Positions 1-64,000 of a stretch of DNA of 64,000 nt are shown piece by piece (positions within the stretch are counted from its first letter, which is position 1; each line of letters opens with the position of its first letter). The position numbers and the translations under genes were made by a program. The notes beneath the pieces were generated by a model, which searched no databases, was not told the DNA's origin, and saw nothing but the letters and a program-made list of their open reading frames with translations. The DNA is from Aequorivita lipolytica (GTDB lineage: Bacteria > Bacteroidota > Bacteroidia > Flavobacteriales > Flavobacteriaceae), in the NCBI RefSeq assembly GCF_007997135.1, contig NZ_VORU01000001.1, positions 248,001-312,000 on the forward strand. Reading direction: 5' to 3'.

Positions 1-2
1 GA

Positions 3-914
3 ATCCCGCAAAAATATGCGGCCCTTGAAACATCAAAAATTGTATTGATTCCAGTTCCGTATGACGGAACCAGCACCTGGCAAAAAGGTGCCGACAAAGG
101 CCCCGAAGCATTTTTGAATGCTTCAGAAAACATGGAACTGTATGACATTGAAACCCGAACAGAGGTTTACAAGCAAGGGGTTTTCCTTGCAGATGCCATT
201 ACAGAAAATTCGTCACCCGAGGCAATGGTTTCAGAAGTACACAAAGCCACAAAAGATTATATTAAGCGAAACAAGTTTGTAACCATTTTTGGGGGTGAAC
301 ACAGCATTTCTATAGGCACTATACGTGCCTTCAATGAATGTTTCGACAACCTAACCGTGCTTCACATAGATGCACACGCCGATTTGCGCAAAGATTTCCA
401 CGGAAGTGCCTGCAACCATGCCTGCGCTGTTTACGAAGCAAGCCAGACCACAAACCTTGTTCAAGTTGGAATCCGCAGTATGGATGTTGCTGAAACCCGC
501 GTTATGGACGAGGAAAAAGTATTCTTTGCACATGATATGGCAAAAGACGAATACTGGATGGACAAAGTAATTGAGGCTTTGGGCGAAAACGTTTTTATCA
601 CTTTCGATCTTGATGCATTCGACCCTTCAATCCTTCCATCAACCGGAACCCCGGAACCAGGCGGACTTTTTTGGTATGAAACATTGGATTTCCTAAAACA
701 AGTTTTTGATGAAAGAAACGTAGTAGGTTTTGACATTGTGGAATTATGTCCAAATGAAGAAGAAAGAGCTTCAGATTTTGTGGCGGCAAAACTTTACTAC
801 AAAATGTTGACCTATAAATTTGCAGGAACTGAAGAAGGTGACGAATACGATAACCATTTTAACGAAACCAAAAAAGGCGTTTCAAAATTTAATACTGAAG
901 AAGATGAGTACTAG
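3..914 (+). CDS. speB: Agmatinase (arginase family), 5' end cut by window edge
   Basis: Hydrolyses agmatine to putrescine and urea in the cytoplasm. The frame is open from base 3 with no start codon in a sensible place, so the first few residues lie outside the window. All binuclear manganese ligands of the ureohydrolase fold are visible: GGEHS with the histidine at about nt 300, HIDAHADLR at about nt 363-389, and FDLDAFDP at about nt 603-626. The visible length of about 303 residues fits the family. It overlaps the start of the next gene by 11 bp, so the two are translationally coupled. Agmatinase beside a DHS-like gene is a known polyamine arrangement in flavobacteria. Formimidoylglutamase is the main alternative but fits less well in this context. 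Confidence 0.9.
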   Translation: MPQKYAALETSKIVLIPVPYDGTSTWQKGADKGPEAFLNASENMELYDIETRTEVYKQGVFLADAITENSSPEAMVSEVHKATKDYIKRNKFVTIFGGEHSISIGTIRAFNECFDNLTVLHIDAHADLRKDFHGSACNHACAVYEASQTTNLVQVGIRSMDVAETRVMDEEKVFFAHDMAKDEYWMDKVIEALGENVFITFDLDAFDPSILPSTGTPEPGGLFWYETLDFLKQVFDERNVVGFDIVELCPNEEERASDFVAAKLYYKMLTYKFAGTEEGDEYDNHFNETKKGVSKFNTEEDEY

Positions 915-1881
915 CAAGGGATCCATTTCCCAATTTATTGAAAAATATTATTTACACTTTAATGCCGCCGCCCTTGTGGATGCCGCAAAAGGTTACGAAG
1001 CTCAACTTGCAAAAGGTTCTAAAATGCTCGTGTCTCTTGCTGGTGCTATGAGTACTGCAGAATTGGGAAAGATTTTTGCTGAAATGATCCGTCAGGATAA
1101 AGTTCAGATTATCTCCTGTACAGGCGCAAACCTTGAGGAAGATATCATGAACCTCGTGGCACACAGCCATTATGAGCGCGTACCAAATTATCGCGATTTA
1201 ACTCCGCAGGATGAGTGGGATTTGCTAGAAAGAGGAATGAACCGCGTAACCGATACATGTATTCCTGAGGAAGAAGCTTTCAGAAGAATCCAAAAACACA
1301 TCGTAAAATTATGGAAAGATGCTGAAGCTAAAGGCGAACGCTATCTTCCGCATGAATATATGTACAAACTTCTTTTAAGTGGCGTAATGGAAGAACATTA
1401 CGAAATAGATTTAAAAGACTCGTGGATGTATGCAGCCGCGGAAAAGAACCTACCAATAATTTGCCCAGGTTGGGAAGATAGTACTATGGGGAACATCTTC
1501 GCGAGCTACGTTTTAAAAGGCGAATTGAAAGCTTCTACAATGAAAAGCGGTATTGAGTACATGACTTTCTTAGCTGATTGGTACACGGAAAATTCCAAAA
1601 AAGGAATTGGTTTCTTTCAGATTGGTGGTGGAATAGCGGGAGATTTTCCAATTTGCGTAGTGCCGATGCTTTATCAAGATATGGAGCGACCTGAAACTCC
1701 ATTTTGGAGTTACTTCTGTCAGATAAGTGATTCTACTACCAGTTTTGGAAGTTATTCGGGAGCCGTTCCAAATGAAAAGATTACTTGGGGCAAATTAGAT
1801 ATCGATACTCCAAAGTTCATTATTGAGAGTGATGCCACCATTGTAGCGCCTCTCATTTTTGCATATCTACTTGATATGTAA
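904..1881 (+). CDS. Deoxyhypusine synthase-like protein
   Basis: A 325-residue protein of the deoxyhypusine/homospermidine synthase family. I chose the ATG at 904, which overlaps the agmatinase stop; an upstream in-frame codon at 820 would bury 28 residues in that gene. The family's catalytic lysine lies in a WGK motif, and here TWGKLDID is present with Lys297. The N-terminal half has the NAD-binding style segments LVSLAGAMSTAELG and SCTGANLEED. Bacteria have no eIF5A, so hypusine formation is unlikely. Coupling to agmatinase suggests an aminobutyl or aminopropyl transfer between polyamines, such as homospermidine synthesis; the exact substrate cannot be read from sequence. Confidence 0.85.
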   Translation: MSTSKGSISQFIEKYYLHFNAAALVDAAKGYEAQLAKGSKMLVSLAGAMSTAELGKIFAEMIRQDKVQIISCTGANLEEDIMNLVAHSHYERVPNYRDLTPQDEWDLLERGMNRVTDTCIPEEEAFRRIQKHIVKLWKDAEAKGERYLPHEYMYKLLLSGVMEEHYEIDLKDSWMYAAAEKNLPIICPGWEDSTMGNIFASYVLKGELKASTMKSGIEYMTFLADWYTENSKKGIGFFQIGGGIAGDFPICVVPMLYQDMERPETPFWSYFCQISDSTTSFGSYSGAVPNEKITWGKLDIDTPKFIIESDATIVAPLIFAYLLDM

Positions 1882-1921
1882 AAAATTGAGTTAAAATGTT
1901 TTTTAACCTAGACAAATGTCG

Positions 1922-1929
1922 TAAATTTG
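1922..1929 (+). promoter_or_regulatory. TAnnTTTG -7 box of the toxin-antitoxin operon
   Basis: TAAATTTG is an exact match to the Bacteroidota -7 consensus and lies 19 bp before the antitoxin ATG. No clear -33 TTTG is seen at the usual distance. A 9-bp direct repeat, GACAAATGT, lies on both sides of the box (1911-1919 and 1932-1940) and could be an autoregulatory operator. The box covers the alternative TTG start at 1927, which argues against that start. Confidence 0.5.
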
Positions 1930-1947
1930 AAGACAAATGTATTTGTT

Positions 1948-2436
1948 ATGAGTTACGATGAACAAAATATTACAATTAATGAAGTAAATGAGTCTCTAAG
2001 CCTTTATATAAAAAGTATTGATGATATGTCTGGAAAGCTTTCTTTCGCAGAATTTTTTCTAGACAAAATGCTCATCGTTCAAGCCATTAGAAAGGGACTT
2101 CCCTATAAAATTTTCAATCAAATAAAATCACTTACTCCGTTTAGCGACGCTGATTGGGCAGAATATTTGGATCTTTCTCTAAAAAGCTTGCAGCGGTATC
2201 GGGATGATAAGGATTTTTATTTCAAGCCTATCCATACTGAGAAAATATTTGAACTTGCCGAGGTTACTAATTTTGGAATGGAAGTTTTCGGTTCTTCCGA
2301 AAAATTCTATGGGTGGCTAAACGCCCATTCCTATGCACTAAATGGTTATAAACCTGGTGAACTATTAAAAGATTCTTACGGTAAGGAAATGGTAATGGCT
2401 GAACTTAACCGCATTGAACATGGTATTTTCGCCTAA
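1948..2436 (+). CDS. Xre/MbcA/ParS-type antitoxin (DUF2384)
   Basis: A 162-residue antitoxin of the Xre-MbcA-ParS family that pairs with RES toxins. The N-terminal half is a helical DNA-binding region (SDADWAEYLDLSLKSLQRY). The C-terminal half carries the toxin-binding features FGSSEKFYGWLNAHSYALNG and ELLKDSYGKEMV with a terminal acidic helix. I prefer the ATG at 1948; an in-frame TTG at 1927 overlaps a -7 promoter box. The stop overlaps the toxin start (TAATG). It would neutralise the RES protein and repress the operon, as in known Xre-RES modules. Confidence 0.87.
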   Translation: MSYDEQNITINEVNESLSLYIKSIDDMSGKLSFAEFFLDKMLIVQAIRKGLPYKIFNQIKSLTPFSDADWAEYLDLSLKSLQRYRDDKDFYFKPIHTEKIFELAEVTNFGMEVFGSSEKFYGWLNAHSYALNGYKPGELLKDSYGKEMVMAELNRIEHGIFA

Positions 2437-2897
2437 TGCGGGTATTTAGGCTGTCTCGAGAGAAGTATGAAAGGGATTTAAGCGGTAAAGGTGCAGCTCT
2501 TTACGGAAATCGTTGGAATTCCAAAGGTATTGAAATGCTATATACTGCTGAAAGCAGGGCACTTGCAATGGCCGAAGTAATCGTACATTTAAGCCTTGCT
2601 AGCTTGCCCGATGATTACAAAATGATTGAAATTGAAGTTCCAGACAGCATTGAAATCAAAATCCCAAAACGAAAGTATTTGGACAATAGCTGGAACACCT
2701 ATCCTCCAAAATTGAATACTCAAACTATAGGAAATGCCTTCATTTATTCAAATAAATACTGTGTACTCAAAGTACCTTCTGCAGTAGTGAAAGGCGATTT
2801 CAATTATCTGTTGAACCCTAATCATCATGATTTTAAAAAGGTGAAAATTATTGAAATAGTCGATTTCCCGTTTGACAAAAGAATATTTAATCAGTAA
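2436..2897 (+). CDS. RES-domain toxin
   Basis: A 153-residue RES-family toxin. The three diagnostic positions are present: the arginine in GNRWNSKG near residue 27, the glutamate in MLYTAESRALAMAEV near residue 41, and the serine in VPSAVVKGDFNYLLNP near residue 117. RES toxins of the Xre partner group degrade cellular NAD+ by phosphorolysis or a related reaction and stop growth. The start shares one base with the antitoxin stop. Length and motif spacing look intact, so the module is probably functional. Confidence 0.87.
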   Translation: MRVFRLSREKYERDLSGKGAALYGNRWNSKGIEMLYTAESRALAMAEVIVHLSLASLPDDYKMIEIEVPDSIEIKIPKRKYLDNSWNTYPPKLNTQTIGNAFIYSNKYCVLKVPSAVVKGDFNYLLNPNHHDFKKVKIIEIVDFPFDKRIFNQ

Positions 2898-2914
2898 CTG
2901 AATATCAAAATTAT

Positions 2915-4453
2915 ATGGAACCACAAAAAATTGAAAATATAGAACTGAAGTTTTTGACTCTCAAAGACTACGAAGCGCTAAAATCGGCGACCATACAGTC
3001 TTATGGTGGTATGCCTAACAGCTATTGGAAGATAGATGAAATTGGAAATTTGATAGAAATCTTCCCTGAAGGACAAGTGGTTATTATGGCAGATGGCGAG
3101 ATAGCCGGTTGCGCTCTCTCCATCATTGTTGATTTCGATGAATTAGGTGAAAAACACACATACAGAGATATTACAGACGATCCCACCTTCACAATTCACG
3201 ACACTGAAGGTGATGTGCTTTACGGAATAGACGTATTTATCCGTCCAGACTTTCGAGGTCTCCGTTTGGGAAGAAGATTATACGATTATAGAAAAGAACT
3301 TTGTGAAAACTTAAATTTAAAAAGTATCGTCTTTGGCGGAAGAATGCCAAACTATCATTTACACTCCGATAAACTTTCTCCAAAACAATACATTGAAAAA
3401 GTAAAGCGCAAACAAATTGATGACCCAGTTTTAAACTTTCAAATTTCAAACGATTTTCACCCGGTGCGTGTTCTAAAAGGTTATCTGGAAGGAGACAAAG
3501 CTTCCGGGGAATTCGCGGTTTTGATGGAATGGGACAATATATATTACACCAAACCCGAGAAAAAACCAAAGCCTTCAGCAATAAAGAGTATTGTGCGCCT
3601 TGGCCTTATTCAATGGCAAATGCGAAGCTATTCGGGAATGGAAGAGTTGATGCACCAAGCCGAGTATTTTATAGATTGCGTTGCAGGTTACCGTTGCGAT
3701 TTCGCCATGTTTCCAGAATTTTTCAACGCGCCGCTGATGGCAAAGTATAACCATTTGAGCGAGCCAGACGCTATTAGAGAATTAGCAAAGTACACCAAAG
3801 AAATTACCGAAAGACTATCCCAACTTTCAATTTCATACAATATCAATATCATAACAGGCAGCATGCCTGAAATGGTTCGTGGCAAACTTTACAACGTGGG
3901 CTATTTATGCCGTCGCGACGGAAGTGTTGAACGTTATGAAAAAATCCATGTTACTCCAGATGAAGAACGTGTTTGGGGAATGTCGAACGGAAATTCTCTA
4001 AAAACTTTTGATACCGATTGCGGAAAAATCGGTGTCTTGATATGTTACGATTCCGAGTTTCCCGAACTTTCGAGATTACTTTCGGATGAAGGAATGGACA
4101 TTCTTTTTGTCCCATTCTTAACGGACACCCAAAACGGTTATTCCCGCGTAAGATTGTGCGCCCAAGCTAGAGCCATAGAAAACGAATGTTACGTAGCCAT
4201 TGCAGGAAGTGTGGGCAATCTACCAAAAGTGCATAACATGGATATACAGTACGCCCAAAGCGCTGTCTTCACCCCGTGCGACTTCTCATTCCCCAACAAT
4301 GGAATAAAAGCGGAAGCAACCACAAATACCGAGATGATTTTAGTGGCAGATGTAGATTTAGATTTACTACGCGAATTGCACACTTTTGGTGCGGTCAGAA
4401 ATTTAAAGGATAGAAGAAAAGATTTTTATAGGTTGGAAAGGGTAAAAAAATAA
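2915..4453 (+). CDS. GNAT acetyltransferase fused to carbon-nitrogen hydrolase
   Basis: A 512-residue two-domain protein. Residues 1-210 form a GNAT N-acetyltransferase; the acetyl-CoA loop is in RPDFRGLRLGRRLY (110-123). Residues 224-512 form a nitrilase-superfamily amidase with the catalytic triad Glu268 (MFPEFF), Lys343 (YEKIHVTPDE) and Cys377 (VLICYDSEFPE). The same architecture recurs in Bacteroidota; its substrate is not known to me. The two active sites suggest acylation and deacylation or amide hydrolysis of one amine-containing compound. It starts 17 bp after the toxin gene but is probably unrelated to it. Confidence 0.88.
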   Translation: MEPQKIENIELKFLTLKDYEALKSATIQSYGGMPNSYWKIDEIGNLIEIFPEGQVVIMADGEIAGCALSIIVDFDELGEKHTYRDITDDPTFTIHDTEGDVLYGIDVFIRPDFRGLRLGRRLYDYRKELCENLNLKSIVFGGRMPNYHLHSDKLSPKQYIEKVKRKQIDDPVLNFQISNDFHPVRVLKGYLEGDKASGEFAVLMEWDNIYYTKPEKKPKPSAIKSIVRLGLIQWQMRSYSGMEELMHQAEYFIDCVAGYRCDFAMFPEFFNAPLMAKYNHLSEPDAIRELAKYTKEITERLSQLSISYNINIITGSMPEMVRGKLYNVGYLCRRDGSVERYEKIHVTPDEERVWGMSNGNSLKTFDTDCGKIGVLICYDSEFPELSRLLSDEGMDILFVPFLTDTQNGYSRVRLCAQARAIENECYVAIAGSVGNLPKVHNMDIQYAQSAVFTPCDFSFPNNGIKAEATTNTEMILVADVDLDLLRELHTFGAVRNLKDRRKDFYRLERVKK

Positions 4454-4470
4454 AAGTTCATAAATAACGC

Positions 4471-4527
4471 TCCTTCCCCTTTTTCAGGGGAAGGTGGCCC
4501 CCAACTTTGGTCGGGGTCGGAAGGGGT
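4471..4527. repeat. GC-rich palindromic repeat forming the 3' end of the mannosyltransferase-like gene
   Basis: The segment has a perfect hairpin CCTTCCCC / GGGGAAGG at 4472-4492 followed by GGCCCCCAAC...GGTCGGGGTCGG. It lies between the convergent GNAT-nitrilase and mannosyltransferase-like genes and encodes the last residues (RPRPKLGATFP) and stop of the latter. It could act as a bidirectional terminator. Its GC content is well above the surroundings, which suggests an inserted dispersed repeat. Confidence 0.6.
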
Positions 4528-5893
4528 AAATCTCCCAAACCGCAACCCCAATTACCACAAAATATTCCAAAGCCACCAACCAAAGCTTCTCATCAAAACC
4601 AACTTTTCCGTAGGCTGAATAACTCAACATGACCATAAAACTCCAAATAATCGGGAATTTATATTTTGTAAAAACGGATAGTAAAAGGGGAGTGGCAATA
4701 TACCAAGGGTGAACAGTTGTTGAAAGTAAAAAGTAAAACGAAACAACAAAAAGCATAGCAATAACTAATTGCTGCGGAGTTTTATTTTTTCTGAAAAAAG
4801 CAATTCCCAAAACAAAAAGCAACACTAAAAACGGAAGAATTTTCCCAACGGTTTCAATTAAATTCCACCCCACAATCTGAAATCCAATCCAACGAATTAC
4901 ATAATAAACACTAGCATTAAACTCAAAATTCTGAAACCAAAGAGCGGTAGTTGCTGAAAAATTCTGAATAAATTCTGGAGAAAGAAAGGGTAAAAAAGTA
5001 AGTATTACAGTCGTTCCGATTATAAAATAGAATACCAATAATCTTTTCACAGAGATTCTAAAGATTTTTAGAACTTTTGGGGTCTTATTTTCAACTTCGA
5101 AATATTTCAAAAACAAAGGTAAAAACAAAAGCGGAATCAACTTCACCGAAACAGAAACCCCAATCAAAACCGCCGCCCAAAACCATTTTCCCTTAAATAG
5201 TAAATACAAAGCCCAAACAAAAAAGAAAAGCATCACGCCTTCAAAATGGAGGTTTCCGGTAAGTTCAATTATTATAAAAGGGCTTAAAAAATACCAAAAA
5301 ATATTTTTGATTGGAAGATTTAATTTTTCCAATATTTTTTTTCCGAAGTAAAGTATTCCAACATCTGCAAAAATAATAAGCACTCGAAGAACTACCACGG
5401 AACCCAAAATACTTTTTCCTCCAAACAGTGTAGCAATAGCAAAAAATAATTGATTGATAGGCGGATAATTACTGAAATGGCTGGCATTAAGCCCCCCCAT
5501 CCCATCGATTAATTGTTGGGATTGTTCAACTGTCACCTCGAGCCCTTCGACTCCGCTCAGGACAGGCTCCGTTGAAAAGTTGGGAGTAAATAAATATGGA
5601 CTTACGCCCTGTAACAGCAATCTTCCATCCCACAAAAACCGATAAAAATCCTGCGAAAGATTTGGGACTGCAGCAATAAAAATAAATCGAAAAGCAATTC
5701 CGAATGCAGCTAAAAGCCAAAAGTTTAGCTTTAATTTTTCAATAAAAAGATAGGCCGTGAAAAAAAGTGCAGTGTAAAGAGATATGAGTTTTACAAAATC
5801 ACTGCGCTCCAAATTATAAGCGAAACTTACATAAAAAGCGATGGAGGTTATCGCGAAGAGAAGCGGTATTTTATATAGCTTAATGAAATTCAA
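4484..5893 (-). CDS. Multi-spanning membrane glycosyltransferase (mannosyltransferase-like)
   Basis: A 469-residue integral membrane protein with about ten to twelve hydrophobic helices. It has the look of a GT-C polyprenyl-phosphate-mannose dependent transferase: an acidic loop after the first helices (SQDFYRFLWDGRLLLQGVSPY), a periplasmic NYPPINQLFFA motif, and HPWYIATPL late in the protein. The residues PVLSGVEG in the first large loop are encoded by an inserted dispersed repeat (5543-5569), and the last eleven residues by another repeat. Neither breaks the frame. The lipid or sugar acceptor cannot be deduced. Confidence 0.7.
   Translation of the reverse strand: MNFIKLYKIPLLFAITSIAFYVSFAYNLERSDFVKLISLYTALFFTAYLFIEKLKLNFWLLAAFGIAFRFIFIAAVPNLSQDFYRFLWDGRLLLQGVSPYLFTPNFSTEPVLSGVEGLEVTVEQSQQLIDGMGGLNASHFSNYPPINQLFFAIATLFGGKSILGSVVVLRVLIIFADVGILYFGKKILEKLNLPIKNIFWYFLSPFIIIELTGNLHFEGVMLFFFVWALYLLFKGKWFWAAVLIGVSVSVKLIPLLFLPLFLKYFEVENKTPKVLKIFRISVKRLLVFYFIIGTTVILTFLPFLSPEFIQNFSATTALWFQNFEFNASVYYVIRWIGFQIVGWNLIETVGKILPFLVLLFVLGIAFFRKNKTPQQLVIAMLFVVSFYFLLSTTVHPWYIATPLLLSVFTKYKFPIIWSFMVMLSYSAYGKVGFDEKLWLVALEYFVVIGVAVWEIYPFRPRPKLGATFP
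5543..5569. repeat. Dispersed TTCGACT-GCTCAG element, in frame inside a CDS
   Basis: The core CTTCGACTCCGCTCAGG followed by ACAGGCTC is one of nine related copies in the window. Here it is read in frame as part of an extracytoplasmic loop of the membrane glycosyltransferase. Confidence 0.75.
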
Positions 5894-5971
5894 AAACCGT
5901 TTTATTTTAATCGTTAATAGAAATTCAAAAATCTAAAATCTAAAATCGGCAATCTAAAATCGTAAATCTCG

Positions 5972-7099
5972 TCAGTCTTGCCACTCAGCAATAAAAAGAT
6001 TGGTATCACGGCCGCCACCATTATTTCTGTTACTTGAAAACGCCAACTTTTTACCGTCATTTGAAAAAACGGGGAAAGCATCAAAAGTTTCTCCATGTGT
6101 CACACGCTCCAGATTTTTACCATCAAGATCAATCAAATACAGATTGAATGGAAACCCTCTTTCTGCCTCAAAATTGCTGGAAAACAAAATCTTTTTTCCT
6201 GAAGGATGAAAGAAAGGCGCCCAATTTGCATTGCCCAAATGAGTAAGCTGTTTGAGTTCGCTGCCATCGTCATTGCAAATAAATAGCTCCATTTCGGTGG
6301 GCTGCACCAAACCTTGGGCGAGCAAATCTTTGTATTCTTTTATTTCTTCTTCGGTCTTTGGGCGGGAAGCTCGAAAAATCAATTTGCTTCCATCCGGTGA
6401 AAAGAACGCGCCACCGTCATAACCCAATTCGTTAGTGATTTGTTTTACATTTTTCCCATCAAGATCCATCGTGTAAAGCTCCAAATCGCCACTTCGCATA
6501 GAGGTGAAAACAATCTTATCTCCTTTTGGTGAAACGGTCGCTTCGGCATCGTAGCCAGGTTCTTTAGTAAGTTGAGCAGTAATATTGCCTTTCAAATCCG
6601 CTACAAAAATGTCGAAACTGTCATAAACGGGCCACACGTATTTTCCTTCCTTTTTCAGCGGAACTTCGGGACAATTTTCGTCTTTTAAATGTGTGCTTCC
6701 GTAAACAATATGTTCCCCGTCCGGCAGAAAATAGCTGCAGGTAGTTCGGCCTTGTCCGGTACTAATCATCGGCGGTTGTTTCTCTTGAAAATTTTCATCA
6801 GCGTTCATCAAGAACATTTGGTCGCAGTTTACGCCCCAGTTTTTATAGTTACTTTGGAAGATGAGTTTGCTATCGTCAAAACTCCAATAGGCTTCAGCGT
6901 TATCGCCCCCAAATGTAACTTGCCGAATATTTTTGAAGTGCTTTTCTTCGGGATAAATTAGGGTGTCATTTGTTTGTGGATCAAGAACGGCCATTCCCGT
7001 TTTTTCAATTTCGTTGTTTGATTCTTTTGATGTTTCTTTTACTCCATTTTTACAACTTGCGAAAAGAGATATAATAATGATTGCGTAAACTATTTTCAT
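5972..7099 (-). CDS. TolB-like beta-propeller lipoprotein
   Basis: A 375-residue lipoprotein: the signal MKIVYAIIIISLFASC ends in a lipobox cysteine at residue 16. The rest consists of WD40-like/TolB repeats with the recurring pattern SPDGSKLIFRA, SPKGDKIVFTS, SNDGKKLAFSS, about six blades. It is probably anchored to the outer or inner membrane facing the periplasm and acts as a binding or scaffolding propeller. It is transcribed divergently from the M28 peptidase lipoprotein, with only 37 bp between the two ATG codons, so the two may be co-regulated. Confidence 0.82.
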   Translation of the reverse strand: MKIVYAIIIISLFASCKNGVKETSKESNNEIEKTGMAVLDPQTNDTLIYPEEKHFKNIRQVTFGGDNAEAYWSFDDSKLIFQSNYKNWGVNCDQMFLMNADENFQEKQPPMISTGQGRTTCSYFLPDGEHIVYGSTHLKDENCPEVPLKKEGKYVWPVYDSFDIFVADLKGNITAQLTKEPGYDAEATVSPKGDKIVFTSMRSGDLELYTMDLDGKNVKQITNELGYDGGAFFSPDGSKLIFRASRPKTEEEIKEYKDLLAQGLVQPTEMELFICNDDGSELKQLTHLGNANWAPFFHPSGKKILFSSNFEAERGFPFNLYLIDLDGKNLERVTHGETFDAFPVFSNDGKKLAFSSNRNNGGGRDTNLFIAEWQD

Positions 7100-7113
7100 T
7101 TGTGTGTATTATG

Positions 7114-7131
7114 TATTTTTGAACAAAAGTA
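7114..7131. promoter_or_regulatory. Divergent -7 boxes between two lipoprotein genes
   Basis: On the plus strand TATTTTTG (7114-7121) fits TAnnTTTG and points to the M28 peptidase gene. On the minus strand TACTTTTG (7131-7124) fits too and points to the propeller gene. The -33 regions are poor, so this call rests on the -7 boxes and the lack of room for anything else. Confidence 0.45.
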
Positions 7132-7136
7132 ACAAT

Positions 7137-8387
7137 ATGCGTACAATTTTAGTGATATTTCTGGCAATGCTTATTTTTTCCTGCAAGGAAACAAAAGTGA
7201 AATCAGTAAGTATGAAAGAAGACGTCTCCGTTTTAGCTAACGATAGTCTTAACGGGAGAAAAACGGGTTCTGAAGGTGAAAAAAAGGCTGCTGAATATAT
7301 TGCGACAAGGTTTGCAGATTTAGGATTGCAGCCGAAAGGAACCGACGGCTATTTTCAGAAATTTACTTTTAAGGCAAGCAAAAATCCGCATCAGGAAGCA
7401 GAATTTACTTCAGAAAAAAATGATCCTTCGACTGGGCTCAGGGTTGAAACAGGTGAAAACGTAGTTGCATATTTGGACAACAAGGCAGAAAACACTGTTG
7501 TGATTGGCGCGCATTACGACCATTTGGGAATGGGCGGCGAAGGTTCACTGTACCGCGAAGGCGAAGCAATCCACAACGGCGCTGATGATAATGCGAGCGG
7601 CGTGGCAATGATGCTTCATCTGGCAGATTCGCTCCGCTTCGACTCCGCTCAGCGACCGAAAAATAATAATTTCTTATTCATCGCTTTTTCTGGGGAAGAG
7701 GAAGGATTATTGGGTTCAAATTATTTTGTAAAAAATCCAACAATCGATACAAAAAAAGTAACCTATATGCTGAATATGGATATGGTGGGAAGGCTGAATT
7801 CTGGTAATACTTTGGCGGTTTACGGCTTGGGAACTTCGCCTATTTTGAAGCAAACAGTAAAGGCAAACGCCGGCGATTTAAACATTGTAGAAAACGAAAG
7901 CGGTGTTGGGCCCAGCGACCATACTTCCTTTTATTTGGCAGATATTCCAGTTCTGCACTTTTTCACCGGACAGCACGAGGATTATCACAAACCGAGTGAT
8001 GACACCGAAAAGGTAAATTTTGCGGGAATGGAAATTGTTTCAAATTATATTTTCAGCATCATTAAAGATTTGGATTCGCAAAAGAAACTTCCTTTCAGAA
8101 AAACAAAAAACGAAAGCGAAGTGGTTCCAGATTTTAAAGTGACTTTAGGTGTTGTGCCCGATTATCTTTTCAGCGGAAAAGGAATGCGGATCGATGGGGT
8201 AAGTGAAGAAAAACCAGCCCAAAAAGCAGGACTTCAAAAAGGTGATGTTGTAGTGAAAATGGGCGAGTTTGAAGTGACCGATATGATGAGCTATATGAAA
8301 AGCCTTTCAAAATTTGAAAAGGGACAAACTGAAAGTGTTACTATTAATCGAGACGGCGAGCTGAAAGAGTTTGAGGTTACATTTTAA
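7137..8387 (+). CDS. M28 family metallopeptidase lipoprotein with C-terminal PDZ domain
   Basis: About 416 residues from the ATG at 7137, which gives the lipoprotein signal MRTILVIFLAMLIFSC; the in-frame ATG at 7104 would put eleven polar residues before it. M28 zinc ligands are visible: GAHYDHLG, GADDNASG, SGEEEGLLGS, NMDMVGRL and the late histidine in VLHFFTGQHEDYHKPSDD. Residues from about 330 form a PDZ domain (GMRIDGVSEEKPAQKAGLQKGD). It is likely a periplasmic aminopeptidase. Two dispersed repeats lie in frame, giving DPSTGLRV and RFDSAQRPK in surface loops. Confidence 0.88.
   Translation: MRTILVIFLAMLIFSCKETKVKSVSMKEDVSVLANDSLNGRKTGSEGEKKAAEYIATRFADLGLQPKGTDGYFQKFTFKASKNPHQEAEFTSEKNDPSTGLRVETGENVVAYLDNKAENTVVIGAHYDHLGMGGEGSLYREGEAIHNGADDNASGVAMMLHLADSLRFDSAQRPKNNNFLFIAFSGEEEGLLGSNYFVKNPTIDTKKVTYMLNMDMVGRLNSGNTLAVYGLGTSPILKQTVKANAGDLNIVENESGVGPSDHTSFYLADIPVLHFFTGQHEDYHKPSDDTEKVNFAGMEIVSNYIFSIIKDLDSQKKLPFRKTKNESEVVPDFKVTLGVVPDYLFSGKGMRIDGVSEEKPAQKAGLQKGDVVVKMGEFEVTDMMSYMKSLSKFEKGQTESVTINRDGELKEFEVTF
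7425..7443. repeat. Dispersed TTCGACT-GCTCAG element in peptidase gene (copy a)
   Basis: CCTTCGACTGGGCTCAGGG, a variant copy of the dispersed element, is translated in frame as part of the M28 peptidase before its first metal ligand. Confidence 0.65.
7635..7657. repeat. Dispersed TTCGACT-GCTCAG element in peptidase gene (copy b)
   Basis: A second copy with core CTTCGACTCCGCTCAG and short inverted ends (CGCT...AGCG). It is read in frame as RFDSAQRP between two metal-ligand motifs of the peptidase. Confidence 0.7.
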
Positions 8388-8390
8388 TCA

Positions 8391-8427
8391 AAAAAAACCT
8401 CAAAAGTCTCAGAGACTTTTGAGGTTT
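8391..8427. terminator. Bidirectional intrinsic terminator
   Basis: A perfect 13-bp stem, CCTCAAAAGTCTC (8398-8410) with GAGACTTTTGAGG (8412-8424), is flanked by A-run and T-run. It serves the peptidase gene on the plus strand and groEL on the minus strand. Confidence 0.9.
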
Positions 8428-8474
8428 AGTATAATTATACTGTGTACTGAATACTCAATACTGCAAAACTGAAT

Positions 8475-10163
<1,689 letters not shown>

Positions 10164-10191
10164 CTAATTTTTTGAATTTATTTATGAAATG

Positions 10192-10467
10192 TTAGATGAT
10201 AGCTAAAATATCTTCTTCGCGCATAATAAGATAATCCTTACCGTCAAACTTTAGTTCGCTGCCCGAGTACTTTCCGTAAAGAACGGTGTCGCCAACCTTA
10301 ACGGTCATTTTGTGGTCTTCTTTGCCTTTGCCTACGGCCATTACTTTCCCTTTTTGTGGTTTTTCTTTTGCAGAATCAGGAATGTATAAACCTGACGCAG
10401 TCTTAGTTTCTGCTTCTTGTGGTTCTACCAGAACGCGATCTGCAAGTGGTTGAATTTTTAATGCCAT
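10192..10467 (-). CDS. groES: Co-chaperonin GroES (Hsp10)
   Basis: A 91-residue co-chaperonin that caps the GroEL ring. The family features are the N-terminal [16 protein letters not shown], the mobile loop [15 protein letters not shown], and the C-terminal [13 protein letters not shown]. It is the first gene of groES-groEL. The upstream gap carries a sigma54-like -24/-12 box on this strand and, between box and gene, a copy of the dispersed TTCGACT-GCTCAG element in the leader. Confidence 0.98.
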
Positions 10468-10492
10468 AGTAAAATTTTAATTTTATTATTCC

Positions 10493-10516
10493 AGTCCTTC
10501 GACTATCGCTCAGGAT
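10493..10516. repeat. Dispersed TTCGACT-GCTCAG element in the groES leader
   Basis: The copy CCTTCGACTATCGCTCAGG lies between the predicted groES transcription start and its ATG, so it would be part of the mRNA leader. Confidence 0.65.
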
Positions 10517-10573
10517 AAATTACGACGGGAATTTCTTGGTTAAACTTATGTTCTAATCTTGTGATTGCTAATT

Positions 10574-10589
10574 GGCAGAAATTGTGCCA
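10574..10589 (-). promoter_or_regulatory. Sigma54-like -24/-12 promoter for groES-groEL
   Basis: On the minus strand TGGCACAATTTCTGCC matches the sigma54 consensus TGGCAC-N5-TTGC, with exactly ten bases between the GG and GC dinucleotides. Transcription would start near 10563, leaving a leader of about 96 nt. A sigma54 activator is encoded upstream on the same strand (12504-13781). There is no visible CIRCE operator. This is inference from a motif match; an ordinary TAnnTTTG box was not seen nearer the gene. Confidence 0.5.
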
Positions 10590-10615
10590 CTGCCTATAAA
10601 CTGACATTTTATAAA

Positions 10616-10651
10616 ACAAAAAATGCCAGCTTGTCATAAGCTGGCATTTTT
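10616..10651. terminator. Intrinsic terminator after secG
   Basis: The stem AAAATGCCAGCTT / AAGCTGGCATTTT has a short loop and ends in T-runs on both strands. It lies directly downstream of secG, read on the minus strand, and insulates groES from that operon. Confidence 0.85.
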
Positions 10652-10673
10652 AAAATATCTTAAAAACTAAATA

Positions 10674-11006
10674 CTAATTTGTAGTATCTGTTGCAGCAGG
10701 TGCTGGAGTTTGTGTTGTTGGTACAGCAGGAATCGCGTTTTCATCAAAAGTTTTTGACTGAATAGTGTTGCTTCCCATTATAAAAATATTGGAACCTAAA
10801 ATCAACACGAGCATAATGGTTGCAAGGGTCCAAGTACTTTTATCCAAAAAGTCACTGGTTTTCTGTACGCCACCAATTTGTGCGCCACCGCCACCGCCAA
10901 ACGACGATGAAAGTCCGCCACCTTTTGGGTTTTGAACCATTATTACTATGACCAATAAAAAGGCCACTATCATTATCAAAATTAAAAATATTGTAAAAGT
11001 ACTCAT
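10674..11006 (-). CDS. secG: Preprotein translocase subunit SecG
   Basis: A 110-residue membrane protein of the SecYEG channel. It has two hydrophobic helices (about 3-23 and 57-78) separated by the typical QNPKGGGLSSSFGGG loop, plus a Pro/Ala/Thr-rich tail. The start overlaps the stop of the upstream gene by four bases (ATGA). It is followed by a terminator. Confidence 0.93.
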   Translation of the reverse strand: MSTFTIFLILIMIVAFLLVIVIMVQNPKGGGLSSSFGGGGGAQIGGVQKTSDFLDKSTWTLATIMLVLILGSNIFIMGSNTIQSKTFDENAIPAVPTTQTPAPAATDTTN

Positions 11007-11953
11007 GATTGTTCTGAATTAATCAATTTATCTATCGCCCGAATTTGGTCTGCAAAGAAACCACTTTTTTCGGGATTTTTCAAAATTAAAATTTTATATG
11101 CTTGAATTGCTTTTTTATAGTTCTTTTGTTGCAAATAAACTTTTGCCAAAGTCTCCGTCATCAGTGAATCTGAAGGCTGTGTATAAGGCGTTGCCAGATT
11201 TTTTTGTTCTTCCTTTTTATTGCTGTTTGTCGTGTTTTCTGAAGGGATTATTTTAGGGCGTTCCTGTATAAACTTGTCAATTAGCTCAGATTTTCGCTCT
11301 TTTTCCTCCTGCGCCAAGGCTTCGGAGGACACATCCTCTTTTTCTGAAATTTCCTTGGAACGTTCAATGGGTTTTGCCTTTGTCAGTTTTAACCATTCCG
11401 AAAAGGAATGTGTGTCACTTTTTGTAAATTCCAAAGGTTTGTCCGGTTGCAATGCTTCTTCGGTTGCATTAATGCTGTCACTGGTTTGGTCGTCTTTCTT
11501 TTTAACCAAATTGCTTACAGATTCCACCTTTCTTTGGAAAAGCTCTGGGTTCAGAATATTTTCAGCCTTTTGCATTTCGGCTTTAATTTGCTTATCTATT
11601 TCGAAGCTTATCTGTTCTGAAATATTTTCGGAAACCACTTTAATTTCTTCTACCGAAGCATCGTGTTGCAGAATGGTTTGCGAAATTTCATTCTGAATAA
11701 ATTTTTCCGAAGTAATGTATTCAAATAAAATGTCGCGATCTGTGGTGTGTGCGGCAGTTAGTTTCAAGGCGTCATTATAGAGAAAACTGTCCTGGTTTTT
11801 TAAGCCTTTAAGCTGTAACGCCCGAGCACTTTGAAAATAAGGATATTTCTTTATAATTAAATCCAACGCAGCCAAATCTTCAGAAGTTATTTTCTGTGGA
11901 TTGGAGAGTAGATATGTAAAATTTGAAGTGTTCAAAATGCTACCAATTTGCAA
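11003..11953 (-). CDS. TPR-like protein of unknown function between lptE and secG
   Basis: A 316-residue protein. The C-terminal 60 residues look like a tetratricopeptide pair (ETLAKVYLQQKNYKKAIQAY, ILILKNPEKSGFFADQIRAI). The middle is charged and low in complexity (Glu/Lys/Ser), and the N-terminal 90 residues are helical (IIKKYPYFQSARALQLKGLK). No signal peptide is visible. It overlaps lptE by 14 bp and secG by 4 bp, so it belongs to an envelope-biogenesis operon. I cannot assign a function. Confidence 0.75.
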   Translation of the reverse strand: MQIGSILNTSNFTYLLSNPQKITSEDLAALDLIIKKYPYFQSARALQLKGLKNQDSFLYNDALKLTAAHTTDRDILFEYITSEKFIQNEISQTILQHDASVEEIKVVSENISEQISFEIDKQIKAEMQKAENILNPELFQRKVESVSNLVKKKDDQTSDSINATEEALQPDKPLEFTKSDTHSFSEWLKLTKAKPIERSKEISEKEDVSSEALAQEEKERKSELIDKFIQERPKIIPSENTTNSNKKEEQKNLATPYTQPSDSLMTETLAKVYLQQKNYKKAIQAYKILILKNPEKSGFFADQIRAIDKLINSEQS

Positions 11954-12452
11954 GCGATTTGTTAAAAATATCCTGCGTTATACGTTCAAAAATAATATCA
12001 ACTGCAGTATCAAGTTTTGAGCCTGTTAGTTGCGTTGTTCCCGGATAATCGTAATAAAAACTGAACGGTTGTTCAAAATCTTTTAGCGGATCTTTTGTAT
12101 TATAAAACCTTACGCTTACTGCAATGGTTAATCTGTTTTGGGCTGCTGTGCTGTTTGAAGTTGCCGTGATTGGCGCAATATAATACTGTGTTATTTCACC
12201 TTCGTACACCAAATCGCCATTGCTGTTCACCAAGTCTAAACTGGTTTGGTTTAAAAGTAAATCCTGCAACTTCTGTGTAAAATCGCGTGCAATTCCTGGT
12301 TCTACAATAGGTGCGTTATTCTGAAAATAATTAACCTGTACCGTTTTAGTAGTGTTGTAATTTATATCTGCTCCAGTAAAAGAGTAAGGTCCACAACCAC
12401 TTAAAGAAAAAGCTAAGATTAAAAAAAATAAAATTGAAACTATTTTTGACAT
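11940..12452 (-). CDS. lptE: LPS assembly lipoprotein LptE
   Basis: A 170-residue outer-membrane lipoprotein with signal MSKIVSILFFLILAFSLSGC and the family start GPYSFTGADI. The rest is the LptE fold (FTQKLQDLLLNQTSLDLV, LVYEGEITQYYIAPI, LDTAVDIIFERITQDIFN). It plugs the LptD barrel and helps insert LPS into the outer leaflet. It overlaps the downstream gene by 14 bp. The upstream neighbour, 51 bp away, is the sigma54 activator. Confidence 0.88.
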   Translation of the reverse strand: MSKIVSILFFLILAFSLSGCGPYSFTGADINYNTTKTVQVNYFQNNAPIVEPGIARDFTQKLQDLLLNQTSLDLVNSNGDLVYEGEITQYYIAPITATSNSTAAQNRLTIAVSVRFYNTKDPLKDFEQPFSFYYDYPGTTQLTGSKLDTAVDIIFERITQDIFNKSLANW

Positions 12453-12503
12453 TTGCTACTTTTTTTTAACTGAACACTGGCGTGCACGCGATAAATCGCG
12501 AGC

Positions 12504-13781
12504 CTACAAATCGTATTGTTTAATCTTTCTGTACAATGTTCTTTCAGAAATTCCCAATTCATCCGCGGCATCCTTTCGTTTACCCTGGTATTTTTCGAGC
12601 GATTTTTTAATGAGTTCCAACTCCTTTTGCTGAAGCGAAAGATTTTCTTCCTCTTCAATATCTTCTGCATATTCGTATTTATCCTTTCGTTGATCCGAGG
12701 TGTGTTCCGGAATATTTAAAACCTCTACATCGTTTTGCGTTCCGTTGTTTTCATCTTCTATAATCGAAGCCAGTTCCTCTTCGGCATCGTTATCATCGGC
12801 ATAAATTTTATTGATAAGTGAAGATTGTTCTTCTTTAACCTTGGCGGCATTGCCAGTTTTCATCAATTCCAAAGTAAGCTTTTTAAGATCATTCACATCG
12901 CGTTTCATATCGAAAAGTACTTTGTAAAGTATTTCGCGTTCACTGCTGAAATCACTTTCAGATTTCTTCGTATTCACAACTGCAGGAAGATTGCTGCCCA
13001 TATCTGGCAGATAATGTTTTAGAGTTTCATAGGTAATTTCGCGGCTCTGTTCCAAAACCGAAATCTGTTCAGCCACGTTTCGCAACTGCCGGATGTTTCC
13101 GCTCCAGCGATATTTTAAAAGTAAATCTGTGGCTCGATCGTTTAGACGAATGGTTGGCATTTTGTATTTCTGCGCAAAATCTGCTGCAAATTTTCTAAAA
13201 AGCAAATGAATATCCTCCTCGCGTTCGCGTAATGGCGGTAAGTTTATCTCTACCGTGCTCAATCTGTAATAAAGATCTTCGCGGAATTTTCCCTTTTCGA
13301 TGGCTTCAACCATTTTTACGTTTGTTGCGGCTACAATGCGCACATCGGTTTTTAGCGCTGCGGAAGAACCTACTTTTAAAAATTCGCCATTTTCCAAAAC
13401 TCTAAGTAAGCGTACTTGTGTAGGAAGTGGTAATTCGCCCACTTCGTCAAGAAAAATTGTTCCTCCATCGGCTACTTCAAAATAACCGCTTCTGGTTGCC
13501 GTAGCTCCCGTAAAAGATCCCTTTTCGTGACCGAAAAGTTCACTGTCAATTGTTCCTTCGGGAATGGCGCCGCAGTTAACGGCTATGTATTTTCCGTGCT
13601 TTCTGTGCGAGAGGGAATGTATTATTTTTGGAATACTTTCCTTTCCAACCCCACTCTCGCCCGTTACCAATACCGAAATATCTGTTGGTGCTACTTGTAT
13701 TGCTTTTTCTACGGCTCGGTTTAATTTCTGGTCGTTGCCTATTATTCCGAATCGTTGTTTTGTTGCTTGTATGCTTTCCAC
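12504..13781 (-). CDS. Sigma54-dependent transcriptional activator without sensory domain
   Basis: A 425-residue AAA+ activator. Walker A is GESGVGKES (41-49), the sigma54-contact loop is GSFTGA (88-93), and Walker B is GGTIFLDE (106-113). The C-terminal Fis-type helix-turn-helix is AADELGISERTLYRKI. There is no receiver, GAF or PAS domain: the AAA+ module starts near residue 12. A charged linker of about 130 residues separates it from the HTH. Activity is probably controlled by expression or a partner. A run of heptanucleotide repeats begins 9 bp before the start codon. Confidence 0.93.
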   Translation of the reverse strand: MESIQATKQRFGIIGNDQKLNRAVEKAIQVAPTDISVLVTGESGVGKESIPKIIHSLSHRKHGKYIAVNCGAIPEGTIDSELFGHEKGSFTGATATRSGYFEVADGGTIFLDEVGELPLPTQVRLLRVLENGEFLKVGSSAALKTDVRIVAATNVKMVEAIEKGKFREDLYYRLSTVEINLPPLREREEDIHLLFRKFAADFAQKYKMPTIRLNDRATDLLLKYRWSGNIRQLRNVAEQISVLEQSREITYETLKHYLPDMGSNLPAVVNTKKSESDFSSEREILYKVLFDMKRDVNDLKKLTLELMKTGNAAKVKEEQSSLINKIYADDNDAEEELASIIEDENNGTQNDVEVLNIPEHTSDQRKDKYEYAEDIEEEENLSLQQKELELIKKSLEKYQGKRKDAADELGISERTLYRKIKQYDL

Positions 13782-13788
13782 CTTTTTT

Positions 13789-13821
13789 AGTTAAAAGTTA
13801 AAAGTTAAAAGTTAAAAGTTG
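13789..13821. repeat. Heptanucleotide tandem repeat (GTTAAAA)
   Basis: About four and a half perfect copies of a 7-bp unit lie just upstream of the sigma54 activator start. On the minus strand each unit gives TAACTTTT, one base from the TAnnTTTG -7 box, so copy number may alter promoter strength or spacing. Confidence 0.9.
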
Positions 13822-13855
13822 ATTCTGTGGATTCTTCTGATACGAATGTTGTTAA

Positions 13856-13889
13856 TTGAACATTGAACATTGAACATTGAACATTGAAC
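13856..13889. repeat. Heptanucleotide tandem repeat (TTGAACA)
   Basis: Nearly five perfect copies of a second 7-bp unit lie between the miaB stop and the activator gene. It has the same period as the neighbouring array but a different unit. Slippage could make both arrays variable in length. Confidence 0.9.
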
Positions 13890-13895
13890 GCCACA

Positions 13896-15341
13896 TTAAT
13901 TATTTTCATTATATCCTACTGCTTCACCAATGAGCGTTGCCGTAGTACAATCTGTTATTTTCACGTTTACAAAGTCTCCTGCTTTATAATTTTCCTTCGG
14001 AAAAACCGCAACATTATTATGCTCCGTTCTTCCGCTCCATTCGTCTTTGTTTTTTTTGGATTCTTTTTCAATTAAAACGCTTACCACTTTTCCTAAAAAT
14101 CCTGCTGTGCGTATGGCGCTGTGTTTTTGTTGATGGTCTACAATTTCAGTTAATCTTCGGCTTTTTGTTTCTTCTGAAACATCGTCTTTTAGCTTTCTGC
14201 CCGCCATAGTTCCGGGCCTTTCAGAATATTTGTACATATAGCCAAAACTATATTTTACATATTCCATAAGGCTCATGGTTTCTTGATGATCTTCCTCAGT
14301 TTCCGTAGGAAAACCAATAATCATATCCTGAGAAATGGAACAACCGGGAATGATCTCCCAAATCCTGTCAACTAACTTCATATATTCCTCTCGGGTGTGC
14401 TGACGGTTCATTTCATTTAAAATCCGTGTGCTTCCACTTTGAACCGGAAGATGAATATGATTGCAAATATTATCGTGTTTTGCCACAATGTGCAATACCT
14501 CTTCGTGCATATCTTGCGGATTGCTTGTTGAAAAACGAACTCGCATTTTTGGATGTGCTGTAGCAACCATATCAAGCAATTGTGCAAAATCGGTAGCCGT
14601 TGCTTGTTGCATTTCTGTAGCAGTTTTGAAATCTTTTTTCAGTCCGCCGCCGTACCATAAATAACTATCCACATTTTGGCCGAGCAAGGTTATTTCTTTG
14701 TAACCTTTTTCGGCTAAATCATTTACTTCCCCTAGAATACTCTGTGGGTCGCGGCTACGTTCGCGTCCGCGGGTAAAAGGAACCACGCAAAAGGTACACA
14801 TATTGTCGCAACCGCGAGTGATGCTTACATAAGCTGTAATGCCATTTCCACCCAAACGCACGGGAGAAATATCGCCATAGGTTTCTTCTTTGGAAAGAAT
14901 AACGTTCACGGCATCACGTCCTTCTTCAACTTCTTTCAGCAAATTTGGAATGTCTTTATAAGCATCTGGCCCAACCACCAAATCCACAATTTTTTCCTCT
15001 TCAAGAAATTTTTCCTTTAAACGCTCCGCCATACAGCCAAGCACGCCGACTTTCATTTTTGGATTGATTCGTTTTACAGCGTTGTATTTTTCAAGACGTT
15101 TGCGTACTGTTTGCTCGGCTTTATCACGGATGGAGCAAGTATTTACCAAAACTAAATCTGCCTCTTCCAGTAAATTTGTAGTGTTGTAACCTTGGTCTGC
15201 AAGAATAGAAGCCACAATCTCGCTGTCGCTAAAATTCATAGCGCAGCCGTAACTTTCAATATATAATTTTCGGGAATTGCTCTCACGTGCTTCCAAAGTG
15301 AGCGTATTTCCTTGCGTTTTTTCATCAATAATCTTTTCCAT
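13896..15341 (-). CDS. miaB: tRNA methylthiotransferase MiaB
   Basis: A 481-residue radical-SAM enzyme that adds a methylthio group to i6A37 of tRNAs reading UNN codons. The N-terminal MTTase domain has the auxiliary-cluster cysteines in SYGCAMNFSDSE, NTCSIRDKAE and GVLGCMAERLK. The radical-SAM motif is GCDNMCTFCVVPFTRGRERS, and a C-terminal TRAM domain follows. Family-typical length. The promoter upstream is very clear (15388-15419). Confidence 0.96.
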   Translation of the reverse strand: MEKIIDEKTQGNTLTLEARESNSRKLYIESYGCAMNFSDSEIVASILADQGYNTTNLLEEADLVLVNTCSIRDKAEQTVRKRLEKYNAVKRINPKMKVGVLGCMAERLKEKFLEEEKIVDLVVGPDAYKDIPNLLKEVEEGRDAVNVILSKEETYGDISPVRLGGNGITAYVSITRGCDNMCTFCVVPFTRGRERSRDPQSILGEVNDLAEKGYKEITLLGQNVDSYLWYGGGLKKDFKTATEMQQATATDFAQLLDMVATAHPKMRVRFSTSNPQDMHEEVLHIVAKHDNICNHIHLPVQSGSTRILNEMNRQHTREEYMKLVDRIWEIIPGCSISQDMIIGFPTETEEDHQETMSLMEYVKYSFGYMYKYSERPGTMAGRKLKDDVSEETKSRRLTEIVDHQQKHSAIRTAGFLGKVVSVLIEKESKKNKDEWSGRTEHNNVAVFPKENYKAGDFVNVKITDCTTATLIGEAVGYNENN

Positions 15342-15387
15342 AAAAATCTTTGTTCATTGCAAATTCAAAGCTCTTTCATTGAACTTG

Positions 15388-15419
15388 CAAAGATACTATT
15401 AATTTGTTGCGCTGTCAAA
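15388..15419 (-). promoter_or_regulatory. miaB promoter
   Basis: On the minus strand TTTG (15419-15416), a 20-bp spacer and TATCTTTG (15395-15388) fit the Bacteroidota -33/-7 consensus. Transcription would start near 15381, about 40 nt before the ATG. Confidence 0.7.
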
Positions 15420-15599
15420 GTGGCAGATTTGTTTTTGTAATTAATTTATTTCAAAATAAAAATCAACGCGAATACCTCAATAAAATGTACCAAAATTAGA
15501 ATATTCGCTTTTAAAATGAACCTCACCTGAACATAAAATTATTCGTGTATTTGTGGCCAAATTTTACAAACACATTTTCGATTTTTACAACCTTAATCA

Positions 15600-15627
15600 T
15601 TGGTATTAAAAATTTCATATACTTTTG
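15600..15627 (+). promoter_or_regulatory. topA promoter
   Basis: TTGG (15600-15603) and TACTTTTG (15620-15627) are separated by 16 bp, and the -7 box fits TAnnTTTG. Transcription would start near 15634, 14 nt before the ATG. Confidence 0.6.
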
Positions 15628-15647
15628 CAAACATAATAATATAGGAT

Positions 15648-18164
15648 ATGGCAAAGAATTTAGTGATAGTTGAGTCCCCAGCAAAAGCAAAAACCATTGA
15701 AAAATTTCTTGGAAAAGATTTTAAGGTTTCCTCCAGTTTTGGACACATTGCAGATCTTCCGTCCAAAGAATTGGGCGTGGATGTAGCGGGAGATTTCACA
15801 CCTAAATATATAGTGAGCAGCGATAAGAAAAAGCTGGTGGCAGAGCTGAAGGCACTTTCCAAAAAAGCTGAAATGGTTTGGCTGGCGAGTGATGAGGACC
15901 GAGAAGGAGAAGCAATAGCGTGGCATTTAGCAGAAGAATTGAAACTAGACAAAAGCAAAACCAAGCGTATTGTTTTTCACGAGATTACGAAATCTGCCAT
16001 TCTGAAAGCTATTGAAAACCCGCGACAAATTGATTATAATCTAGTGAACGCGCAGCAAGCCCGTCGCGTTCTGGACCGTTTGGTGGGTTATGAACTTTCT
16101 CCGGTTCTTTGGAAAAAAGTGAAGGGCGGTCTTTCCGCAGGCCGTGTACAATCTGTTGCGGTGCGATTGATTGTGGAACGCGAGCGCGAAATAGAAGGTT
16201 TTACAGCAGTAGGATCCTATAGAATTGATGCAGAGTTCACGACTGTTGACGGTAGCAAATTTAAAGCGAAACTTCCAAAGAATTTTGAAACTGAAGAAGA
16301 AGCTCGCGAGTTTCTTCGAAAGAATTTGGGTGCTTCCTATAAAATTTCAGATTTAACTAAAAAGCCTGCTAGTAAATCGCCAGCAGCGCCTTTTACCACT
16401 TCAACAATACAACAGGAGGCAGCGCGAAAACTGTATTTTTCGGTTGGAAAAACAATGACAATCGCACAACGTCTTTACGAAGCTGGACTTATAACTTATA
16501 TGCGTACAGATAGCGTTAACCTTAGCAACGATGCTAAAAATGCGGCGCAAAAAGAGATTAATCGTTCGTACGGAAAGGAATACAGCAAACCTCGCGATTA
16601 CAAAGGAAAAAGTAAGGGCGCACAGGAAGCTCACGAGGCCATCCGCCCAACAGATATGAGTCAGCACACAATTACTGGCGATCATGACCAAGCGCGTTTG
16701 TATGATTTGATTTGGAAACGTACCCTAGCTTCACAAATGAGTGATGCACAATTGGAGCGCACCAACGTTAAGATAGATGTGCTTTCCAAAGAGAAAGTTT
16801 CAGAAAATTTCGCCGCAAATGGCGAAATGATAAAGTTTGACGGCTTCCTAAAAGTATATTTGGAAGGAACCGATTTTGAGGAAGAAGAACAAGACGGAAT
16901 GTTGCCAAATATGAAAAATGGCGACTCTCTTGAAAACAATTATGTTACCGCAACCGAACGATTTACGCGTCCGCCGTACCGTTATACGGAAGCTTCACTT
17001 GTAAAACAATTGGAAGAGCTTGGCATTGGCCGACCTTCAACCTATGCACCAACCATTTCAACAATCATAAGTAGAAATTATGTTGAAAAGGGAACTGTGG
17101 AAGGTGTGGAGCGAAAATATCTTCAGTTAACACTTCAAAAAGAAAACATAAAAGATAAAACTTTGACTGAAACCGTTGGTTCGGACAAGGGGAAACTGGT
17201 TCCCACAGATATCGGGATGATTGTGAACGACTTTTTGGTTGAGCATTTTGAAAATATCCTTGACTATAATTTCACTGCAAAAGTAGAGCAGGATTTTGAT
17301 GACATAGCTGAAGGCAAGGAGGAGTGGACAAAAATGATGAAAGACTTTTATGCCGAATTCCACCCCCGCGTAGAACATGTAGAAGAGAACGCCGACCGCG
17401 AAAGTGGCGAGCGCTTTCTTGGCGAAGACCCAGAAACGGGAAGAACCGTTTTGGTTCGTCTTGGTAAATACGGCCCAATAGCACAGATTGGCGCACCAGA
17501 CGATGAGGAGAAAAAATTTGCCAGCCTTCGCCCAGACCAGCAGTTACATTTGGTTACATTTGAAGAAGTGATGGATCTTTTCAAGCTTCCAAAGACTTTA
17601 GGTGTTTTTGAAAAGGAAGAAGTTGAGGTAAATAACGGTCGTTTTGGTCCTTATGTTCGTTTCGGAAAAGTCTTTATTTCGCTTCCAAAGGGAATGGACC
17701 CGTTAGATGTGGATATGGCCTTCGCAAAAGAGCTTATTGAAGAAAAGAAAAAGGCCGATGCTCCTATATATATGTATGAGGATCTGCCAGTTCAAAAAGG
17801 GGTTGGGCGTTTTGGACCTTTCTTAAAATGGAACAATATGTTCATTAACGTGAACAAAAAATATGATTTTGACAATCTTTCAAATGTAGATATTGAACAG
17901 CTTATAGATGATAAAAAACAAAAGGAAATTGATAAGCTGATCAACGAATGGCCAGAGGAAAAAATACGTATTGAAAAAGCCCGTTGGGGACGTTTCAATC
18001 TTATAAAAGGGAAAACAAAAGTGGAACTTCCCAAAGGCACTGAGGCTGATAAAATAACTTTGGAAGAAGCGAAGGACTTACTGGAAAAGAAAAGTCCGAA
18101 GAAGAAAGCCGCTGCCAAAAAGAAAACTACAACTAAGAAAAAAGCTACAGCCAAGAAAAAATAA
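15648..18164 (+). CDS. topA: DNA topoisomerase I
   Basis: An 838-residue type IA topoisomerase that relaxes negative supercoils. The N-terminal Toprim domain carries VIVESPAKAKTIEKFLG and the acidic triplet in SDEDREGEAIAWHL. The catalytic tyrosine is Tyr284 in LITYMRTDS. The C-terminal third holds repeated GRFGPY/GRFGPF motifs of the flavobacterial topoisomerase C-repeat type in place of Cys4 zinc fingers. A Lys/Ala-rich DNA-binding tail ends the protein. The stop overlaps the next ATG by one base. Confidence 0.97.
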   Translation: MAKNLVIVESPAKAKTIEKFLGKDFKVSSSFGHIADLPSKELGVDVAGDFTPKYIVSSDKKKLVAELKALSKKAEMVWLASDEDREGEAIAWHLAEELKLDKSKTKRIVFHEITKSAILKAIENPRQIDYNLVNAQQARRVLDRLVGYELSPVLWKKVKGGLSAGRVQSVAVRLIVEREREIEGFTAVGSYRIDAEFTTVDGSKFKAKLPKNFETEEEAREFLRKNLGASYKISDLTKKPASKSPAAPFTTSTIQQEAARKLYFSVGKTMTIAQRLYEAGLITYMRTDSVNLSNDAKNAAQKEINRSYGKEYSKPRDYKGKSKGAQEAHEAIRPTDMSQHTITGDHDQARLYDLIWKRTLASQMSDAQLERTNVKIDVLSKEKVSENFAANGEMIKFDGFLKVYLEGTDFEEEEQDGMLPNMKNGDSLENNYVTATERFTRPPYRYTEASLVKQLEELGIGRPSTYAPTISTIISRNYVEKGTVEGVERKYLQLTLQKENIKDKTLTETVGSDKGKLVPTDIGMIVNDFLVEHFENILDYNFTAKVEQDFDDIAEGKEEWTKMMKDFYAEFHPRVEHVEENADRESGERFLGEDPETGRTVLVRLGKYGPIAQIGAPDDEEKKFASLRPDQQLHLVTFEEVMDLFKLPKTLGVFEKEEVEVNNGRFGPYVRFGKVFISLPKGMDPLDVDMAFAKELIEEKKKADAPIYMYEDLPVQKGVGRFGPFLKWNNMFINVNKKYDFDNLSNVDIEQLIDDKKQKEIDKLINEWPEEKIRIEKARWGRFNLIKGKTKVELPKGTEADKITLEEAKDLLEKKSPKKKAAAKKKTTTKKKATAKKK

Positions 18165-19327
18165 TGATAGAATTTTTAGCTCCAGTTTCAAAAAAAGTAA
18201 TGGCGCATCGGGAAATTCTGCCGCCCGGAACATTGGGAAAACAAATTGAGACCCACAGTAAAACTGCCGAATTGCCTAATTTAAAAGGGGTGAAGTTTGC
18301 AATTCTTGGAGTCAACGAGAATCGTGCAGATGTGAATTTTATAGGAGCAGAAATATCTTTTGACCCCTATCGAAAAGCACTGTACTCGCTTTATCCAGGC
18401 AACTGGAACTACAAAATTATTGACCTTGGCAATATTGAAAAAGGTGAAACGGCCGAGGATACACGCTTTGCAACAAAAGAAGTTATAGCCGCTCTTTTAA
18501 GAAAAAAAATTGTTCCGCTTATACTCGGTGGAAGCCAGGATTTGGCATATTCACAATACCGAGGTTATGATGGTATGGGAGAGATGGTGAATGTTGTAAA
18601 CATTGATAATCGCTTCGATCTCGGAAATGCCGAGTTGCCAATTTCAAATAAATCTTATGTTGGGAAAATGGTTGTCGATCAGCCTTATAACCTTTTCAAT
18701 TATAGTGTTTTGGGGTATCAATCTTTCTTCAACGCTCCCCAAGAAATCGCATTAATGGATAAGCTTTTTTTTGATGCCTATCGTCTAGGCGAAATTACTG
18801 CCGATATAACTTCGGTAGAACCAATTATGCGGGACGCAGATATGGTGACTTTGGATGTTACTGCAATAAAAAGCGCAGAATTAAGTTATAAAAACAACGA
18901 CAGTCCCAACGGATTTGATGGCCGTGAAATTTGCGCCATTTCCCGATACGCCGGTATCAGCAATAAAGTGAAATCTTTTGGCGTTTACGAATTAAGCAAC
19001 TCCATTGAAAGTAGGAGTGGTGCAATGCTTGTGGCACAAATACTTTGGTATTTTATAGAAGGCTATAATTTTAGGGCTGAAGATGATGACTTTAACAATG
19101 AAAATCTCTTCACTACTTATAAAGTACCTGTAGAAGAAGAAGTTTTGGAATTCAAAAAAAGCAATAAGACCGAAAGATGGTGGATTGTTTTGCCTTTTAT
19201 TTCAACCGTAAATAATAAATTAAAAAGGCGTACGTTATTACCTTGCACTTATGGCGAATATTTGGGTGCATGCAATCAGGAAATTCCTGAACGGTGGCTA
19301 AAGGCCCGCCACAAAAATGAAGTATAA
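18164..19327 (+). CDS. Arginase-fold protein with lost metal ligands (annotated family: formimidoylglutamase)
   Basis: A 387-residue ureohydrolase-fold protein. Compared with the intact agmatinase in this window, the metal motifs are broken. GGxH became GGSQD (Gln125). DAHxD became DNRFD (Arg150 for the histidine; Asp148 and Asp152 kept). FDLDxFDP became LDVTAIKS (Thr233 for the second aspartate). Three of six ligands are gone, so ureohydrolase activity is unlikely. It sits between topA and gldK, starting at the topA stop (TAATG) and ending 114 bp before gldK. A structural or regulatory role with type IX secretion is possible but unproven. Confidence 0.8.
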   Translation: MIEFLAPVSKKVMAHREILPPGTLGKQIETHSKTAELPNLKGVKFAILGVNENRADVNFIGAEISFDPYRKALYSLYPGNWNYKIIDLGNIEKGETAEDTRFATKEVIAALLRKKIVPLILGGSQDLAYSQYRGYDGMGEMVNVVNIDNRFDLGNAELPISNKSYVGKMVVDQPYNLFNYSVLGYQSFFNAPQEIALMDKLFFDAYRLGEITADITSVEPIMRDADMVTLDVTAIKSAELSYKNNDSPNGFDGREICAISRYAGISNKVKSFGVYELSNSIESRSGAMLVAQILWYFIEGYNFRAEDDDFNNENLFTTYKVPVEEEVLEFKKSNKTERWWIVLPFISTVNNKLKRRTLLPCTYGEYLGACNQEIPERWLKARHKNEV

Positions 19328-19376
19328 TCAAACAACACGAGTAAAAACTGGGATCACTGGATTTTCAAAAATAAAA

Positions 19377-19407
19377 TTGTTTTTTTGGATTTTTATAGAT
19401 AGGTTTA
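19377..19407 (+). promoter_or_regulatory. Candidate gldKLMN promoter
   Basis: TTG (19377-19379), a 20-bp spacer and TAGGTTTA (19400-19407), one base off TAnnTTTG, lie upstream of gldK. Transcription would start about 28 nt before the ATG. A minor match only. Confidence 0.35.
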
Positions 19408-19441
19408 CGCCCTTGAATCTCGAAATTTAACCTAAATACCT

Positions 19442-20815
19442 ATGAAGAAGTTTATTGCATTAACTGCGATCGTTGCCTTTTTGTTCAGTTGTAACTCTGG
19501 AGACCGAGGAGAACTGGTTGGGGCAAAAGGCAAGAAATGGTATCCTCAAAAACCTTACGGAATGACGCTTATCCCAGGTGGATCCTTCATCATGGGTAAA
19601 AGTGATGACGATTTTGTTGCCGTAAATGATGCGCCAACCAAAACCGTTACCGTGCGTTCGTTCTATATGGACGAAACCGAAATAACCAATGCCGAGTACC
19701 GTCAATTTGTTAACTGGGTGCGGGATTCTACAGTAAGATTGCGTCTTGCTATTATGGCCGATGAAGTTGGGGCAACTCCGGGTGACGGTGGTGTGGGCGA
19801 ATTTGCATTTGTAGACCAAGAAAGCGAAGAAATGACTCCCTATCAACAGTATATGTATGATAATTACTTCGGTATGGGAGAAGACTACTACGCCGGAAGA
19901 AAGTTGAATGACAAGGTAGATTTAATTTGGGATACTTCTGAATATCCAGATGAATACTATTCTGAAGTTATGGATACTATGTATATTCCAACGGAAGAAG
20001 CATATAATGGGCAGCGCACCGTTGATGTTAATAAATTGAATTTTCAATATACTTATATGGATATAGAATCTGCGGCTAGGGACAAAACCAAGAGGCGTAA
20101 GGATTTTATTAAAAAAGAAGAATTAAACATCTATCCTGATACTACAGTTTGGATTAAAGATTTCAACTATTCATATAATGAGCCAATGCACAATGATTAC
20201 TTTTGGCATGAAGCTTATGGAGACTATCCAGTCGTAGGAGTTACTTGGAAACAAGCCAAAGCATTTTGTGCTTGGAGAACCTTATACAAAAACTCCTACC
20301 AAAAATCAAAAAGCAAGAATTTTATAAACTCGTTCCGTCTTCCTGGAGAAGCAGAGTGGGAATACGCCGCACGTGGCGGTCTGGAATCCGCAACCTATCC
20401 TTGGGGTGGGCCATATGCTAAAAATGACCGTGGTTGTTTTATGGCCAACTTTAAGCCACTTCGTGGAGATTATGCTGCAGACCAAGCACTGTACACCGTA
20501 GAGGCTGATGCTTACGAACCGAACGATTTCAACCTTTACAATATGTCTGGAAACGTTTCGGAATGGGTAGCTTCGTCTTATGACCCTGCCTCTTACGATT
20601 ATACTTCCACAATGAACCCTAATGTGAACGATCCAGACAATATGCGAAAAGTTGTTCGTGGCGGTTCTTGGAAAGATGTTGCTTATTTCTTGCAGGTAAG
20701 TACCCGTGATTATGAATATGCAGATTCAGCCAGAAGTTACATTGGCTTTAGAACTGTGCAGGATTACATGGGAACTGACGTTGTTTTAAATCAAAACTTT
20801 GGCGATGCTCGCTAA
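19442..20815 (+). CDS. gldK: Gliding motility/T9SS lipoprotein GldK
   Basis: A 457-residue outer-membrane lipoprotein (signal MKKFIALTAIVAFLFSC). It carries a formylglycine-generating-enzyme-like (sulfatase-modifying) fold: MTLIPGGSFIMGKSDDD near the start, FRLPGEAEWEYAARGG, and NMSGNVSEWV with VVRGGSWKD at the end. GldK forms the periplasmic ring with GldN in the type IX secretion machine. It is the first gene of gldKLMN, 66 bp before gldL. Confidence 0.95.
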   Translation: MKKFIALTAIVAFLFSCNSGDRGELVGAKGKKWYPQKPYGMTLIPGGSFIMGKSDDDFVAVNDAPTKTVTVRSFYMDETEITNAEYRQFVNWVRDSTVRLRLAIMADEVGATPGDGGVGEFAFVDQESEEMTPYQQYMYDNYFGMGEDYYAGRKLNDKVDLIWDTSEYPDEYYSEVMDTMYIPTEEAYNGQRTVDVNKLNFQYTYMDIESAARDKTKRRKDFIKKEELNIYPDTTVWIKDFNYSYNEPMHNDYFWHEAYGDYPVVGVTWKQAKAFCAWRTLYKNSYQKSKSKNFINSFRLPGEAEWEYAARGGLESATYPWGGPYAKNDRGCFMANFKPLRGDYAADQALYTVEADAYEPNDFNLYNMSGNVSEWVASSYDPASYDYTSTMNPNVNDPDNMRKVVRGGSWKDVAYFLQVSTRDYEYADSARSYIGFRTVQDYMGTDVVLNQNFGDAR

Positions 20816-20881
20816 TATTCCCCCTATTTTCTAAATTGAATTAACCTAAATTAAAACTCTCAACTAAAAAACTAAAGTATT

Positions 20882-21535
20882 ATGGCACAATCAAGATCAT
20901 CAAAAAAATTATTTAATATGGCTTATGGCCTTGGGGCTTCGATAGTAATTATTGGAGCGCTTTTTAAAATTCTTCACTGGGAATTAGGACCTCTTGATGG
21001 GAATATTCTATTGGCAGTAGGACTTATTACAGAGGCAATTATTTTTGCTATTTCTGCTTTTGAACCAGTAGATGACGATCTAGATTGGTCACTGGTTTAT
21101 CCAGAGCTAGCTGGTGGTGCTGGAGGTATGAGAAAAGTAGCTGCAAAGGAAACAGAAGATGCACAAGGACTTTTGTCTAAAAAACTTGACGAAATGCTTA
21201 AGGATGCACGCATAGATTCTGAATTAATGGACAGCCTTACAACTAGCATCCGTTCTTTTGAAGGTGCTACAAAAAGTATGGCACCTACCGCAGATGCAAT
21301 GAACTCTACTAAAAAATACAGTGAGGAAATGGCACTTGCTGCAGCACAAATGGATTCATTGAACAGTTTGTATAAAGTACAGATAGAATCTACAAGTCGT
21401 CAAGCTGAAGCCAATGAAAGGGTTGCCGAAAATGCGGAACAACTAAAACAACAAATGCAGCACTTGGCTACCAACCTTTCTTCATTGAACGGTGTTTATG
21501 GAGGTATGCTTTCTGCAATGACTAATAGAAACTAA
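20882..21535 (+). CDS. gldL: T9SS inner-membrane motor protein GldL
   Basis: A 217-residue protein with two transmembrane helices (about 15-32 and 39-60) and a long cytoplasmic coiled-coil tail. The charged membrane residues Lys29, Glu51 and Glu61 keep the spacing I recall for the functional residues of Flavobacterium GldL (Lys27, Glu49, Glu59). GldL with GldM forms the proton-driven rotary motor. It lies 44 bp before gldM. Confidence 0.95.
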   Translation: MAQSRSSKKLFNMAYGLGASIVIIGALFKILHWELGPLDGNILLAVGLITEAIIFAISAFEPVDDDLDWSLVYPELAGGAGGMRKVAAKETEDAQGLLSKKLDEMLKDARIDSELMDSLTTSIRSFEGATKSMAPTADAMNSTKKYSEEMALAAAQMDSLNSLYKVQIESTSRQAEANERVAENAEQLKQQMQHLATNLSSLNGVYGGMLSAMTNRN

Positions 21536-21579
21536 GATAGGTTTTCACCTTAATTATTAATCTTTAAAAAAGAATTAAA

Positions 21580-23154
21580 ATGGCAGGAGGAAAACTATCC
21601 CCAAGGCAGAAGATGATTAACCTAATGTATCTGGTTTTCATCGCGATGCTTGCACTGAACATGTCCAAAGAAGTATTGTCTGCTTTTGGACTTCTTAATC
21701 AAAAAATATCTGATGCTAATGTGGCCACTTCACAGCGAAACACTTCTTTTATGGAAGGATTGGCTGTTAAGGCCAATGACGAACCTTCGCAATATGCGGC
21801 AGTAAAAGCTAAAGCGGATGAAATTTCAAGGATCTCAGACGATTTTGATACATATATCTCGAATATAAAATCTGCTTCTATAGAAAATATTGAGGATCCT
21901 TCAGATTATGAAGTAATGGACAAGCCCGATCACTTTAACAATCTGTTTTTTACTGGTGGTAAATATAAAGAAGGAGGACAAGAATTTTTGAATAAAATGG
22001 ATAAGTACAGAACCGAGATGATGGCTGTATTATCTGATACTGCTTTAGCTAAAGTTGCCGGTATTGAGGATATTAAAAAATCTATCGAATCTAATTTTTC
22101 TACCGCGGAAGTAACTAACCGTGACGGTAAAAATGTAGCTTGGTTAAACTATAACTATGAAGGATTTCCTTTAGTAGCTTCTTTAACAAAATTGACACAG
22201 ATTCAAGCAGATATTAAAACAACAAAAAGCGAAGTATTGCAGAGAATGTTGGCTGGTCAACAAGCGGCGGCATTGTCTTTTAGTAATTATTCAACCTTAC
22301 TGGAAACTTCAAAGTCTGCATATTATTCAGGTGAGAAATTTGACGGTTCAATTGTTTTAGGCCGTACCGATGAGAGTACAAAACCTAGTAAGGCTGAACT
22401 TACTTTGGATGGAAGAAAACTTGTAGAGGGTACGGATTACACATTTGAGGGGGGTAGAGTAAAAATGAATGTAAGTGCTGGGTCACCTGGCGACCACAAA
22501 ATAGAGGGAACTTTGTTTTATGGCGAGGGTGGAGAATTAACTCCAGTAGAGGTAAACCGTTCGTTCGCTACAATCTCATTGCCTAATTCAGCAGTTATCG
22601 CTGCAGATAAAATGAACGTAGTATATCGTGGAGTTGATAACCCAATGACGGTTTCTATTCCTGGTATTCCTGATAATAAAGTGAACGCATCCGCTGCAGG
22701 TCTTTCAAAAATTTCCGGAAGCAAATACGTTATGCGTCCAGGAGCTGGTAGAACAGTTATTATCTCGGCTAATGGAACATTACCTGATGGCAAACCAGTA
22801 GGTTCAAAATCTGAATTCCGTATTAAAGATATTCCTGCACCAGTAGGTGCAATCCGTGGTGAAACTGGAATTGTTAGAATGGAACGTGGAGGTCTTGAAA
22901 TTTCTTCAATTTCCGCAGTATTGCCAGATTTCGATTTTGATGTAAATCTTAACGTTACAGGCTTCAGTTTTAAAGTATCTGGACAGCCAACCGTTCGTGT
23001 TAATGGAACCAAGTTAGATGGTGCCGCCAAAGGTGCTTTAAGAAGAGCAGGAAGAGGTGAAACGGTCCAAATTTTTGATATTAATGCAAATGTTTCTGGA
23101 AGCGGTGTAATGCTTAAGAAGACATCTCCTGTAATTATTGAATTGACAAACTAA
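21580..23154 (+). CDS. gldM: T9SS motor/shaft protein GldM
   Basis: A 524-residue protein with a short cytoplasmic start (AGGKLSPRQKMI), a single transmembrane helix (NLMYLVFIAMLALNMSKEV) and a large periplasmic part. The part is a helical domain followed by beta-rich domains (from about residue 220) that reach toward the GldK/GldN ring. GldM dimers pass through the GldL pentamer. Length and topology match the family. Confidence 0.95.
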   Translation: MAGGKLSPRQKMINLMYLVFIAMLALNMSKEVLSAFGLLNQKISDANVATSQRNTSFMEGLAVKANDEPSQYAAVKAKADEISRISDDFDTYISNIKSASIENIEDPSDYEVMDKPDHFNNLFFTGGKYKEGGQEFLNKMDKYRTEMMAVLSDTALAKVAGIEDIKKSIESNFSTAEVTNRDGKNVAWLNYNYEGFPLVASLTKLTQIQADIKTTKSEVLQRMLAGQQAAALSFSNYSTLLETSKSAYYSGEKFDGSIVLGRTDESTKPSKAELTLDGRKLVEGTDYTFEGGRVKMNVSAGSPGDHKIEGTLFYGEGGELTPVEVNRSFATISLPNSAVIAADKMNVVYRGVDNPMTVSIPGIPDNKVNASAAGLSKISGSKYVMRPGAGRTVIISANGTLPDGKPVGSKSEFRIKDIPAPVGAIRGETGIVRMERGGLEISSISAVLPDFDFDVNLNVTGFSFKVSGQPTVRVNGTKLDGAAKGALRRAGRGETVQIFDINANVSGSGVMLKKTSPVIIELTN

Positions 23155-23179
23155 TTTATAGTATAAAACCCCTATAGGT

Positions 23180-24079
23180 ATGAATTTGAAAAATGTTGTT
23201 TTATGTGTTTTTGGTCTTGGAATGGCTACTAGTGCTTCGGCGCAAGTAAATATTCTAAATGCCAAAACCCCTGAGGATATAGGCAAAAAGACCGAAGCGC
23301 AAATTGCTTATGATAACGATAAGCCGTTGCCTTATGGCTATACGGACGAGCGCGATGTGCTGTGGTCTAAAACCACTTGGGAAATTATTGATCTTGATGA
23401 AAGAGTAAACTTCCCATTGTATTACCCTATAGACACAAATAACATAGGTTCAAATAGACGTTCTTTATACGATGTTTTGGTGAAAAACATCAAAAACGGA
23501 AAAATACAAGATGTTTATGCGGATTCTTATTTCACTGAAAAACGTACCTTACAGGATATCGAAGCGTCCCTAGTCTATAGTGATACTACAGATTTAGGTA
23601 TCGAGCAATATAACGCTGAAGGAACTGTAGATCCACAATATGTACGTCGTTTTTCATTGGATGCAGGCGATATTGAGGAGTGGCACATTCGCGGCTATTG
23701 GTATCTTGACAAACGTCAAGGTGAGCTCAAATACCGATTATTAGGTATTTGCCCAGTAGCAAATGAAGCTCGTTCTAAAGCATTTCCAGAAGACGGTTTG
23801 GAGTCTAAGGTTCAATTATTTTGGGTGTGGTTTCCAGGAGCCCGTGAGGTTTTGCACGAGGCACAGGCATTTAATAGAAAGAATACCTCGCAGCCAATTT
23901 CATACGATCACTTGCTGAATTCAAGACGCTTTAACGCTGTAATCTATAAAGAAGATAACGTACAGGGCGATAGAGATGTAAAAGAATACATCAATGATAA
24001 TGCGCTTATGCAGTTATTGGAATCTGAAAGAATCAAAGAACAAATACGTAATATCGAAATAGATTTGTGGAATTATTAA
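23180..24079 (+). CDS. gldN: T9SS ring protein GldN
   Basis: A 299-residue periplasmic protein with signal peptide MNLKNVVLCVFGLGMATSASAQ. The conserved body includes RDVLWSKTTWEIIDLDERVN and LFWVWFPGAREVLHEAQAFN. GldN binds GldK to form the periplasmic ring of the type IX machine. It is the last gene of the block, 25 bp after gldM, and is followed by a terminator. Confidence 0.95.
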   Translation: MNLKNVVLCVFGLGMATSASAQVNILNAKTPEDIGKKTEAQIAYDNDKPLPYGYTDERDVLWSKTTWEIIDLDERVNFPLYYPIDTNNIGSNRRSLYDVLVKNIKNGKIQDVYADSYFTEKRTLQDIEASLVYSDTTDLGIEQYNAEGTVDPQYVRRFSLDAGDIEEWHIRGYWYLDKRQGELKYRLLGICPVANEARSKAFPEDGLESKVQLFWVWFPGAREVLHEAQAFNRKNTSQPISYDHLLNSRRFNAVIYKEDNVQGDRDVKEYINDNALMQLLESERIKEQIRNIEIDLWNY

Positions 24080-24104
24080 TCCTTTAATACTCCATTATTT
24101 GAAG

Positions 24105-24146
24105 AAAGCCCTTCAAGTTCCATTTTGGAAACTGAAGGGTTTTTTA
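24105..24146 (+). terminator. Terminator of the gld block
   Basis: An imperfect stem CCCTTCAAGTTCC / GGAAACTGAAGGG is followed by TTTTTT, directly downstream of gldN. Confidence 0.85.
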
Positions 24147-24211
24147 ATTCCCACAAAATCAGATGTAAAAGGATTAAGAGTGAAATATTCTTGGGGACTT
24201 AAATTTTTAAA

Positions 24212-25255
24212 ATGAAGAAAGCAGATTATATAGTAGTTGGCCTAGGCATTGCCGGCATTAGTATGTGCGAGCAACTTCAAAAACAAGACAGAAGCTTTGT
24301 GGTGGTAGATAACGGCACCGAAGGCGCTACCGCAAAATCTGGCGGGGTTTTTAATCCCACCGTTCTAAAACGCTTTACAGCCGCTTGGAATGCTTCCGCT
24401 TTTTTTCCTTTTGCAGTTCATTTCTACAAGCAGCTTTCGGAAAAACTAAAGGAAGATTTTTTCGTTGAAACTCCGGTTTTAAGAATTTTCAAAACTGCCG
24501 AAGAACAAAATAATTGGACGGTTGCGAGTGATAAAAAGGATTTGCAGCCATTTCTGTCTTCCGAATTTTTAAAGAATAAAAATCCAGCAATTAAAGCTCC
24601 ATTGGGATTTGGAGCGGTTTTGGGAACTGCTCAAATTTCTGCCCAAAGACTGTTGGTCAGTTATAGGAGTCATTTAAAAAACTGTGACGCTTTACTTTCT
24701 GAAGATTTTAATTATGAATTGCTTCAACAGAATGAGGAAGGCGTGCGTTACGGAAATATTTCAGCAAAAAAAATCATTTTCGCCGAAGGTGCCAAAGCAA
24801 TAGAAAATCCCTTTTTCCCAAAACATGCCATTATAGGCAATAAAGGAGAATATGTACTTATTAAAGCACCTAGTTTGAAATTGGACGCCCTTTTAAAAGG
24901 CTCCTTGTACGTCATTCCCGCAGGAAAGGATCAATATAGAGTGGGAGCAACCTATAGCCGCGACGATTACACTGTTACCACTACCGAAGCGGCGAAGGAA
25001 GAGATAATTTCAAAGTTGAAAACCTTTATAAATTGTCCTTTTAAAATAATTGGGCAAACCGCTGGAGTGCGACCAACAACCAAAGACCACAGGCCACTAT
25101 TGGGTAGCTTGGAGGAAAATTCAAACTTGGTCTTTTTTAATGGTTTAGGATCTCGTGGGTTTTTAATGGCTCCCTTGCTTGCCGAAATACTTTTTGACGC
25201 CTTGGAAAATGAAAGACCACTTCCAAAAGAAATGCACATTCAAAGGATGTTATAA
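24212..25255 (+). CDS. FAD-dependent oxidoreductase, DAO family
   Basis: A 347-residue protein with the N-terminal dinucleotide-binding fold YIVVGLGIAGISMCEQL and, late in the chain, the DAO-family features GVRPTTKDHRPLLG and NGLGSRGFLMAPLLAE. It would oxidise an amino acid or amine with FAD in the cytoplasm; the substrate is not readable. The N-terminal residues TAKSGGVFNP match the FAD-contact loop of glycine-oxidase-like enzymes. It is convergent with the DUF983 gene, 10 bp away. Confidence 0.85.
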   Translation: MKKADYIVVGLGIAGISMCEQLQKQDRSFVVVDNGTEGATAKSGGVFNPTVLKRFTAAWNASAFFPFAVHFYKQLSEKLKEDFFVETPVLRIFKTAEEQNNWTVASDKKDLQPFLSSEFLKNKNPAIKAPLGFGAVLGTAQISAQRLLVSYRSHLKNCDALLSEDFNYELLQQNEEGVRYGNISAKKIIFAEGAKAIENPFFPKHAIIGNKGEYVLIKAPSLKLDALLKGSLYVIPAGKDQYRVGATYSRDDYTVTTTEAAKEEIISKLKTFINCPFKIIGQTAGVRPTTKDHRPLLGSLEENSNLVFFNGLGSRGFLMAPLLAEILFDALENERPLPKEMHIQRML

Positions 25256-25265
25256 TTTTCTTATT

Positions 25266-25652
25266 TTAAGACTTTGCTTTATTTTTATCGTAGTCCACAA
25301 AAAAGTTGATCCATATATTACGTGAAATTCTTACTATGAGTGGAAATAAAATGGCTAATGTTAAGATAATTGCTAGAAAAGAGTAATTTCTATCAAGCCC
25401 AATAAATAGAAATGAAATAATAAACGCCGCCACGGCTACTGCAACACCAACACCGTAACTTACATACATTGCCCCAAAAAAGAACGATGGTTCTATTTTG
25501 AACTTTTTCCCGCAATGGCTACAACGGTCGTACATTTTCATGAGTTGCGAAATTTTGTAAGGATTGTTTTCCAAATACATATCGCCCTCGTGACAAACAG
25601 GACAAGTGCTAGTAAAAACACTGTAGAGTTTAGAGCCTTTAAGTAATTGCAT
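25266..25652 (-). CDS. DUF983 membrane protein with zinc ribbon
   Basis: 128 residues from the ATG at 25652; an upstream in-frame ATG at 25685 would add eleven residues. It has two CxxC pairs (CPVCHEGD and RCSHCGKKF), two transmembrane helices (about 55-80 and 86-107) and the motif EPSFFFGAMYVSYG between ribbon and helices. These are hallmarks of the DUF983 family. Its function is unknown. Confidence 0.85.
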   Translation of the reverse strand: MQLLKGSKLYSVFTSTCPVCHEGDMYLENNPYKISQLMKMYDRCSHCGKKFKIEPSFFFGAMYVSYGVGVAVAVAAFIISFLFIGLDRNYSFLAIILTLAILFPLIVRISRNIWINFFVDYDKNKAKS

Positions 25653-25736
25653 TATCGGTTTTTTTAGCACCGCAAAAATAAGCATCTTTGCAGAAATTTT
25701 GGCGGTAATTCATACTTCCTAATTTATAAATAACCA

Positions 25737-27647
25737 ATGGTCAATATCCACAATCTTTCGGTTTCCTTTCAAGGTGACTATTTGTTCGAGAAAATAACCT
25801 TTCAACTAAAACCCGGAGATCGGGTTGGTTTGGTTGGTAAAAATGGAGCGGGCAAGTCAACTCTTCTGAAAATTATCGCGGGAGAGCAGGAGTACGATAC
25901 TGGCCAGATAGCGACAGATAAGGAAATTTCAATCGGTTTCTTAAAACAGGATATAGATTTTCAAAAAGGAAGATCGGTCTTGGAAGAATCTTATGAAGCG
26001 TTCACCGAAATCAAAAAACTTGAAAAAAATCTCGAAGAAATAAACACCCAACTCGCCGAGCGCACAGACTACGAAAGCGATAGCTATCATCAATTAATGG
26101 TAGATTTAAACGATGTTCAGCATCAATATGAAATACACGGCGGGTACAATTACCAGGGCGAAACCGAACGTATTTTGCAAGGTTTGGGTTTCCAAAGAGA
26201 AGATTTTACGAAACTTACCGAAACCTTTTCCGGAGGTTGGCGAATGCGAATTGAGCTTGCAAAGCTATTGCTTCAAAATAATGACATTTTGCTGCTGGAT
26301 GAGCCTACAAACCACTTGGACATTGAATCCATTCTTTGGTTGGAAGAATTTTTGAAAGGCTATACAGGCGCCGTTGTTATCGTTTCGCACGATAAAATGT
26401 TTTTGGATAACGTAACCAATCGCACGATTGAAATTTCCCTTGGGAAGATTTACGATTTCAACAAACCTTACACGCAGTATTTGGTACTTCGGAATGAATT
26501 GCGCGAACAGCAATTGGCTTCGCAAAAAAACCAACAAAAGCAGATAGAGCAGACTGAAAAGCTGATTGATAAATTCCGTGCAAAAGCTAGTAAAGCTACA
26601 ATGGCGCAGTCATTAATTAAAAAGCTGGATAAAATTGATAGGATTGAGGTTGATGAGGATGACAACAGTGTGATGACGTTGCGTTTCCCTGTTTCAATCA
26701 CGCCTGGAAAAGTAGTGATTGACGCGGAGAACATTTCAAAAAGTTACGGAGATAAAAAAGTTTTGACCGGAGTGGATTTAAGGGTCGATCGGGATACCAA
26801 GCTTGCGTTTGTGGGCCAAAACGGACAGGGAAAATCTACCTTGGCGAAAATCATTGTCGAGGAAATAGAGTACGGCGGCAAACTCACATTGGGCCACAAT
26901 GTGCAAATTGGCTACTTTGCGCAAAACCAAGCTGATTATTTGGATGGCAGTAAAACCGTCCTCGACACAATGATTGATGCCGCAAATGAAAAAAACCGAA
27001 GCCGCGTGCGTGATATTTTGGGTTCTTTCCTTTTCCGTGGTGACGAAGTTGAAAAATACGTGCGCGTTCTAAGCGGTGGCGAAAGAAACCGTTTGGCGCT
27101 TGCAAAACTTCTGTTGCAACCCTTCAATGTTTTGGTGATGGATGAGCCTACAAACCACCTTGACATTAAGTCTAAAAACGTTTTGAAAGAAGCATTGAAA
27201 AGTTTTGAGGGAACCCTACTTTTGGTTTCCCACGACCGTGATTTTCTACAAGGTTTGACCAATAAAGTTTATGAATTCAAGGACCATCACATTAAAGAAT
27301 ATTTGGGTGATATTAATTATTTTCTTGAACAGCGAAATCTTCAAAATCTACGCGAAGCTGAAAAAAGAACGGTTGTTTCCGCAGTAAAGGAAAAAAGAAG
27401 CGCAGGCGAAGAATACGAAATTCAGAAAAAGCTAAAATCAGTAAAAAATAAGTTGAGCAATGTGGAATCGTCTATTGCTTCTTTGGAAAAAGAGATTGCA
27501 ACTATCGACACAGAATTGCTAATCAATTACGAAGAAACCATAGCCAAACCTCACTTTTTCGACAAGTACCAAGAAAAGAAAAAGAAGCTAAAAAAGCTGA
27601 TGGAAGAATGGGAGTTGCTTCAAGAAACGGTGGAATCCCTATCGTAA
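25737..27647 (+). CDS. ABC-F family ATPase
   Basis: A 636-residue soluble protein with two ATP-binding cassettes and no membrane segments. Cassette 1 has GKNGAGKST, the signature FSGGWRMR and LLLDEPTNHLD; cassette 2 has GQNGQGKST, LSGGERNR and LVMDEPTNHLD. A linker of about 80 residues lies between them, and a Lys/Glu-rich coiled coil ends the chain, as in the Uup/YheS type. ABC-F proteins act at the ribosome to relieve stalling or protect against antibiotics. Which subgroup applies is not certain. Confidence 0.93.
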   Translation: MVNIHNLSVSFQGDYLFEKITFQLKPGDRVGLVGKNGAGKSTLLKIIAGEQEYDTGQIATDKEISIGFLKQDIDFQKGRSVLEESYEAFTEIKKLEKNLEEINTQLAERTDYESDSYHQLMVDLNDVQHQYEIHGGYNYQGETERILQGLGFQREDFTKLTETFSGGWRMRIELAKLLLQNNDILLLDEPTNHLDIESILWLEEFLKGYTGAVVIVSHDKMFLDNVTNRTIEISLGKIYDFNKPYTQYLVLRNELREQQLASQKNQQKQIEQTEKLIDKFRAKASKATMAQSLIKKLDKIDRIEVDEDDNSVMTLRFPVSITPGKVVIDAENISKSYGDKKVLTGVDLRVDRDTKLAFVGQNGQGKSTLAKIIVEEIEYGGKLTLGHNVQIGYFAQNQADYLDGSKTVLDTMIDAANEKNRSRVRDILGSFLFRGDEVEKYVRVLSGGERNRLALAKLLLQPFNVLVMDEPTNHLDIKSKNVLKEALKSFEGTLLLVSHDRDFLQGLTNKVYEFKDHHIKEYLGDINYFLEQRNLQNLREAEKRTVVSAVKEKRSAGEEYEIQKKLKSVKNKLSNVESSIASLEKEIATIDTELLINYEETIAKPHFFDKYQEKKKKLKKLMEEWELLQETVESLS

Positions 27648-27743
27648 ATTATCAGACTTTTGATATGCTTAAAAAAGAATTGGGTGAAAATATCCTTCAA
27701 AATAGCGCCAATTATTTTATTTTGAAAGCCTAAAGCCTAAGTT

Positions 27744-27926
27744 ATGCACGAACATTTTTTTCAATGCCCGCACTGTTGGGAAGAAATATCAATGTTGCTG
27801 GATTCTTCTATACGGCAACAAAAATATATAGAAGACTGCGAGATTTGCTGTAACCCAATTGAACTTGACGTTTCCTTTCAAGATGGCGAACTTATTGGTT
27901 TTTCAGCGAACAATATTGGACAGTAA
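27744..27926 (+). CDS. CPXCG-motif cysteine-rich small protein
   Basis: A 60-residue protein with two Cys pairs, CPHC at 8-11 and CEICC at 32-36, so it probably binds one zinc ion. It matches the small CPXCG-motif family. Function unknown. Confidence 0.8.
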   Translation: MHEHFFQCPHCWEEISMLLDSSIRQQKYIEDCEICCNPIELDVSFQDGELIGFSANNIGQ

Positions 27927-27972
27927 ATTTAATTTTTATAAATTTATTGCGATAAACAAAGCAAAATCCCCT

Positions 27973-28326
27973 ATGCTCTCCTCTTTCAGCCTTTCTGATA
28001 ATATTATTGGATTTATAATTGACGGTCCATACAACGAAATTTCAATTGAAAAAATACAGACTCAAGTTTACGAAAAACTAGAGGTTTATGATAAAGTAAG
28101 CCTATATATTGAGGATACTGTTAATGCGGATATTTCGTTAAAAGCTGTTGTGAAAAGTTTTCCTTTTAAAATTAAAACAGCAAATCGTTTTGAAAGAGTT
28201 GCAGTAGTTACGGACCGAAAGTGGTTGCAACTATTAAGTACACTTGAAAAGCTTTTTTTTAATGCGGATCTTCGCGTTTTTACTACAGAGCAAAGGCTTC
28301 AAGCTATTCAATGGATAAGCCATTAA
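27973..28326 (+). CDS. SpoIIAA-like (STAS-fold) protein
   Basis: 117 residues from the ATG at 27973; an in-frame ATG at 27859 overlaps the preceding gene and looks spurious. The pattern of strands and helices, with FERVAVVTDRKWLQLLSTL and ADLRVFTTEQRLQAIQWI, fits the SpoIIAA-like/DUF3478 family. The role is unknown. It is convergent with the AsmA-like gene, 4 bp away. Confidence 0.75.
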   Translation: MLSSFSLSDNIIGFIIDGPYNEISIEKIQTQVYEKLEVYDKVSLYIEDTVNADISLKAVVKSFPFKIKTANRFERVAVVTDRKWLQLLSTLEKLFFNADLRVFTTEQRLQAIQWISH

Positions 28327-28330
28327 TATT

Positions 28331-29878
28331 CTAAATCATTATTTTTGTTAGGGCAGCTTTTACGCTAATCCACAGAAAATTAAATATTGATTTGGTTTTA
28401 TCTCTTGTTGCTTCGGCGGTTCCCTCTTTAAAGTTATCTTCTTTATTTTTGCTGTTTTTCGAAATAAAAATATTTGTGATAGCGGAAAGAAATTTATCTT
28501 CACCTTTTCCGTCTTTTCTTAGCAAAGTAACATCGAAGTTCGAGTAATTTATTTTCATATCTGTGGTAGCATTTTCGTTGTTTCCATCAATGGTGAAATA
28601 AGTTTTATTGGTTCGGCCTTCAAGTTTAACCTTCAAATTTGGTTCTGTGAAACTATTCATCTTGTCAGCAACGAGTGCTCCTACGTTTGCTTTGAAGAGA
28701 AAAGCGTCATTCTTGTTGTTAACGTCAAAGCTCCAGAACGCTGTAAATGGAGTATTATCCATAAAATCTGCCGTTATTTTTAAATTGGTTGTTTCGGGTT
28801 TCTCGTAAGTATTGCTCACATTTGAAATAGTTGCGTTAAGCTCAACAAAATTGATGGAACCGCCCATGTTTTCAGATTTTACACGCTCTTCATATTTTAT
28901 CTTTCCATTAGTAATCTTTAAAGAATCCACCGTTAATTCAAAGGGTAAGTCACGAAGCATCCTGCCGTAAAGCGGTTTTATTTTAGGATCGTCCGCCACT
29001 AACTTATCACGGTAAACTTCAAGTATAGGAGCCACCAAAGAAACCATATCGCTCTTGGCGAAAAAGCGATTGCTTTCAAATCCAAAATCAATATTATCAA
29101 TAGATAGGGATTGCAGTGTAAGGTCGTAATGGTCGCGCTCCTTTGTAATTAATCTTGAAAGTTCTTTTTTGGAATATTTTGTTTTTAGCGTAAGTTTCTC
29201 AAAGCGCGCATTTCGGTTTGCAATAGAAAAATCTCTTACCGTAAGATTTTCATAGGGTCCCACTTTCACAAAAACGGTATCGCTTTTTGCTTTATAAGTA
29301 TCGTATTCAATTGGAATTTTCCGGATAATAGTGTTGTTGTCTATTCTTATTCCATCCAATTCTACTGAAAGTCCTTTGGTGTAAAGATTTGTAGAGTCTT
29401 TGCTTTTTTCATAAATGGCAAGCTTTGTATTGTTGATTTTTATACGGTCTATAACAATGGGTTTGTATATTGAAATAATCCCATTGCTAGGGGTATCTTT
29501 ATTCTTTTCCACCCTGTCTTTGTAGTATGCTATTGTTGGGTTCTCCAGCGTAATGTTTTCGATATGTATTTCGTCATTGAATAAATAATCCCAGTAACTT
29601 ATATCGGAAATTTTAAGTTTTTCAACATTTATGAAAGTGTGCTCTATATTATTATTTTTGTTTTTGATTATTAGGGAAGCGTTTGTAACCGATAATGAAC
29701 CTCCGAAAGTTTCTACAGTAATATCTTCAAAAGCGCGGATCATATTATCAGGTAGCCGCTCTTGTATAAAGTTTTCAAGCTTGTTTTTCAGCACTATGTT
29801 TATCGAAATGGTTCCGATAATAAATAACGCGCCTATAGCAAGAATGGCATAAACCGAATTTTTGAAACCTTTTTCCAT
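28331..29878 (-). CDS. AsmA/DUF748-like periplasmic protein
   Basis: A 515-residue protein with one N-terminal transmembrane helix (about 9-30) and a long beta-rich periplasmic body. The recurrent segments FINVEKLKISDISYWDYL, IHIENITLENPTIAYYKD and LSIDNIDFGFESNRF resemble the repeated grooves of AsmA-like lipid-transport proteins. Assignment is by general pattern, not a specific motif. It is upstream of the initiator tRNA on the opposite strand. Confidence 0.6.
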   Translation of the reverse strand: MEKGFKNSVYAILAIGALFIIGTISINIVLKNKLENFIQERLPDNMIRAFEDITVETFGGSLSVTNASLIIKNKNNNIEHTFINVEKLKISDISYWDYLFNDEIHIENITLENPTIAYYKDRVEKNKDTPSNGIISIYKPIVIDRIKINNTKLAIYEKSKDSTNLYTKGLSVELDGIRIDNNTIIRKIPIEYDTYKAKSDTVFVKVGPYENLTVRDFSIANRNARFEKLTLKTKYSKKELSRLITKERDHYDLTLQSLSIDNIDFGFESNRFFAKSDMVSLVAPILEVYRDKLVADDPKIKPLYGRMLRDLPFELTVDSLKITNGKIKYEERVKSENMGGSINFVELNATISNVSNTYEKPETTNLKITADFMDNTPFTAFWSFDVNNKNDAFLFKANVGALVADKMNSFTEPNLKVKLEGRTNKTYFTIDGNNENATTDMKINYSNFDVTLLRKDGKGEDKFLSAITNIFISKNSKNKEDNFKEGTAEATRDKTKSIFNFLWISVKAALTKIMI

Positions 29879-29951
29879 AACCTAAATATAAGTAAAGAAT
29901 GGTTGAAAAAACAGGATGAAGTTTATTTTTGAAAAAATCAGTAAATATTTC

Positions 29952-29980
29952 TTTCAAACTCTAAAAACTTTGTATCTTTG
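29952..29980 (+). promoter_or_regulatory. Promoter of initiator tRNA
   Basis: TTTC (29952-29955), a 17-bp spacer and TATCTTTG (29973-29980), a full TAnnTTTG match, put the transcription start within a few bases of the mature tRNA end at 29991. The same TATCTTTG occurs in the miaB promoter. Confidence 0.65.
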
Positions 29981-29990
29981 CCGTCCATAT

Positions 29991-30063
<73 letters not shown>

Positions 30064-30355
30064 CTAGAAAAAAAAGATAAGGCTTCACAGAAATGTGGAG
30101 CTTTTTTTATTTCACAAAATACAGAATAAGTAGGGGACTTTACCTTTCGCGTTCGGTTAGTTTGACCTGTTGCGACTCTAGTTTAGATTATGTCAATAGC
30201 CATATAGATTTTTTGATATTCTTGTTCAGCTTATTAAATTCTCACCGTTTTTAGGAATATATTCTTTCTTTTAATACTTACTATTAAGCCTCTTAAAGAA
30301 AAACAATAAGTTAAAAACAGAGTAAATACTATTATATTTCATAATTTCGTAGATA
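30064..30355. other. Island left border region
   Basis: 292 bp without a gene. It starts with the tRNA terminator hairpin (30079-30108) and continues as AT-rich sequence. I see no integrase fragment, no repeat of the tRNA 3' end and no ORF. A TATATTTC box at 30333-30340, one base off the -7 consensus, may serve the HYC gene. Confidence 0.6.
30079..30108 (+). terminator. Terminator after initiator tRNA
   Basis: The stem GCTTCACA / TGTGGAGC with one G:T pair is followed by a run of seven T. Confidence 0.75.
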
Positions 30356-30784
30356 ATGAAAAAAGTATTCCATAAAGCAATTTCTTTTTTAATGGCATTC
30401 GTAGTCCTATTTTCTACGATGTCATTTACTATAAGTTCGCATTATTGTGGAGACAGCTTGGTGGACAGTTCAATTTTTCTAAAAGCGAAAACCTGTGGAA
30501 TGGAATCTGAATATCAATCCGACAACACATTAAAGAGTTCAGATTGTTCTATTACCAAAAAGAATTGCTGTAGCGAGGAAACCGAGTTTATAAAAGGGCA
30601 GGACGAGCTAAAAATAAATTTCGATAAAATTTCCTTTGACCAACAAACTTTTGTTGCTGTCTTTTTTCATACCTACATCAATCTATTTCCTTCTGTAAAA
30701 GAAGCTAGACCATCTTTAAAAGCAAATCCAGCACCACTTATAGTCAGGCAGCTCTACAAACTTGACGAGACTTATTTAATTTGA
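30356..30784 (+). CDS. HYC_CC_PP family secreted protein
   Basis: A 142-residue protein with an N-terminal signal peptide (MKKVFHKAISFLMAFVVLFS). The HYCGD motif follows at 35-39, then KNCC near residue 70 and a NPAP motif near the C-terminus. This matches the small HYC_CC_PP family, which I recall next to metal-efflux genes of Bacteroidota. Cys/His spacing suggests periplasmic metal binding. It is the first gene of the island. No enzymatic motif is seen. Confidence 0.7.
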   Translation: MKKVFHKAISFLMAFVVLFSTMSFTISSHYCGDSLVDSSIFLKAKTCGMESEYQSDNTLKSSDCSITKKNCCSEETEFIKGQDELKINFDKISFDQQTFVAVFFHTYINLFPSVKEARPSLKANPAPLIVRQLYKLDETYLI

Positions 30785-30878
30785 TTTTTTTTTAGCGTAA
30801 TTATTTTCATCTTTTTTTAAAAGGTTGAAAAGGCAGTTGTTATATGCTATATTTAAGGAACTAAAAATCTTTAATATA

Positions 30879-30927
30879 AAGCATCCAGCATCCAGCATCC
30901 AGCATCCAGCTTCTAACTTCAAACGTC
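30879..30927 (-). repeat. Heptamer array 1, upstream of cusA
   Basis: Seven-bp units of the NAGCTTC/NAGCATC type (complement of GAAGCTG) run in strict phase to the end TAACTTCAAACGTC. The array ends 8 bp before the cusA ATG, where a ribosome-binding site would be expected. Its end is nearly identical (18 of 19 bases, 30910-30928) to the end of array 2. Confidence 0.9.
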
Positions 30928-30935
30928 TATAAAAA

Positions 30936-33900
30936 ATGCTAAATAAAAGCATCAAATTTCTCATAGAAAACAAACTCGTCGCCGTTTTAATGCTCATCGT
31001 TTTTGTGGGTTTTGGAACTGTTTACGCACCTTTTAATTGGAACACGGGAATTTTGCCAAGTGACCCCGTAGCGGTCGATGCTATTCCGGATATTGGCGAA
31101 AACCAACAAATCGTATTTACGAAATGGGACGGTCGGTCACCACAGGATATTGAAGACCAAATTACTTATCCATTAACTACAAGCTTGTTGGGTATTCCTG
31201 GTGTGAAAACGATTCGTAGCTCTTCTATGTTCGGGTTTTCGAGTATCTATATCATTTTTGAAGAGGATATAGAGTTTTACTGGAGCCGAAGCCGCATCCT
31301 CGAAAAACTCAATTCCTTACCAAGTGGATTATTGCCCGAAGGCGTAAATCCTGCTTTAGGCCCAGATGCAACCGGTTTGGGACAAATATTCTGGTACACG
31401 CTTGAAGGTCGTGATAAAGATGGCAACGTTACGGGTGGTTGGGATTTACAAGAACTACGTAGCATTCAAGATTATTACGTGAAATATGCTTTGGCATCCG
31501 CAAGTGGCGTTTCGGAAGTGGCATCCATTGGTGGTTATGTAAAGGAATATCAAATTGATGTTAACCCTGAATTGATGCGGCAGTACAACATTAGCTTGGG
31601 CGCAGTGGTAAAAGCCGTAAAGGAAAGCAATAAAGACATTGGCGCACAGACGTTGGAAATCAACCAGGCAGAATATTTAGTGCGTGGCTTGGGCTATGTA
31701 AAATCTGTTGCGGATATTGAAAATGCTGTCGTAACATCTGAAAACTACACATCCATTACCATAAAAGACATCGCGAATGTTTCTTTAGGTCCTGCAGCTA
31801 GACGTGGCATTTTGGACAAAGAAGGAGCCGAAGTGGTTGGAGCTGTCGTGGTAGCAAGATATGGCGCGAATCCGATGGAGGTCATCAATAATGTGAAGGA
31901 AAAAATAAAGGAATTGAGCACAGGTTTGCCTTCCAAAATTTTGAGCGATGGTAGAACCTCACAGCTTACCATAGTTCCCTTTTACGACCGCACAGAACTC
32001 ATTCAAGAAACCTTGGGTACGCTAAATGAGGCATTGACACTGGAAATACTGATTACCATTCTTGTAATTATTGTGATGGTATTCAACCTTAAAGCATCTA
32101 TTCTTATATCGGGACTGTTACCCGTGGCAGTGTTGATGGTTTTTATCGCAATGAAGTTTTTTGGTGTTGATGCTAATATCGTTGCACTATCGGGAATTGC
32201 TATTGCAATTGGGACGATGGTGGACGTAGGAATTATCCTTTCGGAGAACATTATTCGGCATATTGATGAAGAAAATGAAAAGCTCGAAACTCGAAACTCG
32301 AAGCTGGAAGCTGGAAGCCAGAAGCTGGAGGTTCGAAGCCAGAAGCTGGAAGAGAGCGAATCCAGCCTCCAACTTCCAACTTCTAACTTCCAACGTCTTC
32401 CAATAAACAAAATCGTTTACAATGCCTCTGCCGAAGTTTCAGGAGCTATCGTTACGGCGGTGGCGACAACAATCATAAGTTTCATTCCGGTATTTACGAT
32501 GATTGGTGCAGAAGGAAAACTTTTCCGTCCCCTGGCATTTACCAAAACATTCGCACTTACAGCATCCATTATTATAGCCTTGTTTTTGATTCCACCCTTT
32601 GCGGCGTTTTTGTTCAAAAGTAGAAATATAAGAAAAAGCACAAATTATGGGATTGGCGGTTTATTGTTGGTTGCTGGCTTTGTTGCTGTAATATTCGGGC
32701 ATTGGATAGGTCTTATTTTGATCGGCTTTAGTTTTTTGGCCTTTGCGAAACTTCGTGGAAAGTGGTCTAAAGAACGCTCAAGCAAATACAGCATCTATCT
32801 TTCAGTGGCGGCTATTGTATTTCTGTTAGCGGAGTACTGGCGGCCATTGGGAGTTGATAAGAATGTTTTCTGGAATCTTATTTTCGTGAGCATTATCTGT
32901 TTTGGGCTGCTGGCAAGTTTTTCACTTTTCAAAAATTATTATTCCCGAATCCTTAAATGGGCGTTGGCAAACAGACTGTTATTTTTAACCATTCCCACAA
33001 CACTTTTAATCCTTGGTTTTATCATTTATAAAAATACAGGGAAAGAATTTATGCCATCCCTCAATGAAGGCTCATTTTTGTTGATGCCCACTTCGATGCC
33101 CCACGCAGGCGTTGAAGAAAACAAACGTGTATTGCAACAATTGGATATGGCAGTGGCGAGCATTCCCGAAATTGAAACCGTAGTTGGAAAATCAGGAAGG
33201 ACCGAATCCGCGCTCGACCCTGCCCCCTTATCGATGTATGAAAATATGATTCAGTATAAATCTGAATATATGTTGAATGATAAAGGCGAACGGCAACGCT
33301 ATAAAGTAAACGATGACGGATTTTTTATTCGAAAAGACAGTAGTCTGGTGGCCAATCCTAATACAGATGTCAGTTCGAGCGCAGTCGAGAACTATCGAAA
33401 AAACGGCCAAAAAGTTTCAATTACCGTTAATGAATCACCTAATAAACTGATTGCCGATGATGATGGCGAGTTCTTCAGAAATTGGCGTCCGGAAATCAAT
33501 TCCCCGGACGATATTTGGAATGAAATCATAAGAGTGACCAAACTTCCAGGCGTGACATCTGCCCCAAAATTGCAACCCATAGAAACCCGTTTGGTTATGT
33601 TGCAAACCGGAATGCGTGCGCCAATGGGTATAAAAGTTAAAGGGCAGGATTTAAAACAGATTGAAGCTTTTGGTCTCGAGCTTGAAAATATTTTGAAACA
33701 GGCCGAAGGCGTAAAACAGGAAGCCGTTTTCGCAGACCGCATCGTTGGAAAACCCTACCTTCTTATTGACATTAACAGGGAAAACCTGGCGCGTTACGGA
33801 GTTACCGTTGAAGAAGTTCAAAATGTACTTCAAGTTGCTGTAGGTGGAATGTCATTGACCCAGACCGTGGAAGGCAGGGAGCGTTACGGTGTTCGCATTC

Positions 33901-34814
33901 GTTACCCTAGGGAACTTCGTGCAGACCCTTCCGATTTGAAAAAGATTTACGTTCCTGTTGAAAAGGGCAGTCCTGTTCCGTTGAGCGAATTGGCAAGCAT
34001 TCGTTACGAGCAAGGTCCGCAAGTCATCAAAAGCGAAGATACTTTTTTGGTAGGCTATGTTTTATTCGACAAATTAGATGGCTTTGCGGAAGTAAACGTG
34101 GTTGAAACCGCCCAAGCGCTTATTCAGCAAAAAATTGATAATGGCGAATTAACAGTTCCCAAAGGCATCAGCTATAAATTCACGGGAACTTATGAAAATC
34201 AATTACGTGCCGAAAAAACGCTATCGGTTATTGTTCCTTTAGCCTTGTTGGTTATCTTCTTGATTCTCTATTTCCAGTTCCGTTCGGTTTCCACAACCTT
34301 TATGGTTTTTACAGGAATTGCAGTGGCCTTTGCAGGTGGTTTCGTGATGATTTGGTTTTATGGACAAGATTGGTTTTTGAATTTCAGTTTCTTTGGCGAA
34401 AACCTGCGAGATCTTTTCAATATAAAAACCATCAATTTGAGTGTGGCAGTCTGGGTAGGTTTTATTGCCCTTTTCGGGATTGCAACGGACGATGGTGTGG
34501 TAATGGCCACCTATCTGAAACAAACATTCGATAAAAATGATCCTACAGATATACAAGAAATTCGAAAATCTACTTTGGAAGCTGCTTCAAAACGAATCCG
34601 TCCTTGTTTGATGACCACGGTCACAACCATTTTGGCGCTCTTACCAGTTTTGACTTCCACCGGAAAAGGAAGTGATATTATGATACCGATGTCCATTCCC
34701 ATTTTCGGAGGAATGCTTTTGGACACAACCTCTTATTTTCTTGTACCAGTATTATATAGTTGGAAGAAGGAGCGCGCTGCGAAGAAAAAGATGAAGCTAG
34801 AAGCTGGAAACTAG
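30936..34814 (+). CDS. cusA: CusA/CzcA-family heavy-metal RND efflux pump
   Basis: A 1292-residue inner-membrane proton antiporter of the HME-RND family that exports Cu+/Ag+ or other divalent ions from periplasm and cytoplasm. Features include the N-terminal helix, FTKWDGRSPQDIEDQITYPL, GLGQIFWYTLEG, the transmembrane block with GIAIAIGTMVDVGIILSENI, and the C-terminal block FGIATDDGVVMATYLKQTF. It is longer than proteobacterial CusA (about 1050). Residues about 448-487 are encoded by a heptamer array, residues 812-819 by a dispersed element, and the last residues and stop codon by another heptamer array. Confidence 0.95.
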   Translation: MLNKSIKFLIENKLVAVLMLIVFVGFGTVYAPFNWNTGILPSDPVAVDAIPDIGENQQIVFTKWDGRSPQDIEDQITYPLTTSLLGIPGVKTIRSSSMFGFSSIYIIFEEDIEFYWSRSRILEKLNSLPSGLLPEGVNPALGPDATGLGQIFWYTLEGRDKDGNVTGGWDLQELRSIQDYYVKYALASASGVSEVASIGGYVKEYQIDVNPELMRQYNISLGAVVKAVKESNKDIGAQTLEINQAEYLVRGLGYVKSVADIENAVVTSENYTSITIKDIANVSLGPAARRGILDKEGAEVVGAVVVARYGANPMEVINNVKEKIKELSTGLPSKILSDGRTSQLTIVPFYDRTELIQETLGTLNEALTLEILITILVIIVMVFNLKASILISGLLPVAVLMVFIAMKFFGVDANIVALSGIAIAIGTMVDVGIILSENIIRHIDEENEKLETRNSKLEAGSQKLEVRSQKLEESESSLQLPTSNFQRLPINKIVYNASAEVSGAIVTAVATTIISFIPVFTMIGAEGKLFRPLAFTKTFALTASIIIALFLIPPFAAFLFKSRNIRKSTNYGIGGLLLVAGFVAVIFGHWIGLILIGFSFLAFAKLRGKWSKERSSKYSIYLSVAAIVFLLAEYWRPLGVDKNVFWNLIFVSIICFGLLASFSLFKNYYSRILKWALANRLLFLTIPTTLLILGFIIYKNTGKEFMPSLNEGSFLLMPTSMPHAGVEENKRVLQQLDMAVASIPEIETVVGKSGRTESALDPAPLSMYENMIQYKSEYMLNDKGERQRYKVNDDGFFIRKDSSLVANPNTDVSSSAVENYRKNGQKVSITVNESPNKLIADDDGEFFRNWRPEINSPDDIWNEIIRVTKLPGVTSAPKLQPIETRLVMLQTGMRAPMGIKVKGQDLKQIEAFGLELENILKQAEGVKQEAVFADRIVGKPYLLIDINRENLARYGVTVEEVQNVLQVAVGGMSLTQTVEGRERYGVRIRYPRELRADPSDLKKIYVPVEKGSPVPLSELASIRYEQGPQVIKSEDTFLVGYVLFDKLDGFAEVNVVETAQALIQQKIDNGELTVPKGISYKFTGTYENQLRAEKTLSVIVPLALLVIFLILYFQFRSVSTTFMVFTGIAVAFAGGFVMIWFYGQDWFLNFSFFGENLRDLFNIKTINLSVAVWVGFIALFGIATDDGVVMATYLKQTFDKNDPTDIQEIRKSTLEAASKRIRPCLMTTVTTILALLPVLTSTGKGSDIMIPMSIPIFGGMLLDTTSYFLVPVLYSWKKERAAKKKMKLEAGN
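32279..32397. repeat. Heptamer array 2, inverted pair inside cusA
   Basis: A plus-oriented arm of eleven units (32279-32355, GAAGCTG/GAAGCCA/GAGGTTC) is followed by a minus-oriented arm of five units (32363-32397). CTGGA / TCCAG close the turn, so the mRNA can fold into a hairpin. It is in frame and yields a Lys/Leu/Glu/Ser-rich cytoplasmic loop. Confidence 0.9.
33369..33392. repeat. Dispersed element inside cusA
   Basis: GTCAGTTCGAGCGCAGTCGA, the complementary orientation of the TTCGACT-GCTCAG family, is read in frame as VSSSAVEN. It is nearly identical to the copy at 55698. Confidence 0.7.
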
Positions 34815-34857
34815 AGGCTAGAGGTTAGAAGCTGGAAGCTAGAAATTAGATGCTGAA
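34793..34857 (+). repeat. Heptamer array 3, cusA 3' end / left of four-helix-bundle gene
   Basis: Nine 7-bp units in strict phase (GAAGCTA, GAAGCTG, GAAACTA, GAGGCTA, GAGGTTA and others). The cusA stop codon TAG (34812-34814) falls inside, so the array encodes the pump's last residues (KLEAGN). Confidence 0.95.
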
Positions 34858-34892
34858 TTTTGAAAAAGGAATATAAATTAAAACTCAATATT

Positions 34893-35255
34893 ATGATTAA
34901 GACATTTACGGATTTAGATATTTATAATGATTCATATCAATTGGCAATGGAAGTTTTTTGGCTATCAAGAAAATTCCCAAAAGAGGAGGTTTATTCATTG
35001 ACTTCACAAATGGTAAGGTCATCCCGGTCGGTAGCAGCGAATATTTCCGAAGGTTGGTCTAAAAGAAATTACGAGCAAATATTTAAACAGCAATTAATTA
35101 CATCTTTAGGTTCAAATGGGGAAACGGAGACTTGGTTGGATTTTGCGAAGGATTGTAATTATTTGGATGAAAAAACGCATTTGGATTTAATCAATAAGAA
35201 TTCTGAAATCGGCAAAAAGATTAATCGTTTGCATCAGACCTGGAAAACTTTTTAG
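34893..35255 (+). CDS. Four-helix bundle protein (23S rRNA IVP/S23 type)
   Basis: 120 residues from the ATG at 34893; an in-frame codon at 34860 sits against the array. The family pattern is clear: DLDIYNDSYQLAMEVFWLSR, FPKEEVYSLTSQMVRSSRSV, AANISEGWSKRNYEQIF and EIGKKINRLHQTW. Relatives are encoded in 23S rRNA intervening sequences and resemble Avd, the accessory protein of diversity-generating retroelements; their biochemical role is unclear. The gene has no metal-related feature and is framed by two direct heptamer arrays, 35 bp and 2 bp away, so it looks like an inserted cassette between cusA and cusC. Confidence 0.88.
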   Translation: MIKTFTDLDIYNDSYQLAMEVFWLSRKFPKEEVYSLTSQMVRSSRSVAANISEGWSKRNYEQIFKQQLITSLGSNGETETWLDFAKDCNYLDEKTHLDLINKNSEIGKKINRLHQTWKTF

Positions 35256-35256
35256 T

Positions 35257-35335
35257 GATGCTGGAGGCTGGAAGCCAGAAGTTAGATACTGGAGGCTGGA
35301 AGTTAGATGCTAGATGCTAGAGGCTTGAAATTGGA
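35257..35335 (+). repeat. Heptamer array 4, right of four-helix-bundle gene
   Basis: Eleven units in strict 7-bp phase (GATGCTG, GAGGCTG, GAAGCCA, GAAGTTA, GATACTG and others). The last segment GGCTTGAAATTGGATAA (35322-35338) matches the end of array 6 at 15 of 17 bases. Confidence 0.95.
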
Positions 35336-35354
35336 TAAAAAAAATATTATTATT

Positions 35355-36815
35355 ATGACAACTCAAAGAATATTTAGAAGTTTATGTTATCTATTAAAGA
35401 ATGTAGATTTTAATTTTATTACGGCTTTTCAGAGATATAGACTTGCTATTGATTTTTCGAAATACAAAACTACAGACTCTAACTTCATTGAAAGAGATAA
35501 TCAATCCAGTTTCCAGCTTCTAGCATCTGGCTTCCAATTTACAAAATCTTCCAACTTCCAGCTTCCAGCTTCCAGCTTCAATTGTTCTAACTTCCAACTT
35601 CTAGCTTCTAGCCTCATCCTATTCCTAATATTCAGTATTTCAGCCCAATCTCAAAACTTACAAACCTACATAGACGAAGCCATTTCCAACAGTCCGGAAA
35701 TTCAAAAATTTCAGTTGCGATATGATATTTCTTCTGAAAAGGTCAACGAAGCCAATTGGATTCCCAATACCGAAGTGAGCGCAGGGTATTTTGTGAGTGA
35801 ACCTGAAACACGTGTGGGAGCGCAACGCGCCCGGTTTTCTGTAAAACAAATGTTGCCTTGGTTTGGCACTATCACTGCAAGGGAAAATTATGCATCTTCA
35901 ATGGCTGATGCCGATTACGTGGAAGTTACGATTGCAAAACGCAAGCTTGCACTTTCAGTATCCCAATTCTACTATCAACTTTATGAAATAAGGGCAAAAC
36001 AGCTTGTACTTGACCAAAACATTGAGCTGCTTCAAACTTATGAACGCCTTGCGCTCACTTCCGTGGAAGTGGGTAAGGCATCTGCGGTGGACGTATTGCG
36101 ATTACAGATTAGACAAAATGAACTGCAACAGGAAAAAGAAGTGCTAACCCAACAGTCAAAGGGCATTCAGGCGGCTATGAACAGTTTATTGAACCGCAAT
36201 TATGATAAGGATATTACGGTAGTTGACAGTTTAGATATGCCGATGGAAGATATGCAACTATCATTTGATTCACTTTCGCTAAATCCAGAATTGCTGAAAT
36301 ATGACAAGCTTTATGAATCTGTAACACAATCTGAATTGCTCAATCTGCGTGAAGCCCAGCCTATGTTTGGTTTCGGGTTGGATTACATTCCCGTTTCTGA
36401 ACGAACGGATATGAATATGATAGATAACGGTAAAGACATTGTAATGCCGATGTTTTCAATCACAATTCCCATTTTCAATAATCGCTATAAATCCATTACA
36501 AAACAGAATGATTTACGCCAACAGGAGATCCAATCCCAAAAAGATGAACGGTTAAATATGTTGGAGTCAGATTTGGCCAGAACCATATCACAGCGTAACC
36601 AAGCACGGATAAAATTCAACACCCAACAGAAAAATCTTGAACAGGCCGAGCAAGCCGAAGAAATATTAATCAAAAATTATGAAACGGGGACTATTGATTT
36701 CAATGATGTGTTGGACATTCAGGAATTGCAATTGAAATTTCAACTTCAGCAAATCGAAGCCTTGAAAAATTATTATGTGCAGTCCGCTGTCATCAATTAT
36801 TTAACCAACTCATAG
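35355..36815 (+). CDS. cusC: CusC/TolC-like outer membrane efflux protein, altered N-terminus
   Basis: Outer-membrane factor of the efflux system, up to 486 residues. The conserved body starts near NLQTYIDEAISNSPEIQKF and contains the two long coiled-coil repeats of the family (LDQNIELLQTYERLALTSVEVG, NLEQAEQAEEILIKNYETG). The start is uncertain: the ATG at 35355 gives some 85 residues before the hydrophobic stretch LILFLIFSISAQ that should be the signal-peptide core, and an ATG at 35307 lies inside a heptamer array. Most of this extra N-terminus is translated array DNA. The native start codon may have been lost, so export of the product is in doubt. Confidence 0.8.
   Translation: MTTQRIFRSLCYLLKNVDFNFITAFQRYRLAIDFSKYKTTDSNFIERDNQSSFQLLASGFQFTKSSNFQLPASSFNCSNFQLLASSLILFLIFSISAQSQNLQTYIDEAISNSPEIQKFQLRYDISSEKVNEANWIPNTEVSAGYFVSEPETRVGAQRARFSVKQMLPWFGTITARENYASSMADADYVEVTIAKRKLALSVSQFYYQLYEIRAKQLVLDQNIELLQTYERLALTSVEVGKASAVDVLRLQIRQNELQQEKEVLTQQSKGIQAAMNSLLNRNYDKDITVVDSLDMPMEDMQLSFDSLSLNPELLKYDKLYESVTQSELLNLREAQPMFGFGLDYIPVSERTDMNMIDNGKDIVMPMFSITIPIFNNRYKSITKQNDLRQQEIQSQKDERLNMLESDLARTISQRNQARIKFNTQQKNLEQAEQAEEILIKNYETGTIDFNDVLDIQELQLKFQLQQIEALKNYYVQSAVINYLTNS
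35507..35615 (-). repeat. Heptamer array 5 inside the cusC N-terminus
   Basis: About fourteen units of CAGCTTC/CAACTTC/TAGCTTC type, opposite in orientation to array 4, with two breaks of phase. It is read in frame as a Ser/Phe/Leu-rich stretch directly before the signal-peptide core of CusC. Confidence 0.88.
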
Positions 36816-36839
36816 GTTGATTTAAAAAAATTATCAAAA

Positions 36840-39209
36840 ATGAAAAAGATAAAATACATATCACTGCTTATTATAATGGGATGCCAAACCATTTTTGGTC
36901 AAAACATTTATGAGCAGTCCCAGGAAGGAAACAATGAAAATCTACCAGTTCACGAATACACATTGACCATCAAGGAAGAAATGGTAAATAAAGCTGGAAA
37001 GGAAGTAAAAGGAATGACCGTAAACGGCACTATTCCAGGTCCGATCTTGGAATTTACGGAAGGAGAATATGCGGTTATTTATGTAAAAAATGAAATGAGC
37101 GTAGAAACATCTGTCCATTGGCACGGAATTTTGCTGCCCAATTTTCAGGATGGTGTTCCCTATTTAACCACGCCCCCCATTCGCCCCGGAGAAACCTTTA
37201 AATATGAATTTCCAATAAAACAGGCAGGCACCTATTGGTATCATTCACATACAATGTTGCAGGAACAAAGTGGTGTTTTTGGTTCTCTTGTTATAAACCC
37301 CAAAGAAAAAAACTTGGATTATGACAAAGATTTGGTGTTGATGCTTTCAGACTGGACAAATGAAAAACCAATGAATGTATTACGAAACCTGAAACGTGGC
37401 AACGAGTGGTACGGAATGAAAAAAGGAACGTCCACACCTTTAAACCAAGTAATTGCCCGTGGCGCATTTGATGCACAGCTCGACTTTTGGAGACAACGAA
37501 TGGAAGGTGCTGACATAGCAGATATTTATTACCCAGCCTTTTTGGTAAATGGACAACAACAGCCAGAATATCGCAGTTTTAAAGCAGGAGAAAAAGTGAG
37601 GTTGCGAATCATAAATGGTTCGGCATCTACCCAATTCTGGATGACTTTTGGTGGAGAAATGCCCACATTGGTTTCTGCCGATGGACTCAATGTTGAACCT
37701 GTACAAAAGAACAAAACGTTTATTGCTGTTGCGGAAACCTATGATTTTATAGTTACTATTCCACAAAATGGTAAGATTGAGTTCAGGGCAATGGCACAGG
37801 ACGGTTCTGGTACTGCCACTGCATTTATTGGAAACGGCAAAGTGCTTCCCGCGGAAGTAGTTGCCAAACCCGATAAAATAAAAATGATGCAGCAAATGGC
37901 AAAAATGAAGATGAAGATGGGTGCACACGCCTTAAAATTCCAACCAAAAAAAGATGAACGTTTTGAAATGAAAGAGGAATACGGAATGAATATGGGCGAA
38001 ATGAAAATGAATCACGAAGAGAATAAAATGGATATGCCAAAAGATTCAACGATGAATGAAAAGATGGACCATTCAAAAATGGATCATTCAAAGATGAATA
38101 TGGATATGCCCAAAGATTCAAAAATGAAGATGGATGATATGAAAATGGAACATTCTGAAATGAAAGGTATGCAGATGGACAGTATGGAAGGAATGGATAT
38201 GTTTTCAGAATATAATTACGATTACTTGAAGTCGCCTGAAAAAACAACCTATGACAAAACTATTCCGGTTAAGGAAATCTTACTGAACCTCACTGGTAAT
38301 ATGAATCGCTATATCTGGAGTATGAACGGAGTGCCACTTTCGGAAACCGACCAGATTAAAATAAACCATAAAGAGGTCACGCGAATAACGTTGAACAATC
38401 TCACGATGATGCACCACCCAATGCACTTGCACGGACACTTTTTTAGGGTTATTAACAAGAACGGCGAATATTCGCCATTGAAACATACCGTTAATGTGCC
38501 ACCGATGCAGGAAGTTACGATTGAATTTTATGGGAACGAGTATGGCGATTGGTTCTTTCATTGCCACGTTCTGTACCATATGATGAGCGGTATGGCAAGG
38601 GTTTTCAGTTATGACACACCGCGGGACGACCGTTTAAAAGGTTACCCCATAAGCGGTTTGATTACCGAAGCTGATAAATATTATACCTGGGCTATGGTAG
38701 ATGTTGCATCGCATATGGCCGAGCTGAATTTTACAACTTCCAACATTCGTAATCAGTTCAATGTAATGGCAGAATACGGATGGAACAAAAACCTTGAAGC
38801 CGAAGTAACCTACGAACGCTATCTGCACGATTATTTGAGGGTCTTTGGTGGTGTTAACATTGAAAACGAACTGGAAGATAGTTTGGATGAGCTTTCAACC
38901 ACGGCAATTGCAGGAGTTCGATTTTTAACACCATACCTCTTTAATCTTGATGTACGCATAGATAGCAAATTGCGGCCGCAAATCAGTTTAAGTCGCGAAA
39001 TCTTGATTTTCCCACGAACAGCCATTTTCGGAAGTTATGAATATCAAGCAGATTTCGGATGGGTGAATGACCTTCCTGCGGGAGATAATTTCGCAAACGA
39101 AGTCACCTGGAATGCAGGTGTCGAATATTTTTTATCACGAAACTTTTCATTGATGGCAAGCTACGATAACCGTTTTGGTGCTGGTGGCGGACTATCAATA
39201 AGATTCTAA
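36840..39209 (+). CDS. Multicopper oxidase fused to CopB-like outer-membrane barrel
   Basis: A 789-residue protein. It has a signal peptide, then cupredoxin domains with all copper motifs: HWHG (about 94), WYHSHT (about 134), HHPMHLHGHFF (about 524) and HCHVLYHMMSGM (about 574). Residues about 345-455 are very rich in Met/His/Asp, as in CopA/PcoA copper oxidases, and would bind Cu(I). After about residue 600 the chain changes to an amphipathic beta pattern (YTWAMVDVASHMAELNF, VEYFLSRNFSLMASYDNRFG) that resembles CopB/PcoB, normally a separate outer-membrane protein. It is likely to oxidise Cu(I) to Cu(II) in the periplasm. Confidence 0.88.
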   Translation: MKKIKYISLLIIMGCQTIFGQNIYEQSQEGNNENLPVHEYTLTIKEEMVNKAGKEVKGMTVNGTIPGPILEFTEGEYAVIYVKNEMSVETSVHWHGILLPNFQDGVPYLTTPPIRPGETFKYEFPIKQAGTYWYHSHTMLQEQSGVFGSLVINPKEKNLDYDKDLVLMLSDWTNEKPMNVLRNLKRGNEWYGMKKGTSTPLNQVIARGAFDAQLDFWRQRMEGADIADIYYPAFLVNGQQQPEYRSFKAGEKVRLRIINGSASTQFWMTFGGEMPTLVSADGLNVEPVQKNKTFIAVAETYDFIVTIPQNGKIEFRAMAQDGSGTATAFIGNGKVLPAEVVAKPDKIKMMQQMAKMKMKMGAHALKFQPKKDERFEMKEEYGMNMGEMKMNHEENKMDMPKDSTMNEKMDHSKMDHSKMNMDMPKDSKMKMDDMKMEHSEMKGMQMDSMEGMDMFSEYNYDYLKSPEKTTYDKTIPVKEILLNLTGNMNRYIWSMNGVPLSETDQIKINHKEVTRITLNNLTMMHHPMHLHGHFFRVINKNGEYSPLKHTVNVPPMQEVTIEFYGNEYGDWFFHCHVLYHMMSGMARVFSYDTPRDDRLKGYPISGLITEADKYYTWAMVDVASHMAELNFTTSNIRNQFNVMAEYGWNKNLEAEVTYERYLHDYLRVFGGVNIENELEDSLDELSTTAIAGVRFLTPYLFNLDVRIDSKLRPQISLSREILIFPRTAIFGSYEYQADFGWVNDLPAGDNFANEVTWNAGVEYFLSRNFSLMASYDNRFGAGGGLSIRF

Positions 39210-39247
39210 TAAATAAACAATAAGTATTAATTTAAATTTAAATCAAA

Positions 39248-39862
39248 ATGAAAAACATGAAAACAATAGTAAAAACTCTAATGGTTATTGCTTTAGTCGG
39301 TACAGTGGTTAGCTGTAAGTCGACCTTCAATGCTGCCAAAGCAATGGAAACTCAGGAAAATCGTAATGCGCTATATCAAGAAATTATTACGAGCCCAAGC
39401 CAATTCAGTGAATTTATAAACCTAGCACAACAAGATGAAGGGGCAAGAACGTTAATGATGCAGAACCATATGCAAATGATGGAATCTGGAAATATGAAAA
39501 TGATGATGGAAAAAAATCCCGAAATGAAAGAAAAAATGCAATCCCATATGCAGATGATGATGGAAAAAAATCCGGAAATGATGCAAAATATGCAATCCAA
39601 AATGCAGATGATGATGGAAAAAAACCCTGAAATGATGCAAAAGATGCAATCAAAAATGCTCGATAAAATGATGGGGAGTGAAATGGGTCGTAAAATGCTA
39701 ATGGATACAATCCACAACAACAAAATGATGAAAAATGAGATGAAAGAAAAAATGATGCAAATGATGGATGAAAATCCTGAAATGATGGAAGAAATGATGC
39801 AGAAAATAATGGAAAAAAACCCTGAAATGATGCAGAAAATGAAAATGAAAAGGAAAATTTAA
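39248..39862 (+). CDS. Met-rich repeat lipoprotein A
   Basis: A 204-residue protein with a lipoprotein signal (VIALVGTVVSC) and a body in which about a third of residues are methionine. The unit MQMMMEKNPEM recurs with variants four to five times. The pre-repeat segment (TQENRNALYQEIITSPSQF) resembles that of the Met-rich protein at 42495, so the two are paralogues. Met-rich periplasmic proteins bind Cu(I), and the context supports a copper sink or chaperone. An alternative start lies three codons downstream. I recognise no named family. Confidence 0.75.
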   Translation: MKNMKTIVKTLMVIALVGTVVSCKSTFNAAKAMETQENRNALYQEIITSPSQFSEFINLAQQDEGARTLMMQNHMQMMESGNMKMMMEKNPEMKEKMQSHMQMMMEKNPEMMQNMQSKMQMMMEKNPEMMQKMQSKMLDKMMGSEMGRKMLMDTIHNNKMMKNEMKEKMMQMMDENPEMMEEMMQKIMEKNPEMMQKMKMKRKI

Positions 39863-39974
39863 CGACGTTTCCAATGAAATAACTTCAATTTTGGAAAATG
39901 TAATTGAAAAATTATAAGGCTTTTTAAAAATGGATAAACAACAAATTATAATCACAAACTTAAATCAAAACAAA

Positions 39975-40655
39975 ATGAAAAAAGTAAGAGTAACAACAGC
40001 AATTCTGGCAATGGCTTTTTTAAGCCTAACAGTAATGTCTTGTAGAGACACTAAAAAGGAAGAAGTGAACGACTCTATGAATTCCGAAATGCAGGAAGAG
40101 GGTCATCAGGATGATTCAATGATGGATAACGATAATTCAATGATGGACCACAATGATTCAATAATGGATCACGATAGTTCTATGATGAACCACTACAATA
40201 TGGATAATAATAGGATGGGTTCCAATATGCAGAACGCTGATGCCAAACAAGTAGTAGCAGATTATATGACGCTTAAAGATGCCTTGGTAGCGACCAATAA
40301 AGAGGATGCTGCAAAAGCTGGGAAAAAATTGGTAAGCACTTTGAACGGTTTTAATGTTAGCAGCTATACATCAGAACAACAAAAAGAATTGAAGGACATT
40401 ATCGCAGATGCAAAGGAACACGCAGAACATATTGGCAAAAGTGAAATGGACCACCAACGCGAACATTTCAAGACCTTGAGTAAAGATATTATGGATTTGG
40501 TTGCCATAACCGGCACGGAAACTACTTTATACCAACAGTTTTGCCCAATGTACGATGGTGGCAGTGCGTGGTTAAGTATGAACAAAGAAGTTAAAAACCC
40601 ATATTACGGCAGTAAAATGCTGAACTGCGGAAAAGTGCAAAAGGAGATAAATTAG
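39975..40655 (+). CDS. DUF3347 lipoprotein with Met/Asp-rich linker
   Basis: 226 residues from the ATG at 39975 (an upstream codon at 39930 lacks a proper signal). Lipoprotein signal ending VMSC, then a linker rich in Asp/Met/Ser/His ([20 protein letters not shown]), then a DUF3347 domain ending [20 protein letters not shown] and [10 protein letters not shown]. The same domain forms the C-terminus of CusB in this island. DUF3347 proteins occur with copper-export systems. Periplasmic metal binding is inferred. Confidence 0.82.
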
Positions 40656-40712
40656 AGGCTGAAATCTGGAAGCTGGAAGCTAGATGCTGGATGCTGGATG
40701 CTTGAAGTTGGA
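40655..40712 (+). repeat. Heptamer array 6
   Basis: Eight to nine units (GAGGCTG, GAAGCTG, GATGCTG) directly after the DUF3347 stop, beginning on its last base. The end TGCTTGAAGTTGGATAA (40699-40715) matches the end of array 4. A large palindrome follows at once. Confidence 0.92.
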
Positions 40713-40713
40713 T

Positions 40714-40783
40714 AACCTGCAAGGCGCGTCGTGCTGAGCCTGCCGAAGTATGTTGCCGAGGCACGAGGCAACCTTGTAGGTTT
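40714..40783. repeat. Palindromic AACCT...AGGTT element with nested repeat
   Basis: Outer arms AACCTGCAAGG (40714-40724) and CCTTGTAGGTTT (40772-40783) enclose a TTGCC-GAGGCACGA-GGCAA core. A copy of the TTCGACT-GCTCAG family (TGCTGAGCCTGCCGAAGTA, about 40731-40750) lies inside. It can fold on either strand and may act as a terminator. Confidence 0.75.
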
Positions 40784-40800
40784 AGACTAATTATTAATAA

Positions 40801-41259
40801 ATGAATAGGATTCTGAAAATATTGTTGTTGGTTTTATTGGTAGCATTCATCGCTATCCAATTCTTTCCAACGCAAAGGAATGAAAGCGATATTGTAGCAA
40901 GAACCGATTTTTTGATAGTAAACAAATCACCAAAAGACATTAGTACAATATTGCGAGAATCCTGCTATGATTGCCACAGTAATAACACAGACTATCCTTG
41001 GTACAACAAAATCCAACCTGTCGCTTGGTTTTTGGAAGACCATGTTAAACATGGTAAAGGTGAATTGAATTTTAATACTTGGGATGAGCTATCGGATAGA
41101 AGGAAAAAGAGCAAATTAAAATCAATAACCAATCAAGTGAAAGATGATGAAATGCCATTATACTCTTACACATTGATTCATAGGGATGCAATTTTAAGTG
41201 ATTCAGATAAGAATACGATAGAAAATTACATGAATAGTTTAATGGATATTTTAGAATAA
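40801..41259 (+). CDS. Haem-binding domain protein (CxxCH)
   Basis: A 152-residue protein with an N-terminal membrane anchor (ILKILLLVLLVAFIAIQFF) and one c-type haem motif, SCYDCHSNNTDYPWY, typical of the Haem_bd domain family in Bacteroidota. It faces the periplasm. It may carry electrons in metal-stress metabolism; the partner is unknown. Confidence 0.85.
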   Translation: MNRILKILLLVLLVAFIAIQFFPTQRNESDIVARTDFLIVNKSPKDISTILRESCYDCHSNNTDYPWYNKIQPVAWFLEDHVKHGKGELNFNTWDELSDRRKKSKLKSITNQVKDDEMPLYSYTLIHRDAILSDSDKNTIENYMNSLMDILE

Positions 41260-41280
41260 TCAACAGTAAATAAAATACAT

Positions 41281-41574
41281 ATGGAAACTTATGACACCCT
41301 TTCAGAAGCCATCAACAGTTTGCAAAAACGTGGTTATACCTATGATTTTAATTTGAAGCACGAGCATATTGAATGTAATGCATTAAAATTAAAACTACAT
41401 CCAGAAGATTTTCAAGTCGATGAGGTTTATCGGTTTGAAGGCATGAGCAGTACCGACGACAATAGCGTTCTTTACGCCATACATTCAAAAAAAGGAGTAA
41501 AAGGTGCTTTGGTTGACGCCTATGGCGTTTATGCTGAAAATATTTCAGAAGCGATGCGAAAAAAATTAAAATAA
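41281..41574 (+). CDS. Small 'phosphoribosylpyrophosphate synthetase'-type protein, copy 1
   Basis: A 97-residue soluble protein of a family often labelled PRPP synthetase in Bacteroidota, although it is far too short for that enzyme and lacks its motifs. Conserved stretches are HIECNALKLK, HPEDFQVDEV, RFEGMSSTDDNSVLYAI and LVDAYGVYAE. Copy 2 lies at 45473; 80 of 97 residues are identical by my count. Its real function is unknown. Confidence 0.75.
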   Translation: METYDTLSEAINSLQKRGYTYDFNLKHEHIECNALKLKLHPEDFQVDEVYRFEGMSSTDDNSVLYAIHSKKGVKGALVDAYGVYAENISEAMRKKLK

Positions 41575-41575
41575 C

Positions 41576-42133
41576 ATGACACAAATTCTTCACATCAAGA
41601 ACATGGTTTGCGACCGTTGCAAGTCGACTGTATTAAGCGAACTCAAAAAATTGGGTTATACGATTGATTCGCTCGAATTAGGTCAGGTAGTTCTAAATGA
41701 AAATATACCTAACGATAATTCTATAATGGAAGAAATCCTTAAAAAACACGGCTTTGAAATCATAAAAGTAGAAACGGAAGTATTGATTGAAGATATAAAG
41801 ATTGCACTTATCAAGAAAATTGAAAATCACGACAATGAAAATATTTCTTCTTTTTTGGCTAAAACCTTCAATAAATCCTATTCGGCTTTGAGCAAGCTGT
41901 TCAGTAAAACCGAAGGGATGACCCTTGAAAAATATGAAATCAACTTAAAGATTGAGAAGGTAAAAGAACTGATACAGTTTGGACAATTGAATTTTTCAGA
42001 AATAGCATACAGTTTAGATTACAATAGCAGTGGCCATTTGGCGAAACAGTTCAAAAATGTAACGGGAATGTCTATGACAGAATTTAAAAATCTGCAAAAA
42101 TGGGACAGAAAATCCATAGACCGAATTGTGTAA
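41576..42133 (+). CDS. HMA-like domain fused to AraC-type DNA-binding domain
   Basis: A 185-residue regulator. Residues 1-65 resemble a heavy-metal-associated fold with a metal pair MVCDRC (Cys12, Cys15). Residues 85-185 are an AraC helix-turn-helix pair (NKSYSALSKLFSKTEGMTLEKYE, FSEIAYSLDYNSSGHLAKQF). The numbering of Cys12/Cys15 is the same as in CopZ and CopA of this island. It probably senses copper directly and activates the nearby genes. It starts one base after the stop of copy 1, so they are coupled. Confidence 0.85.
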   Translation: MTQILHIKNMVCDRCKSTVLSELKKLGYTIDSLELGQVVLNENIPNDNSIMEEILKKHGFEIIKVETEVLIEDIKIALIKKIENHDNENISSFLAKTFNKSYSALSKLFSKTEGMTLEKYEINLKIEKVKELIQFGQLNFSEIAYSLDYNSSGHLAKQFKNVTGMSMTEFKNLQKWDRKSIDRIV

Positions 42134-42175
42134 GGAATATCCTAGGTTGTACTAATAAAGCTGGGTTGGGAAAAC

Positions 42176-42183
42176 TAACTTTG
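42176..42183 (+). promoter_or_regulatory. -7 box upstream of copZ
   Basis: TAACTTTG, an exact TAnnTTTG match, lies 28 bp before the copZ ATG in the gap after the HMA-AraC gene. No -33 is clear, which would suit an activator-dependent promoter. A GGTTGT...GGTTGG repeat upstream (42145-42169) could be an AraC site. Confidence 0.5.
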
Positions 42184-42211
42184 TGTTATAATCATTTAAA
42201 AACTAAAATTA

Positions 42212-42442
42212 ATGACACACACGTATAATGTAAAAGGAATGAGTTGCGGAGGCTGTAAAGCATCTGTGGAAAAGTTCTTGGGTAACGTGGAAAATGTTAC
42301 CAATGTTTCTGTAAACCTTGAAAAAGCGGAAGCCGAAGTTACAATGAGCAGCCACGTTGCTACAGAAACCTTAAAAAGAGCCTTGCCGGAAAAATTTATC
42401 CTATCGGAAAAGGTACAGGAGAAATCAAAAAGTCAACAGTAA
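42212..42442 (+). CDS. copZ: Copper chaperone CopZ-like (HMA domain)
   Basis: A 76-residue protein, one HMA domain with GMSCGGCKASVE (Cys12, Cys15) and the family end. It carries Cu(I) to the CopA ATPase in the cytoplasm. It is preceded by its own promoter box. Confidence 0.9.
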   Translation: MTHTYNVKGMSCGGCKASVEKFLGNVENVTNVSVNLEKAEAEVTMSSHVATETLKRALPEKFILSEKVQEKSKSQQ

Positions 42443-42494
42443 AACATAATCAAGGCAACAAAACAGCATATTAGTAACCTTAAAATTAAACAGT

Positions 42495-42959
42495 ATGAAA
42501 ACATTAGTAATTTTTTTATCAATAGTAGGCTTGATGGCATTTAATAGTTGCAAGCAAGAACCAAACGTTCAAGCAATGCTTGAAAATACAGAAACAAGAA
42601 ATGAGATTATGCAAACAATTACCAATAATCCCGATTTTATGACCGAATTTATGGAGCATATGCAAAACAATAATAATGCAATGCAAATGATGCAGGGTAA
42701 CAAAAAAATGATGGGCTCCATGATGCAAGGAGAAGGAATGCAAATGATGATGACGGATAGTACAATGATGCACTCAATGATGAATGGAATGATGAACGAT
42801 GGCAAAACCATGGAAACAATGATGAAAATGATGCACGAAAAAGGTATGATGACCGAAGATTGTATGCAATCCTGTATGCAAATGATGGATGGAATAGAAG
42901 TGGAAGTGAAGAACGGGAGCGATTCAAAAATGATGGAGGGGAATAAAGATCACCATTAA
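42495..42959 (+). CDS. Met-rich lipoprotein B
   Basis: A 154-residue protein with a lipoprotein signal (FLSIVGLMAFNSC) and a Met/Asn/Gly-rich body (MMGSMMQGEGMQMMMTDSTM) that ends in a His pair. The pre-repeat stretch (ENTETRNEIMQTITNNPDF) is like that of Met-rich lipoprotein A, so both come from one ancestor. One Cys-containing motif, CMQSCMQMM, adds a possible metal site. Periplasmic Cu(I) binding is inferred. It lies 4 bp before the DUF5676 gene. Confidence 0.75.
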   Translation: MKTLVIFLSIVGLMAFNSCKQEPNVQAMLENTETRNEIMQTITNNPDFMTEFMEHMQNNNNAMQMMQGNKKMMGSMMQGEGMQMMMTDSTMMHSMMNGMMNDGKTMETMMKMMHEKGMMTEDCMQSCMQMMDGIEVEVKNGSDSKMMEGNKDHH

Positions 42960-42963
42960 AATT

Positions 42964-43233
42964 ATGAAACTAAACATCAAAAAGTTAGGATTTGCCATAG
43001 GCATTACTGGAGCATTGCTTTATTTGGGATGTATTGTGATAATGCTTACAGTTGGACACGAAGGTTCGGTAAAATTCTTCAACAGTTTATTGCACGGACT
43101 CGATGTTTCAACCATAATGAGAATGGATATCCCACTTTGGGAAGCTGGTTTGGGTATTATTCAAACGTTCATTCTGGGTTGGTTGGTAGGTGCTTGCATC
43201 GCATCACTGTATAATTGGCAAATTAAAAAATAA
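42964..43233 (+). CDS. DUF5676 membrane protein
   Basis: An 89-residue protein with two transmembrane helices (about 8-30 and 60-82) and the motif ITGALLYLGCIVIML. It fits the DUF5676 family common in copper islands. It starts 4 bp after Met-rich lipoprotein B. Function unknown. Confidence 0.75.
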   Translation: MKLNIKKLGFAIGITGALLYLGCIVIMLTVGHEGSVKFFNSLLHGLDVSTIMRMDIPLWEAGLGIIQTFILGWLVGACIASLYNWQIKK

Positions 43234-43238
43234 TTAAA

Positions 43239-44072
43239 ATGAAGAATATATTAGTACCCACAGACTTTTCAGATAATTGCAACAAAGCAGCAAAGTTGGC
43301 TATTGAATTGGCAGCACTTTTTAATTCAGAGATCCATTTTTTGCATCAACTCAATACACCTGTAAATTGGGTAAAACTCGATAAAACGGAGGAACATAAT
43401 TATCCTAAAACCGTTGCAGAAATAGGCGTTGCCAAAAGCAAATTGAGGGCTTTGGACATAGAGGCGGAACACAAAGGATTGAAATCCAGAACTTTTTTGG
43501 AATTTGTGTCAGATGATGAAGCAATTACTGCACATTCCCAAAATTTTCATCACGATTTTATTATTACGGGAAGCAAAGGCGTACGAAAGGGATTTTTAGA
43601 TCAATTGTTGGGAAGCAATGCCCAAAAAATCATTCGGAATGCACGAGTGCCTATTTTGGTAGTAAAGGAAGATACAGTAACATTTCCATTCAAAAATATC
43701 GTGTTCGTGTCCGATTTTAAGGAAGACATTTCTACTGCTTTCGAAGGGATTGTGAATATAGCTGAAAAATGCAATGCAAAAATCCATTTGCTGAACATCA
43801 ACACAGCATCAGATTTTAATAGTGTTGAAAATGGGTTGCAATCAATCAAGGATTTTTCAAAGCACTTCCCAAAACTGGAAAACTATGAAATGCACGTTTA
43901 TAACGAACCTAACGTACTAAGTGGCATTGAAAAATTTGAAGATTCCAATGATGCGGATTTAATAGTAATGTACACCCACAGCAGAAAGGGACTGTCAAGT
44001 ATATTTTCAAAAAGTATTGCTGAAAATGTAACAAACCATTCAAAAAAACCTGTGATGACCGTTCACCTTTAA
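43239..44072 (+). CDS. Universal stress protein, two tandem domains
   Basis: A 277-residue protein with an N-terminal UspA domain (NILVPTDFSDNCNKAAKLAIELA, ending GSNAQKIIRNARVPILVVK) and a second, weaker UspA domain (KNIVFVSDFKEDISTAFEGI to the end). The nucleotide-binding signature ITGSKGVRKG is present in the first. Tandem Usp proteins are common in flavobacteria. It starts a run of tightly spaced genes (1-6 bp gaps) up to copA. Confidence 0.9.
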   Translation: MKNILVPTDFSDNCNKAAKLAIELAALFNSEIHFLHQLNTPVNWVKLDKTEEHNYPKTVAEIGVAKSKLRALDIEAEHKGLKSRTFLEFVSDDEAITAHSQNFHHDFIITGSKGVRKGFLDQLLGSNAQKIIRNARVPILVVKEDTVTFPFKNIVFVSDFKEDISTAFEGIVNIAEKCNAKIHLLNINTASDFNSVENGLQSIKDFSKHFPKLENYEMHVYNEPNVLSGIEKFEDSNDADLIVMYTHSRKGLSSIFSKSIAENVTNHSKKPVMTVHL

Positions 44073-44073
44073 A

Positions 44074-44913
44074 ATGGAAAAAACAGTCAATATCATAAAG
44101 TATTCTGGCGAAGTTGAAGCCTTCGATATAGAAAAGTTAAAACACTCTTTGAGACAATCAAAAGCGAGTGAGAAACTTGTTGCTGAAATCGCCCAAGAAA
44201 TCCAAACACGGTTGACTGAAGGGATGACAACCAAGCATATTTACGAAATGGCTTATAAGATATTGAAGCGCAAATCAAAATCAGGCTCTGCCCGATACAA
44301 ACTTAAAAAAGCTATTATGGAGTTGGGTCCTACTGGCTTTCCTTTTGAAAAATTCATCGGAAAAATACTTGAATATGAAGGTTTCAAAACGGAAGTAGGT
44401 GTTGTAATGCAAGGCCATTGCGTAACCCACGAGGTAGATGTATCGGCTTTGAAAGCGAATGACCATTATTTAGTGGAGTGTAAATTCCATATTGACCAAG
44501 GTAGTATTTGCAATGTGAGAATTCCGCTTTACATACAGTCACGGTATAAGGATTTGGAAACACAATGGTTAAAACAAAAGGATCATTCCGGCAAATTTCA
44601 TAAAGGTTGGATATATACAAACACAAGGTTTTCATCCGATGCTATAAAGTTCGGCGAATGTGCAGGACTTGGATTGGTAAGTTGGGATTATCCCGAACAA
44701 AACAGCCTTAAAAATAAAATTGACTCGTCAAGATTATACCCACTTACAGCCTTATCATCATTGAGCAAAAAAGGAAAAATAAAGATTTTAAATAAAGGCA
44801 TTGTGTTATGCAGGGAAATATGTGATACCCCAACCTTATTGGATGATTTAGGTATTACGGCATCTAAAAAGAAAAGCATTTTAGAAGAAGCGAATGAATT
44901 ATGTAACCATTAA
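44074..44913 (+). CDS. ATP-cone domain fused to Mrr-like restriction endonuclease
   Basis: A 279-residue protein. Residues 1-90 are an ATP-cone regulatory domain (IIKYSGEVEAFDIEKLKHSL, MTTKHIYEMAYKIL). Residues about 95-230 are a PD-(D/E)xK nuclease of Mrr type with Asp122 (HEVDVSA) and Glu135-x-Lys137 (VECKFH). It would be a nucleotide-controlled DNA nuclease. A nuclease inside a copper operon is odd; it lies between the Usp gene and the ATPase with gaps of 1 and 6 bp, so it is transcribed with them. No methylase is present. Confidence 0.85.
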   Translation: MEKTVNIIKYSGEVEAFDIEKLKHSLRQSKASEKLVAEIAQEIQTRLTEGMTTKHIYEMAYKILKRKSKSGSARYKLKKAIMELGPTGFPFEKFIGKILEYEGFKTEVGVVMQGHCVTHEVDVSALKANDHYLVECKFHIDQGSICNVRIPLYIQSRYKDLETQWLKQKDHSGKFHKGWIYTNTRFSSDAIKFGECAGLGLVSWDYPEQNSLKNKIDSSRLYPLTALSSLSKKGKIKILNKGIVLCREICDTPTLLDDLGITASKKKSILEEANELCNH

Positions 44914-44919
44914 AATAAA

Positions 44920-45471
44920 ATGAAGAATAGCGAAACCGCACAAACCAATTGGTATGTCATAACGGGTGGCCCGAGTACTGGTAAAACTACCACTATTAAT
45001 ATGCTGAACGATCGAGGCTTTAAAACCACCATAGAACACGCAAGGCATTACATAGACACAATGCGTGTTGAGGGACAAACCGTTGAGGAATTGCGAAGTA
45101 ATAAGCGGGAATTCCAACTTGGTGTGCTAAAAATGCAAATTGAACAGGAAGCATCCCTAAATTCAGACGACGTTGTATTTCTGGACAGGGCAATCCCAGA
45201 TGCATTGGCATATTATCGATTTTTAGGTTTGGAAGTTGACGAAATTTTAAAAAAGGCAATGAGCAATGTGAATTACAAAAAGATTTTCATTTTGGACAAA
45301 TTGCCTTTGGTTAATGATTATGCTCGACTGGAAAGCAAAAATGACCAAAAACAAATACATAATTTTATTACCGAAGTTTATGAATCCTTATCTTTTCCAG
45401 TAATTCACGTGCCAGTATTACCACCATTGGAACGTGTGGATTTTATATTGAAAAGTATTAAAGACAATTAA
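44920..45471 (+). CDS. P-loop ATPase/kinase (AAA_28, NadR-like)
   Basis: A 183-residue protein with Walker A GGPSTGKTT (16-24) and a Walker-B like VVFLDRAIPDALAYY, of the AAA_28/NadR-like nucleoside kinase group. It probably phosphorylates a small nucleoside-like molecule. It starts six bases after the nuclease gene and ends one base before copy 2 of the PRPP-synthetase-like gene. Confidence 0.8.
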   Translation: MKNSETAQTNWYVITGGPSTGKTTTINMLNDRGFKTTIEHARHYIDTMRVEGQTVEELRSNKREFQLGVLKMQIEQEASLNSDDVVFLDRAIPDALAYYRFLGLEVDEILKKAMSNVNYKKIFILDKLPLVNDYARLESKNDQKQIHNFITEVYESLSFPVIHVPVLPPLERVDFILKSIKDN

Positions 45472-45472
45472 A

Positions 45473-45766
45473 ATGGAAAATTACGACACTCTTTCAACAA
45501 CTATGGAGCAATTGCAAAAGCAAGGCTACACCTATGATTTTAATTTATGTTCAGGGCATATAGAATGTAATGCACTAAAACTAAAAATACACCCAGAAGA
45601 TTTCGAAGTTGATGAGATCCATCGTTTCGAAGGAATGAGCAGCACAGACGATAATAGTGTGCTGTATGCCATTCATTCTAAAAAAGGGATTAAAGGTTTG
45701 TTGGTAGATGCCTATGGCGTATATGCCGAAAATATTTCGGAAGCAATGAGAAAAAAATTAAGATAA
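45473..45766 (+). CDS. Small 'phosphoribosylpyrophosphate synthetase'-type protein, copy 2
   Basis: A 97-residue protein, 80 of 97 residues identical by my count to the one at 41281. The copies bracket the block from HMA-AraC to the P-loop ATPase. Duplication within the island is the simplest explanation. It starts one base after the ATPase gene and ends two bases before copA. Function unknown. Confidence 0.75.
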   Translation: MENYDTLSTTMEQLQKQGYTYDFNLCSGHIECNALKLKIHPEDFEVDEIHRFEGMSSTDDNSVLYAIHSKKGIKGLLVDAYGVYAENISEAMRKKLR

Positions 45767-45768
45767 TT

Positions 45769-48297
45769 ATGAAACACACCTATCACATACACGGAATGAC
45801 CTGCAACGGATGCAGAAGCCACGTAGAAAAAACACTTTCTGAAGTAGAAGGTGTTACAAATGCAGCTGTCGATTTGGAAAAAGAGGAAGCTACTATCGAA
45901 ATGGACAAACATATTCCTCTCGAAAAATTTCAAGAAGCTTTAAAAAATGATGGCGATCGCTATAGTATTCATAATCTTGGCGAACATACTCATTCTTCTG
46001 AAAAGACAGAAACAAAATCAAATTCTTCCAACCTCCAACCTCCAACTTCCAGCCTTGGTACAGGCACTTTCTATTGCCCAATGCACTGCGAAGGCGACAA
46101 AACCTACGACAAACCAGGCGATTGCCCAGTTTGTGGAATGGATTTGGTAGAAGAGCAAAACCTATCGGCAACCACTTCAGAACAATGGACTTGCCCAATG
46201 CATCCAGAAATTGTAGAGGACGAACCTGGAGCTTGCCCTATTTGCGGAATGGATTTGGTGCCTATGGAACCCGACCAGTCTGCAGAGGAGAAAACATATA
46301 AAAAACTATTGAAGAAATTCTGGATAGCGGTTGCATTTACCGTTCCGATTTTTCTGATAGCAATGAGCGAAATGATTCCTAATAATCCGTTATATAGTGT
46401 TTTGGAACAAAAAGGATGGAACTGGATTCAGTTTGGTTTATCGATTCCCGTGGTGTTTTATGCCACGTGGATGTTCTTTGAACGTGCCTATCGCAGTATA
46501 AAAACGTGGAATCTTAATATGTTCACATTAATAGGAATCGGAGCTGGCGTCGCTTGGCTGTTCGGTGTTTTTGGGATGTTGTTTCCAGATTTCTTTCCCG
46601 TACAGTTTAAAACCGAATCTGGCGCAGTCCACGTTTATTTTGAAGCGGCAACCGTAATTCTCACTTTGGTATTAATGGGACAAGTTTTGGAAGCGCGCGC
46701 CCATAGTAAAACCAATTCAGCAGTAAAAGAATTACTAAAACTCGCACCGAATAAAGCCGTGCGAGTTGTTGATGGCAACGAAGAAGAAGTTAGTATTGAC
46801 AAAATTCAAAAAGGAGATATTCTGCGGGTAAAACCAGGCGATAAAATTCCTGTGGATGGCGTTATTACCGAAGGACATACCACGGTTGATGAATCGATGA
46901 TTTCAGGAGAACCTATTCCGGTTGATAAAATTGAAGATGACAAAGTAAGTAGCGGAACCATCAACGGCAATCAATCTTTTTTAATGAAAGCCGAAAAAGT
47001 AGGTAGCGATACGCTACTTTCCCAAATAATAAAAATGGTAAACGATGCCAGCCGCAGTCGTGCACCTATTCAGAAATTAGCAGATACGGTTTCAGGTTAT
47101 TTCGTTCCAGTTGTGGTAATAATATCTTTGATCACATTTGCCGTTTGGGCAATTTGGGGCCCAGAACCTGCGTATGTATTTGCGTTGGTCAATGCCATTG
47201 CGGTTTTAATTATTGCCTGTCCGTGTGCTTTGGGATTGGCAACACCAATGTCCATAATGGTTGGCGTTGGAAAAGGAGCCCAAAATGGCGTCCTTATCAA
47301 AAATGCTGAAGCCCTTGAGAAATTGGATAAAGTAGATACACTCATCATAGATAAAACAGGAACCATTACTGAAGGGAAACCAACGGTTGAAAAAATAGGC
47401 GTTTTCGGTGCAAATTTTTCTGAGAGCGAAATACTGAAATTCATCGCATCCCTAAACAGTTCCAGCGAACATCCGCTTGCAGAAGCCACTGTAAAATATG
47501 GCAAAGAACAGAAAACCCAAATCTCAAAAACCGAAAACTTCAGCGCAGTAACCGGTAAAGGGGTAGAAGGTACAGTTGATGGTAAAAAACTCGATTTAGG
47601 AAATGCCAAAATGATGGAATATGCAAAAGCTACTATTTCTTCAGAAATGGAAACCGAAGCACGATCCTTTCAAAAACAAGGCAAAACAGTTTCCTATTTA
47701 TCAATAGATAGCGAAGTTTCAGGCTACGTCGTTATCGGAGATAAAATAAAAGAAACAAGTGCCAAAGCCATTAAAGAACTTCAAGATAAAGGAATTGCCG
47801 TAATTATGCTTACGGGCGATAATCACGACACCGCTCAAGCCGTAGCCAGCGAACTGAACCTTGCCGACTTTAAAGCGGGAATGTTACCGGAAGACAAACT
47901 GAAGGAAGTAACAAAATTACAGCAACAAGGCAAAGTGGTAGCAATGGCTGGCGATGGCATTAACGATGCACCAGCACTTGCCAAGAGTGATGTAGGTATC
48001 GCAATGGGAACAGGAACCGATGTCGCTATTGAGAGTGCAATGATCACCTTAGTAAAAGGCGATTTACACGGAATTGTAAAAGCAAAAAACTTGAGTCACG
48101 CCGTAATGAGAAATATCAAGCAAAATCTATTTTTTGCATTGATCTACAATACACTTGGCATTCCAATCGCTGCAGGGGTTTTATTTCCATTTTTCGGAAT
48201 ACTCTTATCGCCTATGATTGCAGCATTGGCAATGAGTTTTAGCTCTGTATCGGTAATTGCAAACGCATTGAGATTAAAATCAAAAGCAATCAACTAA
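45769..48297 (+). CDS. copA: Copper-translocating P-type ATPase CopA
   Basis: An 842-residue P1B-type ATPase that exports Cu(I). Order: HMA domain with Cys12/Cys15 (GMTCNGC); two copies of the heavy-metal-binding motif (CPMH...GDCPVCGMDL near 103-127, CPMHPE...GACPICGMDL near 143-168); transmembrane block; CPC metal site Cys484-Pro-Cys486; phosphorylated Asp528 in DKTGT; GDGINDAP near the C-terminus. The linker between HMA and the first metal motif (SNSSNLQPPTSSLG) is encoded by a heptamer array. It follows copy 2 by two bases. Confidence 0.96.
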   Translation: MKHTYHIHGMTCNGCRSHVEKTLSEVEGVTNAAVDLEKEEATIEMDKHIPLEKFQEALKNDGDRYSIHNLGEHTHSSEKTETKSNSSNLQPPTSSLGTGTFYCPMHCEGDKTYDKPGDCPVCGMDLVEEQNLSATTSEQWTCPMHPEIVEDEPGACPICGMDLVPMEPDQSAEEKTYKKLLKKFWIAVAFTVPIFLIAMSEMIPNNPLYSVLEQKGWNWIQFGLSIPVVFYATWMFFERAYRSIKTWNLNMFTLIGIGAGVAWLFGVFGMLFPDFFPVQFKTESGAVHVYFEAATVILTLVLMGQVLEARAHSKTNSAVKELLKLAPNKAVRVVDGNEEEVSIDKIQKGDILRVKPGDKIPVDGVITEGHTTVDESMISGEPIPVDKIEDDKVSSGTINGNQSFLMKAEKVGSDTLLSQIIKMVNDASRSRAPIQKLADTVSGYFVPVVVIISLITFAVWAIWGPEPAYVFALVNAIAVLIIACPCALGLATPMSIMVGVGKGAQNGVLIKNAEALEKLDKVDTLIIDKTGTITEGKPTVEKIGVFGANFSESEILKFIASLNSSSEHPLAEATVKYGKEQKTQISKTENFSAVTGKGVEGTVDGKKLDLGNAKMMEYAKATISSEMETEARSFQKQGKTVSYLSIDSEVSGYVVIGDKIKETSAKAIKELQDKGIAVIMLTGDNHDTAQAVASELNLADFKAGMLPEDKLKEVTKLQQQGKVVAMAGDGINDAPALAKSDVGIAMGTGTDVAIESAMITLVKGDLHGIVKAKNLSHAVMRNIKQNLFFALIYNTLGIPIAAGVLFPFFGILLSPMIAALAMSFSSVSVIANALRLKSKAIN
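46025..46056 (-). repeat. Heptamer array 7, inside copA
   Basis: Four units (CAACCTC twice, CAACTTC, CAGCCTT), opposite in orientation to arrays 3 and 4, are read in frame as the linker between the HMA domain and the first metal-binding motif of CopA. The short array keeps the reading frame. Confidence 0.85.
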
Positions 48298-48320
48298 TAA
48301 CTAACAAAAATCAAGAAAAA

Positions 48321-48812
48321 ATGGAAGACAGGGACAAAATGAATCACGATTCAAAAAAGACAAACCAGTACACAAAATTTGTTGGAATGCTCGCAGCTTC
48401 CTTCGTGGCAATGTACATCACAATGTATCTAAACACCTATGCTTGGGATCACGTATATTTCAGCTTGACCCGTTTTTATATGAGTTGTTTGGGAATTTCT
48501 GCAATGGCGATTATTATGTATGTAGCGATGCGCGGTATGTATAAAAATAAAAAGAAAAATATCGCGATAGTTTTAGGAAGCATCGCTCTCTTTGTAAGTG
48601 CATTAGGCTTAGTGCGCGCACAAGCACCCATAGTTGGCGATGTGTTGTGGATGAAAGCAATGATTCCGCACCATTCGATTGCGATTTTAACCAGCGAAAG
48701 AGCAGCTATTTCCGATCCGGAAGTAAAACAATTGGCAGAGGATATCATTGAAGCACAAAGAAAGGAAATCGGCGAAATGAAAGCGATGATAAAACGATTG
48801 GAAGCTGAATAA
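48321..48812 (+). CDS. DUF305 membrane protein
   Basis: A 163-residue protein with three transmembrane helices (about 20-42, 50-70 and 77-95) and a periplasmic DUF305 helix pair with the conserved MIPHHSIAILTSERA motif (Met/His/His). DUF305 proteins commonly stand in copper operons; a metal-binding or cell-surface role is likely. It follows copA by 23 bp. Confidence 0.85.
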   Translation: MEDRDKMNHDSKKTNQYTKFVGMLAASFVAMYITMYLNTYAWDHVYFSLTRFYMSCLGISAMAIIMYVAMRGMYKNKKKNIAIVLGSIALFVSALGLVRAQAPIVGDVLWMKAMIPHHSIAILTSERAAISDPEVKQLAEDIIEAQRKEIGEMKAMIKRLEAE

Positions 48813-48825
48813 CGAGTGTCAAACA

Positions 48826-48874
48826 AACCTAACAGGCATTACGAGGCACGAAGTAATCTAACCTGTTAGGTTTA
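48826..48874. repeat. Palindromic AACCT...AGGTT element, intact copy
   Basis: A perfect 12-bp inverted repeat AAACCTAACAGG (48826-48837) / CCTGTTAGGTTT (48863-48874) encloses ATTAC-GAGGCACGAA-GTAAT. It shares the core GAGGCACGA with the element at 40714. It sits between the DUF305 gene and cusB and may act as a terminator or mRNA structure. Confidence 0.8.
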
Positions 48875-48888
48875 AAAACAGTATAAAT

Positions 48889-50682
48889 ATGAAAAAATAC
48901 ATCATTTACATCGCAATACTAATTGTAGGTCTCGTCTTGGGCTATGTGTTCTTTGGGACTTCCTCGGAAGGTTCATCAAACAACAAAAACGTTTCGGATA
49001 TGTCCGATAACGCTGAAGTAGATAACCAAATGTGGACCTGCTCCATGCACCCACAGATTATGCAACCCGAACCCGGTGACTGCCCAATCTGTGGAATGGA
49101 CTTAATTCCTGCGGAAACTGGTGCAGACGGACTTGCAATGAACGAAATAAAAATGAGCGACAACGCAATGGCATTGGCAAACATCCAAACTACCATTGTT
49201 GGAAATGTTTCAGGAAATGATGAGAATAAAATGTCGCTTTCGGGCAAAATAATGGCGAATGAAGAAGCCAATGCGGTACAGGCCAGTTATTTTGAAGGCC
49301 GAATCGAAAAACTGAATGTCAATTTTACGGGCGAAGAAGTTCGCAAAGGACAATTATTGGCCACTATTTATGCGCCCACGCTCGTCGCTGCGCAACAAGA
49401 ATTGTTAACGGCAGCTTCTATGAAAGCATCGCAACCAGCGCTTTATAATGCAGTTCGCAACAAATTAAAACTTTGGAAACTTTCGGAAAGCCAAATCAAT
49501 CAGATTGAAACATCGGGGAAAGTGCGGGAAAACTTCCCCATTTACGCAACGGTTTCAGGTACGGTTTCCCAAAAAATGGCAGAGGAAGGCGATTACGTAA
49601 AACAAGGGCAACCTATTGTTAAAGTAAGTGATCTCGGTACGGTTTGGGCAATGTTTGATGCTTATGAAAACCAAATCTCACAATTAAAGGAAGGACAAAA
49701 AATTACGGTAACTACAAACGCATACGCCAATAAAGAATTTGAAGCAACAGTATCTTTTATTGACCCAACATTAAACACCAAATCCAGAACGGTTTCAGTT
49801 CGGGCTACCTTAAATAATGAAGAAGATATATTGAAACCTGGAATGTTCGTTACGGCAAAAGTACAGATGTCCAAAGACAATGCAATCCAAACGCAAATCA
49901 CTGTACCCGCAACCGCAGTCCTTTGGACAGGAAGCAGGTCTTTAGTATATGTAAAAACAAATCCCAACGAACCCGTTTTTGAAATGCGCGAAGTAACCTT
50001 GGGTACTAAAAATGGCGATGTTTACACCATTGTAGAAGGTCTAAATAATGGAGAAGAAGTAGTAACCAATGGTACGTTTACGGTGGATGCCGCAGCACAG
50101 TTACAAGGCAAAAAAAGTATGATGAATACCAAAGGAGGCAAAACAACGACGGGTCACGAAGGACATTCAGGAATGGAAAGCACAACCAATACAGAAACCA
50201 CAGACCACATAGCGCAGACCAAAAGATTAAAAGTTTCCTCAAAATTCCAAACACAACTTAATGCTGTTTTTGACGATTATATTGCCATAGAAAATGCCTT
50301 GGTAAAAGATAATCCTGAATCTGCAAAGAAAGGCGCAAGTCAGTTGCTTAATACTATTTCAGCGGTGGATATGAAACTCTTAAAAGAAAATACTGCACAT
50401 AATCATTGGATGCAGTTGGAAAAAGAATTGAAATCATCCGCTTCGTCAATATCCCAAACTACAGATATTAAAAAGCAACGGGAACATTTTATTCACTTAT
50501 CAGCACATTTAATTAATGCCGTAAAAACCTTTGGCATCAACCAAAAAGTGTACGTGGATTTTTGCCCAATGGCAAATAACAATGTAGGTGCATATTGGTT
50601 AAGTGGTGAAAAGGAAATCCGAAATCCGTATTTTGGAAATGAAATGCTGGATTGTGGAAGTGTTATTGAGGAAGTAAACTAA
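48889..50682 (+). CDS. cusB: CusB-like RND periplasmic adaptor with metal-binding motif and DUF3347
   Basis: A 597-residue adaptor linking CusA to CusC. It has an N-terminal membrane anchor (YIIYIAILIVGLVLGYVFF) and a metal motif, CSMHPQIMQPEPGDCPICGMDL (about 51-72). The membrane-fusion core includes GRIEKLNVNFTGEEVRKGQLL, a barrel-sandwich hybrid and a helical hairpin. A C-terminal DUF3347 domain ends FCPMANNNVGAYWLSGEKEI. Pump, outer-membrane factor and adaptor are spread over 18 kb here instead of forming one operon. Confidence 0.93.
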   Translation: MKKYIIYIAILIVGLVLGYVFFGTSSEGSSNNKNVSDMSDNAEVDNQMWTCSMHPQIMQPEPGDCPICGMDLIPAETGADGLAMNEIKMSDNAMALANIQTTIVGNVSGNDENKMSLSGKIMANEEANAVQASYFEGRIEKLNVNFTGEEVRKGQLLATIYAPTLVAAQQELLTAASMKASQPALYNAVRNKLKLWKLSESQINQIETSGKVRENFPIYATVSGTVSQKMAEEGDYVKQGQPIVKVSDLGTVWAMFDAYENQISQLKEGQKITVTTNAYANKEFEATVSFIDPTLNTKSRTVSVRATLNNEEDILKPGMFVTAKVQMSKDNAIQTQITVPATAVLWTGSRSLVYVKTNPNEPVFEMREVTLGTKNGDVYTIVEGLNNGEEVVTNGTFTVDAAAQLQGKKSMMNTKGGKTTTGHEGHSGMESTTNTETTDHIAQTKRLKVSSKFQTQLNAVFDDYIAIENALVKDNPESAKKGASQLLNTISAVDMKLLKENTAHNHWMQLEKELKSSASSISQTTDIKKQREHFIHLSAHLINAVKTFGINQKVYVDFCPMANNNVGAYWLSGEKEIRNPYFGNEMLDCGSVIEEVN

Positions 50683-50698
50683 ACTTCTATTTACCTGG

Positions 50699-50761
50699 AA
50701 ATTTTTCAGAATTCCTATTTCACAGCCACTTTAAATGAGGTTTTTTCAAATTTTTCAGAAT
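50699..50761. repeat. 14-bp direct repeat at the island right border
   Basis: AAATTTTTCAGAAT occurs at 50699-50712 and 50748-50761, 35 bp apart, directly after cusB. Beyond it, no gene lies before 50894. It could mark an insertion border; I found no matching copy at the left border. Confidence 0.5.
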
Positions 50762-50893
50762 ATGCAACTACTGTTTGTGCGTCGGTATAAAGTTGAATTA
50801 TACGTTCTCCACGCCGACTTCAAATTTTACTCATTAACATCATTTTCACATTGCATTTAGTACATTAGCCGTTTATTTTAAAATTTAAAACTA

Positions 50894-52825
50894 ATGAAAT
50901 ATTTCACTAGCAGTCTACTTATAACGCTGCTTCTCTCCACATTTTCTTTTACGCTAATTGCACAGGAAGAAAAACCGGACAATCAAAATCTTTTCGATAA
51001 CTTTTCGTACAGACAAGGCAACGTTTATAGAACTGCCTCTGGAAAACCGGGGCCAGAATATTGGCAGAATTCCGCAGATTATAACTTGGAAGCCACTTTG
51101 GACGATAAAAGTCACACTATTTCGGGAAATGTGACCATTCACTACACGAACAACAGCCCCGAGACCTTAGATTTTATTTGGATCTATTTGGAGCAGGACC
51201 GTTTCACCGAAAATTCCCGTGGAACTTTAACAACACCAGTTCAAGGAAATCGTTACAGCGGCGATGTGGAAGGTGGTTTTGAATTGAATAATGTTTCAGC
51301 AAAGACAAAAACAGGAACTTCTTCAAAATACCTTATTACAGATACACGTATGCAGCTTTGGCTGGATAAACCTTTGGCTGCAAAAGGTGGCGAAGTTGAT
51401 ATAAAAATGAATTTCAAATTTAAAGTTCCAGTAGAAGGAATGGACCGCATGGGCCGTTTGGAAGTAAAGGATGGAACCATCTACACCATTGCACAATGGT
51501 ACCCGCGTGTTGCCGTTTTTGACGATGTTGTAGGCTGGAATACAGATCCATATTTGGGCGCTGGCGAATTTTATTGCGAGTACGGAGATTATGATGTAAA
51601 AATCACGGCTCCAGCAAATCAAACAGTAATCTGTTCCGGCGTTTTGCAAAACCCAAAAGAAGTGCTCACAAAAATGCAACAACAGCGTTGGGCGCAAGCT
51701 GAAAAAAGCGATAAAACCGTTTACATTATAACGCCAGAAGAAGTTGGAAAACCAATTGCAAATTCTAAAACTAGCGGAATGCTTACTTGGCATTTTAAAA
51801 TGGAAAACACTCGCGATGTGGCTTGGGCTTCTTCTAAAGCATTTATTTGGGATGCCGCCCGTATGAATCTTGGCGAAGGAAAAACGGGATTGGCCCAATC
51901 GGTCTATCCAAAAGAAAGTGATGGTGAAAATGCTTGGGCACGATCTACCGAATTTACAAAAGCTTCTGTAGAGTTTTATTCAAAAACATATTTTACTTAT
52001 CCGTATCATAATGCAATTAACGTTGCTGCCAGCGTTGGTGGAATGGAATATCCCGGTGTTAGTTTTTGTCATTATCAAAGCAGAGATGCTGACCTTTGGG
52101 ATGTTACCGACCACGAATTTGGCCATAACTGGTTCCCGATGATAGTGGGAAGTAACGAGCGTCGCTATCCGTGGATGGACGAAGGTTTCAATACTTTTAT
52201 AAATCATTACAGTACCACGGCTTTCAACAATGGTGAATTTCCTACTAGTACTGATAATCCGAGGAGTTTAGTACGTTACTTAACCCTTGAAAACCGTGAA
52301 GGCATTGATACATACCCAGATATGGCCAATGCTATGAATTTGGCGTACACCGCATATTACAAACCAGCAGTTGGACTTTATCTGCTTCGCGAGTACATTC
52401 TTGGGGCCGATCGTTTTGATAACGCTTTTAAGAGTTACATTCACACGTGGGCGTACAAACATCCGCAGCCCAATGACTTTTTCAACCATATGGAAAACGT
52501 GGCGGGCGAAGATCTTTCCTGGTTTTGGAAAGGTTGGTTTTATGGAAATGGCAATATTGACTTGGGAATTTCTGATGTAAAACCTTATAAAGGCAATTAT
52601 TTAATTACCGTTGAAAATGATGGGCAAATCCCGATGCCGGTTCAGCTTCAAATTATTTATTCTGACAATACAACCGAAAACATTAGCCTTCCGGTTGAAA
52701 TTTGGCAGCGCGGTAATAGCTGGGAACATCTTTTAAAAACCACCAAGCAAGTGCAACGCGTGGTTTTGGACCCCAACAAAATGTTGCCGGATGTCAATCT
52801 TTTGAACGATACGTGGAATAAGTAA
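50894..52825 (+). CDS. M1 family zinc aminopeptidase
   Basis: A 643-residue secreted metallopeptidase with signal peptide (SLLITLLLSTFSFTLIAQ). GMEYPG and zinc motif HEFGHNWFP (histidines in HExxH-type spacing, with a second Glu in MDEGFNTF) are family hallmarks. It would trim N-terminal residues of peptides in the periplasm. It starts the post-island chromosome and shares a terminator with the convergent M56 gene. Confidence 0.92.
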   Translation: MKYFTSSLLITLLLSTFSFTLIAQEEKPDNQNLFDNFSYRQGNVYRTASGKPGPEYWQNSADYNLEATLDDKSHTISGNVTIHYTNNSPETLDFIWIYLEQDRFTENSRGTLTTPVQGNRYSGDVEGGFELNNVSAKTKTGTSSKYLITDTRMQLWLDKPLAAKGGEVDIKMNFKFKVPVEGMDRMGRLEVKDGTIYTIAQWYPRVAVFDDVVGWNTDPYLGAGEFYCEYGDYDVKITAPANQTVICSGVLQNPKEVLTKMQQQRWAQAEKSDKTVYIITPEEVGKPIANSKTSGMLTWHFKMENTRDVAWASSKAFIWDAARMNLGEGKTGLAQSVYPKESDGENAWARSTEFTKASVEFYSKTYFTYPYHNAINVAASVGGMEYPGVSFCHYQSRDADLWDVTDHEFGHNWFPMIVGSNERRYPWMDEGFNTFINHYSTTAFNNGEFPTSTDNPRSLVRYLTLENREGIDTYPDMANAMNLAYTAYYKPAVGLYLLREYILGADRFDNAFKSYIHTWAYKHPQPNDFFNHMENVAGEDLSWFWKGWFYGNGNIDLGISDVKPYKGNYLITVENDGQIPMPVQLQIIYSDNTTENISLPVEIWQRGNSWEHLLKTTKQVQRVVLDPNKMLPDVNLLNDTWNK

Positions 52826-52839
52826 TATTTCCGAAATAA

Positions 52840-52880
52840 TAAAAATGCTTCCAAAACTTTAAACTTTGGAAGCATTTTTC
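52840..52880. terminator. Bidirectional terminator
   Basis: AAAATGCTTCCAAA and TTTGGAAGCATTTT form a long stem with T-runs on both strands, between the convergent M1 and M56 peptidase genes. Confidence 0.88.
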
Positions 52881-52897
52881 TTGAAATTATTGTCAAC

Positions 52898-54484
52898 TTA
52901 ACAGCCACCTAATTGTACAATTGGATATTTGCTAACATCTATAGTAACATCGTTCGTGCTCTTTTTCACAAGTTCAATTGCTTCTTCGGACGTGTATTTA
53001 TCCGGACCAATATAGAATATCGCTCCTCTTTTTGCCAATTCCTTTACGTATTCTAACTTATTTGCATTAGGCGCTGATGGTGCCTCGGCTGCCATATACA
53101 AATTTCCGTTAGCTGCTGAAGATGCTTTTGTAGTTTCAGAAATTGGTGTTTCAGATAAGGTAACAGTTCCATTTCCATTTTCAGTTTTGGTTATGTAAAT
53201 TCTTAGTTTGTCATTTTTCTTGAGTAAATCGTTTGCTTTTTCTGGAGCAATTACCATATCGTTATAATAATAAACAGCTTTATCTAGGGGTTTATTTTGA
53301 TCAATATTCGTTTTTACGGGCGAAGATGATTTTGGTGGAGTTGGAGGTATTGGCGGCGGCGGAATATCGCTTTTCTCACCTTTCATAACTTTTGGAGCTG
53401 GGGGTGGTGGTGGAATATTTTTCGGAAATGGCTCAGCATTTACTTTTTGATCATCGGTCATTTTATTGTAGATAATTTCCAATCGTTCCAAATCATTCTT
53501 TTTGATGATTCGCTTTTCAATATTAACAATGTTGTATTTTTTTGCCAGTTTGTTGTATTCGTCTATTTCGGCATTTGTAGCTTTTTGTTGGACAATCTTT
53601 GATTGAACTTCCTTTTTCGTAAGTTCTCTTTCAACAACTTCTTTCGTGCTAAATCCATAAATTAACAGTGATAGCAATGGTAATAATAAAAGACTTCGAA
53701 ACCAAATGGCTCTTTTTGAGGTGTGTGTTTTCATAACTGTAAAACGTTTTTTGATGGATGAATAATTGAGTGAATGTGCCAACGTAGGCGTAATAACATT
53801 TGATGAGAATGCAAGTAATATTTTTTGATAATCTGAAGTTTCGGCACCTGCGTTCAGAACGGCGCGATCTGCCAAAAATTCGTGATTCAATTTTATGCTT
53901 CTTTTTAAAAAATAAAACAGTGGGTTGAACCAAAAAACAATCTGTAAAACTTCAACTAAAACAATGTCCAAACTGTGTTTTTGACGCGCATGCGTTTCTT
54001 CATGAAGCATTACTTCCGCAGGAATTTCATGGTTTTCATATTGCTTTTTATTCAGGAATATATAGCTGAAAAAAGTATGCGGGATGACGTTTTCATTTAA
54101 GAGGATATTGATAAAACTACTGTTTCGGTATTTAGGATTCTCCCTAATTTTTTGAATTAAACTGAAAAGATTCTTGAAAAATTTCAAGCTGAAAAACAAA
54201 ACACCCAAACCGTAAACCGTCCATAAAACAAACGGCCAGTAATTTACTGATGCTTTGGTTTCAATAAAAATCTGCTGTTGTGCGGCTGCGGTATAAGTTG
54301 CAATAAATGGCGAAGCTTCGGCATACGTTTTAAAAGTTATCAGCGGAATTAAAAAGGACGCCAATAAACTTCCAAATAAATAAAAACGCTTAAAATTATG
54401 AATGGAAGTATTTTCCAAAAACAGTTTGTAAAAAGCGAAGAATAGGGCGAGACAAGCGGCGGATTTTAAAATGTATAGTTCCAT
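52898..54484 (-). CDS. BlaR1/M56-type sensor peptidase
   Basis: 528 residues from the ATG at 54484 (a TTG two codons earlier is not needed). N-terminal transmembrane helices are followed by the M56 zinc motif LHEETHARQK, then a further helix. The periplasmic part is Pro/Lys-rich and ends with a repeat-like motif (SNDVTIDVSKYPIVQLGGC). It is the signal-transducing partner of the adjacent BlaI-type repressor, 85 bp upstream. Whether the signal is beta-lactam or another envelope stress cannot be read. Confidence 0.87.
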   Translation of the reverse strand: MELYILKSAACLALFFAFYKLFLENTSIHNFKRFYLFGSLLASFLIPLITFKTYAEASPFIATYTAAAQQQIFIETKASVNYWPFVLWTVYGLGVLFFSLKFFKNLFSLIQKIRENPKYRNSSFINILLNENVIPHTFFSYIFLNKKQYENHEIPAEVMLHEETHARQKHSLDIVLVEVLQIVFWFNPLFYFLKRSIKLNHEFLADRAVLNAGAETSDYQKILLAFSSNVITPTLAHSLNYSSIKKRFTVMKTHTSKRAIWFRSLLLLPLLSLLIYGFSTKEVVERELTKKEVQSKIVQQKATNAEIDEYNKLAKKYNIVNIEKRIIKKNDLERLEIIYNKMTDDQKVNAEPFPKNIPPPPPAPKVMKGEKSDIPPPPIPPTPPKSSSPVKTNIDQNKPLDKAVYYYNDMVIAPEKANDLLKKNDKLRIYITKTENGNGTVTLSETPISETTKASSAANGNLYMAAEAPSAPNANKLEYVKELAKRGAIFYIGPDKYTSEEAIELVKKSTNDVTIDVSKYPIVQLGGC

Positions 54485-54569
54485 AATCAATTAATCAATC
54501 GTTAATATTATTTTTTTAATGGTTTGATTGAACATCCAAAAATGTTTAGTTTTAAAATCATCATTATTT

Positions 54570-54941
54570 TTATGGATGTTTCTTTTTAATTTCTGAATCG
54601 ATTAACATTTTGAGATCTTCCAACTCTTTTTTGGAAAGATTGGTTTCTTCAGTAAAAAAAGACGCAAACTGCGAAGGGCTGTTGTTGAAAAAGTTTTTGA
54701 TCAATCCATTAACATGTTTCGAAAAATAATCTTTCTTTTTTACCAAAGGGAAGTACTCGCGTGAACGCCCAAGTTGAATATAATCCACAAATTTTTTATC
54801 CTGCATTCGTTTTAAAAGCGTGGCAATGGTTGTTATTGCAGGCTTTGGGTCTGGGTATGCATCTATTAAATCTTTCATTAATGCACGTTCTTGTTTCCAC
54901 AAAATCTGCATCAATTGTTCTTCGGAATTAGACAAAGCCAT
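54570..54941 (-). CDS. BlaI/MecI-family repressor
   Basis: 123 residues from the ATG at 54941, which gives the usual start ALSNSEEQLMQILW; an in-frame codon at 55019 adds 26 unrelated residues. Winged-helix DNA-binding core (ALMKDLIDAYPDPKPAITTIATLLKRM) plus a C-terminal dimerisation helix. It pairs with the M56 sensor: sensor proteolysis would inactivate it and derepress the operon. Confidence 0.93.
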   Translation of the reverse strand: MALSNSEEQLMQILWKQERALMKDLIDAYPDPKPAITTIATLLKRMQDKKFVDYIQLGRSREYFPLVKKKDYFSKHVNGLIKNFFNNSPSQFASFFTEETNLSKKELEDLKMLIDSEIKKKHP

Positions 54942-55065
54942 TATTGGAGTTTTAATTATTGCTCTACAAACGTAGAATAAATATTTTAATTCTACAAGTA
55001 TAGAGGGTGAAAATTTCAAAAAGATTAAATCCGAAATTCCAAATGACCCTTTTAATTGAATCGGT

Positions 55066-55073
55066 TACCTTTG
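55066..55073 (+). promoter_or_regulatory. -7 box upstream of the PhnA-like gene
   Basis: TACCTTTG fits TAnnTTTG and would give a start near 55080, 41 nt before the ATG. The -33 element is not clear. Confidence 0.45.
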
Positions 55074-55120
55074 CATCCTCAATCTCCAAAGCCTTGGCGA
55101 CGGAGTAAAAAATTTAAAAA

Positions 55121-55696
55121 ATGAATTCAGAAAAAGAACTACAAGAACGTAGCGGTAATAAATGTGAACTTTGCAGTTCGGAGGAAAACCTAAGTATTTT
55201 TGAAGTGCCCAATTCCCCAACAGATGTGGCAGAAACAAGCATTTGGGTTTGTAAAATATGTAAAGAACAAATTGAAGACCCGGAAAAAGTAGACACTAAT
55301 CATTGGCGCTGCTTGAACGACAGTATGTGGAGCACAGTGCCCGCAGTGCAGGTTATGGCTTGGCGTATGCTTAACAGATTAAAAGCCGAAGGCTGGCCGC
55401 AGGATCTGCTAGATATGATGTATCTGGAAGATGAAACAAAAGAATGGGCAAAAGCTGGTGTTGCAGAAGAAAAAGGCGATGTTGTTATTCACCGAGACAG
55501 CAACGGCGTTATTTTGGAAGCAGGCGATTCCGTAGTTCTTATAAAAGATTTAAAAGTGAAAGGGAGCAGTATGGTTGCAAAACAGGGAACAGCCGTGCGC
55601 AGAATTTCTCTAGATCACGAAAACGAAAAATATATTGAAGGTAAAGTTGACGGCCAGCAGATTGTTATTATTACTGACTTTGTGAAGAAAATATAA
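55121..55696 (+). CDS. PhnA/YjdM-like zinc-ribbon protein
   Basis: A 191-residue protein. The N-terminal zinc ribbon has CELC and CKIC pairs; the C-terminal PhnA domain has the motif VIHRDSNGVILEAGDSVVLIKDLKVKGSS. The family name comes from the phosphonate locus but its function is not phosphonate breakdown. It is convergent with the M20 gene across a palindromic repeat. Confidence 0.85.
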   Translation: MNSEKELQERSGNKCELCSSEENLSIFEVPNSPTDVAETSIWVCKICKEQIEDPEKVDTNHWRCLNDSMWSTVPAVQVMAWRMLNRLKAEGWPQDLLDMMYLEDETKEWAKAGVAEEKGDVVIHRDSNGVILEAGDSVVLIKDLKVKGSSMVAKQGTAVRRISLDHENEKYIEGKVDGQQIVIITDFVKKI

Positions 55697-55697
55697 T

Positions 55698-55750
55698 GTC
55701 AGTTCGAGCGCAGTCGAGAATTAAAGTCTCGTGTCTGCGCTCGATACGAC
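55698..55750. repeat. Dispersed element as inverted pair, terminator-like
   Basis: Two copies of the dispersed element in opposite orientation: TCGAGCGCAG and CTGCGCTCGA form a perfect 10-bp stem, with TCGAGA / TCTCG inside. It lies between the convergent PhnA-like and M20 genes and may serve as their terminator. The left half matches the copy inside cusA. Confidence 0.8.
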
Positions 55751-55752
55751 AT

Positions 55753-57141
55753 TTACTTGCTCATCTCCGTAAAAAAGTGATAAAACTGCGGAATGGTTTC
55801 AATTCCTTTTAAATAATTCCAAACGCCAAAATGCTCGTTGGGCGAGTGGATGGCATCACTATCCAAACCGAAGCCCATTAAAATAGTTTTACTTTTCAAT
55901 TCTTTTTCAAACAAAGAAACAATTGGGATACTTCCGCCACTTCGTTGTGGAATCGGCGTTTTTCCAAAAGTTGCTTCATACGCTTTTTCAGCGGCTTTGT
56001 AACCCAAACTGTCAATTGGGGTAACGTAAGCTTGCCCGCCGTGATGCGGTTTTACTTTAACCCGAACGCCTTTTGGAGCAATGCTTTCAAAATGGTTTTT
56101 AAAAAGTTCCGTAATCTTTTTCCAATCCTGATTTGGAACCAAACGCATACTTATTTTTGCAGATGCTTTGCTGGCAATCACAGTTTTTGCGCCTTCGCCA
56201 ATGTAACCACCCCAAATTCCATTTACGTCCAAGGTTGGACGAATGGAATTGCGCTCATTGGTTGAATATCCTTTTTCGCCGTAAACTGAATTAATACCTA
56301 TTGATTCCTCATAATTTTCAAGGTTGAAAGGTGCCTCGGCCATTTTCATACGTTCTTCATTTGAAAGATTTTCAACGTCATCATAAAATCCAGGAATGGT
56401 TATATGATTGTTTTCATCATGAAGTGAAGCTATCATTTTTGTTAGAATATTTATGGGGTTTGCCACCGCCCCACCGTAAAGTCCGCTGTGTAGATCGCGG
56501 TTTGGACCAGTTACTTCCACTTCCACATAACTTAAGCCACGAAGACCCGTAGTTATTGACGGTACGTCTTTCGCAATCATTCCTGTATCGCTGATTAAAA
56601 TAACATCGTTTGCAAGTTTCTCTCGGTTTTTGGATACAAACCATTCCAGACTGCTGCTTCCTACCTCTTCTTCGCCCTCAATCATAAACTTGACGTTGCA
56701 GGGCAGTTGGTCGGTTTCGGTCATATATTCCAAAGCCTTCACGTGCATATACATTTGGCCTTTATCATCACAGCTACCTCGGGCAAAAATAGCGCCTTCG
56801 GGATGCAGCTTTGTTTTTTTTATAACTGGCTCAAATGGCGGACTCTCCCATAAATCCAACGGATCTGGCGGTTGTACGTCGTAATGGCCATAAACCAGAA
56901 TAGTTGGTAGTTTTTTGTCGATTAATTTTTCGCCATAAACAATTGGGTAGCCAGGCGTTTCGCAGATTTCCACTGTATCGCAACCTGCTTTTTTAAGTTG
57001 TTTTTTTACGGCTTCTGCAGTTTTCAGTACGTCTTTTTTATAAGTTGAATCGGCGCTGATGGAAGGTATTTTCAGCAACTCCACCAATTCGTCCACAAAG
57101 CGTTCTTTGTTTTTTTCAATGTAAGGTTTTGCACTTTTCAT
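55753..57141 (-). CDS. M20 family dipeptidase
   Basis: A 462-residue cytosolic zinc dipeptidase of the M20 (carnosinase/CNDP) group. Metal motifs GHYDVQPPDP, ARGSCDDKGQ and the catalytic Glu in IEGEEEVGSS are visible; the lid domain has TGPNRDLHSGLYGG. The C-terminal FGLDSDAIHSPNEHF provides the last zinc ligand. It hydrolyses dipeptides. Confidence 0.93.
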   Translation of the reverse strand: MKSAKPYIEKNKERFVDELVELLKIPSISADSTYKKDVLKTAEAVKKQLKKAGCDTVEICETPGYPIVYGEKLIDKKLPTILVYGHYDVQPPDPLDLWESPPFEPVIKKTKLHPEGAIFARGSCDDKGQMYMHVKALEYMTETDQLPCNVKFMIEGEEEVGSSSLEWFVSKNREKLANDVILISDTGMIAKDVPSITTGLRGLSYVEVEVTGPNRDLHSGLYGGAVANPINILTKMIASLHDENNHITIPGFYDDVENLSNEERMKMAEAPFNLENYEESIGINSVYGEKGYSTNERNSIRPTLDVNGIWGGYIGEGAKTVIASKASAKISMRLVPNQDWKKITELFKNHFESIAPKGVRVKVKPHHGGQAYVTPIDSLGYKAAEKAYEATFGKTPIPQRSGGSIPIVSLFEKELKSKTILMGFGLDSDAIHSPNEHFGVWNYLKGIETIPQFYHFFTEMSK

Positions 57142-57263
57142 TTTATGATTTTTGAATTACTGCTAAAGTACAAAACCTGTTGAAAACAATAGGGCTTGGA
57201 GCCTATTTGCTGATGCGCTTTAACGCACTTTTAGCAAACAGGAATATTTCTATAAAATTTTAG

Positions 57264-57293
57264 TTTGTAAATTGTAATACTTGTTTATATTTG
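57264..57293 (+). promoter_or_regulatory. Promoter of tRNA-Leu
   Basis: TTTG (57264-57267), 18-bp spacer and TATATTTG (57286-57293), a full -33/-7 consensus. Transcription would start near 57300, so a leader of about 68 nt is removed to make the tRNA. Confidence 0.75.
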
Positions 57294-57367
57294 CACCCTC
57301 TTACGCACTTTGTGCTACAGATGGCAAGCTCCTATAGATTTTAGGTAACTTGTGAAATTGAAATTAT

Positions 57368-57449
57368 GCAGGCGTGGTGGAATTGGTAGACACGCTAGAC
57401 TTAGGATCTAGTGCCGTGAGGTGTGAGAGTTCGAGTCTCTCCGCCTGTA
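57368..57449 (+). tRNA. tRNA-Leu (TAG)
   Basis: Acceptor GCAGGCG / CGCCTGT closed by one G:T pair, anticodon loop CTTAGGA (anticodon TAG), a long class II variable arm (TGCCGTGAGGTGTG), T arm GAGAG-TTCGAGT-CTCTC. CCA is not encoded. It is followed by a terminator hairpin. Confidence 0.95.
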
Positions 57450-57455
57450 CAAAGT

Positions 57456-57487
57456 AAAAAGCTTCAGTGAAAACTGGAGCTTTTTTT
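57456..57487 (+). terminator. Terminator after tRNA-Leu
   Basis: AAGCTTCAGT / ACTGGAGCTT stem with a GAAA-type loop and T-run, very like the one after the initiator tRNA. Confidence 0.8.
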
Positions 57488-57514
57488 GTTTTACAAAAGT
57501 GAGTCTCGGAGTTT

Positions 57515-57537
57515 ACCCTGAGCGCAGCCGAAGGGCC
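57515..57537. repeat. Dispersed element after tRNA-Leu
   Basis: ACCCTGAGCGCAGCCGAAGGG, a further copy of the family with short inverted ends, lies just before the EEP-family gene stop. Confidence 0.65.
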
Positions 57538-57545
57538 TTTGCTTT

Positions 57546-58586
57546 TTATTTTTTATCCTTTCCATCCTTAATCAACTCCTCAACCTCCTCTTCATCATCC
57601 CCGTTCAGTTTAGGGTTTTTTGGGGTTTGGACCTTTTTTTTGTGATGAATTTCATAATACATCGCAAAATGGTCACTGCCAAAATTCTTGGAACGAATCA
57701 TTTTTTTTACATATAAATCGGGTGTGTGGAAGAGATGGTCCAACGGAAACCGAAGAAAAAAGTAATTGGCACTATAAGTTGAAAAGAAGCCACGGCCTAT
57801 ACGCGGGTCGATCATTCCCGTCATTTTTTTGAAAAGTCTAGTAGTACGGCTCCACACCACATCATTCATATCTCCACAAACCACAGTGGGTTTATCTGAT
57901 TCTCTTATATGTTTTCCTGTAATCATTAACTCTGCATCGCGCTCTTTTGAGGTTTCATTTTCCGTTGGGCTGGGCGGTGCAGGATGCAGACAGCAGAAAA
58001 AGATGGGAGAATATCCATCAATAAGGAAATCGAAAAAAATAGCAGGCTTATCATCTTCAATTTGATACTTAACTTCTACATTTTGTAATTCTCTTTTTGA
58101 ATATAGATGCATTCCGTAAAAATTTTCCAAAGGAACTTTTACGGTAAAAGGATAATCTTTTTCAATCTCTGAAAGACAATCTTCCCAGTCTTTGTTAGAT
58201 TCCATGGTGAGAACCAAATCTGGATCAAAACGTTTTATTTCATTTAAAAAATTTGGATAACACGAATTGGTCTGCAACACATTTCCCGCTAAAATTGAAA
58301 CTTTGCCGTCACTGGTAGCGTGCGATCTTCTTCTGGGGAAAAGTGAGCTGTAGGGGGCAACTTTAAAGAGTTGATATATTATGGAAACAGCCAAACCTGA
58401 AAGTAATACCCAACTAAAAATAGTGTAGCTTTCTTCAAAATACAGAAACAATCCCAATAAAATAAACTGGATAAACAAGGACTGCAACCTTACAAAATCT
58501 GCAGTTCTGAAAAACCAATGCGGGTTTCGGGTCGCCGGAAGAAAGGGGCTGACAATAAAAAATATTATCAATATATATAAAATCAT
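57546..58586 (-). CDS. Endonuclease/exonuclease/phosphatase-family membrane protein
   Basis: A 346-residue protein with three N-terminal helices (about 1-15, 32-50 and 55-75) and a DNase-I-like fold. Catalytic motifs visible: ESNKDW (Glu), CLHPAP, VCGDMNDVVWS and the final GSDHFAMYY (Asp/His). Members cleave phosphodiesters of lipids or nucleic acids. A perfect -7 box (58598-58591, minus) almost touches the ATG. Confidence 0.85.
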   Translation of the reverse strand: MILYILIIFFIVSPFLPATRNPHWFFRTADFVRLQSLFIQFILLGLFLYFEESYTIFSWVLLSGLAVSIIYQLFKVAPYSSLFPRRRSHATSDGKVSILAGNVLQTNSCYPNFLNEIKRFDPDLVLTMESNKDWEDCLSEIEKDYPFTVKVPLENFYGMHLYSKRELQNVEVKYQIEDDKPAIFFDFLIDGYSPIFFCCLHPAPPSPTENETSKERDAELMITGKHIRESDKPTVVCGDMNDVVWSRTTRLFKKMTGMIDPRIGRGFFSTYSANYFFLRFPLDHLFHTPDLYVKKMIRSKNFGSDHFAMYYEIHHKKKVQTPKNPKLNGDDEEEVEELIKDGKDKK

Positions 58587-58590
58587 CTTT

Positions 58591-58598
58591 CAAAGTTA
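58591..58598 (-). promoter_or_regulatory. -7 box abutting the EEP-family start codon
   Basis: On the minus strand TAACTTTG fits TAnnTTTG and ends 4 bp before the ATG, which suggests a leaderless or near-leaderless mRNA. A TTG lies 22 bp upstream, a slightly long spacer. Confidence 0.45.
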
Positions 58599-58685
58599 CT
58601 TCTTTTAGAAAAATGTAAAACAACTAAAATAGCTTTTTTGCCTAACCTCATATTCCTACTTTTACGGCTTCAAAAAAAACAAACC

Positions 58686-60155
58686 ATGAAAAAAATTATT
58701 TTTAGTACTTTATTTACTCTTTTAACTTGCGCTTTTGTCCTTGCGCAGGATTATACAACCCCAAACACGGGCGTAACTTGGACGCTGGACGACATTGCGG
58801 CGGCAAGCCCTACCACCGTCACAATTTCCGGAAGTAATTATACGCTTTTGGGAAATTTAACTATTGCAGCGAACGATGCGGTTATTATCGATTCAGACTT
58901 AACGCTTTTAATTGCGGCCGACAAACTGATAACCGTTTTCGGAGCATTTACGATAGATTCCAATTCAGTCACCATTACTGCCTTGGATGAAAACGCTCCT
59001 TATGAAGGATTTCGTTTCGAAGAATTTTCGGAAATAGATATTAATAATGCAACCATTCAATACGGCGGCGGACTTCGCGTTTTGACCGAAACTTTTTCGA
59101 TTGATAATTGCACAATTATTAACAATGTTTCGGGAGCGACTACAAGTGCAGCAATCCAACTTTCGCGTGGAATGCCGCAAATAACAAACAATACAATTTC
59201 TTTTAACGATAATCCCGCTATTGGTTCTGCCGCAAATTCAGCGGTATCGGCTTTTATCTTCAACAATACAATTGAAGGTAATAATAAAGCCAACAGCAAC
59301 CGCCCGCAAATTAATCTGGGTACTACCTTAGCAAACGAACCCTTACAAATTATCCAAAACACCATCATCGGCGATTCTGCCTTAGACCAAGCTGGAGGTA
59401 TTGCCGTTGCCAATTTTGTGGGCGGCAATCTAAATGTGATTATTGCAACTAACACCATCCGCGGCAACCGTTACGGAATTACTATTCTTGGTATAAACGA
59501 TTCGGTGGAAATAACAAATAACATTATTGAAGACAATAATATTCAAGGTGACCCAAACCTTGGCGGAAGCGGTATTAACCTAAACAGTTCAACGGTAAGT
59601 GCGGCTGTAGTTGTCTCTGGAAATGAAATACGCAGGAATCTTTGGGGAATAACCCTTCAAGGCTCGGCTTCCATAAATCTTGGGGACGATGCAACCAATC
59701 CTGGCAACAATATTTTTGCAGAAAACGAAAACGGTGGCGAAACTTATGCACTTTATAATAATACAGCGAACACCATTTCAGCCAAAAACAACTGTTGGAT
59801 AGAAGGTCAGCAAAGTACAGAGCAGCAAGTGGAAGACGTTATTTTTCACAGTGTGGACGACCCAACTTTGGGTGAAGTTATTTTTAATCCTTTCCTTTGT
59901 GGCGTTTTGGGAATTGCTGATAATACGGTTGAAAACTTCAGTTTTTACCCAAATCCTGCAAAAAACGAAATCAATTTCAATAATATAGTTTCTTTCGAAA
60001 AAGTTGAAATCTTTGGAATTCAAGGCAATTTAATTATTGCTAAAAGTATTTCCGAAGGGCAGAACACTTTGCCGATAAATCTTCCCTCGGGATTGTATTT
60101 TGTGAATTTCAGCAATGATGCGCAAACTGTTACAAAGAAAATGATTGTTCAATAA
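58686..60155 (+). CDS. Secreted beta-helix protein with T9SS sorting tail
   Basis: 489 residues from the ATG at 58686, which starts a clean signal peptide (MKKIIFSTLFTLLTCAFVLA). The body is a right-handed parallel beta-helix (repeats such as IDINNATIQYGGGLRVL, GITILGINDSVEITNNIIE). The last 75 residues are a type A T9SS tail (FSFYPNPAKNEINF, SGLYFVNFSNDAQTVTKKM). It is exported by the GldKLMN machine encoded in this window. The substrate, if any, is unknown. Confidence 0.87.
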   Translation: MKKIIFSTLFTLLTCAFVLAQDYTTPNTGVTWTLDDIAAASPTTVTISGSNYTLLGNLTIAANDAVIIDSDLTLLIAADKLITVFGAFTIDSNSVTITALDENAPYEGFRFEEFSEIDINNATIQYGGGLRVLTETFSIDNCTIINNVSGATTSAAIQLSRGMPQITNNTISFNDNPAIGSAANSAVSAFIFNNTIEGNNKANSNRPQINLGTTLANEPLQIIQNTIIGDSALDQAGGIAVANFVGGNLNVIIATNTIRGNRYGITILGINDSVEITNNIIEDNNIQGDPNLGGSGINLNSSTVSAAVVVSGNEIRRNLWGITLQGSASINLGDDATNPGNNIFAENENGGETYALYNNTANTISAKNNCWIEGQQSTEQQVEDVIFHSVDDPTLGEVIFNPFLCGVLGIADNTVENFSFYPNPAKNEINFNNIVSFEKVEIFGIQGNLIIAKSISEGQNTLPINLPSGLYFVNFSNDAQTVTKKMIVQ

Positions 60156-60162
60156 TAAATAT

Positions 60163-60187
60163 GTCAGTCTGAGCGCAGTCGAAGACC
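60163..60187. repeat. Dispersed element after T9SS cargo gene
   Basis: GTCAGTCTGAGCGCAGTCGA, a nearly complete copy in the orientation of the 55698 element. Confidence 0.7.
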
Positions 60188-60240
60188 ATTTCTCAAACTG
60201 AATAATAAAGTTTTACTGCAATTGACCAAATAATTTATTC

Positions 60241-60271
60241 AATGCCTTGGCTTTTCGTCAAGGCATTTTTT
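60241..60271 (+). terminator. Terminator after T9SS cargo gene
   Basis: The stem AATGCCTTG / CAAGGCATT with a T-run. Confidence 0.85.
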
Positions 60272-60306
60272 ATTGGTTTAAAGCCTGAATTCCTTTGTTA
60301 AAACCG

Positions 60307-60314
60307 TAATTTTG
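60307..60314 (+). promoter_or_regulatory. -7 box upstream of the decarboxylase gene
   Basis: TAATTTTG fits TAnnTTTG and lies 29 bp before the GTG start. The -33 is weak. Confidence 0.45.
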
Positions 60315-60342
60315 CACTTTCAAAATAATAAAAAACAAACAC

Positions 60343-61782
60343 GTGAATATTCAGAATAAAGCAACATTGGAGTTGAGCCAGGAGGATATGAAAACCTATG
60401 GCTATGAAGTAGTTGATGCCATTGTTGAACACTTTGCAACACAGAACGAAAAGTTACCCGTGGTTTCGGGTTCTAGGGAAGAAATGGAGCTATTGTTTCT
60501 TGAAGATGCGCCAGAAAAACCAAGCGACCCGCGCGAAGTTTTAAACTTTGTTTTGGAAGAAGTGATGACTAAAAGCAACATTGTTTCGCACCCAAAATCA
60601 TATTCATTCGTGCCGGGGCCCAGCAACTACATTAGTGCAATGGCAGATAGCTTAACGGCTGGCTTCAACATATTTTCTGGGGGTTGGCAAGCTTCTCCAG
60701 CTGCTGCCGAAATGGAAATAGTAACCATGAACTGGCTCTTAAAAATGTTCGGCTTTCCGCAGAAAAAAGGTGGTGGAATTTTTACAAGCGGTGGTTCTAT
60801 GGCAAATTTAACGGCTTTGGTTACAGCGCGCTCAGTAAAATGTGGCGATGATTTTAGCAAAGCCATTATCTATCTTTCAGACCAAGCGCACTCTTCAAAC
60901 ATAAAAGCAATCCGCGTACTTGGTTTTAGAAAAGAGCAAATCCGAATTATTCCAACCGATGGCGAATTCAAATTTTCACTAAATAAATTAAAGAATGCCA
61001 TTGCAAAAGACCGTTTGGAAGGTTTACAGCCTTTCTGCTTGATTGCAACTGCAGGAACTACAAACACAGGAACGGTTGATCCACTTTCAGACATAGCGAA
61101 AATCTGTAAAAAAGAAGACATTTGGTTCCATATTGACGGTGCTTACGGCGGTTTTGCAATTCTTGCCGATGATGGAAAACAACTTTTAAAAGGAATTGAA
61201 AAAGCTGATTCACTTACAATTGACCCGCACAAATGGTTTTTTCAGCCTTATGAAATAGGATGTCTTTTGATAAAAAACCACAAATGGCTGAAAGGAACTT
61301 TCACTGAGAAACCTGAATACCTCCGCGATATTGAAGGCAACACTTCTGAAATAAACTTTTACGATCACGGGATTGAATTAACGCGTCGTTTCCGAGCTTT
61401 GAAATTTTATATGTCAGTGAAAACATTTGGCATGGGTGAATTCAGAAAGGCAATTACCTATAACGTAAAATTAGCGGAAGCCACCGAAAGTTTTCTTCGG
61501 AAAAGTTCCAATTGGGAAATCATTTCGCCAGCTACTTTGGCGGTAATCAATTTTAGATACAACCCGATTGGCAACAAACTTTCAGAGAAAAAACTTGATG
61601 CGCTGAACCAACGCATATCTAAAAATGTAGTAGATTCTCAACAAGCGTTGTTGGTAACTACGGTGCTCAACAAACAAGTTGTATTGCGTATGTGCTTGAT
61701 AAACCCGCGCACCACGCTTGACGATGTAAAAGAAACCATCGCGCTCTGCGAATCTTTTGCAGAAGAAAAAGTACCCGCTTGA
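60343..61782 (+). CDS. PLP-dependent group II decarboxylase-like protein
   Basis: A 479-residue PLP enzyme of the aromatic-L-amino-acid/tyrosine decarboxylase type, or a related aminotransferase-like group. The PLP lysine is in TIDPHKWFF, with the aspartate in FHIDGAYGG; FTSGGSMANLTAL and ATAGTTNTGTVDPL are typical. I used the GTG at 60343 because the next ATG drops conserved N-terminal residues. It would make an amine from an aromatic or acidic amino acid; the substrate is not certain. Its stop overlaps the next start. Confidence 0.87.
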   Translation: MNIQNKATLELSQEDMKTYGYEVVDAIVEHFATQNEKLPVVSGSREEMELLFLEDAPEKPSDPREVLNFVLEEVMTKSNIVSHPKSYSFVPGPSNYISAMADSLTAGFNIFSGGWQASPAAAEMEIVTMNWLLKMFGFPQKKGGGIFTSGGSMANLTALVTARSVKCGDDFSKAIIYLSDQAHSSNIKAIRVLGFRKEQIRIIPTDGEFKFSLNKLKNAIAKDRLEGLQPFCLIATAGTTNTGTVDPLSDIAKICKKEDIWFHIDGAYGGFAILADDGKQLLKGIEKADSLTIDPHKWFFQPYEIGCLLIKNHKWLKGTFTEKPEYLRDIEGNTSEINFYDHGIELTRRFRALKFYMSVKTFGMGEFRKAITYNVKLAEATESFLRKSSNWEIISPATLAVINFRYNPIGNKLSEKKLDALNQRISKNVVDSQQALLVTTVLNKQVVLRMCLINPRTTLDDVKETIALCESFAEEKVPA

Positions 61783-62996
61783 AACAGGCCGATGTTATAA
61801 TAATTGGCGGCGGCGCAGCGGGTTTTTTCACAGCAATTAATGCTGCGGAAATAAATCCCAATCATAAAATTATAATTCTCGAAAGGGGAAAAGAAGTGCT
61901 TACCAAAGTAAAAATTTCTGGCGGCGGACGCTGTAATGTGACTCACGCAGAATTTATTCCGAACCAATTAATCCAAAACTATCCCCGAGGCGAAAAAGAA
62001 CTTTTAGGTCCATTCCATACCTTTATGACGGGCGATACCATTGATTGGTTTGAAAAAAGAGGAGTAGAACTGAAAATTGAAGAAGACGGCAGAATGTTTC
62101 CGGTTTCAAATTCTTCACAAACTATTATTGATTGTTTTCTTTCTGAAACGAAACGTTTTGGAATTGATGTTCTTCTGAATCAATCTGTAAAAACAATTCA
62201 AAAAGAGGTGGATCATTTCATAATAAATACAACCACGGATACTTTTTCCGCAGAAAAGATTGTAGTTGCCACAGGAAGTAACCCAAAGATTTGGCAATTA
62301 CTTGAAGCTTTGGGACATACCGTTGTTCCTGCCGTTCCATCGCTTTTTACATTTAATATTAAAGATGGGCGGATTGTAGATTTGCCCGGATTGAGTACTG
62401 ATGCATCCGTGAAAGTGCTGGATGGGAAGGGGAAAACGATTTTGGAAAGTAGCGGCCCGCTGTTAATTACCCATTGGGGACTGAGCGGACCAGCAATTCT
62501 GAAACTTTCGGCTTGGGGCGCGCGGGTGTTGGAGCCTTTAAAATATCATTTCAATATTGAAGTGAATTGGTTGAATAATCTTTCCGAAGAAGATGTCTTG
62601 GACGCTTTGAAGGAATTGAAGAATGAGCAGGGAAAGCAGACTATTTTTAAATACGCCCAGTTCAATTTGCCAAAACGCCTTTGGCAAAGTATTATTAAAG
62701 CTGCCGGAATTGACGAACGCCTAACTTGGGCAGAAGCTACCCGCGAAAATCTTCAGAATATTGCAAACCAACTGATTTCTTCAATTTTTGAAGTTACAGG
62801 AAAAAGTACTTTCAAAGAAGAATTCGTAACGGCCGGCGGTGTAGATTTAAAGGAAGTAAACTTCAAAACTTTCGAAAGTAAAATCTGTAAAAATCTCTAC
62901 TTTGCTGGCGAAGTGCTAAATATAGATGCCATTACGGGCGGCTTCAATTTTCAAAATGCGTGGACTAGTGGCTTTATTGTTGCGAAAAATTTGTAG
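61779..62996 (+). CDS. HI0933/BaiN-like FAD-dependent oxidoreductase
   Basis: A 405-residue flavoprotein. The N-terminal dinucleotide-binding motif VIIIGGGAAGFFTAINAAE is followed by KISGGGRCNVTHAEF and, at the C-terminus, the family signature FAGEVLNIDAITGGFNFQNAWTSG. The start is TTG at 61779, overlapping the TGA of the preceding gene. Such proteins reduce bound FAD with NAD(P)H on an unknown substrate; the name BaiN comes from bile-acid work in gut bacteria and should not be taken as function here. Confidence 0.85.
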   Translation: MKQADVIIIGGGAAGFFTAINAAEINPNHKIIILERGKEVLTKVKISGGGRCNVTHAEFIPNQLIQNYPRGEKELLGPFHTFMTGDTIDWFEKRGVELKIEEDGRMFPVSNSSQTIIDCFLSETKRFGIDVLLNQSVKTIQKEVDHFIINTTTDTFSAEKIVVATGSNPKIWQLLEALGHTVVPAVPSLFTFNIKDGRIVDLPGLSTDASVKVLDGKGKTILESSGPLLITHWGLSGPAILKLSAWGARVLEPLKYHFNIEVNWLNNLSEEDVLDALKELKNEQGKQTIFKYAQFNLPKRLWQSIIKAAGIDERLTWAEATRENLQNIANQLISSIFEVTGKSTFKEEFVTAGGVDLKEVNFKTFESKICKNLYFAGEVLNIDAITGGFNFQNAWTSGFIVAKNL

Positions 62997-63021
62997 TTCC
63001 CCCTTTGGGGTTTAGGGGGCT
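62996..63021. repeat. Short GC-rich palindrome after the flavoprotein gene
   Basis: CCCCCTTTGGGG with a following TTTAGGGGGC, another short dispersed palindrome type, lies directly after the stop. Confidence 0.5.
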
Positions 63022-63055
63022 ATGTTATATATTTGATATATATAATCTATATACA

Positions 63056-63301
63056 ATGGGAAAGACAAAAAAATTGATCGAGCTGGATGATAAGGCTATA
63101 GCTATTCTTGAAGAACAGGCAAAACTCCAAAAACGTTCCTTAAAAAATTATCTTGAATTTATGATTGAGGATAGGGCGCTAAACTTTAGGGAACCTTCGG
63201 AAGAATATAAGGCTATGATGGATGATATGCTGGAAAGACAAAAAAATGGCACCTTAGAAACTATTCCTTATTCGGAAATCCGAAAGAAATATGGATTTTG
63301 A
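63056..63301 (+). CDS. Antitoxin-like small protein
   Basis: 81 residues from the ATG at 63056 (an upstream codon at 63005 encodes an unlikely extension). The N-terminal half is basic and ribbon-helix-helix like (TKKLIELDDKAIAILEEQAK); the C-terminal half is acidic (EPSEEYKAMMDDMLERQ). It overlaps the next gene by 11 bp, the arrangement of a toxin-antitoxin pair. Confidence 0.7.
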   Translation: MGKTKKLIELDDKAIAILEEQAKLQKRSLKNYLEFMIEDRALNFREPSEEYKAMMDDMLERQKNGTLETIPYSEIRKKYGF

Positions 63302-63560
63302 TTTAGAATTTTCTCGGGAGGCTGATATTGAATTTAATACGATTGATTGTTTTTTTGGTGCAATAGGTATAGGTGAGAGATTTCATAAAGATTTTCACTT
63401 GCAGATGATTCGGATACAATCTAATCCATTTCAGTTTCAAGTGCGTTATGCAAATATCAGGATTGTTCATTTAAAGCATTTCAAATACTCTATCCATTAC
63501 AACATCGTTGATAATACAATAACTGTGCTTAGAATTTTAAGCCAACAACAATCCTATTAA
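63291..63560 (+). CDS. RelE/ParE-type toxin-like protein
   Basis: An 89-residue protein with the ParE/RelE outline: an N-terminal LEFSREADIEFNTI, a helical middle (IGERFHKDF) and the ending FKYSIHYNIVDNTITVLRIL. It overlaps the antitoxin. It is likely to bind ribosome or gyrase. Confidence 0.75.
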   Translation: MDFDLEFSREADIEFNTIDCFFGAIGIGERFHKDFHLQMIRIQSNPFQFQVRYANIRIVHLKHFKYSIHYNIVDNTITVLRILSQQQSY

Positions 63561-63561
63561 T

Positions 63562-63926
63562 ATGAAAACCTATGTCGCCCTTCTCCGTGGCATTAACATT
63601 GGCGGACATAAAAAACTGAAAATGGCCGACCTTAAACTTCTTTTTGAAGTTTTGAGATTTGATAATGTGGTTACATATATACAGAGTGGAAATGTGTTTT
63701 TTTCTGCGAAGAAAGAAAAGGGTTTTTCTTAAAAATCTCAGAGGAAATAACGAAGAAGTTTGGTTGTGAAGTTCCAGTGCTTGTGAAAACGGCAGATGCG
63801 ATTGCTAAAATTTTAGCGGTTTTTCCTTTTGAGCGAGCGAAGAAGGAAGAAAGTTATTGTATGCTGCTTGCCACACCGCCCAAAAGGGAATTTATAGAGG
63901 CGATTAGGCTACAAAAAAGGCTATAA
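63562..63926 (+). pseudogene. Frameshifted and truncated DUF1697 gene
   Basis: The first frame (63562-63732) has the DUF1697 opening MKTYVALLRGINIGGHKK and YIQSGNVFF, then stops. The protein continues in the -1 frame from the T5 run at 63723-63727 (FFLKISEEITKKFGCEVPV, then LLATPPKREF) to 63926. One lost T in this run explains the shift. The C-terminal third of a normal DUF1697 protein is missing, ending in a hairpin arm. Confidence 0.8.
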
Positions 63927-63947
63927 TCTTTTGCAAGTATAGCCTTT
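63916..63947. terminator. Hairpin closing the pseudogene
   Basis: AAAGGCTATA (63916-63925) / TATAGCCTTT (63938-63947) with a 12-nt loop. The left arm overlaps the last codons of the DUF1697 remnant. The rest of the window (63948-64000) may hold the end of a minus-strand gene (a frame open from 64000 to the stop at 63970), too short to call. Confidence 0.7.
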
Positions 63948-64000
63948 AACATATATTTTATCCAATTATTTAAGATTGGGTTTGTGTCACTTCATCATAT

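Follow-up and report, generated by a model that had tools for sequence, protein, structure and literature searches.

Arrays of variable seven-base units in a metal island of Aequorivita lipolytica and their oriented association with genes of the 23S rRNA-intervening sequence protein (IVP) family

The window analyzed here, a 64-kb stretch of the Aequorivita lipolytica genome, contains a metal island with seven arrays of 7-base units (heptads). Two of the genes involved are ones that we take, from their protein sequences, to be of the cusA and tolC types; only window genes were run against Pfam. The arrays and the genes around them lie as follows.

30879..30928 (phased units 30886-30920), minus strand: solo array immediately 5' of cusA; RG chain of 5.
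30936..34814, plus strand: RND efflux gene, cusA type (PF00873, E 3.6e-183); carries an in-frame array insert and ends in an array.
32280..32403: in-frame array in the CusA loop, with a plus-strand arm at 32280-32355 (units 32300-32348) and a minus-strand arm at 32363-32398 (units 32363-32390).
34793..34855, plus strand: array that overlaps the cusA 3' end and forms the AG-heptad arm on the upstream side of the IVP cassette; RG chain of 8.
34893..35255, plus strand: IVP (S23p) gene (PF05635, E 7.9e-32, 110.1 bits against a cut-off of 33.8).
35257..35338 (units 35257-35333), plus strand: array directly after the IVP stop codon; RG chain of 9.
35307..36815, plus strand: outer membrane efflux gene, tolC type (PF02321, E 2.6e-39); start region fused to an array.
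35507..35615, minus strand: array forming the inverted CT-heptad arm, three blocks of four units; longest RG chain 5.
40655..40716 (units 40655-40710), plus strand: solo array downstream of the DUF3347 gene; RG chain of 5.
45769-48297: heavy-metal P-type ATPase gene, with an array between the HMA domain and the metal-binding domains.
46025..46056 (units 46029-46049), minus strand: the short array in frame within this ATPase gene.

The unit model GA[ATG][AG][CT][CT][AG] found all seven arrays, whereas arrays of at least three units occurred by chance at a mean of only 0.02 per copy in 50 first-order Markov copies of the 64-kb window. Among the 64 phased units, position 1 was G in 63 and position 2 was A in all 64 (127 of 128 letters), a fixed GA core that is partly built in for this word because most island blocks were delimited with a GA-demanding model. 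Positions 3 to 7 were variable. The 64 units comprised 24 distinct ones, so the arrays are not the identical-unit slippage products of the STRR/LSSR definition. The original prediction that seven arrays keep a 7-bp phase with differing units was therefore confirmed, as was its view that slippage of identical units is insufficient as the sole account. It had also drawn attention to two pairs of arrays with shared ends. The matches were as quoted (18 of 19 and 15 of 17 bases), but the ends were not distinctive: the best internal 19-mers between pairs of island arrays matched at 14 to 19 of 19 positions and the best 17-mers at 14 to 17 of 17, and the shared termini were for this reason rejected as element ends. 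Two other 7-base words were present in the window, AGTTAAA at 13783-13826 and ATTGAAC at 13848-13893.

Three of the island arrays surround a gene of family PF05635, the 23S rRNA-intervening sequence protein; the prediction had overlooked this gene, as well as the rule of an AG every 7 bases around IVP genes described below. The cassette lies between the cusA- and tolC-type genes, outside 23S rRNA, and the array behind the IVP stop codon has the same orientation as the one upstream of the gene. AlphaFold modeled the protein, as a monomer only, with a pLDDT of 95.6. The predicted fold is a four-helix bundle like those of 2gsc and 2rld, its best PDB matches (Foldseek TMq 0.84 to 0.90 to the 2gsc chains). 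Next came Avd at an E value of 0.09, with 4dwl_D at rank 11 and 8ub8_D at rank 15, and no TRAP appeared among the 50 of 450 Foldseek matches considered. Both 2gsc and 2rld contain five chains, and the 2gsc protein is described as a homopentamer toroid in the accessible text of PMC4990558.

Comparison with relatives showed that several of the arrays are insertions, as had been predicted. The operon was compared in 20 of the 200 relatives that matched the CusA stretch, and in 16 of these 20 the cusA-tolC junction was without an insert, the tolC-type gene following closely behind cusA. An IVP match was found at this junction in L148 and L149 and, judged by eye, an IVP-like gene in L151, while L155 retained arms around an IVP that seems to have been deleted internally. 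The words at the junction differed, being of the GAAGCTG type in the window and L149 and of the AAAAGTG type in L148 and L155. The insert in the CusA loop adds 38 codons in frame. The loop was short in 21 of 29 relatives; in L080 the site was occupied by inserted heptads whose arms ran in both orientations, and seven relatives (L079, L086, L090, L093, L095, L104, and L107) had other material there. Compared with L154, the array at 40655..40716, downstream of a gene matching PF11827 (DUF3347), has been inserted, adding about 55 bases. No counterpart of the array upstream of cusA was found in the 13 relatives compared, and the array of the ATPase gene was absent from the N termini of the 10 relatives compared. 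The array at 35507..35615 reads as part of an N-terminal extension of the TolC-type protein. Of use for annotation, the window's proteins of the CusA, TolC, and CopA types contain stretches encoded by array sequence.

The word is not restricted to the island. Over the whole genome (3.31 Mb, 47 contigs), there were 87 overlapping three-unit matches compared to 13 for a reversed-pattern control, and contigs C8, C27, C30, and C45 carried them too; for the genome as a whole, confinement of the unit to the island was therefore not borne out, and an island-specific repeat family was rejected. Near-perfect arrays of the slippage type occurred on C30 and C27 (GAGGCTA x11; alternating GATGTTG-GAAGCTG), and several arrays outside the island adjoin arrays of other 7-base words. 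By the tandem criterion used for STRR/LSSR, genomic regions chosen around arrays contained 37 arrays at period 7 and 0 to 6 at each of periods 4 to 6 and 8 to 13. In an unbiased 400 kb of the genome, AGx5 matched 13 times at period 7 (some matches overlapping in one array) and 0 to 2 times at spacings of 5, 6, and 8 to 11, and plain self-similarity gave 8 arrays at period 7 and 8 at period 8. Solo arrays were common, and the sole IVP gene of these 400 kb lay about 4.5 kb from the nearest AGx5 match. An inverted partner within 700 bases was found for 2 of the 18 AGx5 sites in the 400 kb plus the window, both of them self-palindromic words.

A survey of IVP genes comprised 147 loci, made up of 119 and 28 further ones. 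The 119 consisted of 80 named loci, which are the 80 top-ranking of 569 loci for a query built from IVPs beside fadA, and 39 of another 49, retained for a frame of at least 105 residues (L075 was left out). Four regularities were found. First, the flanks repeat every 7 bases. At the 49 loci, lag 7 had z scores of 18.4 and 15.3, with an excess also at lags 14 and 21, compared to -1.9 in a far control about 1 kb from the IVP; minus-strand loci were left unturned in this run, which affects neither the lag counts nor the inverted-match counts, and were turned in all later counts. At the 80 named loci, the scores were 23.1 and 19.8, the far control being raised too, at 8.2. Second, the repeated core is AG upstream and CT downstream of the gene. 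Among the dinucleotides tried, AG came top upstream (chains at 76 of 119 loci, next GA with 32) and CT downstream (69 of 119, next TC with 37), and the far control for AG and CT chains gave 0 and 3 of 80. Within 130-base flanks, AGx4 at period 7 was present upstream of 96 of the 147 IVP genes and, as CT, downstream of 82; the same counts were 6 and 5 at period 8 and 0 to 1 at periods 5, 6, 9, and 10. By eye, a few IVP loci showed period 8. The unit of the upstream arm can be written K-AG-W-W-N-T, the base preceding AG being G in 187 cases, T in 176, A in 110, and C in 33. Third, the arms are inverted across the IVP gene, with words that are specific to each locus, and are seldom on the wrong strand (12 and 2 of 119 loci; 1 and 0 of 28). 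A chain on the expected strand, that is, at least four AG upstream or CT downstream at 7-base spacing, accompanied 110 of the 147 IVP genes and was missing from 37; with either strand allowed, one was present in 8 of 189 gaps between genes of the A. lipolytica genome. Finally, the longest chain most often had five units. After deduplication to 100 loci, chains of four, five, and six numbered 14, 30, and 13 upstream and 15, 33, and 4 downstream, the step from four to five being modest (P values of 0.011 and 0.007). In the window cassette itself (34793-35615), the AG arms have chains of 8 and 9 instead of five.

A same-strand gene started within 400 bases downstream at 146 of the 147 IVP loci, compared to 158 of 210 control open reading frames. 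The downstream genes fell into 49 groups, the largest being fadA with 58, a number biased by the query. From the protein sequences, we take the genes at the various junctions to be copA, fadB, fadA, paaA-paaB, sdhA-sdhB, hisH-hisA, and carA-carB. On a quick IVP tree, the label fadA/other required 16 changes, a figure that has no shuffled control. The states of the junction upstream of fadA were read by eye in 28 of 30 loci (L260 and L275 were left out). Within the genus of the window, this junction held an IVP gene with arms, arms without an IVP, or a GC-rich palindromic repeat; the arms without an IVP have 7- or 8-base units and are present in the A. lipolytica genome too. L276 and L277, from outside the genus, had no insert there.

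On plasmids, RG chains of at least four flanked the IVP gene on both sides at 9 of 12 loci, taken from 31 plasmid records with an IVP and counted with no control. One of the nine, L307, looked doubtful by eye. The hosts were cyanobacteria, Azospirillum, and Gemmatirosa, the last being among the three without chains on both sides. At the level of genomes, a KAG-heptad pattern was present in 73 of 232 genomes with an IVP and in 2 of 64 without (P = 2e-7, uncorrected for kinship). The reversed pattern also matched in 55 of 296 genomes (53 with an IVP and 2 without), which makes this search evidence of period 7 but not of an AG core. Genome G520 had 42 KAG-heptad matches and no PF05635 at an E value of 0.001 or below. 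Searches of G520 and G585 for bAvd and weak IVPs gave nothing over threshold, and bAvd matched no control genome either. Among relatives, GADRYYRx4 occurred in 20 of 69 genomes with an IVP and in 0 of 30 without. Within the genus, the number of IVPs showed no evident relation by eye to the number of GADRYYR matches. For instance, G026 had 21 IVPs and 2 matches, and G017 had 17 IVPs and 0 matches.

The comparisons establish the association with IVP genes, along with its 7-base phase and orientation, the intergenic position, the empty sites in relatives, and the modal chain of five. Our best explanation is that the heptad arms are binding sites for an IVP homopentamer, with one heptad per subunit, and that the arrays belong to IVP cassettes. 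This reading, drawn by analogy with TRAP, is one to which we give somewhat less than an even chance. The island arrays would be members of a widespread heptad class with a fixed AG or GG core and a variable rest, recurring every 7 bases. A cassette consists of AG-heptads, the IVP gene, and inverted CT-heptads, placed between same-strand genes, and the remaining island arrays may be solo copies of the GAAGCTG-type word at permissive sites. The arm, as RNA or single-stranded DNA, might wrap round the IVP ring much as TRAP wraps (G/U)AG repeats, and a protein that marks the arm in this way could regulate the message it is made from or how the cassette is copied. If binding is selected while slippage proceeds in steps of 7, arrays would retain their core and phase even as their words diverge. 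That five heptads are commonest and that each solved ring has five chains suggests one heptad per subunit. Several observations count against this reading: the frequent solo arrays, which in the unbiased 400 kb lie away from the IVP gene and, with two self-palindromic exceptions, lack an inverted partner; the AG arms of 8 and 9 in the window; the modest step from four to five; the IVP loci that have no chain; the matches of the reversed pattern; the arrays of G520; and the absence of an evident relation between IVP and GADRYYR numbers in the genus.

The arrays could instead be ordinary heptanucleotide SSRs, in which slippage favors 7 and point mutation blurs the units, with the IVP gene merely sitting in repeat-rich gaps. 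We consider this unlikely, though it has several observations on its side: the near-perfect arrays of the GAAGCTG-type word elsewhere in the genome, the solo arrays, the arrays of G520 without an IVP, and the changes between neighboring island units, whose 69 transitions against 23 transversions resemble ordinary mutation. It is also in print that heptamers outnumber the other categories in most genomes, as is the idea that contact with the polymerase accounts for them (PMC4679880, in the text accessible). However, SSRs leave unexplained why the IVP gene has AG before it and CT behind it and rarely the reverse, why AG is the preferred core, and why chains accompany IVP genes so much more often (110 of 147) than they occur in other gaps (8 of 189).

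Of similarly low probability is selection for an RNA stem, in which the message folds its two arms into a hairpin enclosing the IVP gene, like the rRNA intervening sequences that RNase III cuts, and heptads are an easy means of maintaining the stem. The arms are indeed inverted, and those of the same locus are more alike than arms across loci at one junction (17.2 compared to 12.5; 0 of 20,000 permutations, 43 loci); in addition, 7-base repeats between cyanobacterial hupS and hupL have been called hairpin-forming (PMC2670836, accessible part). Yet G.U pairs were not in excess over A.C mismatches (74:104 matched, 192:269 mismatched), and identity was not highest in the hairpin register, being 0.535 at offset 0, 0.579 at -1, and 0.583 at -2. 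Outside the core, the arms of one locus had identities of 0.42 to 0.58 over seven registers, compared to 0.36 to 0.41 between loci. Like words within a locus, together with the negative stem tests, favor two like sites over a selected stem.

It is less probable still that the arrays are targets, IVP genes or other repeats having integrated into pre-existing heptad arrays at permissive sites. In its favor, unrelated repeats occupy both the CusA loop and the fadA upstream junction in different relatives, and arms without an IVP were seen by eye upstream of fadA in species of the same genus, but taken alone this reading leaves unexplained the opposite strands on the two sides and the mode of five. 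Template-based, retroelement-like diversification by a dedicated mechanism, as the original prediction proposed, seems to us very unlikely: the IVP model has a remote structural likeness to the Avd protein of diversity-generating retroelements, but the window IVP scored 28 bits against the bAvd cut-off of 40, and the 245 transitions and 806 transversions between neighboring units in IVP arms show no narrow class of change.

If the IVP pentamer reads five NAG-heptads, a broader proposal, which we make tentatively and regard as rather doubtful, is that long bacterial simple repeats owe their frequent 7-base unit to the IVP system. Cassettes would have spread among operons, lodging between their genes, in Bacteroidota, cyanobacteria, and proteobacteria; the solo arrays (the STRR, GGGAATC, and GAAGCTG types) would be sites bound in trans or remains of cassettes. 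Polymerase slippage is so far only a suggested cause of the frequency of seven-base repeats in bacteria, and no function was given for S23p/IVP in the literature located, despite a structure that has been public since 2006. The oriented link between IVP and heptads, and a modal arm that equals the number of ring subunits, make both questions testable with one protein and short oligonucleotides.

Several known systems resemble parts of this arrangement. Cyanobacterial STRR, the GGGAATC repeats of Xanthomonas, and the TAACTGA repeats of Beggiatoaceae and Bacteroidetes share 7-base units, a mostly intergenic location, conservation of some unit positions, and inverted arrangements (PMC2670836, PMC4692102, and PMC4679880, in the parts accessible), so the term "undescribed" in the prediction was too strong, heptamer repeats having been published from Bacteroidetes, cyanobacteria, and Xanthomonas (PMC4679880 and PMC4692102). 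In the text accessible, these repeats are not linked to an S23p gene; the main texts of PMC4692102 and PMC4679880 contain neither "S23" nor "four helix". No link between flanking heptad arrays and S23p genes between protein genes was found among the open-access papers listed. Avd is a distant fold relative of IVP, a resemblance of PF05635 already noted in the accessible text of PMC10053308, yet the window IVP falls below the bAvd cut-off. TRAP is likewise a ring, in which RNA with 11 GAG or UAG repeats is wrapped round 11 subunits (PMC3913778, accessible part). The likeness would lie in a ring protein with a repeated-NAG site, if IVP binds as proposed, whereas the fold differs, the solved IVP homologues have five chains, and the heptads have four spacer bases instead of 2 or 3. 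The 23S rRNA intervening sequences of Coxiella and Leptospira are small elements with a gene of the same protein family; the cassettes described here differ in lying between protein genes and in having heptad arms on both sides. Both heptamer repeats and S23p intervening sequences have been described before, and in the literature located, as far as its accessible text goes, they are connected in print only in one rRNA case, where two or three GACAGAT heptamers and a GACAGAA precede the S23p gene of an intervening sequence (PMC4990558), which fits with an AG every 7 bases.

Several copies of the gene for IVP, the IVP/S23p four-helix-bundle protein (PF05635), look decayed in the A. lipolytica genome, because 8 of its 21 IVP matches hold an internal stop. 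In another Bacteroidota genome (G520), no PF05635 gene was found at threshold, despite 42 matches to the KAG-heptad, the search pattern for the period-7 arrays (arms) that flank IVP genes. This may reflect a recent loss of the gene, an assembly gap, or some other cause of the heptads. At a few IVP loci (L065, L069, L074, and L111), the arms read by eye as period 8 instead of 7, with the words GTGARTNN and GTTANNNN.

Heptads were also seen within efflux genes of relatives. The cusA genes of two loci carry internal AAAAGTG-type arrays (L155, 10583-10621; L166, 14663-14700), which lie at a different place from the in-frame loop insert of the window's cusA-type gene (32280-32403). Short heptad repeats form the TolC-type signal-peptide codons in L153, L157, L159, L164, L165, and L166, relatives that have no IVP at the tolC start. 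The heptads are unrelated to the following repeats of the window:

38028-38164, 39491-39659, 39746-39858, and 40105-40193: longer-period tandem repeats in metal-island genes

Array-bearing sites can hold other inserts. In other genera (L079, L086, L090, L093, and L095), the CusA loop carries, in frame and at the same site as the window's insert, a different repeat-like sequence, by eye of the type ATTCCGA...GAG.GAG...GAACGAGC...GAGGAATCT. The junction upstream of fadA, also a site of IVP cassettes, has a GC-rich palindromic repeat, GCCCC(T/A)CCC...GGGGAG...CTCCCC...GGGGGC, in four species of the window's genus (L251, L255, L257, and L259).

IVP genes also occupy junctions inside annotated CRISPR operons of cyanobacterial plasmids (L306, L309, and L312), between cas6 and cas4 in two plasmids and between cas10 and a cmr3-family gene in one. 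The four helix bundle protein that a Flavobacterium columnare gene table places between the guanylate kinase and nicotinate-nucleotide adenylyltransferase genes (PMC5524665) is another IVP between protein genes.
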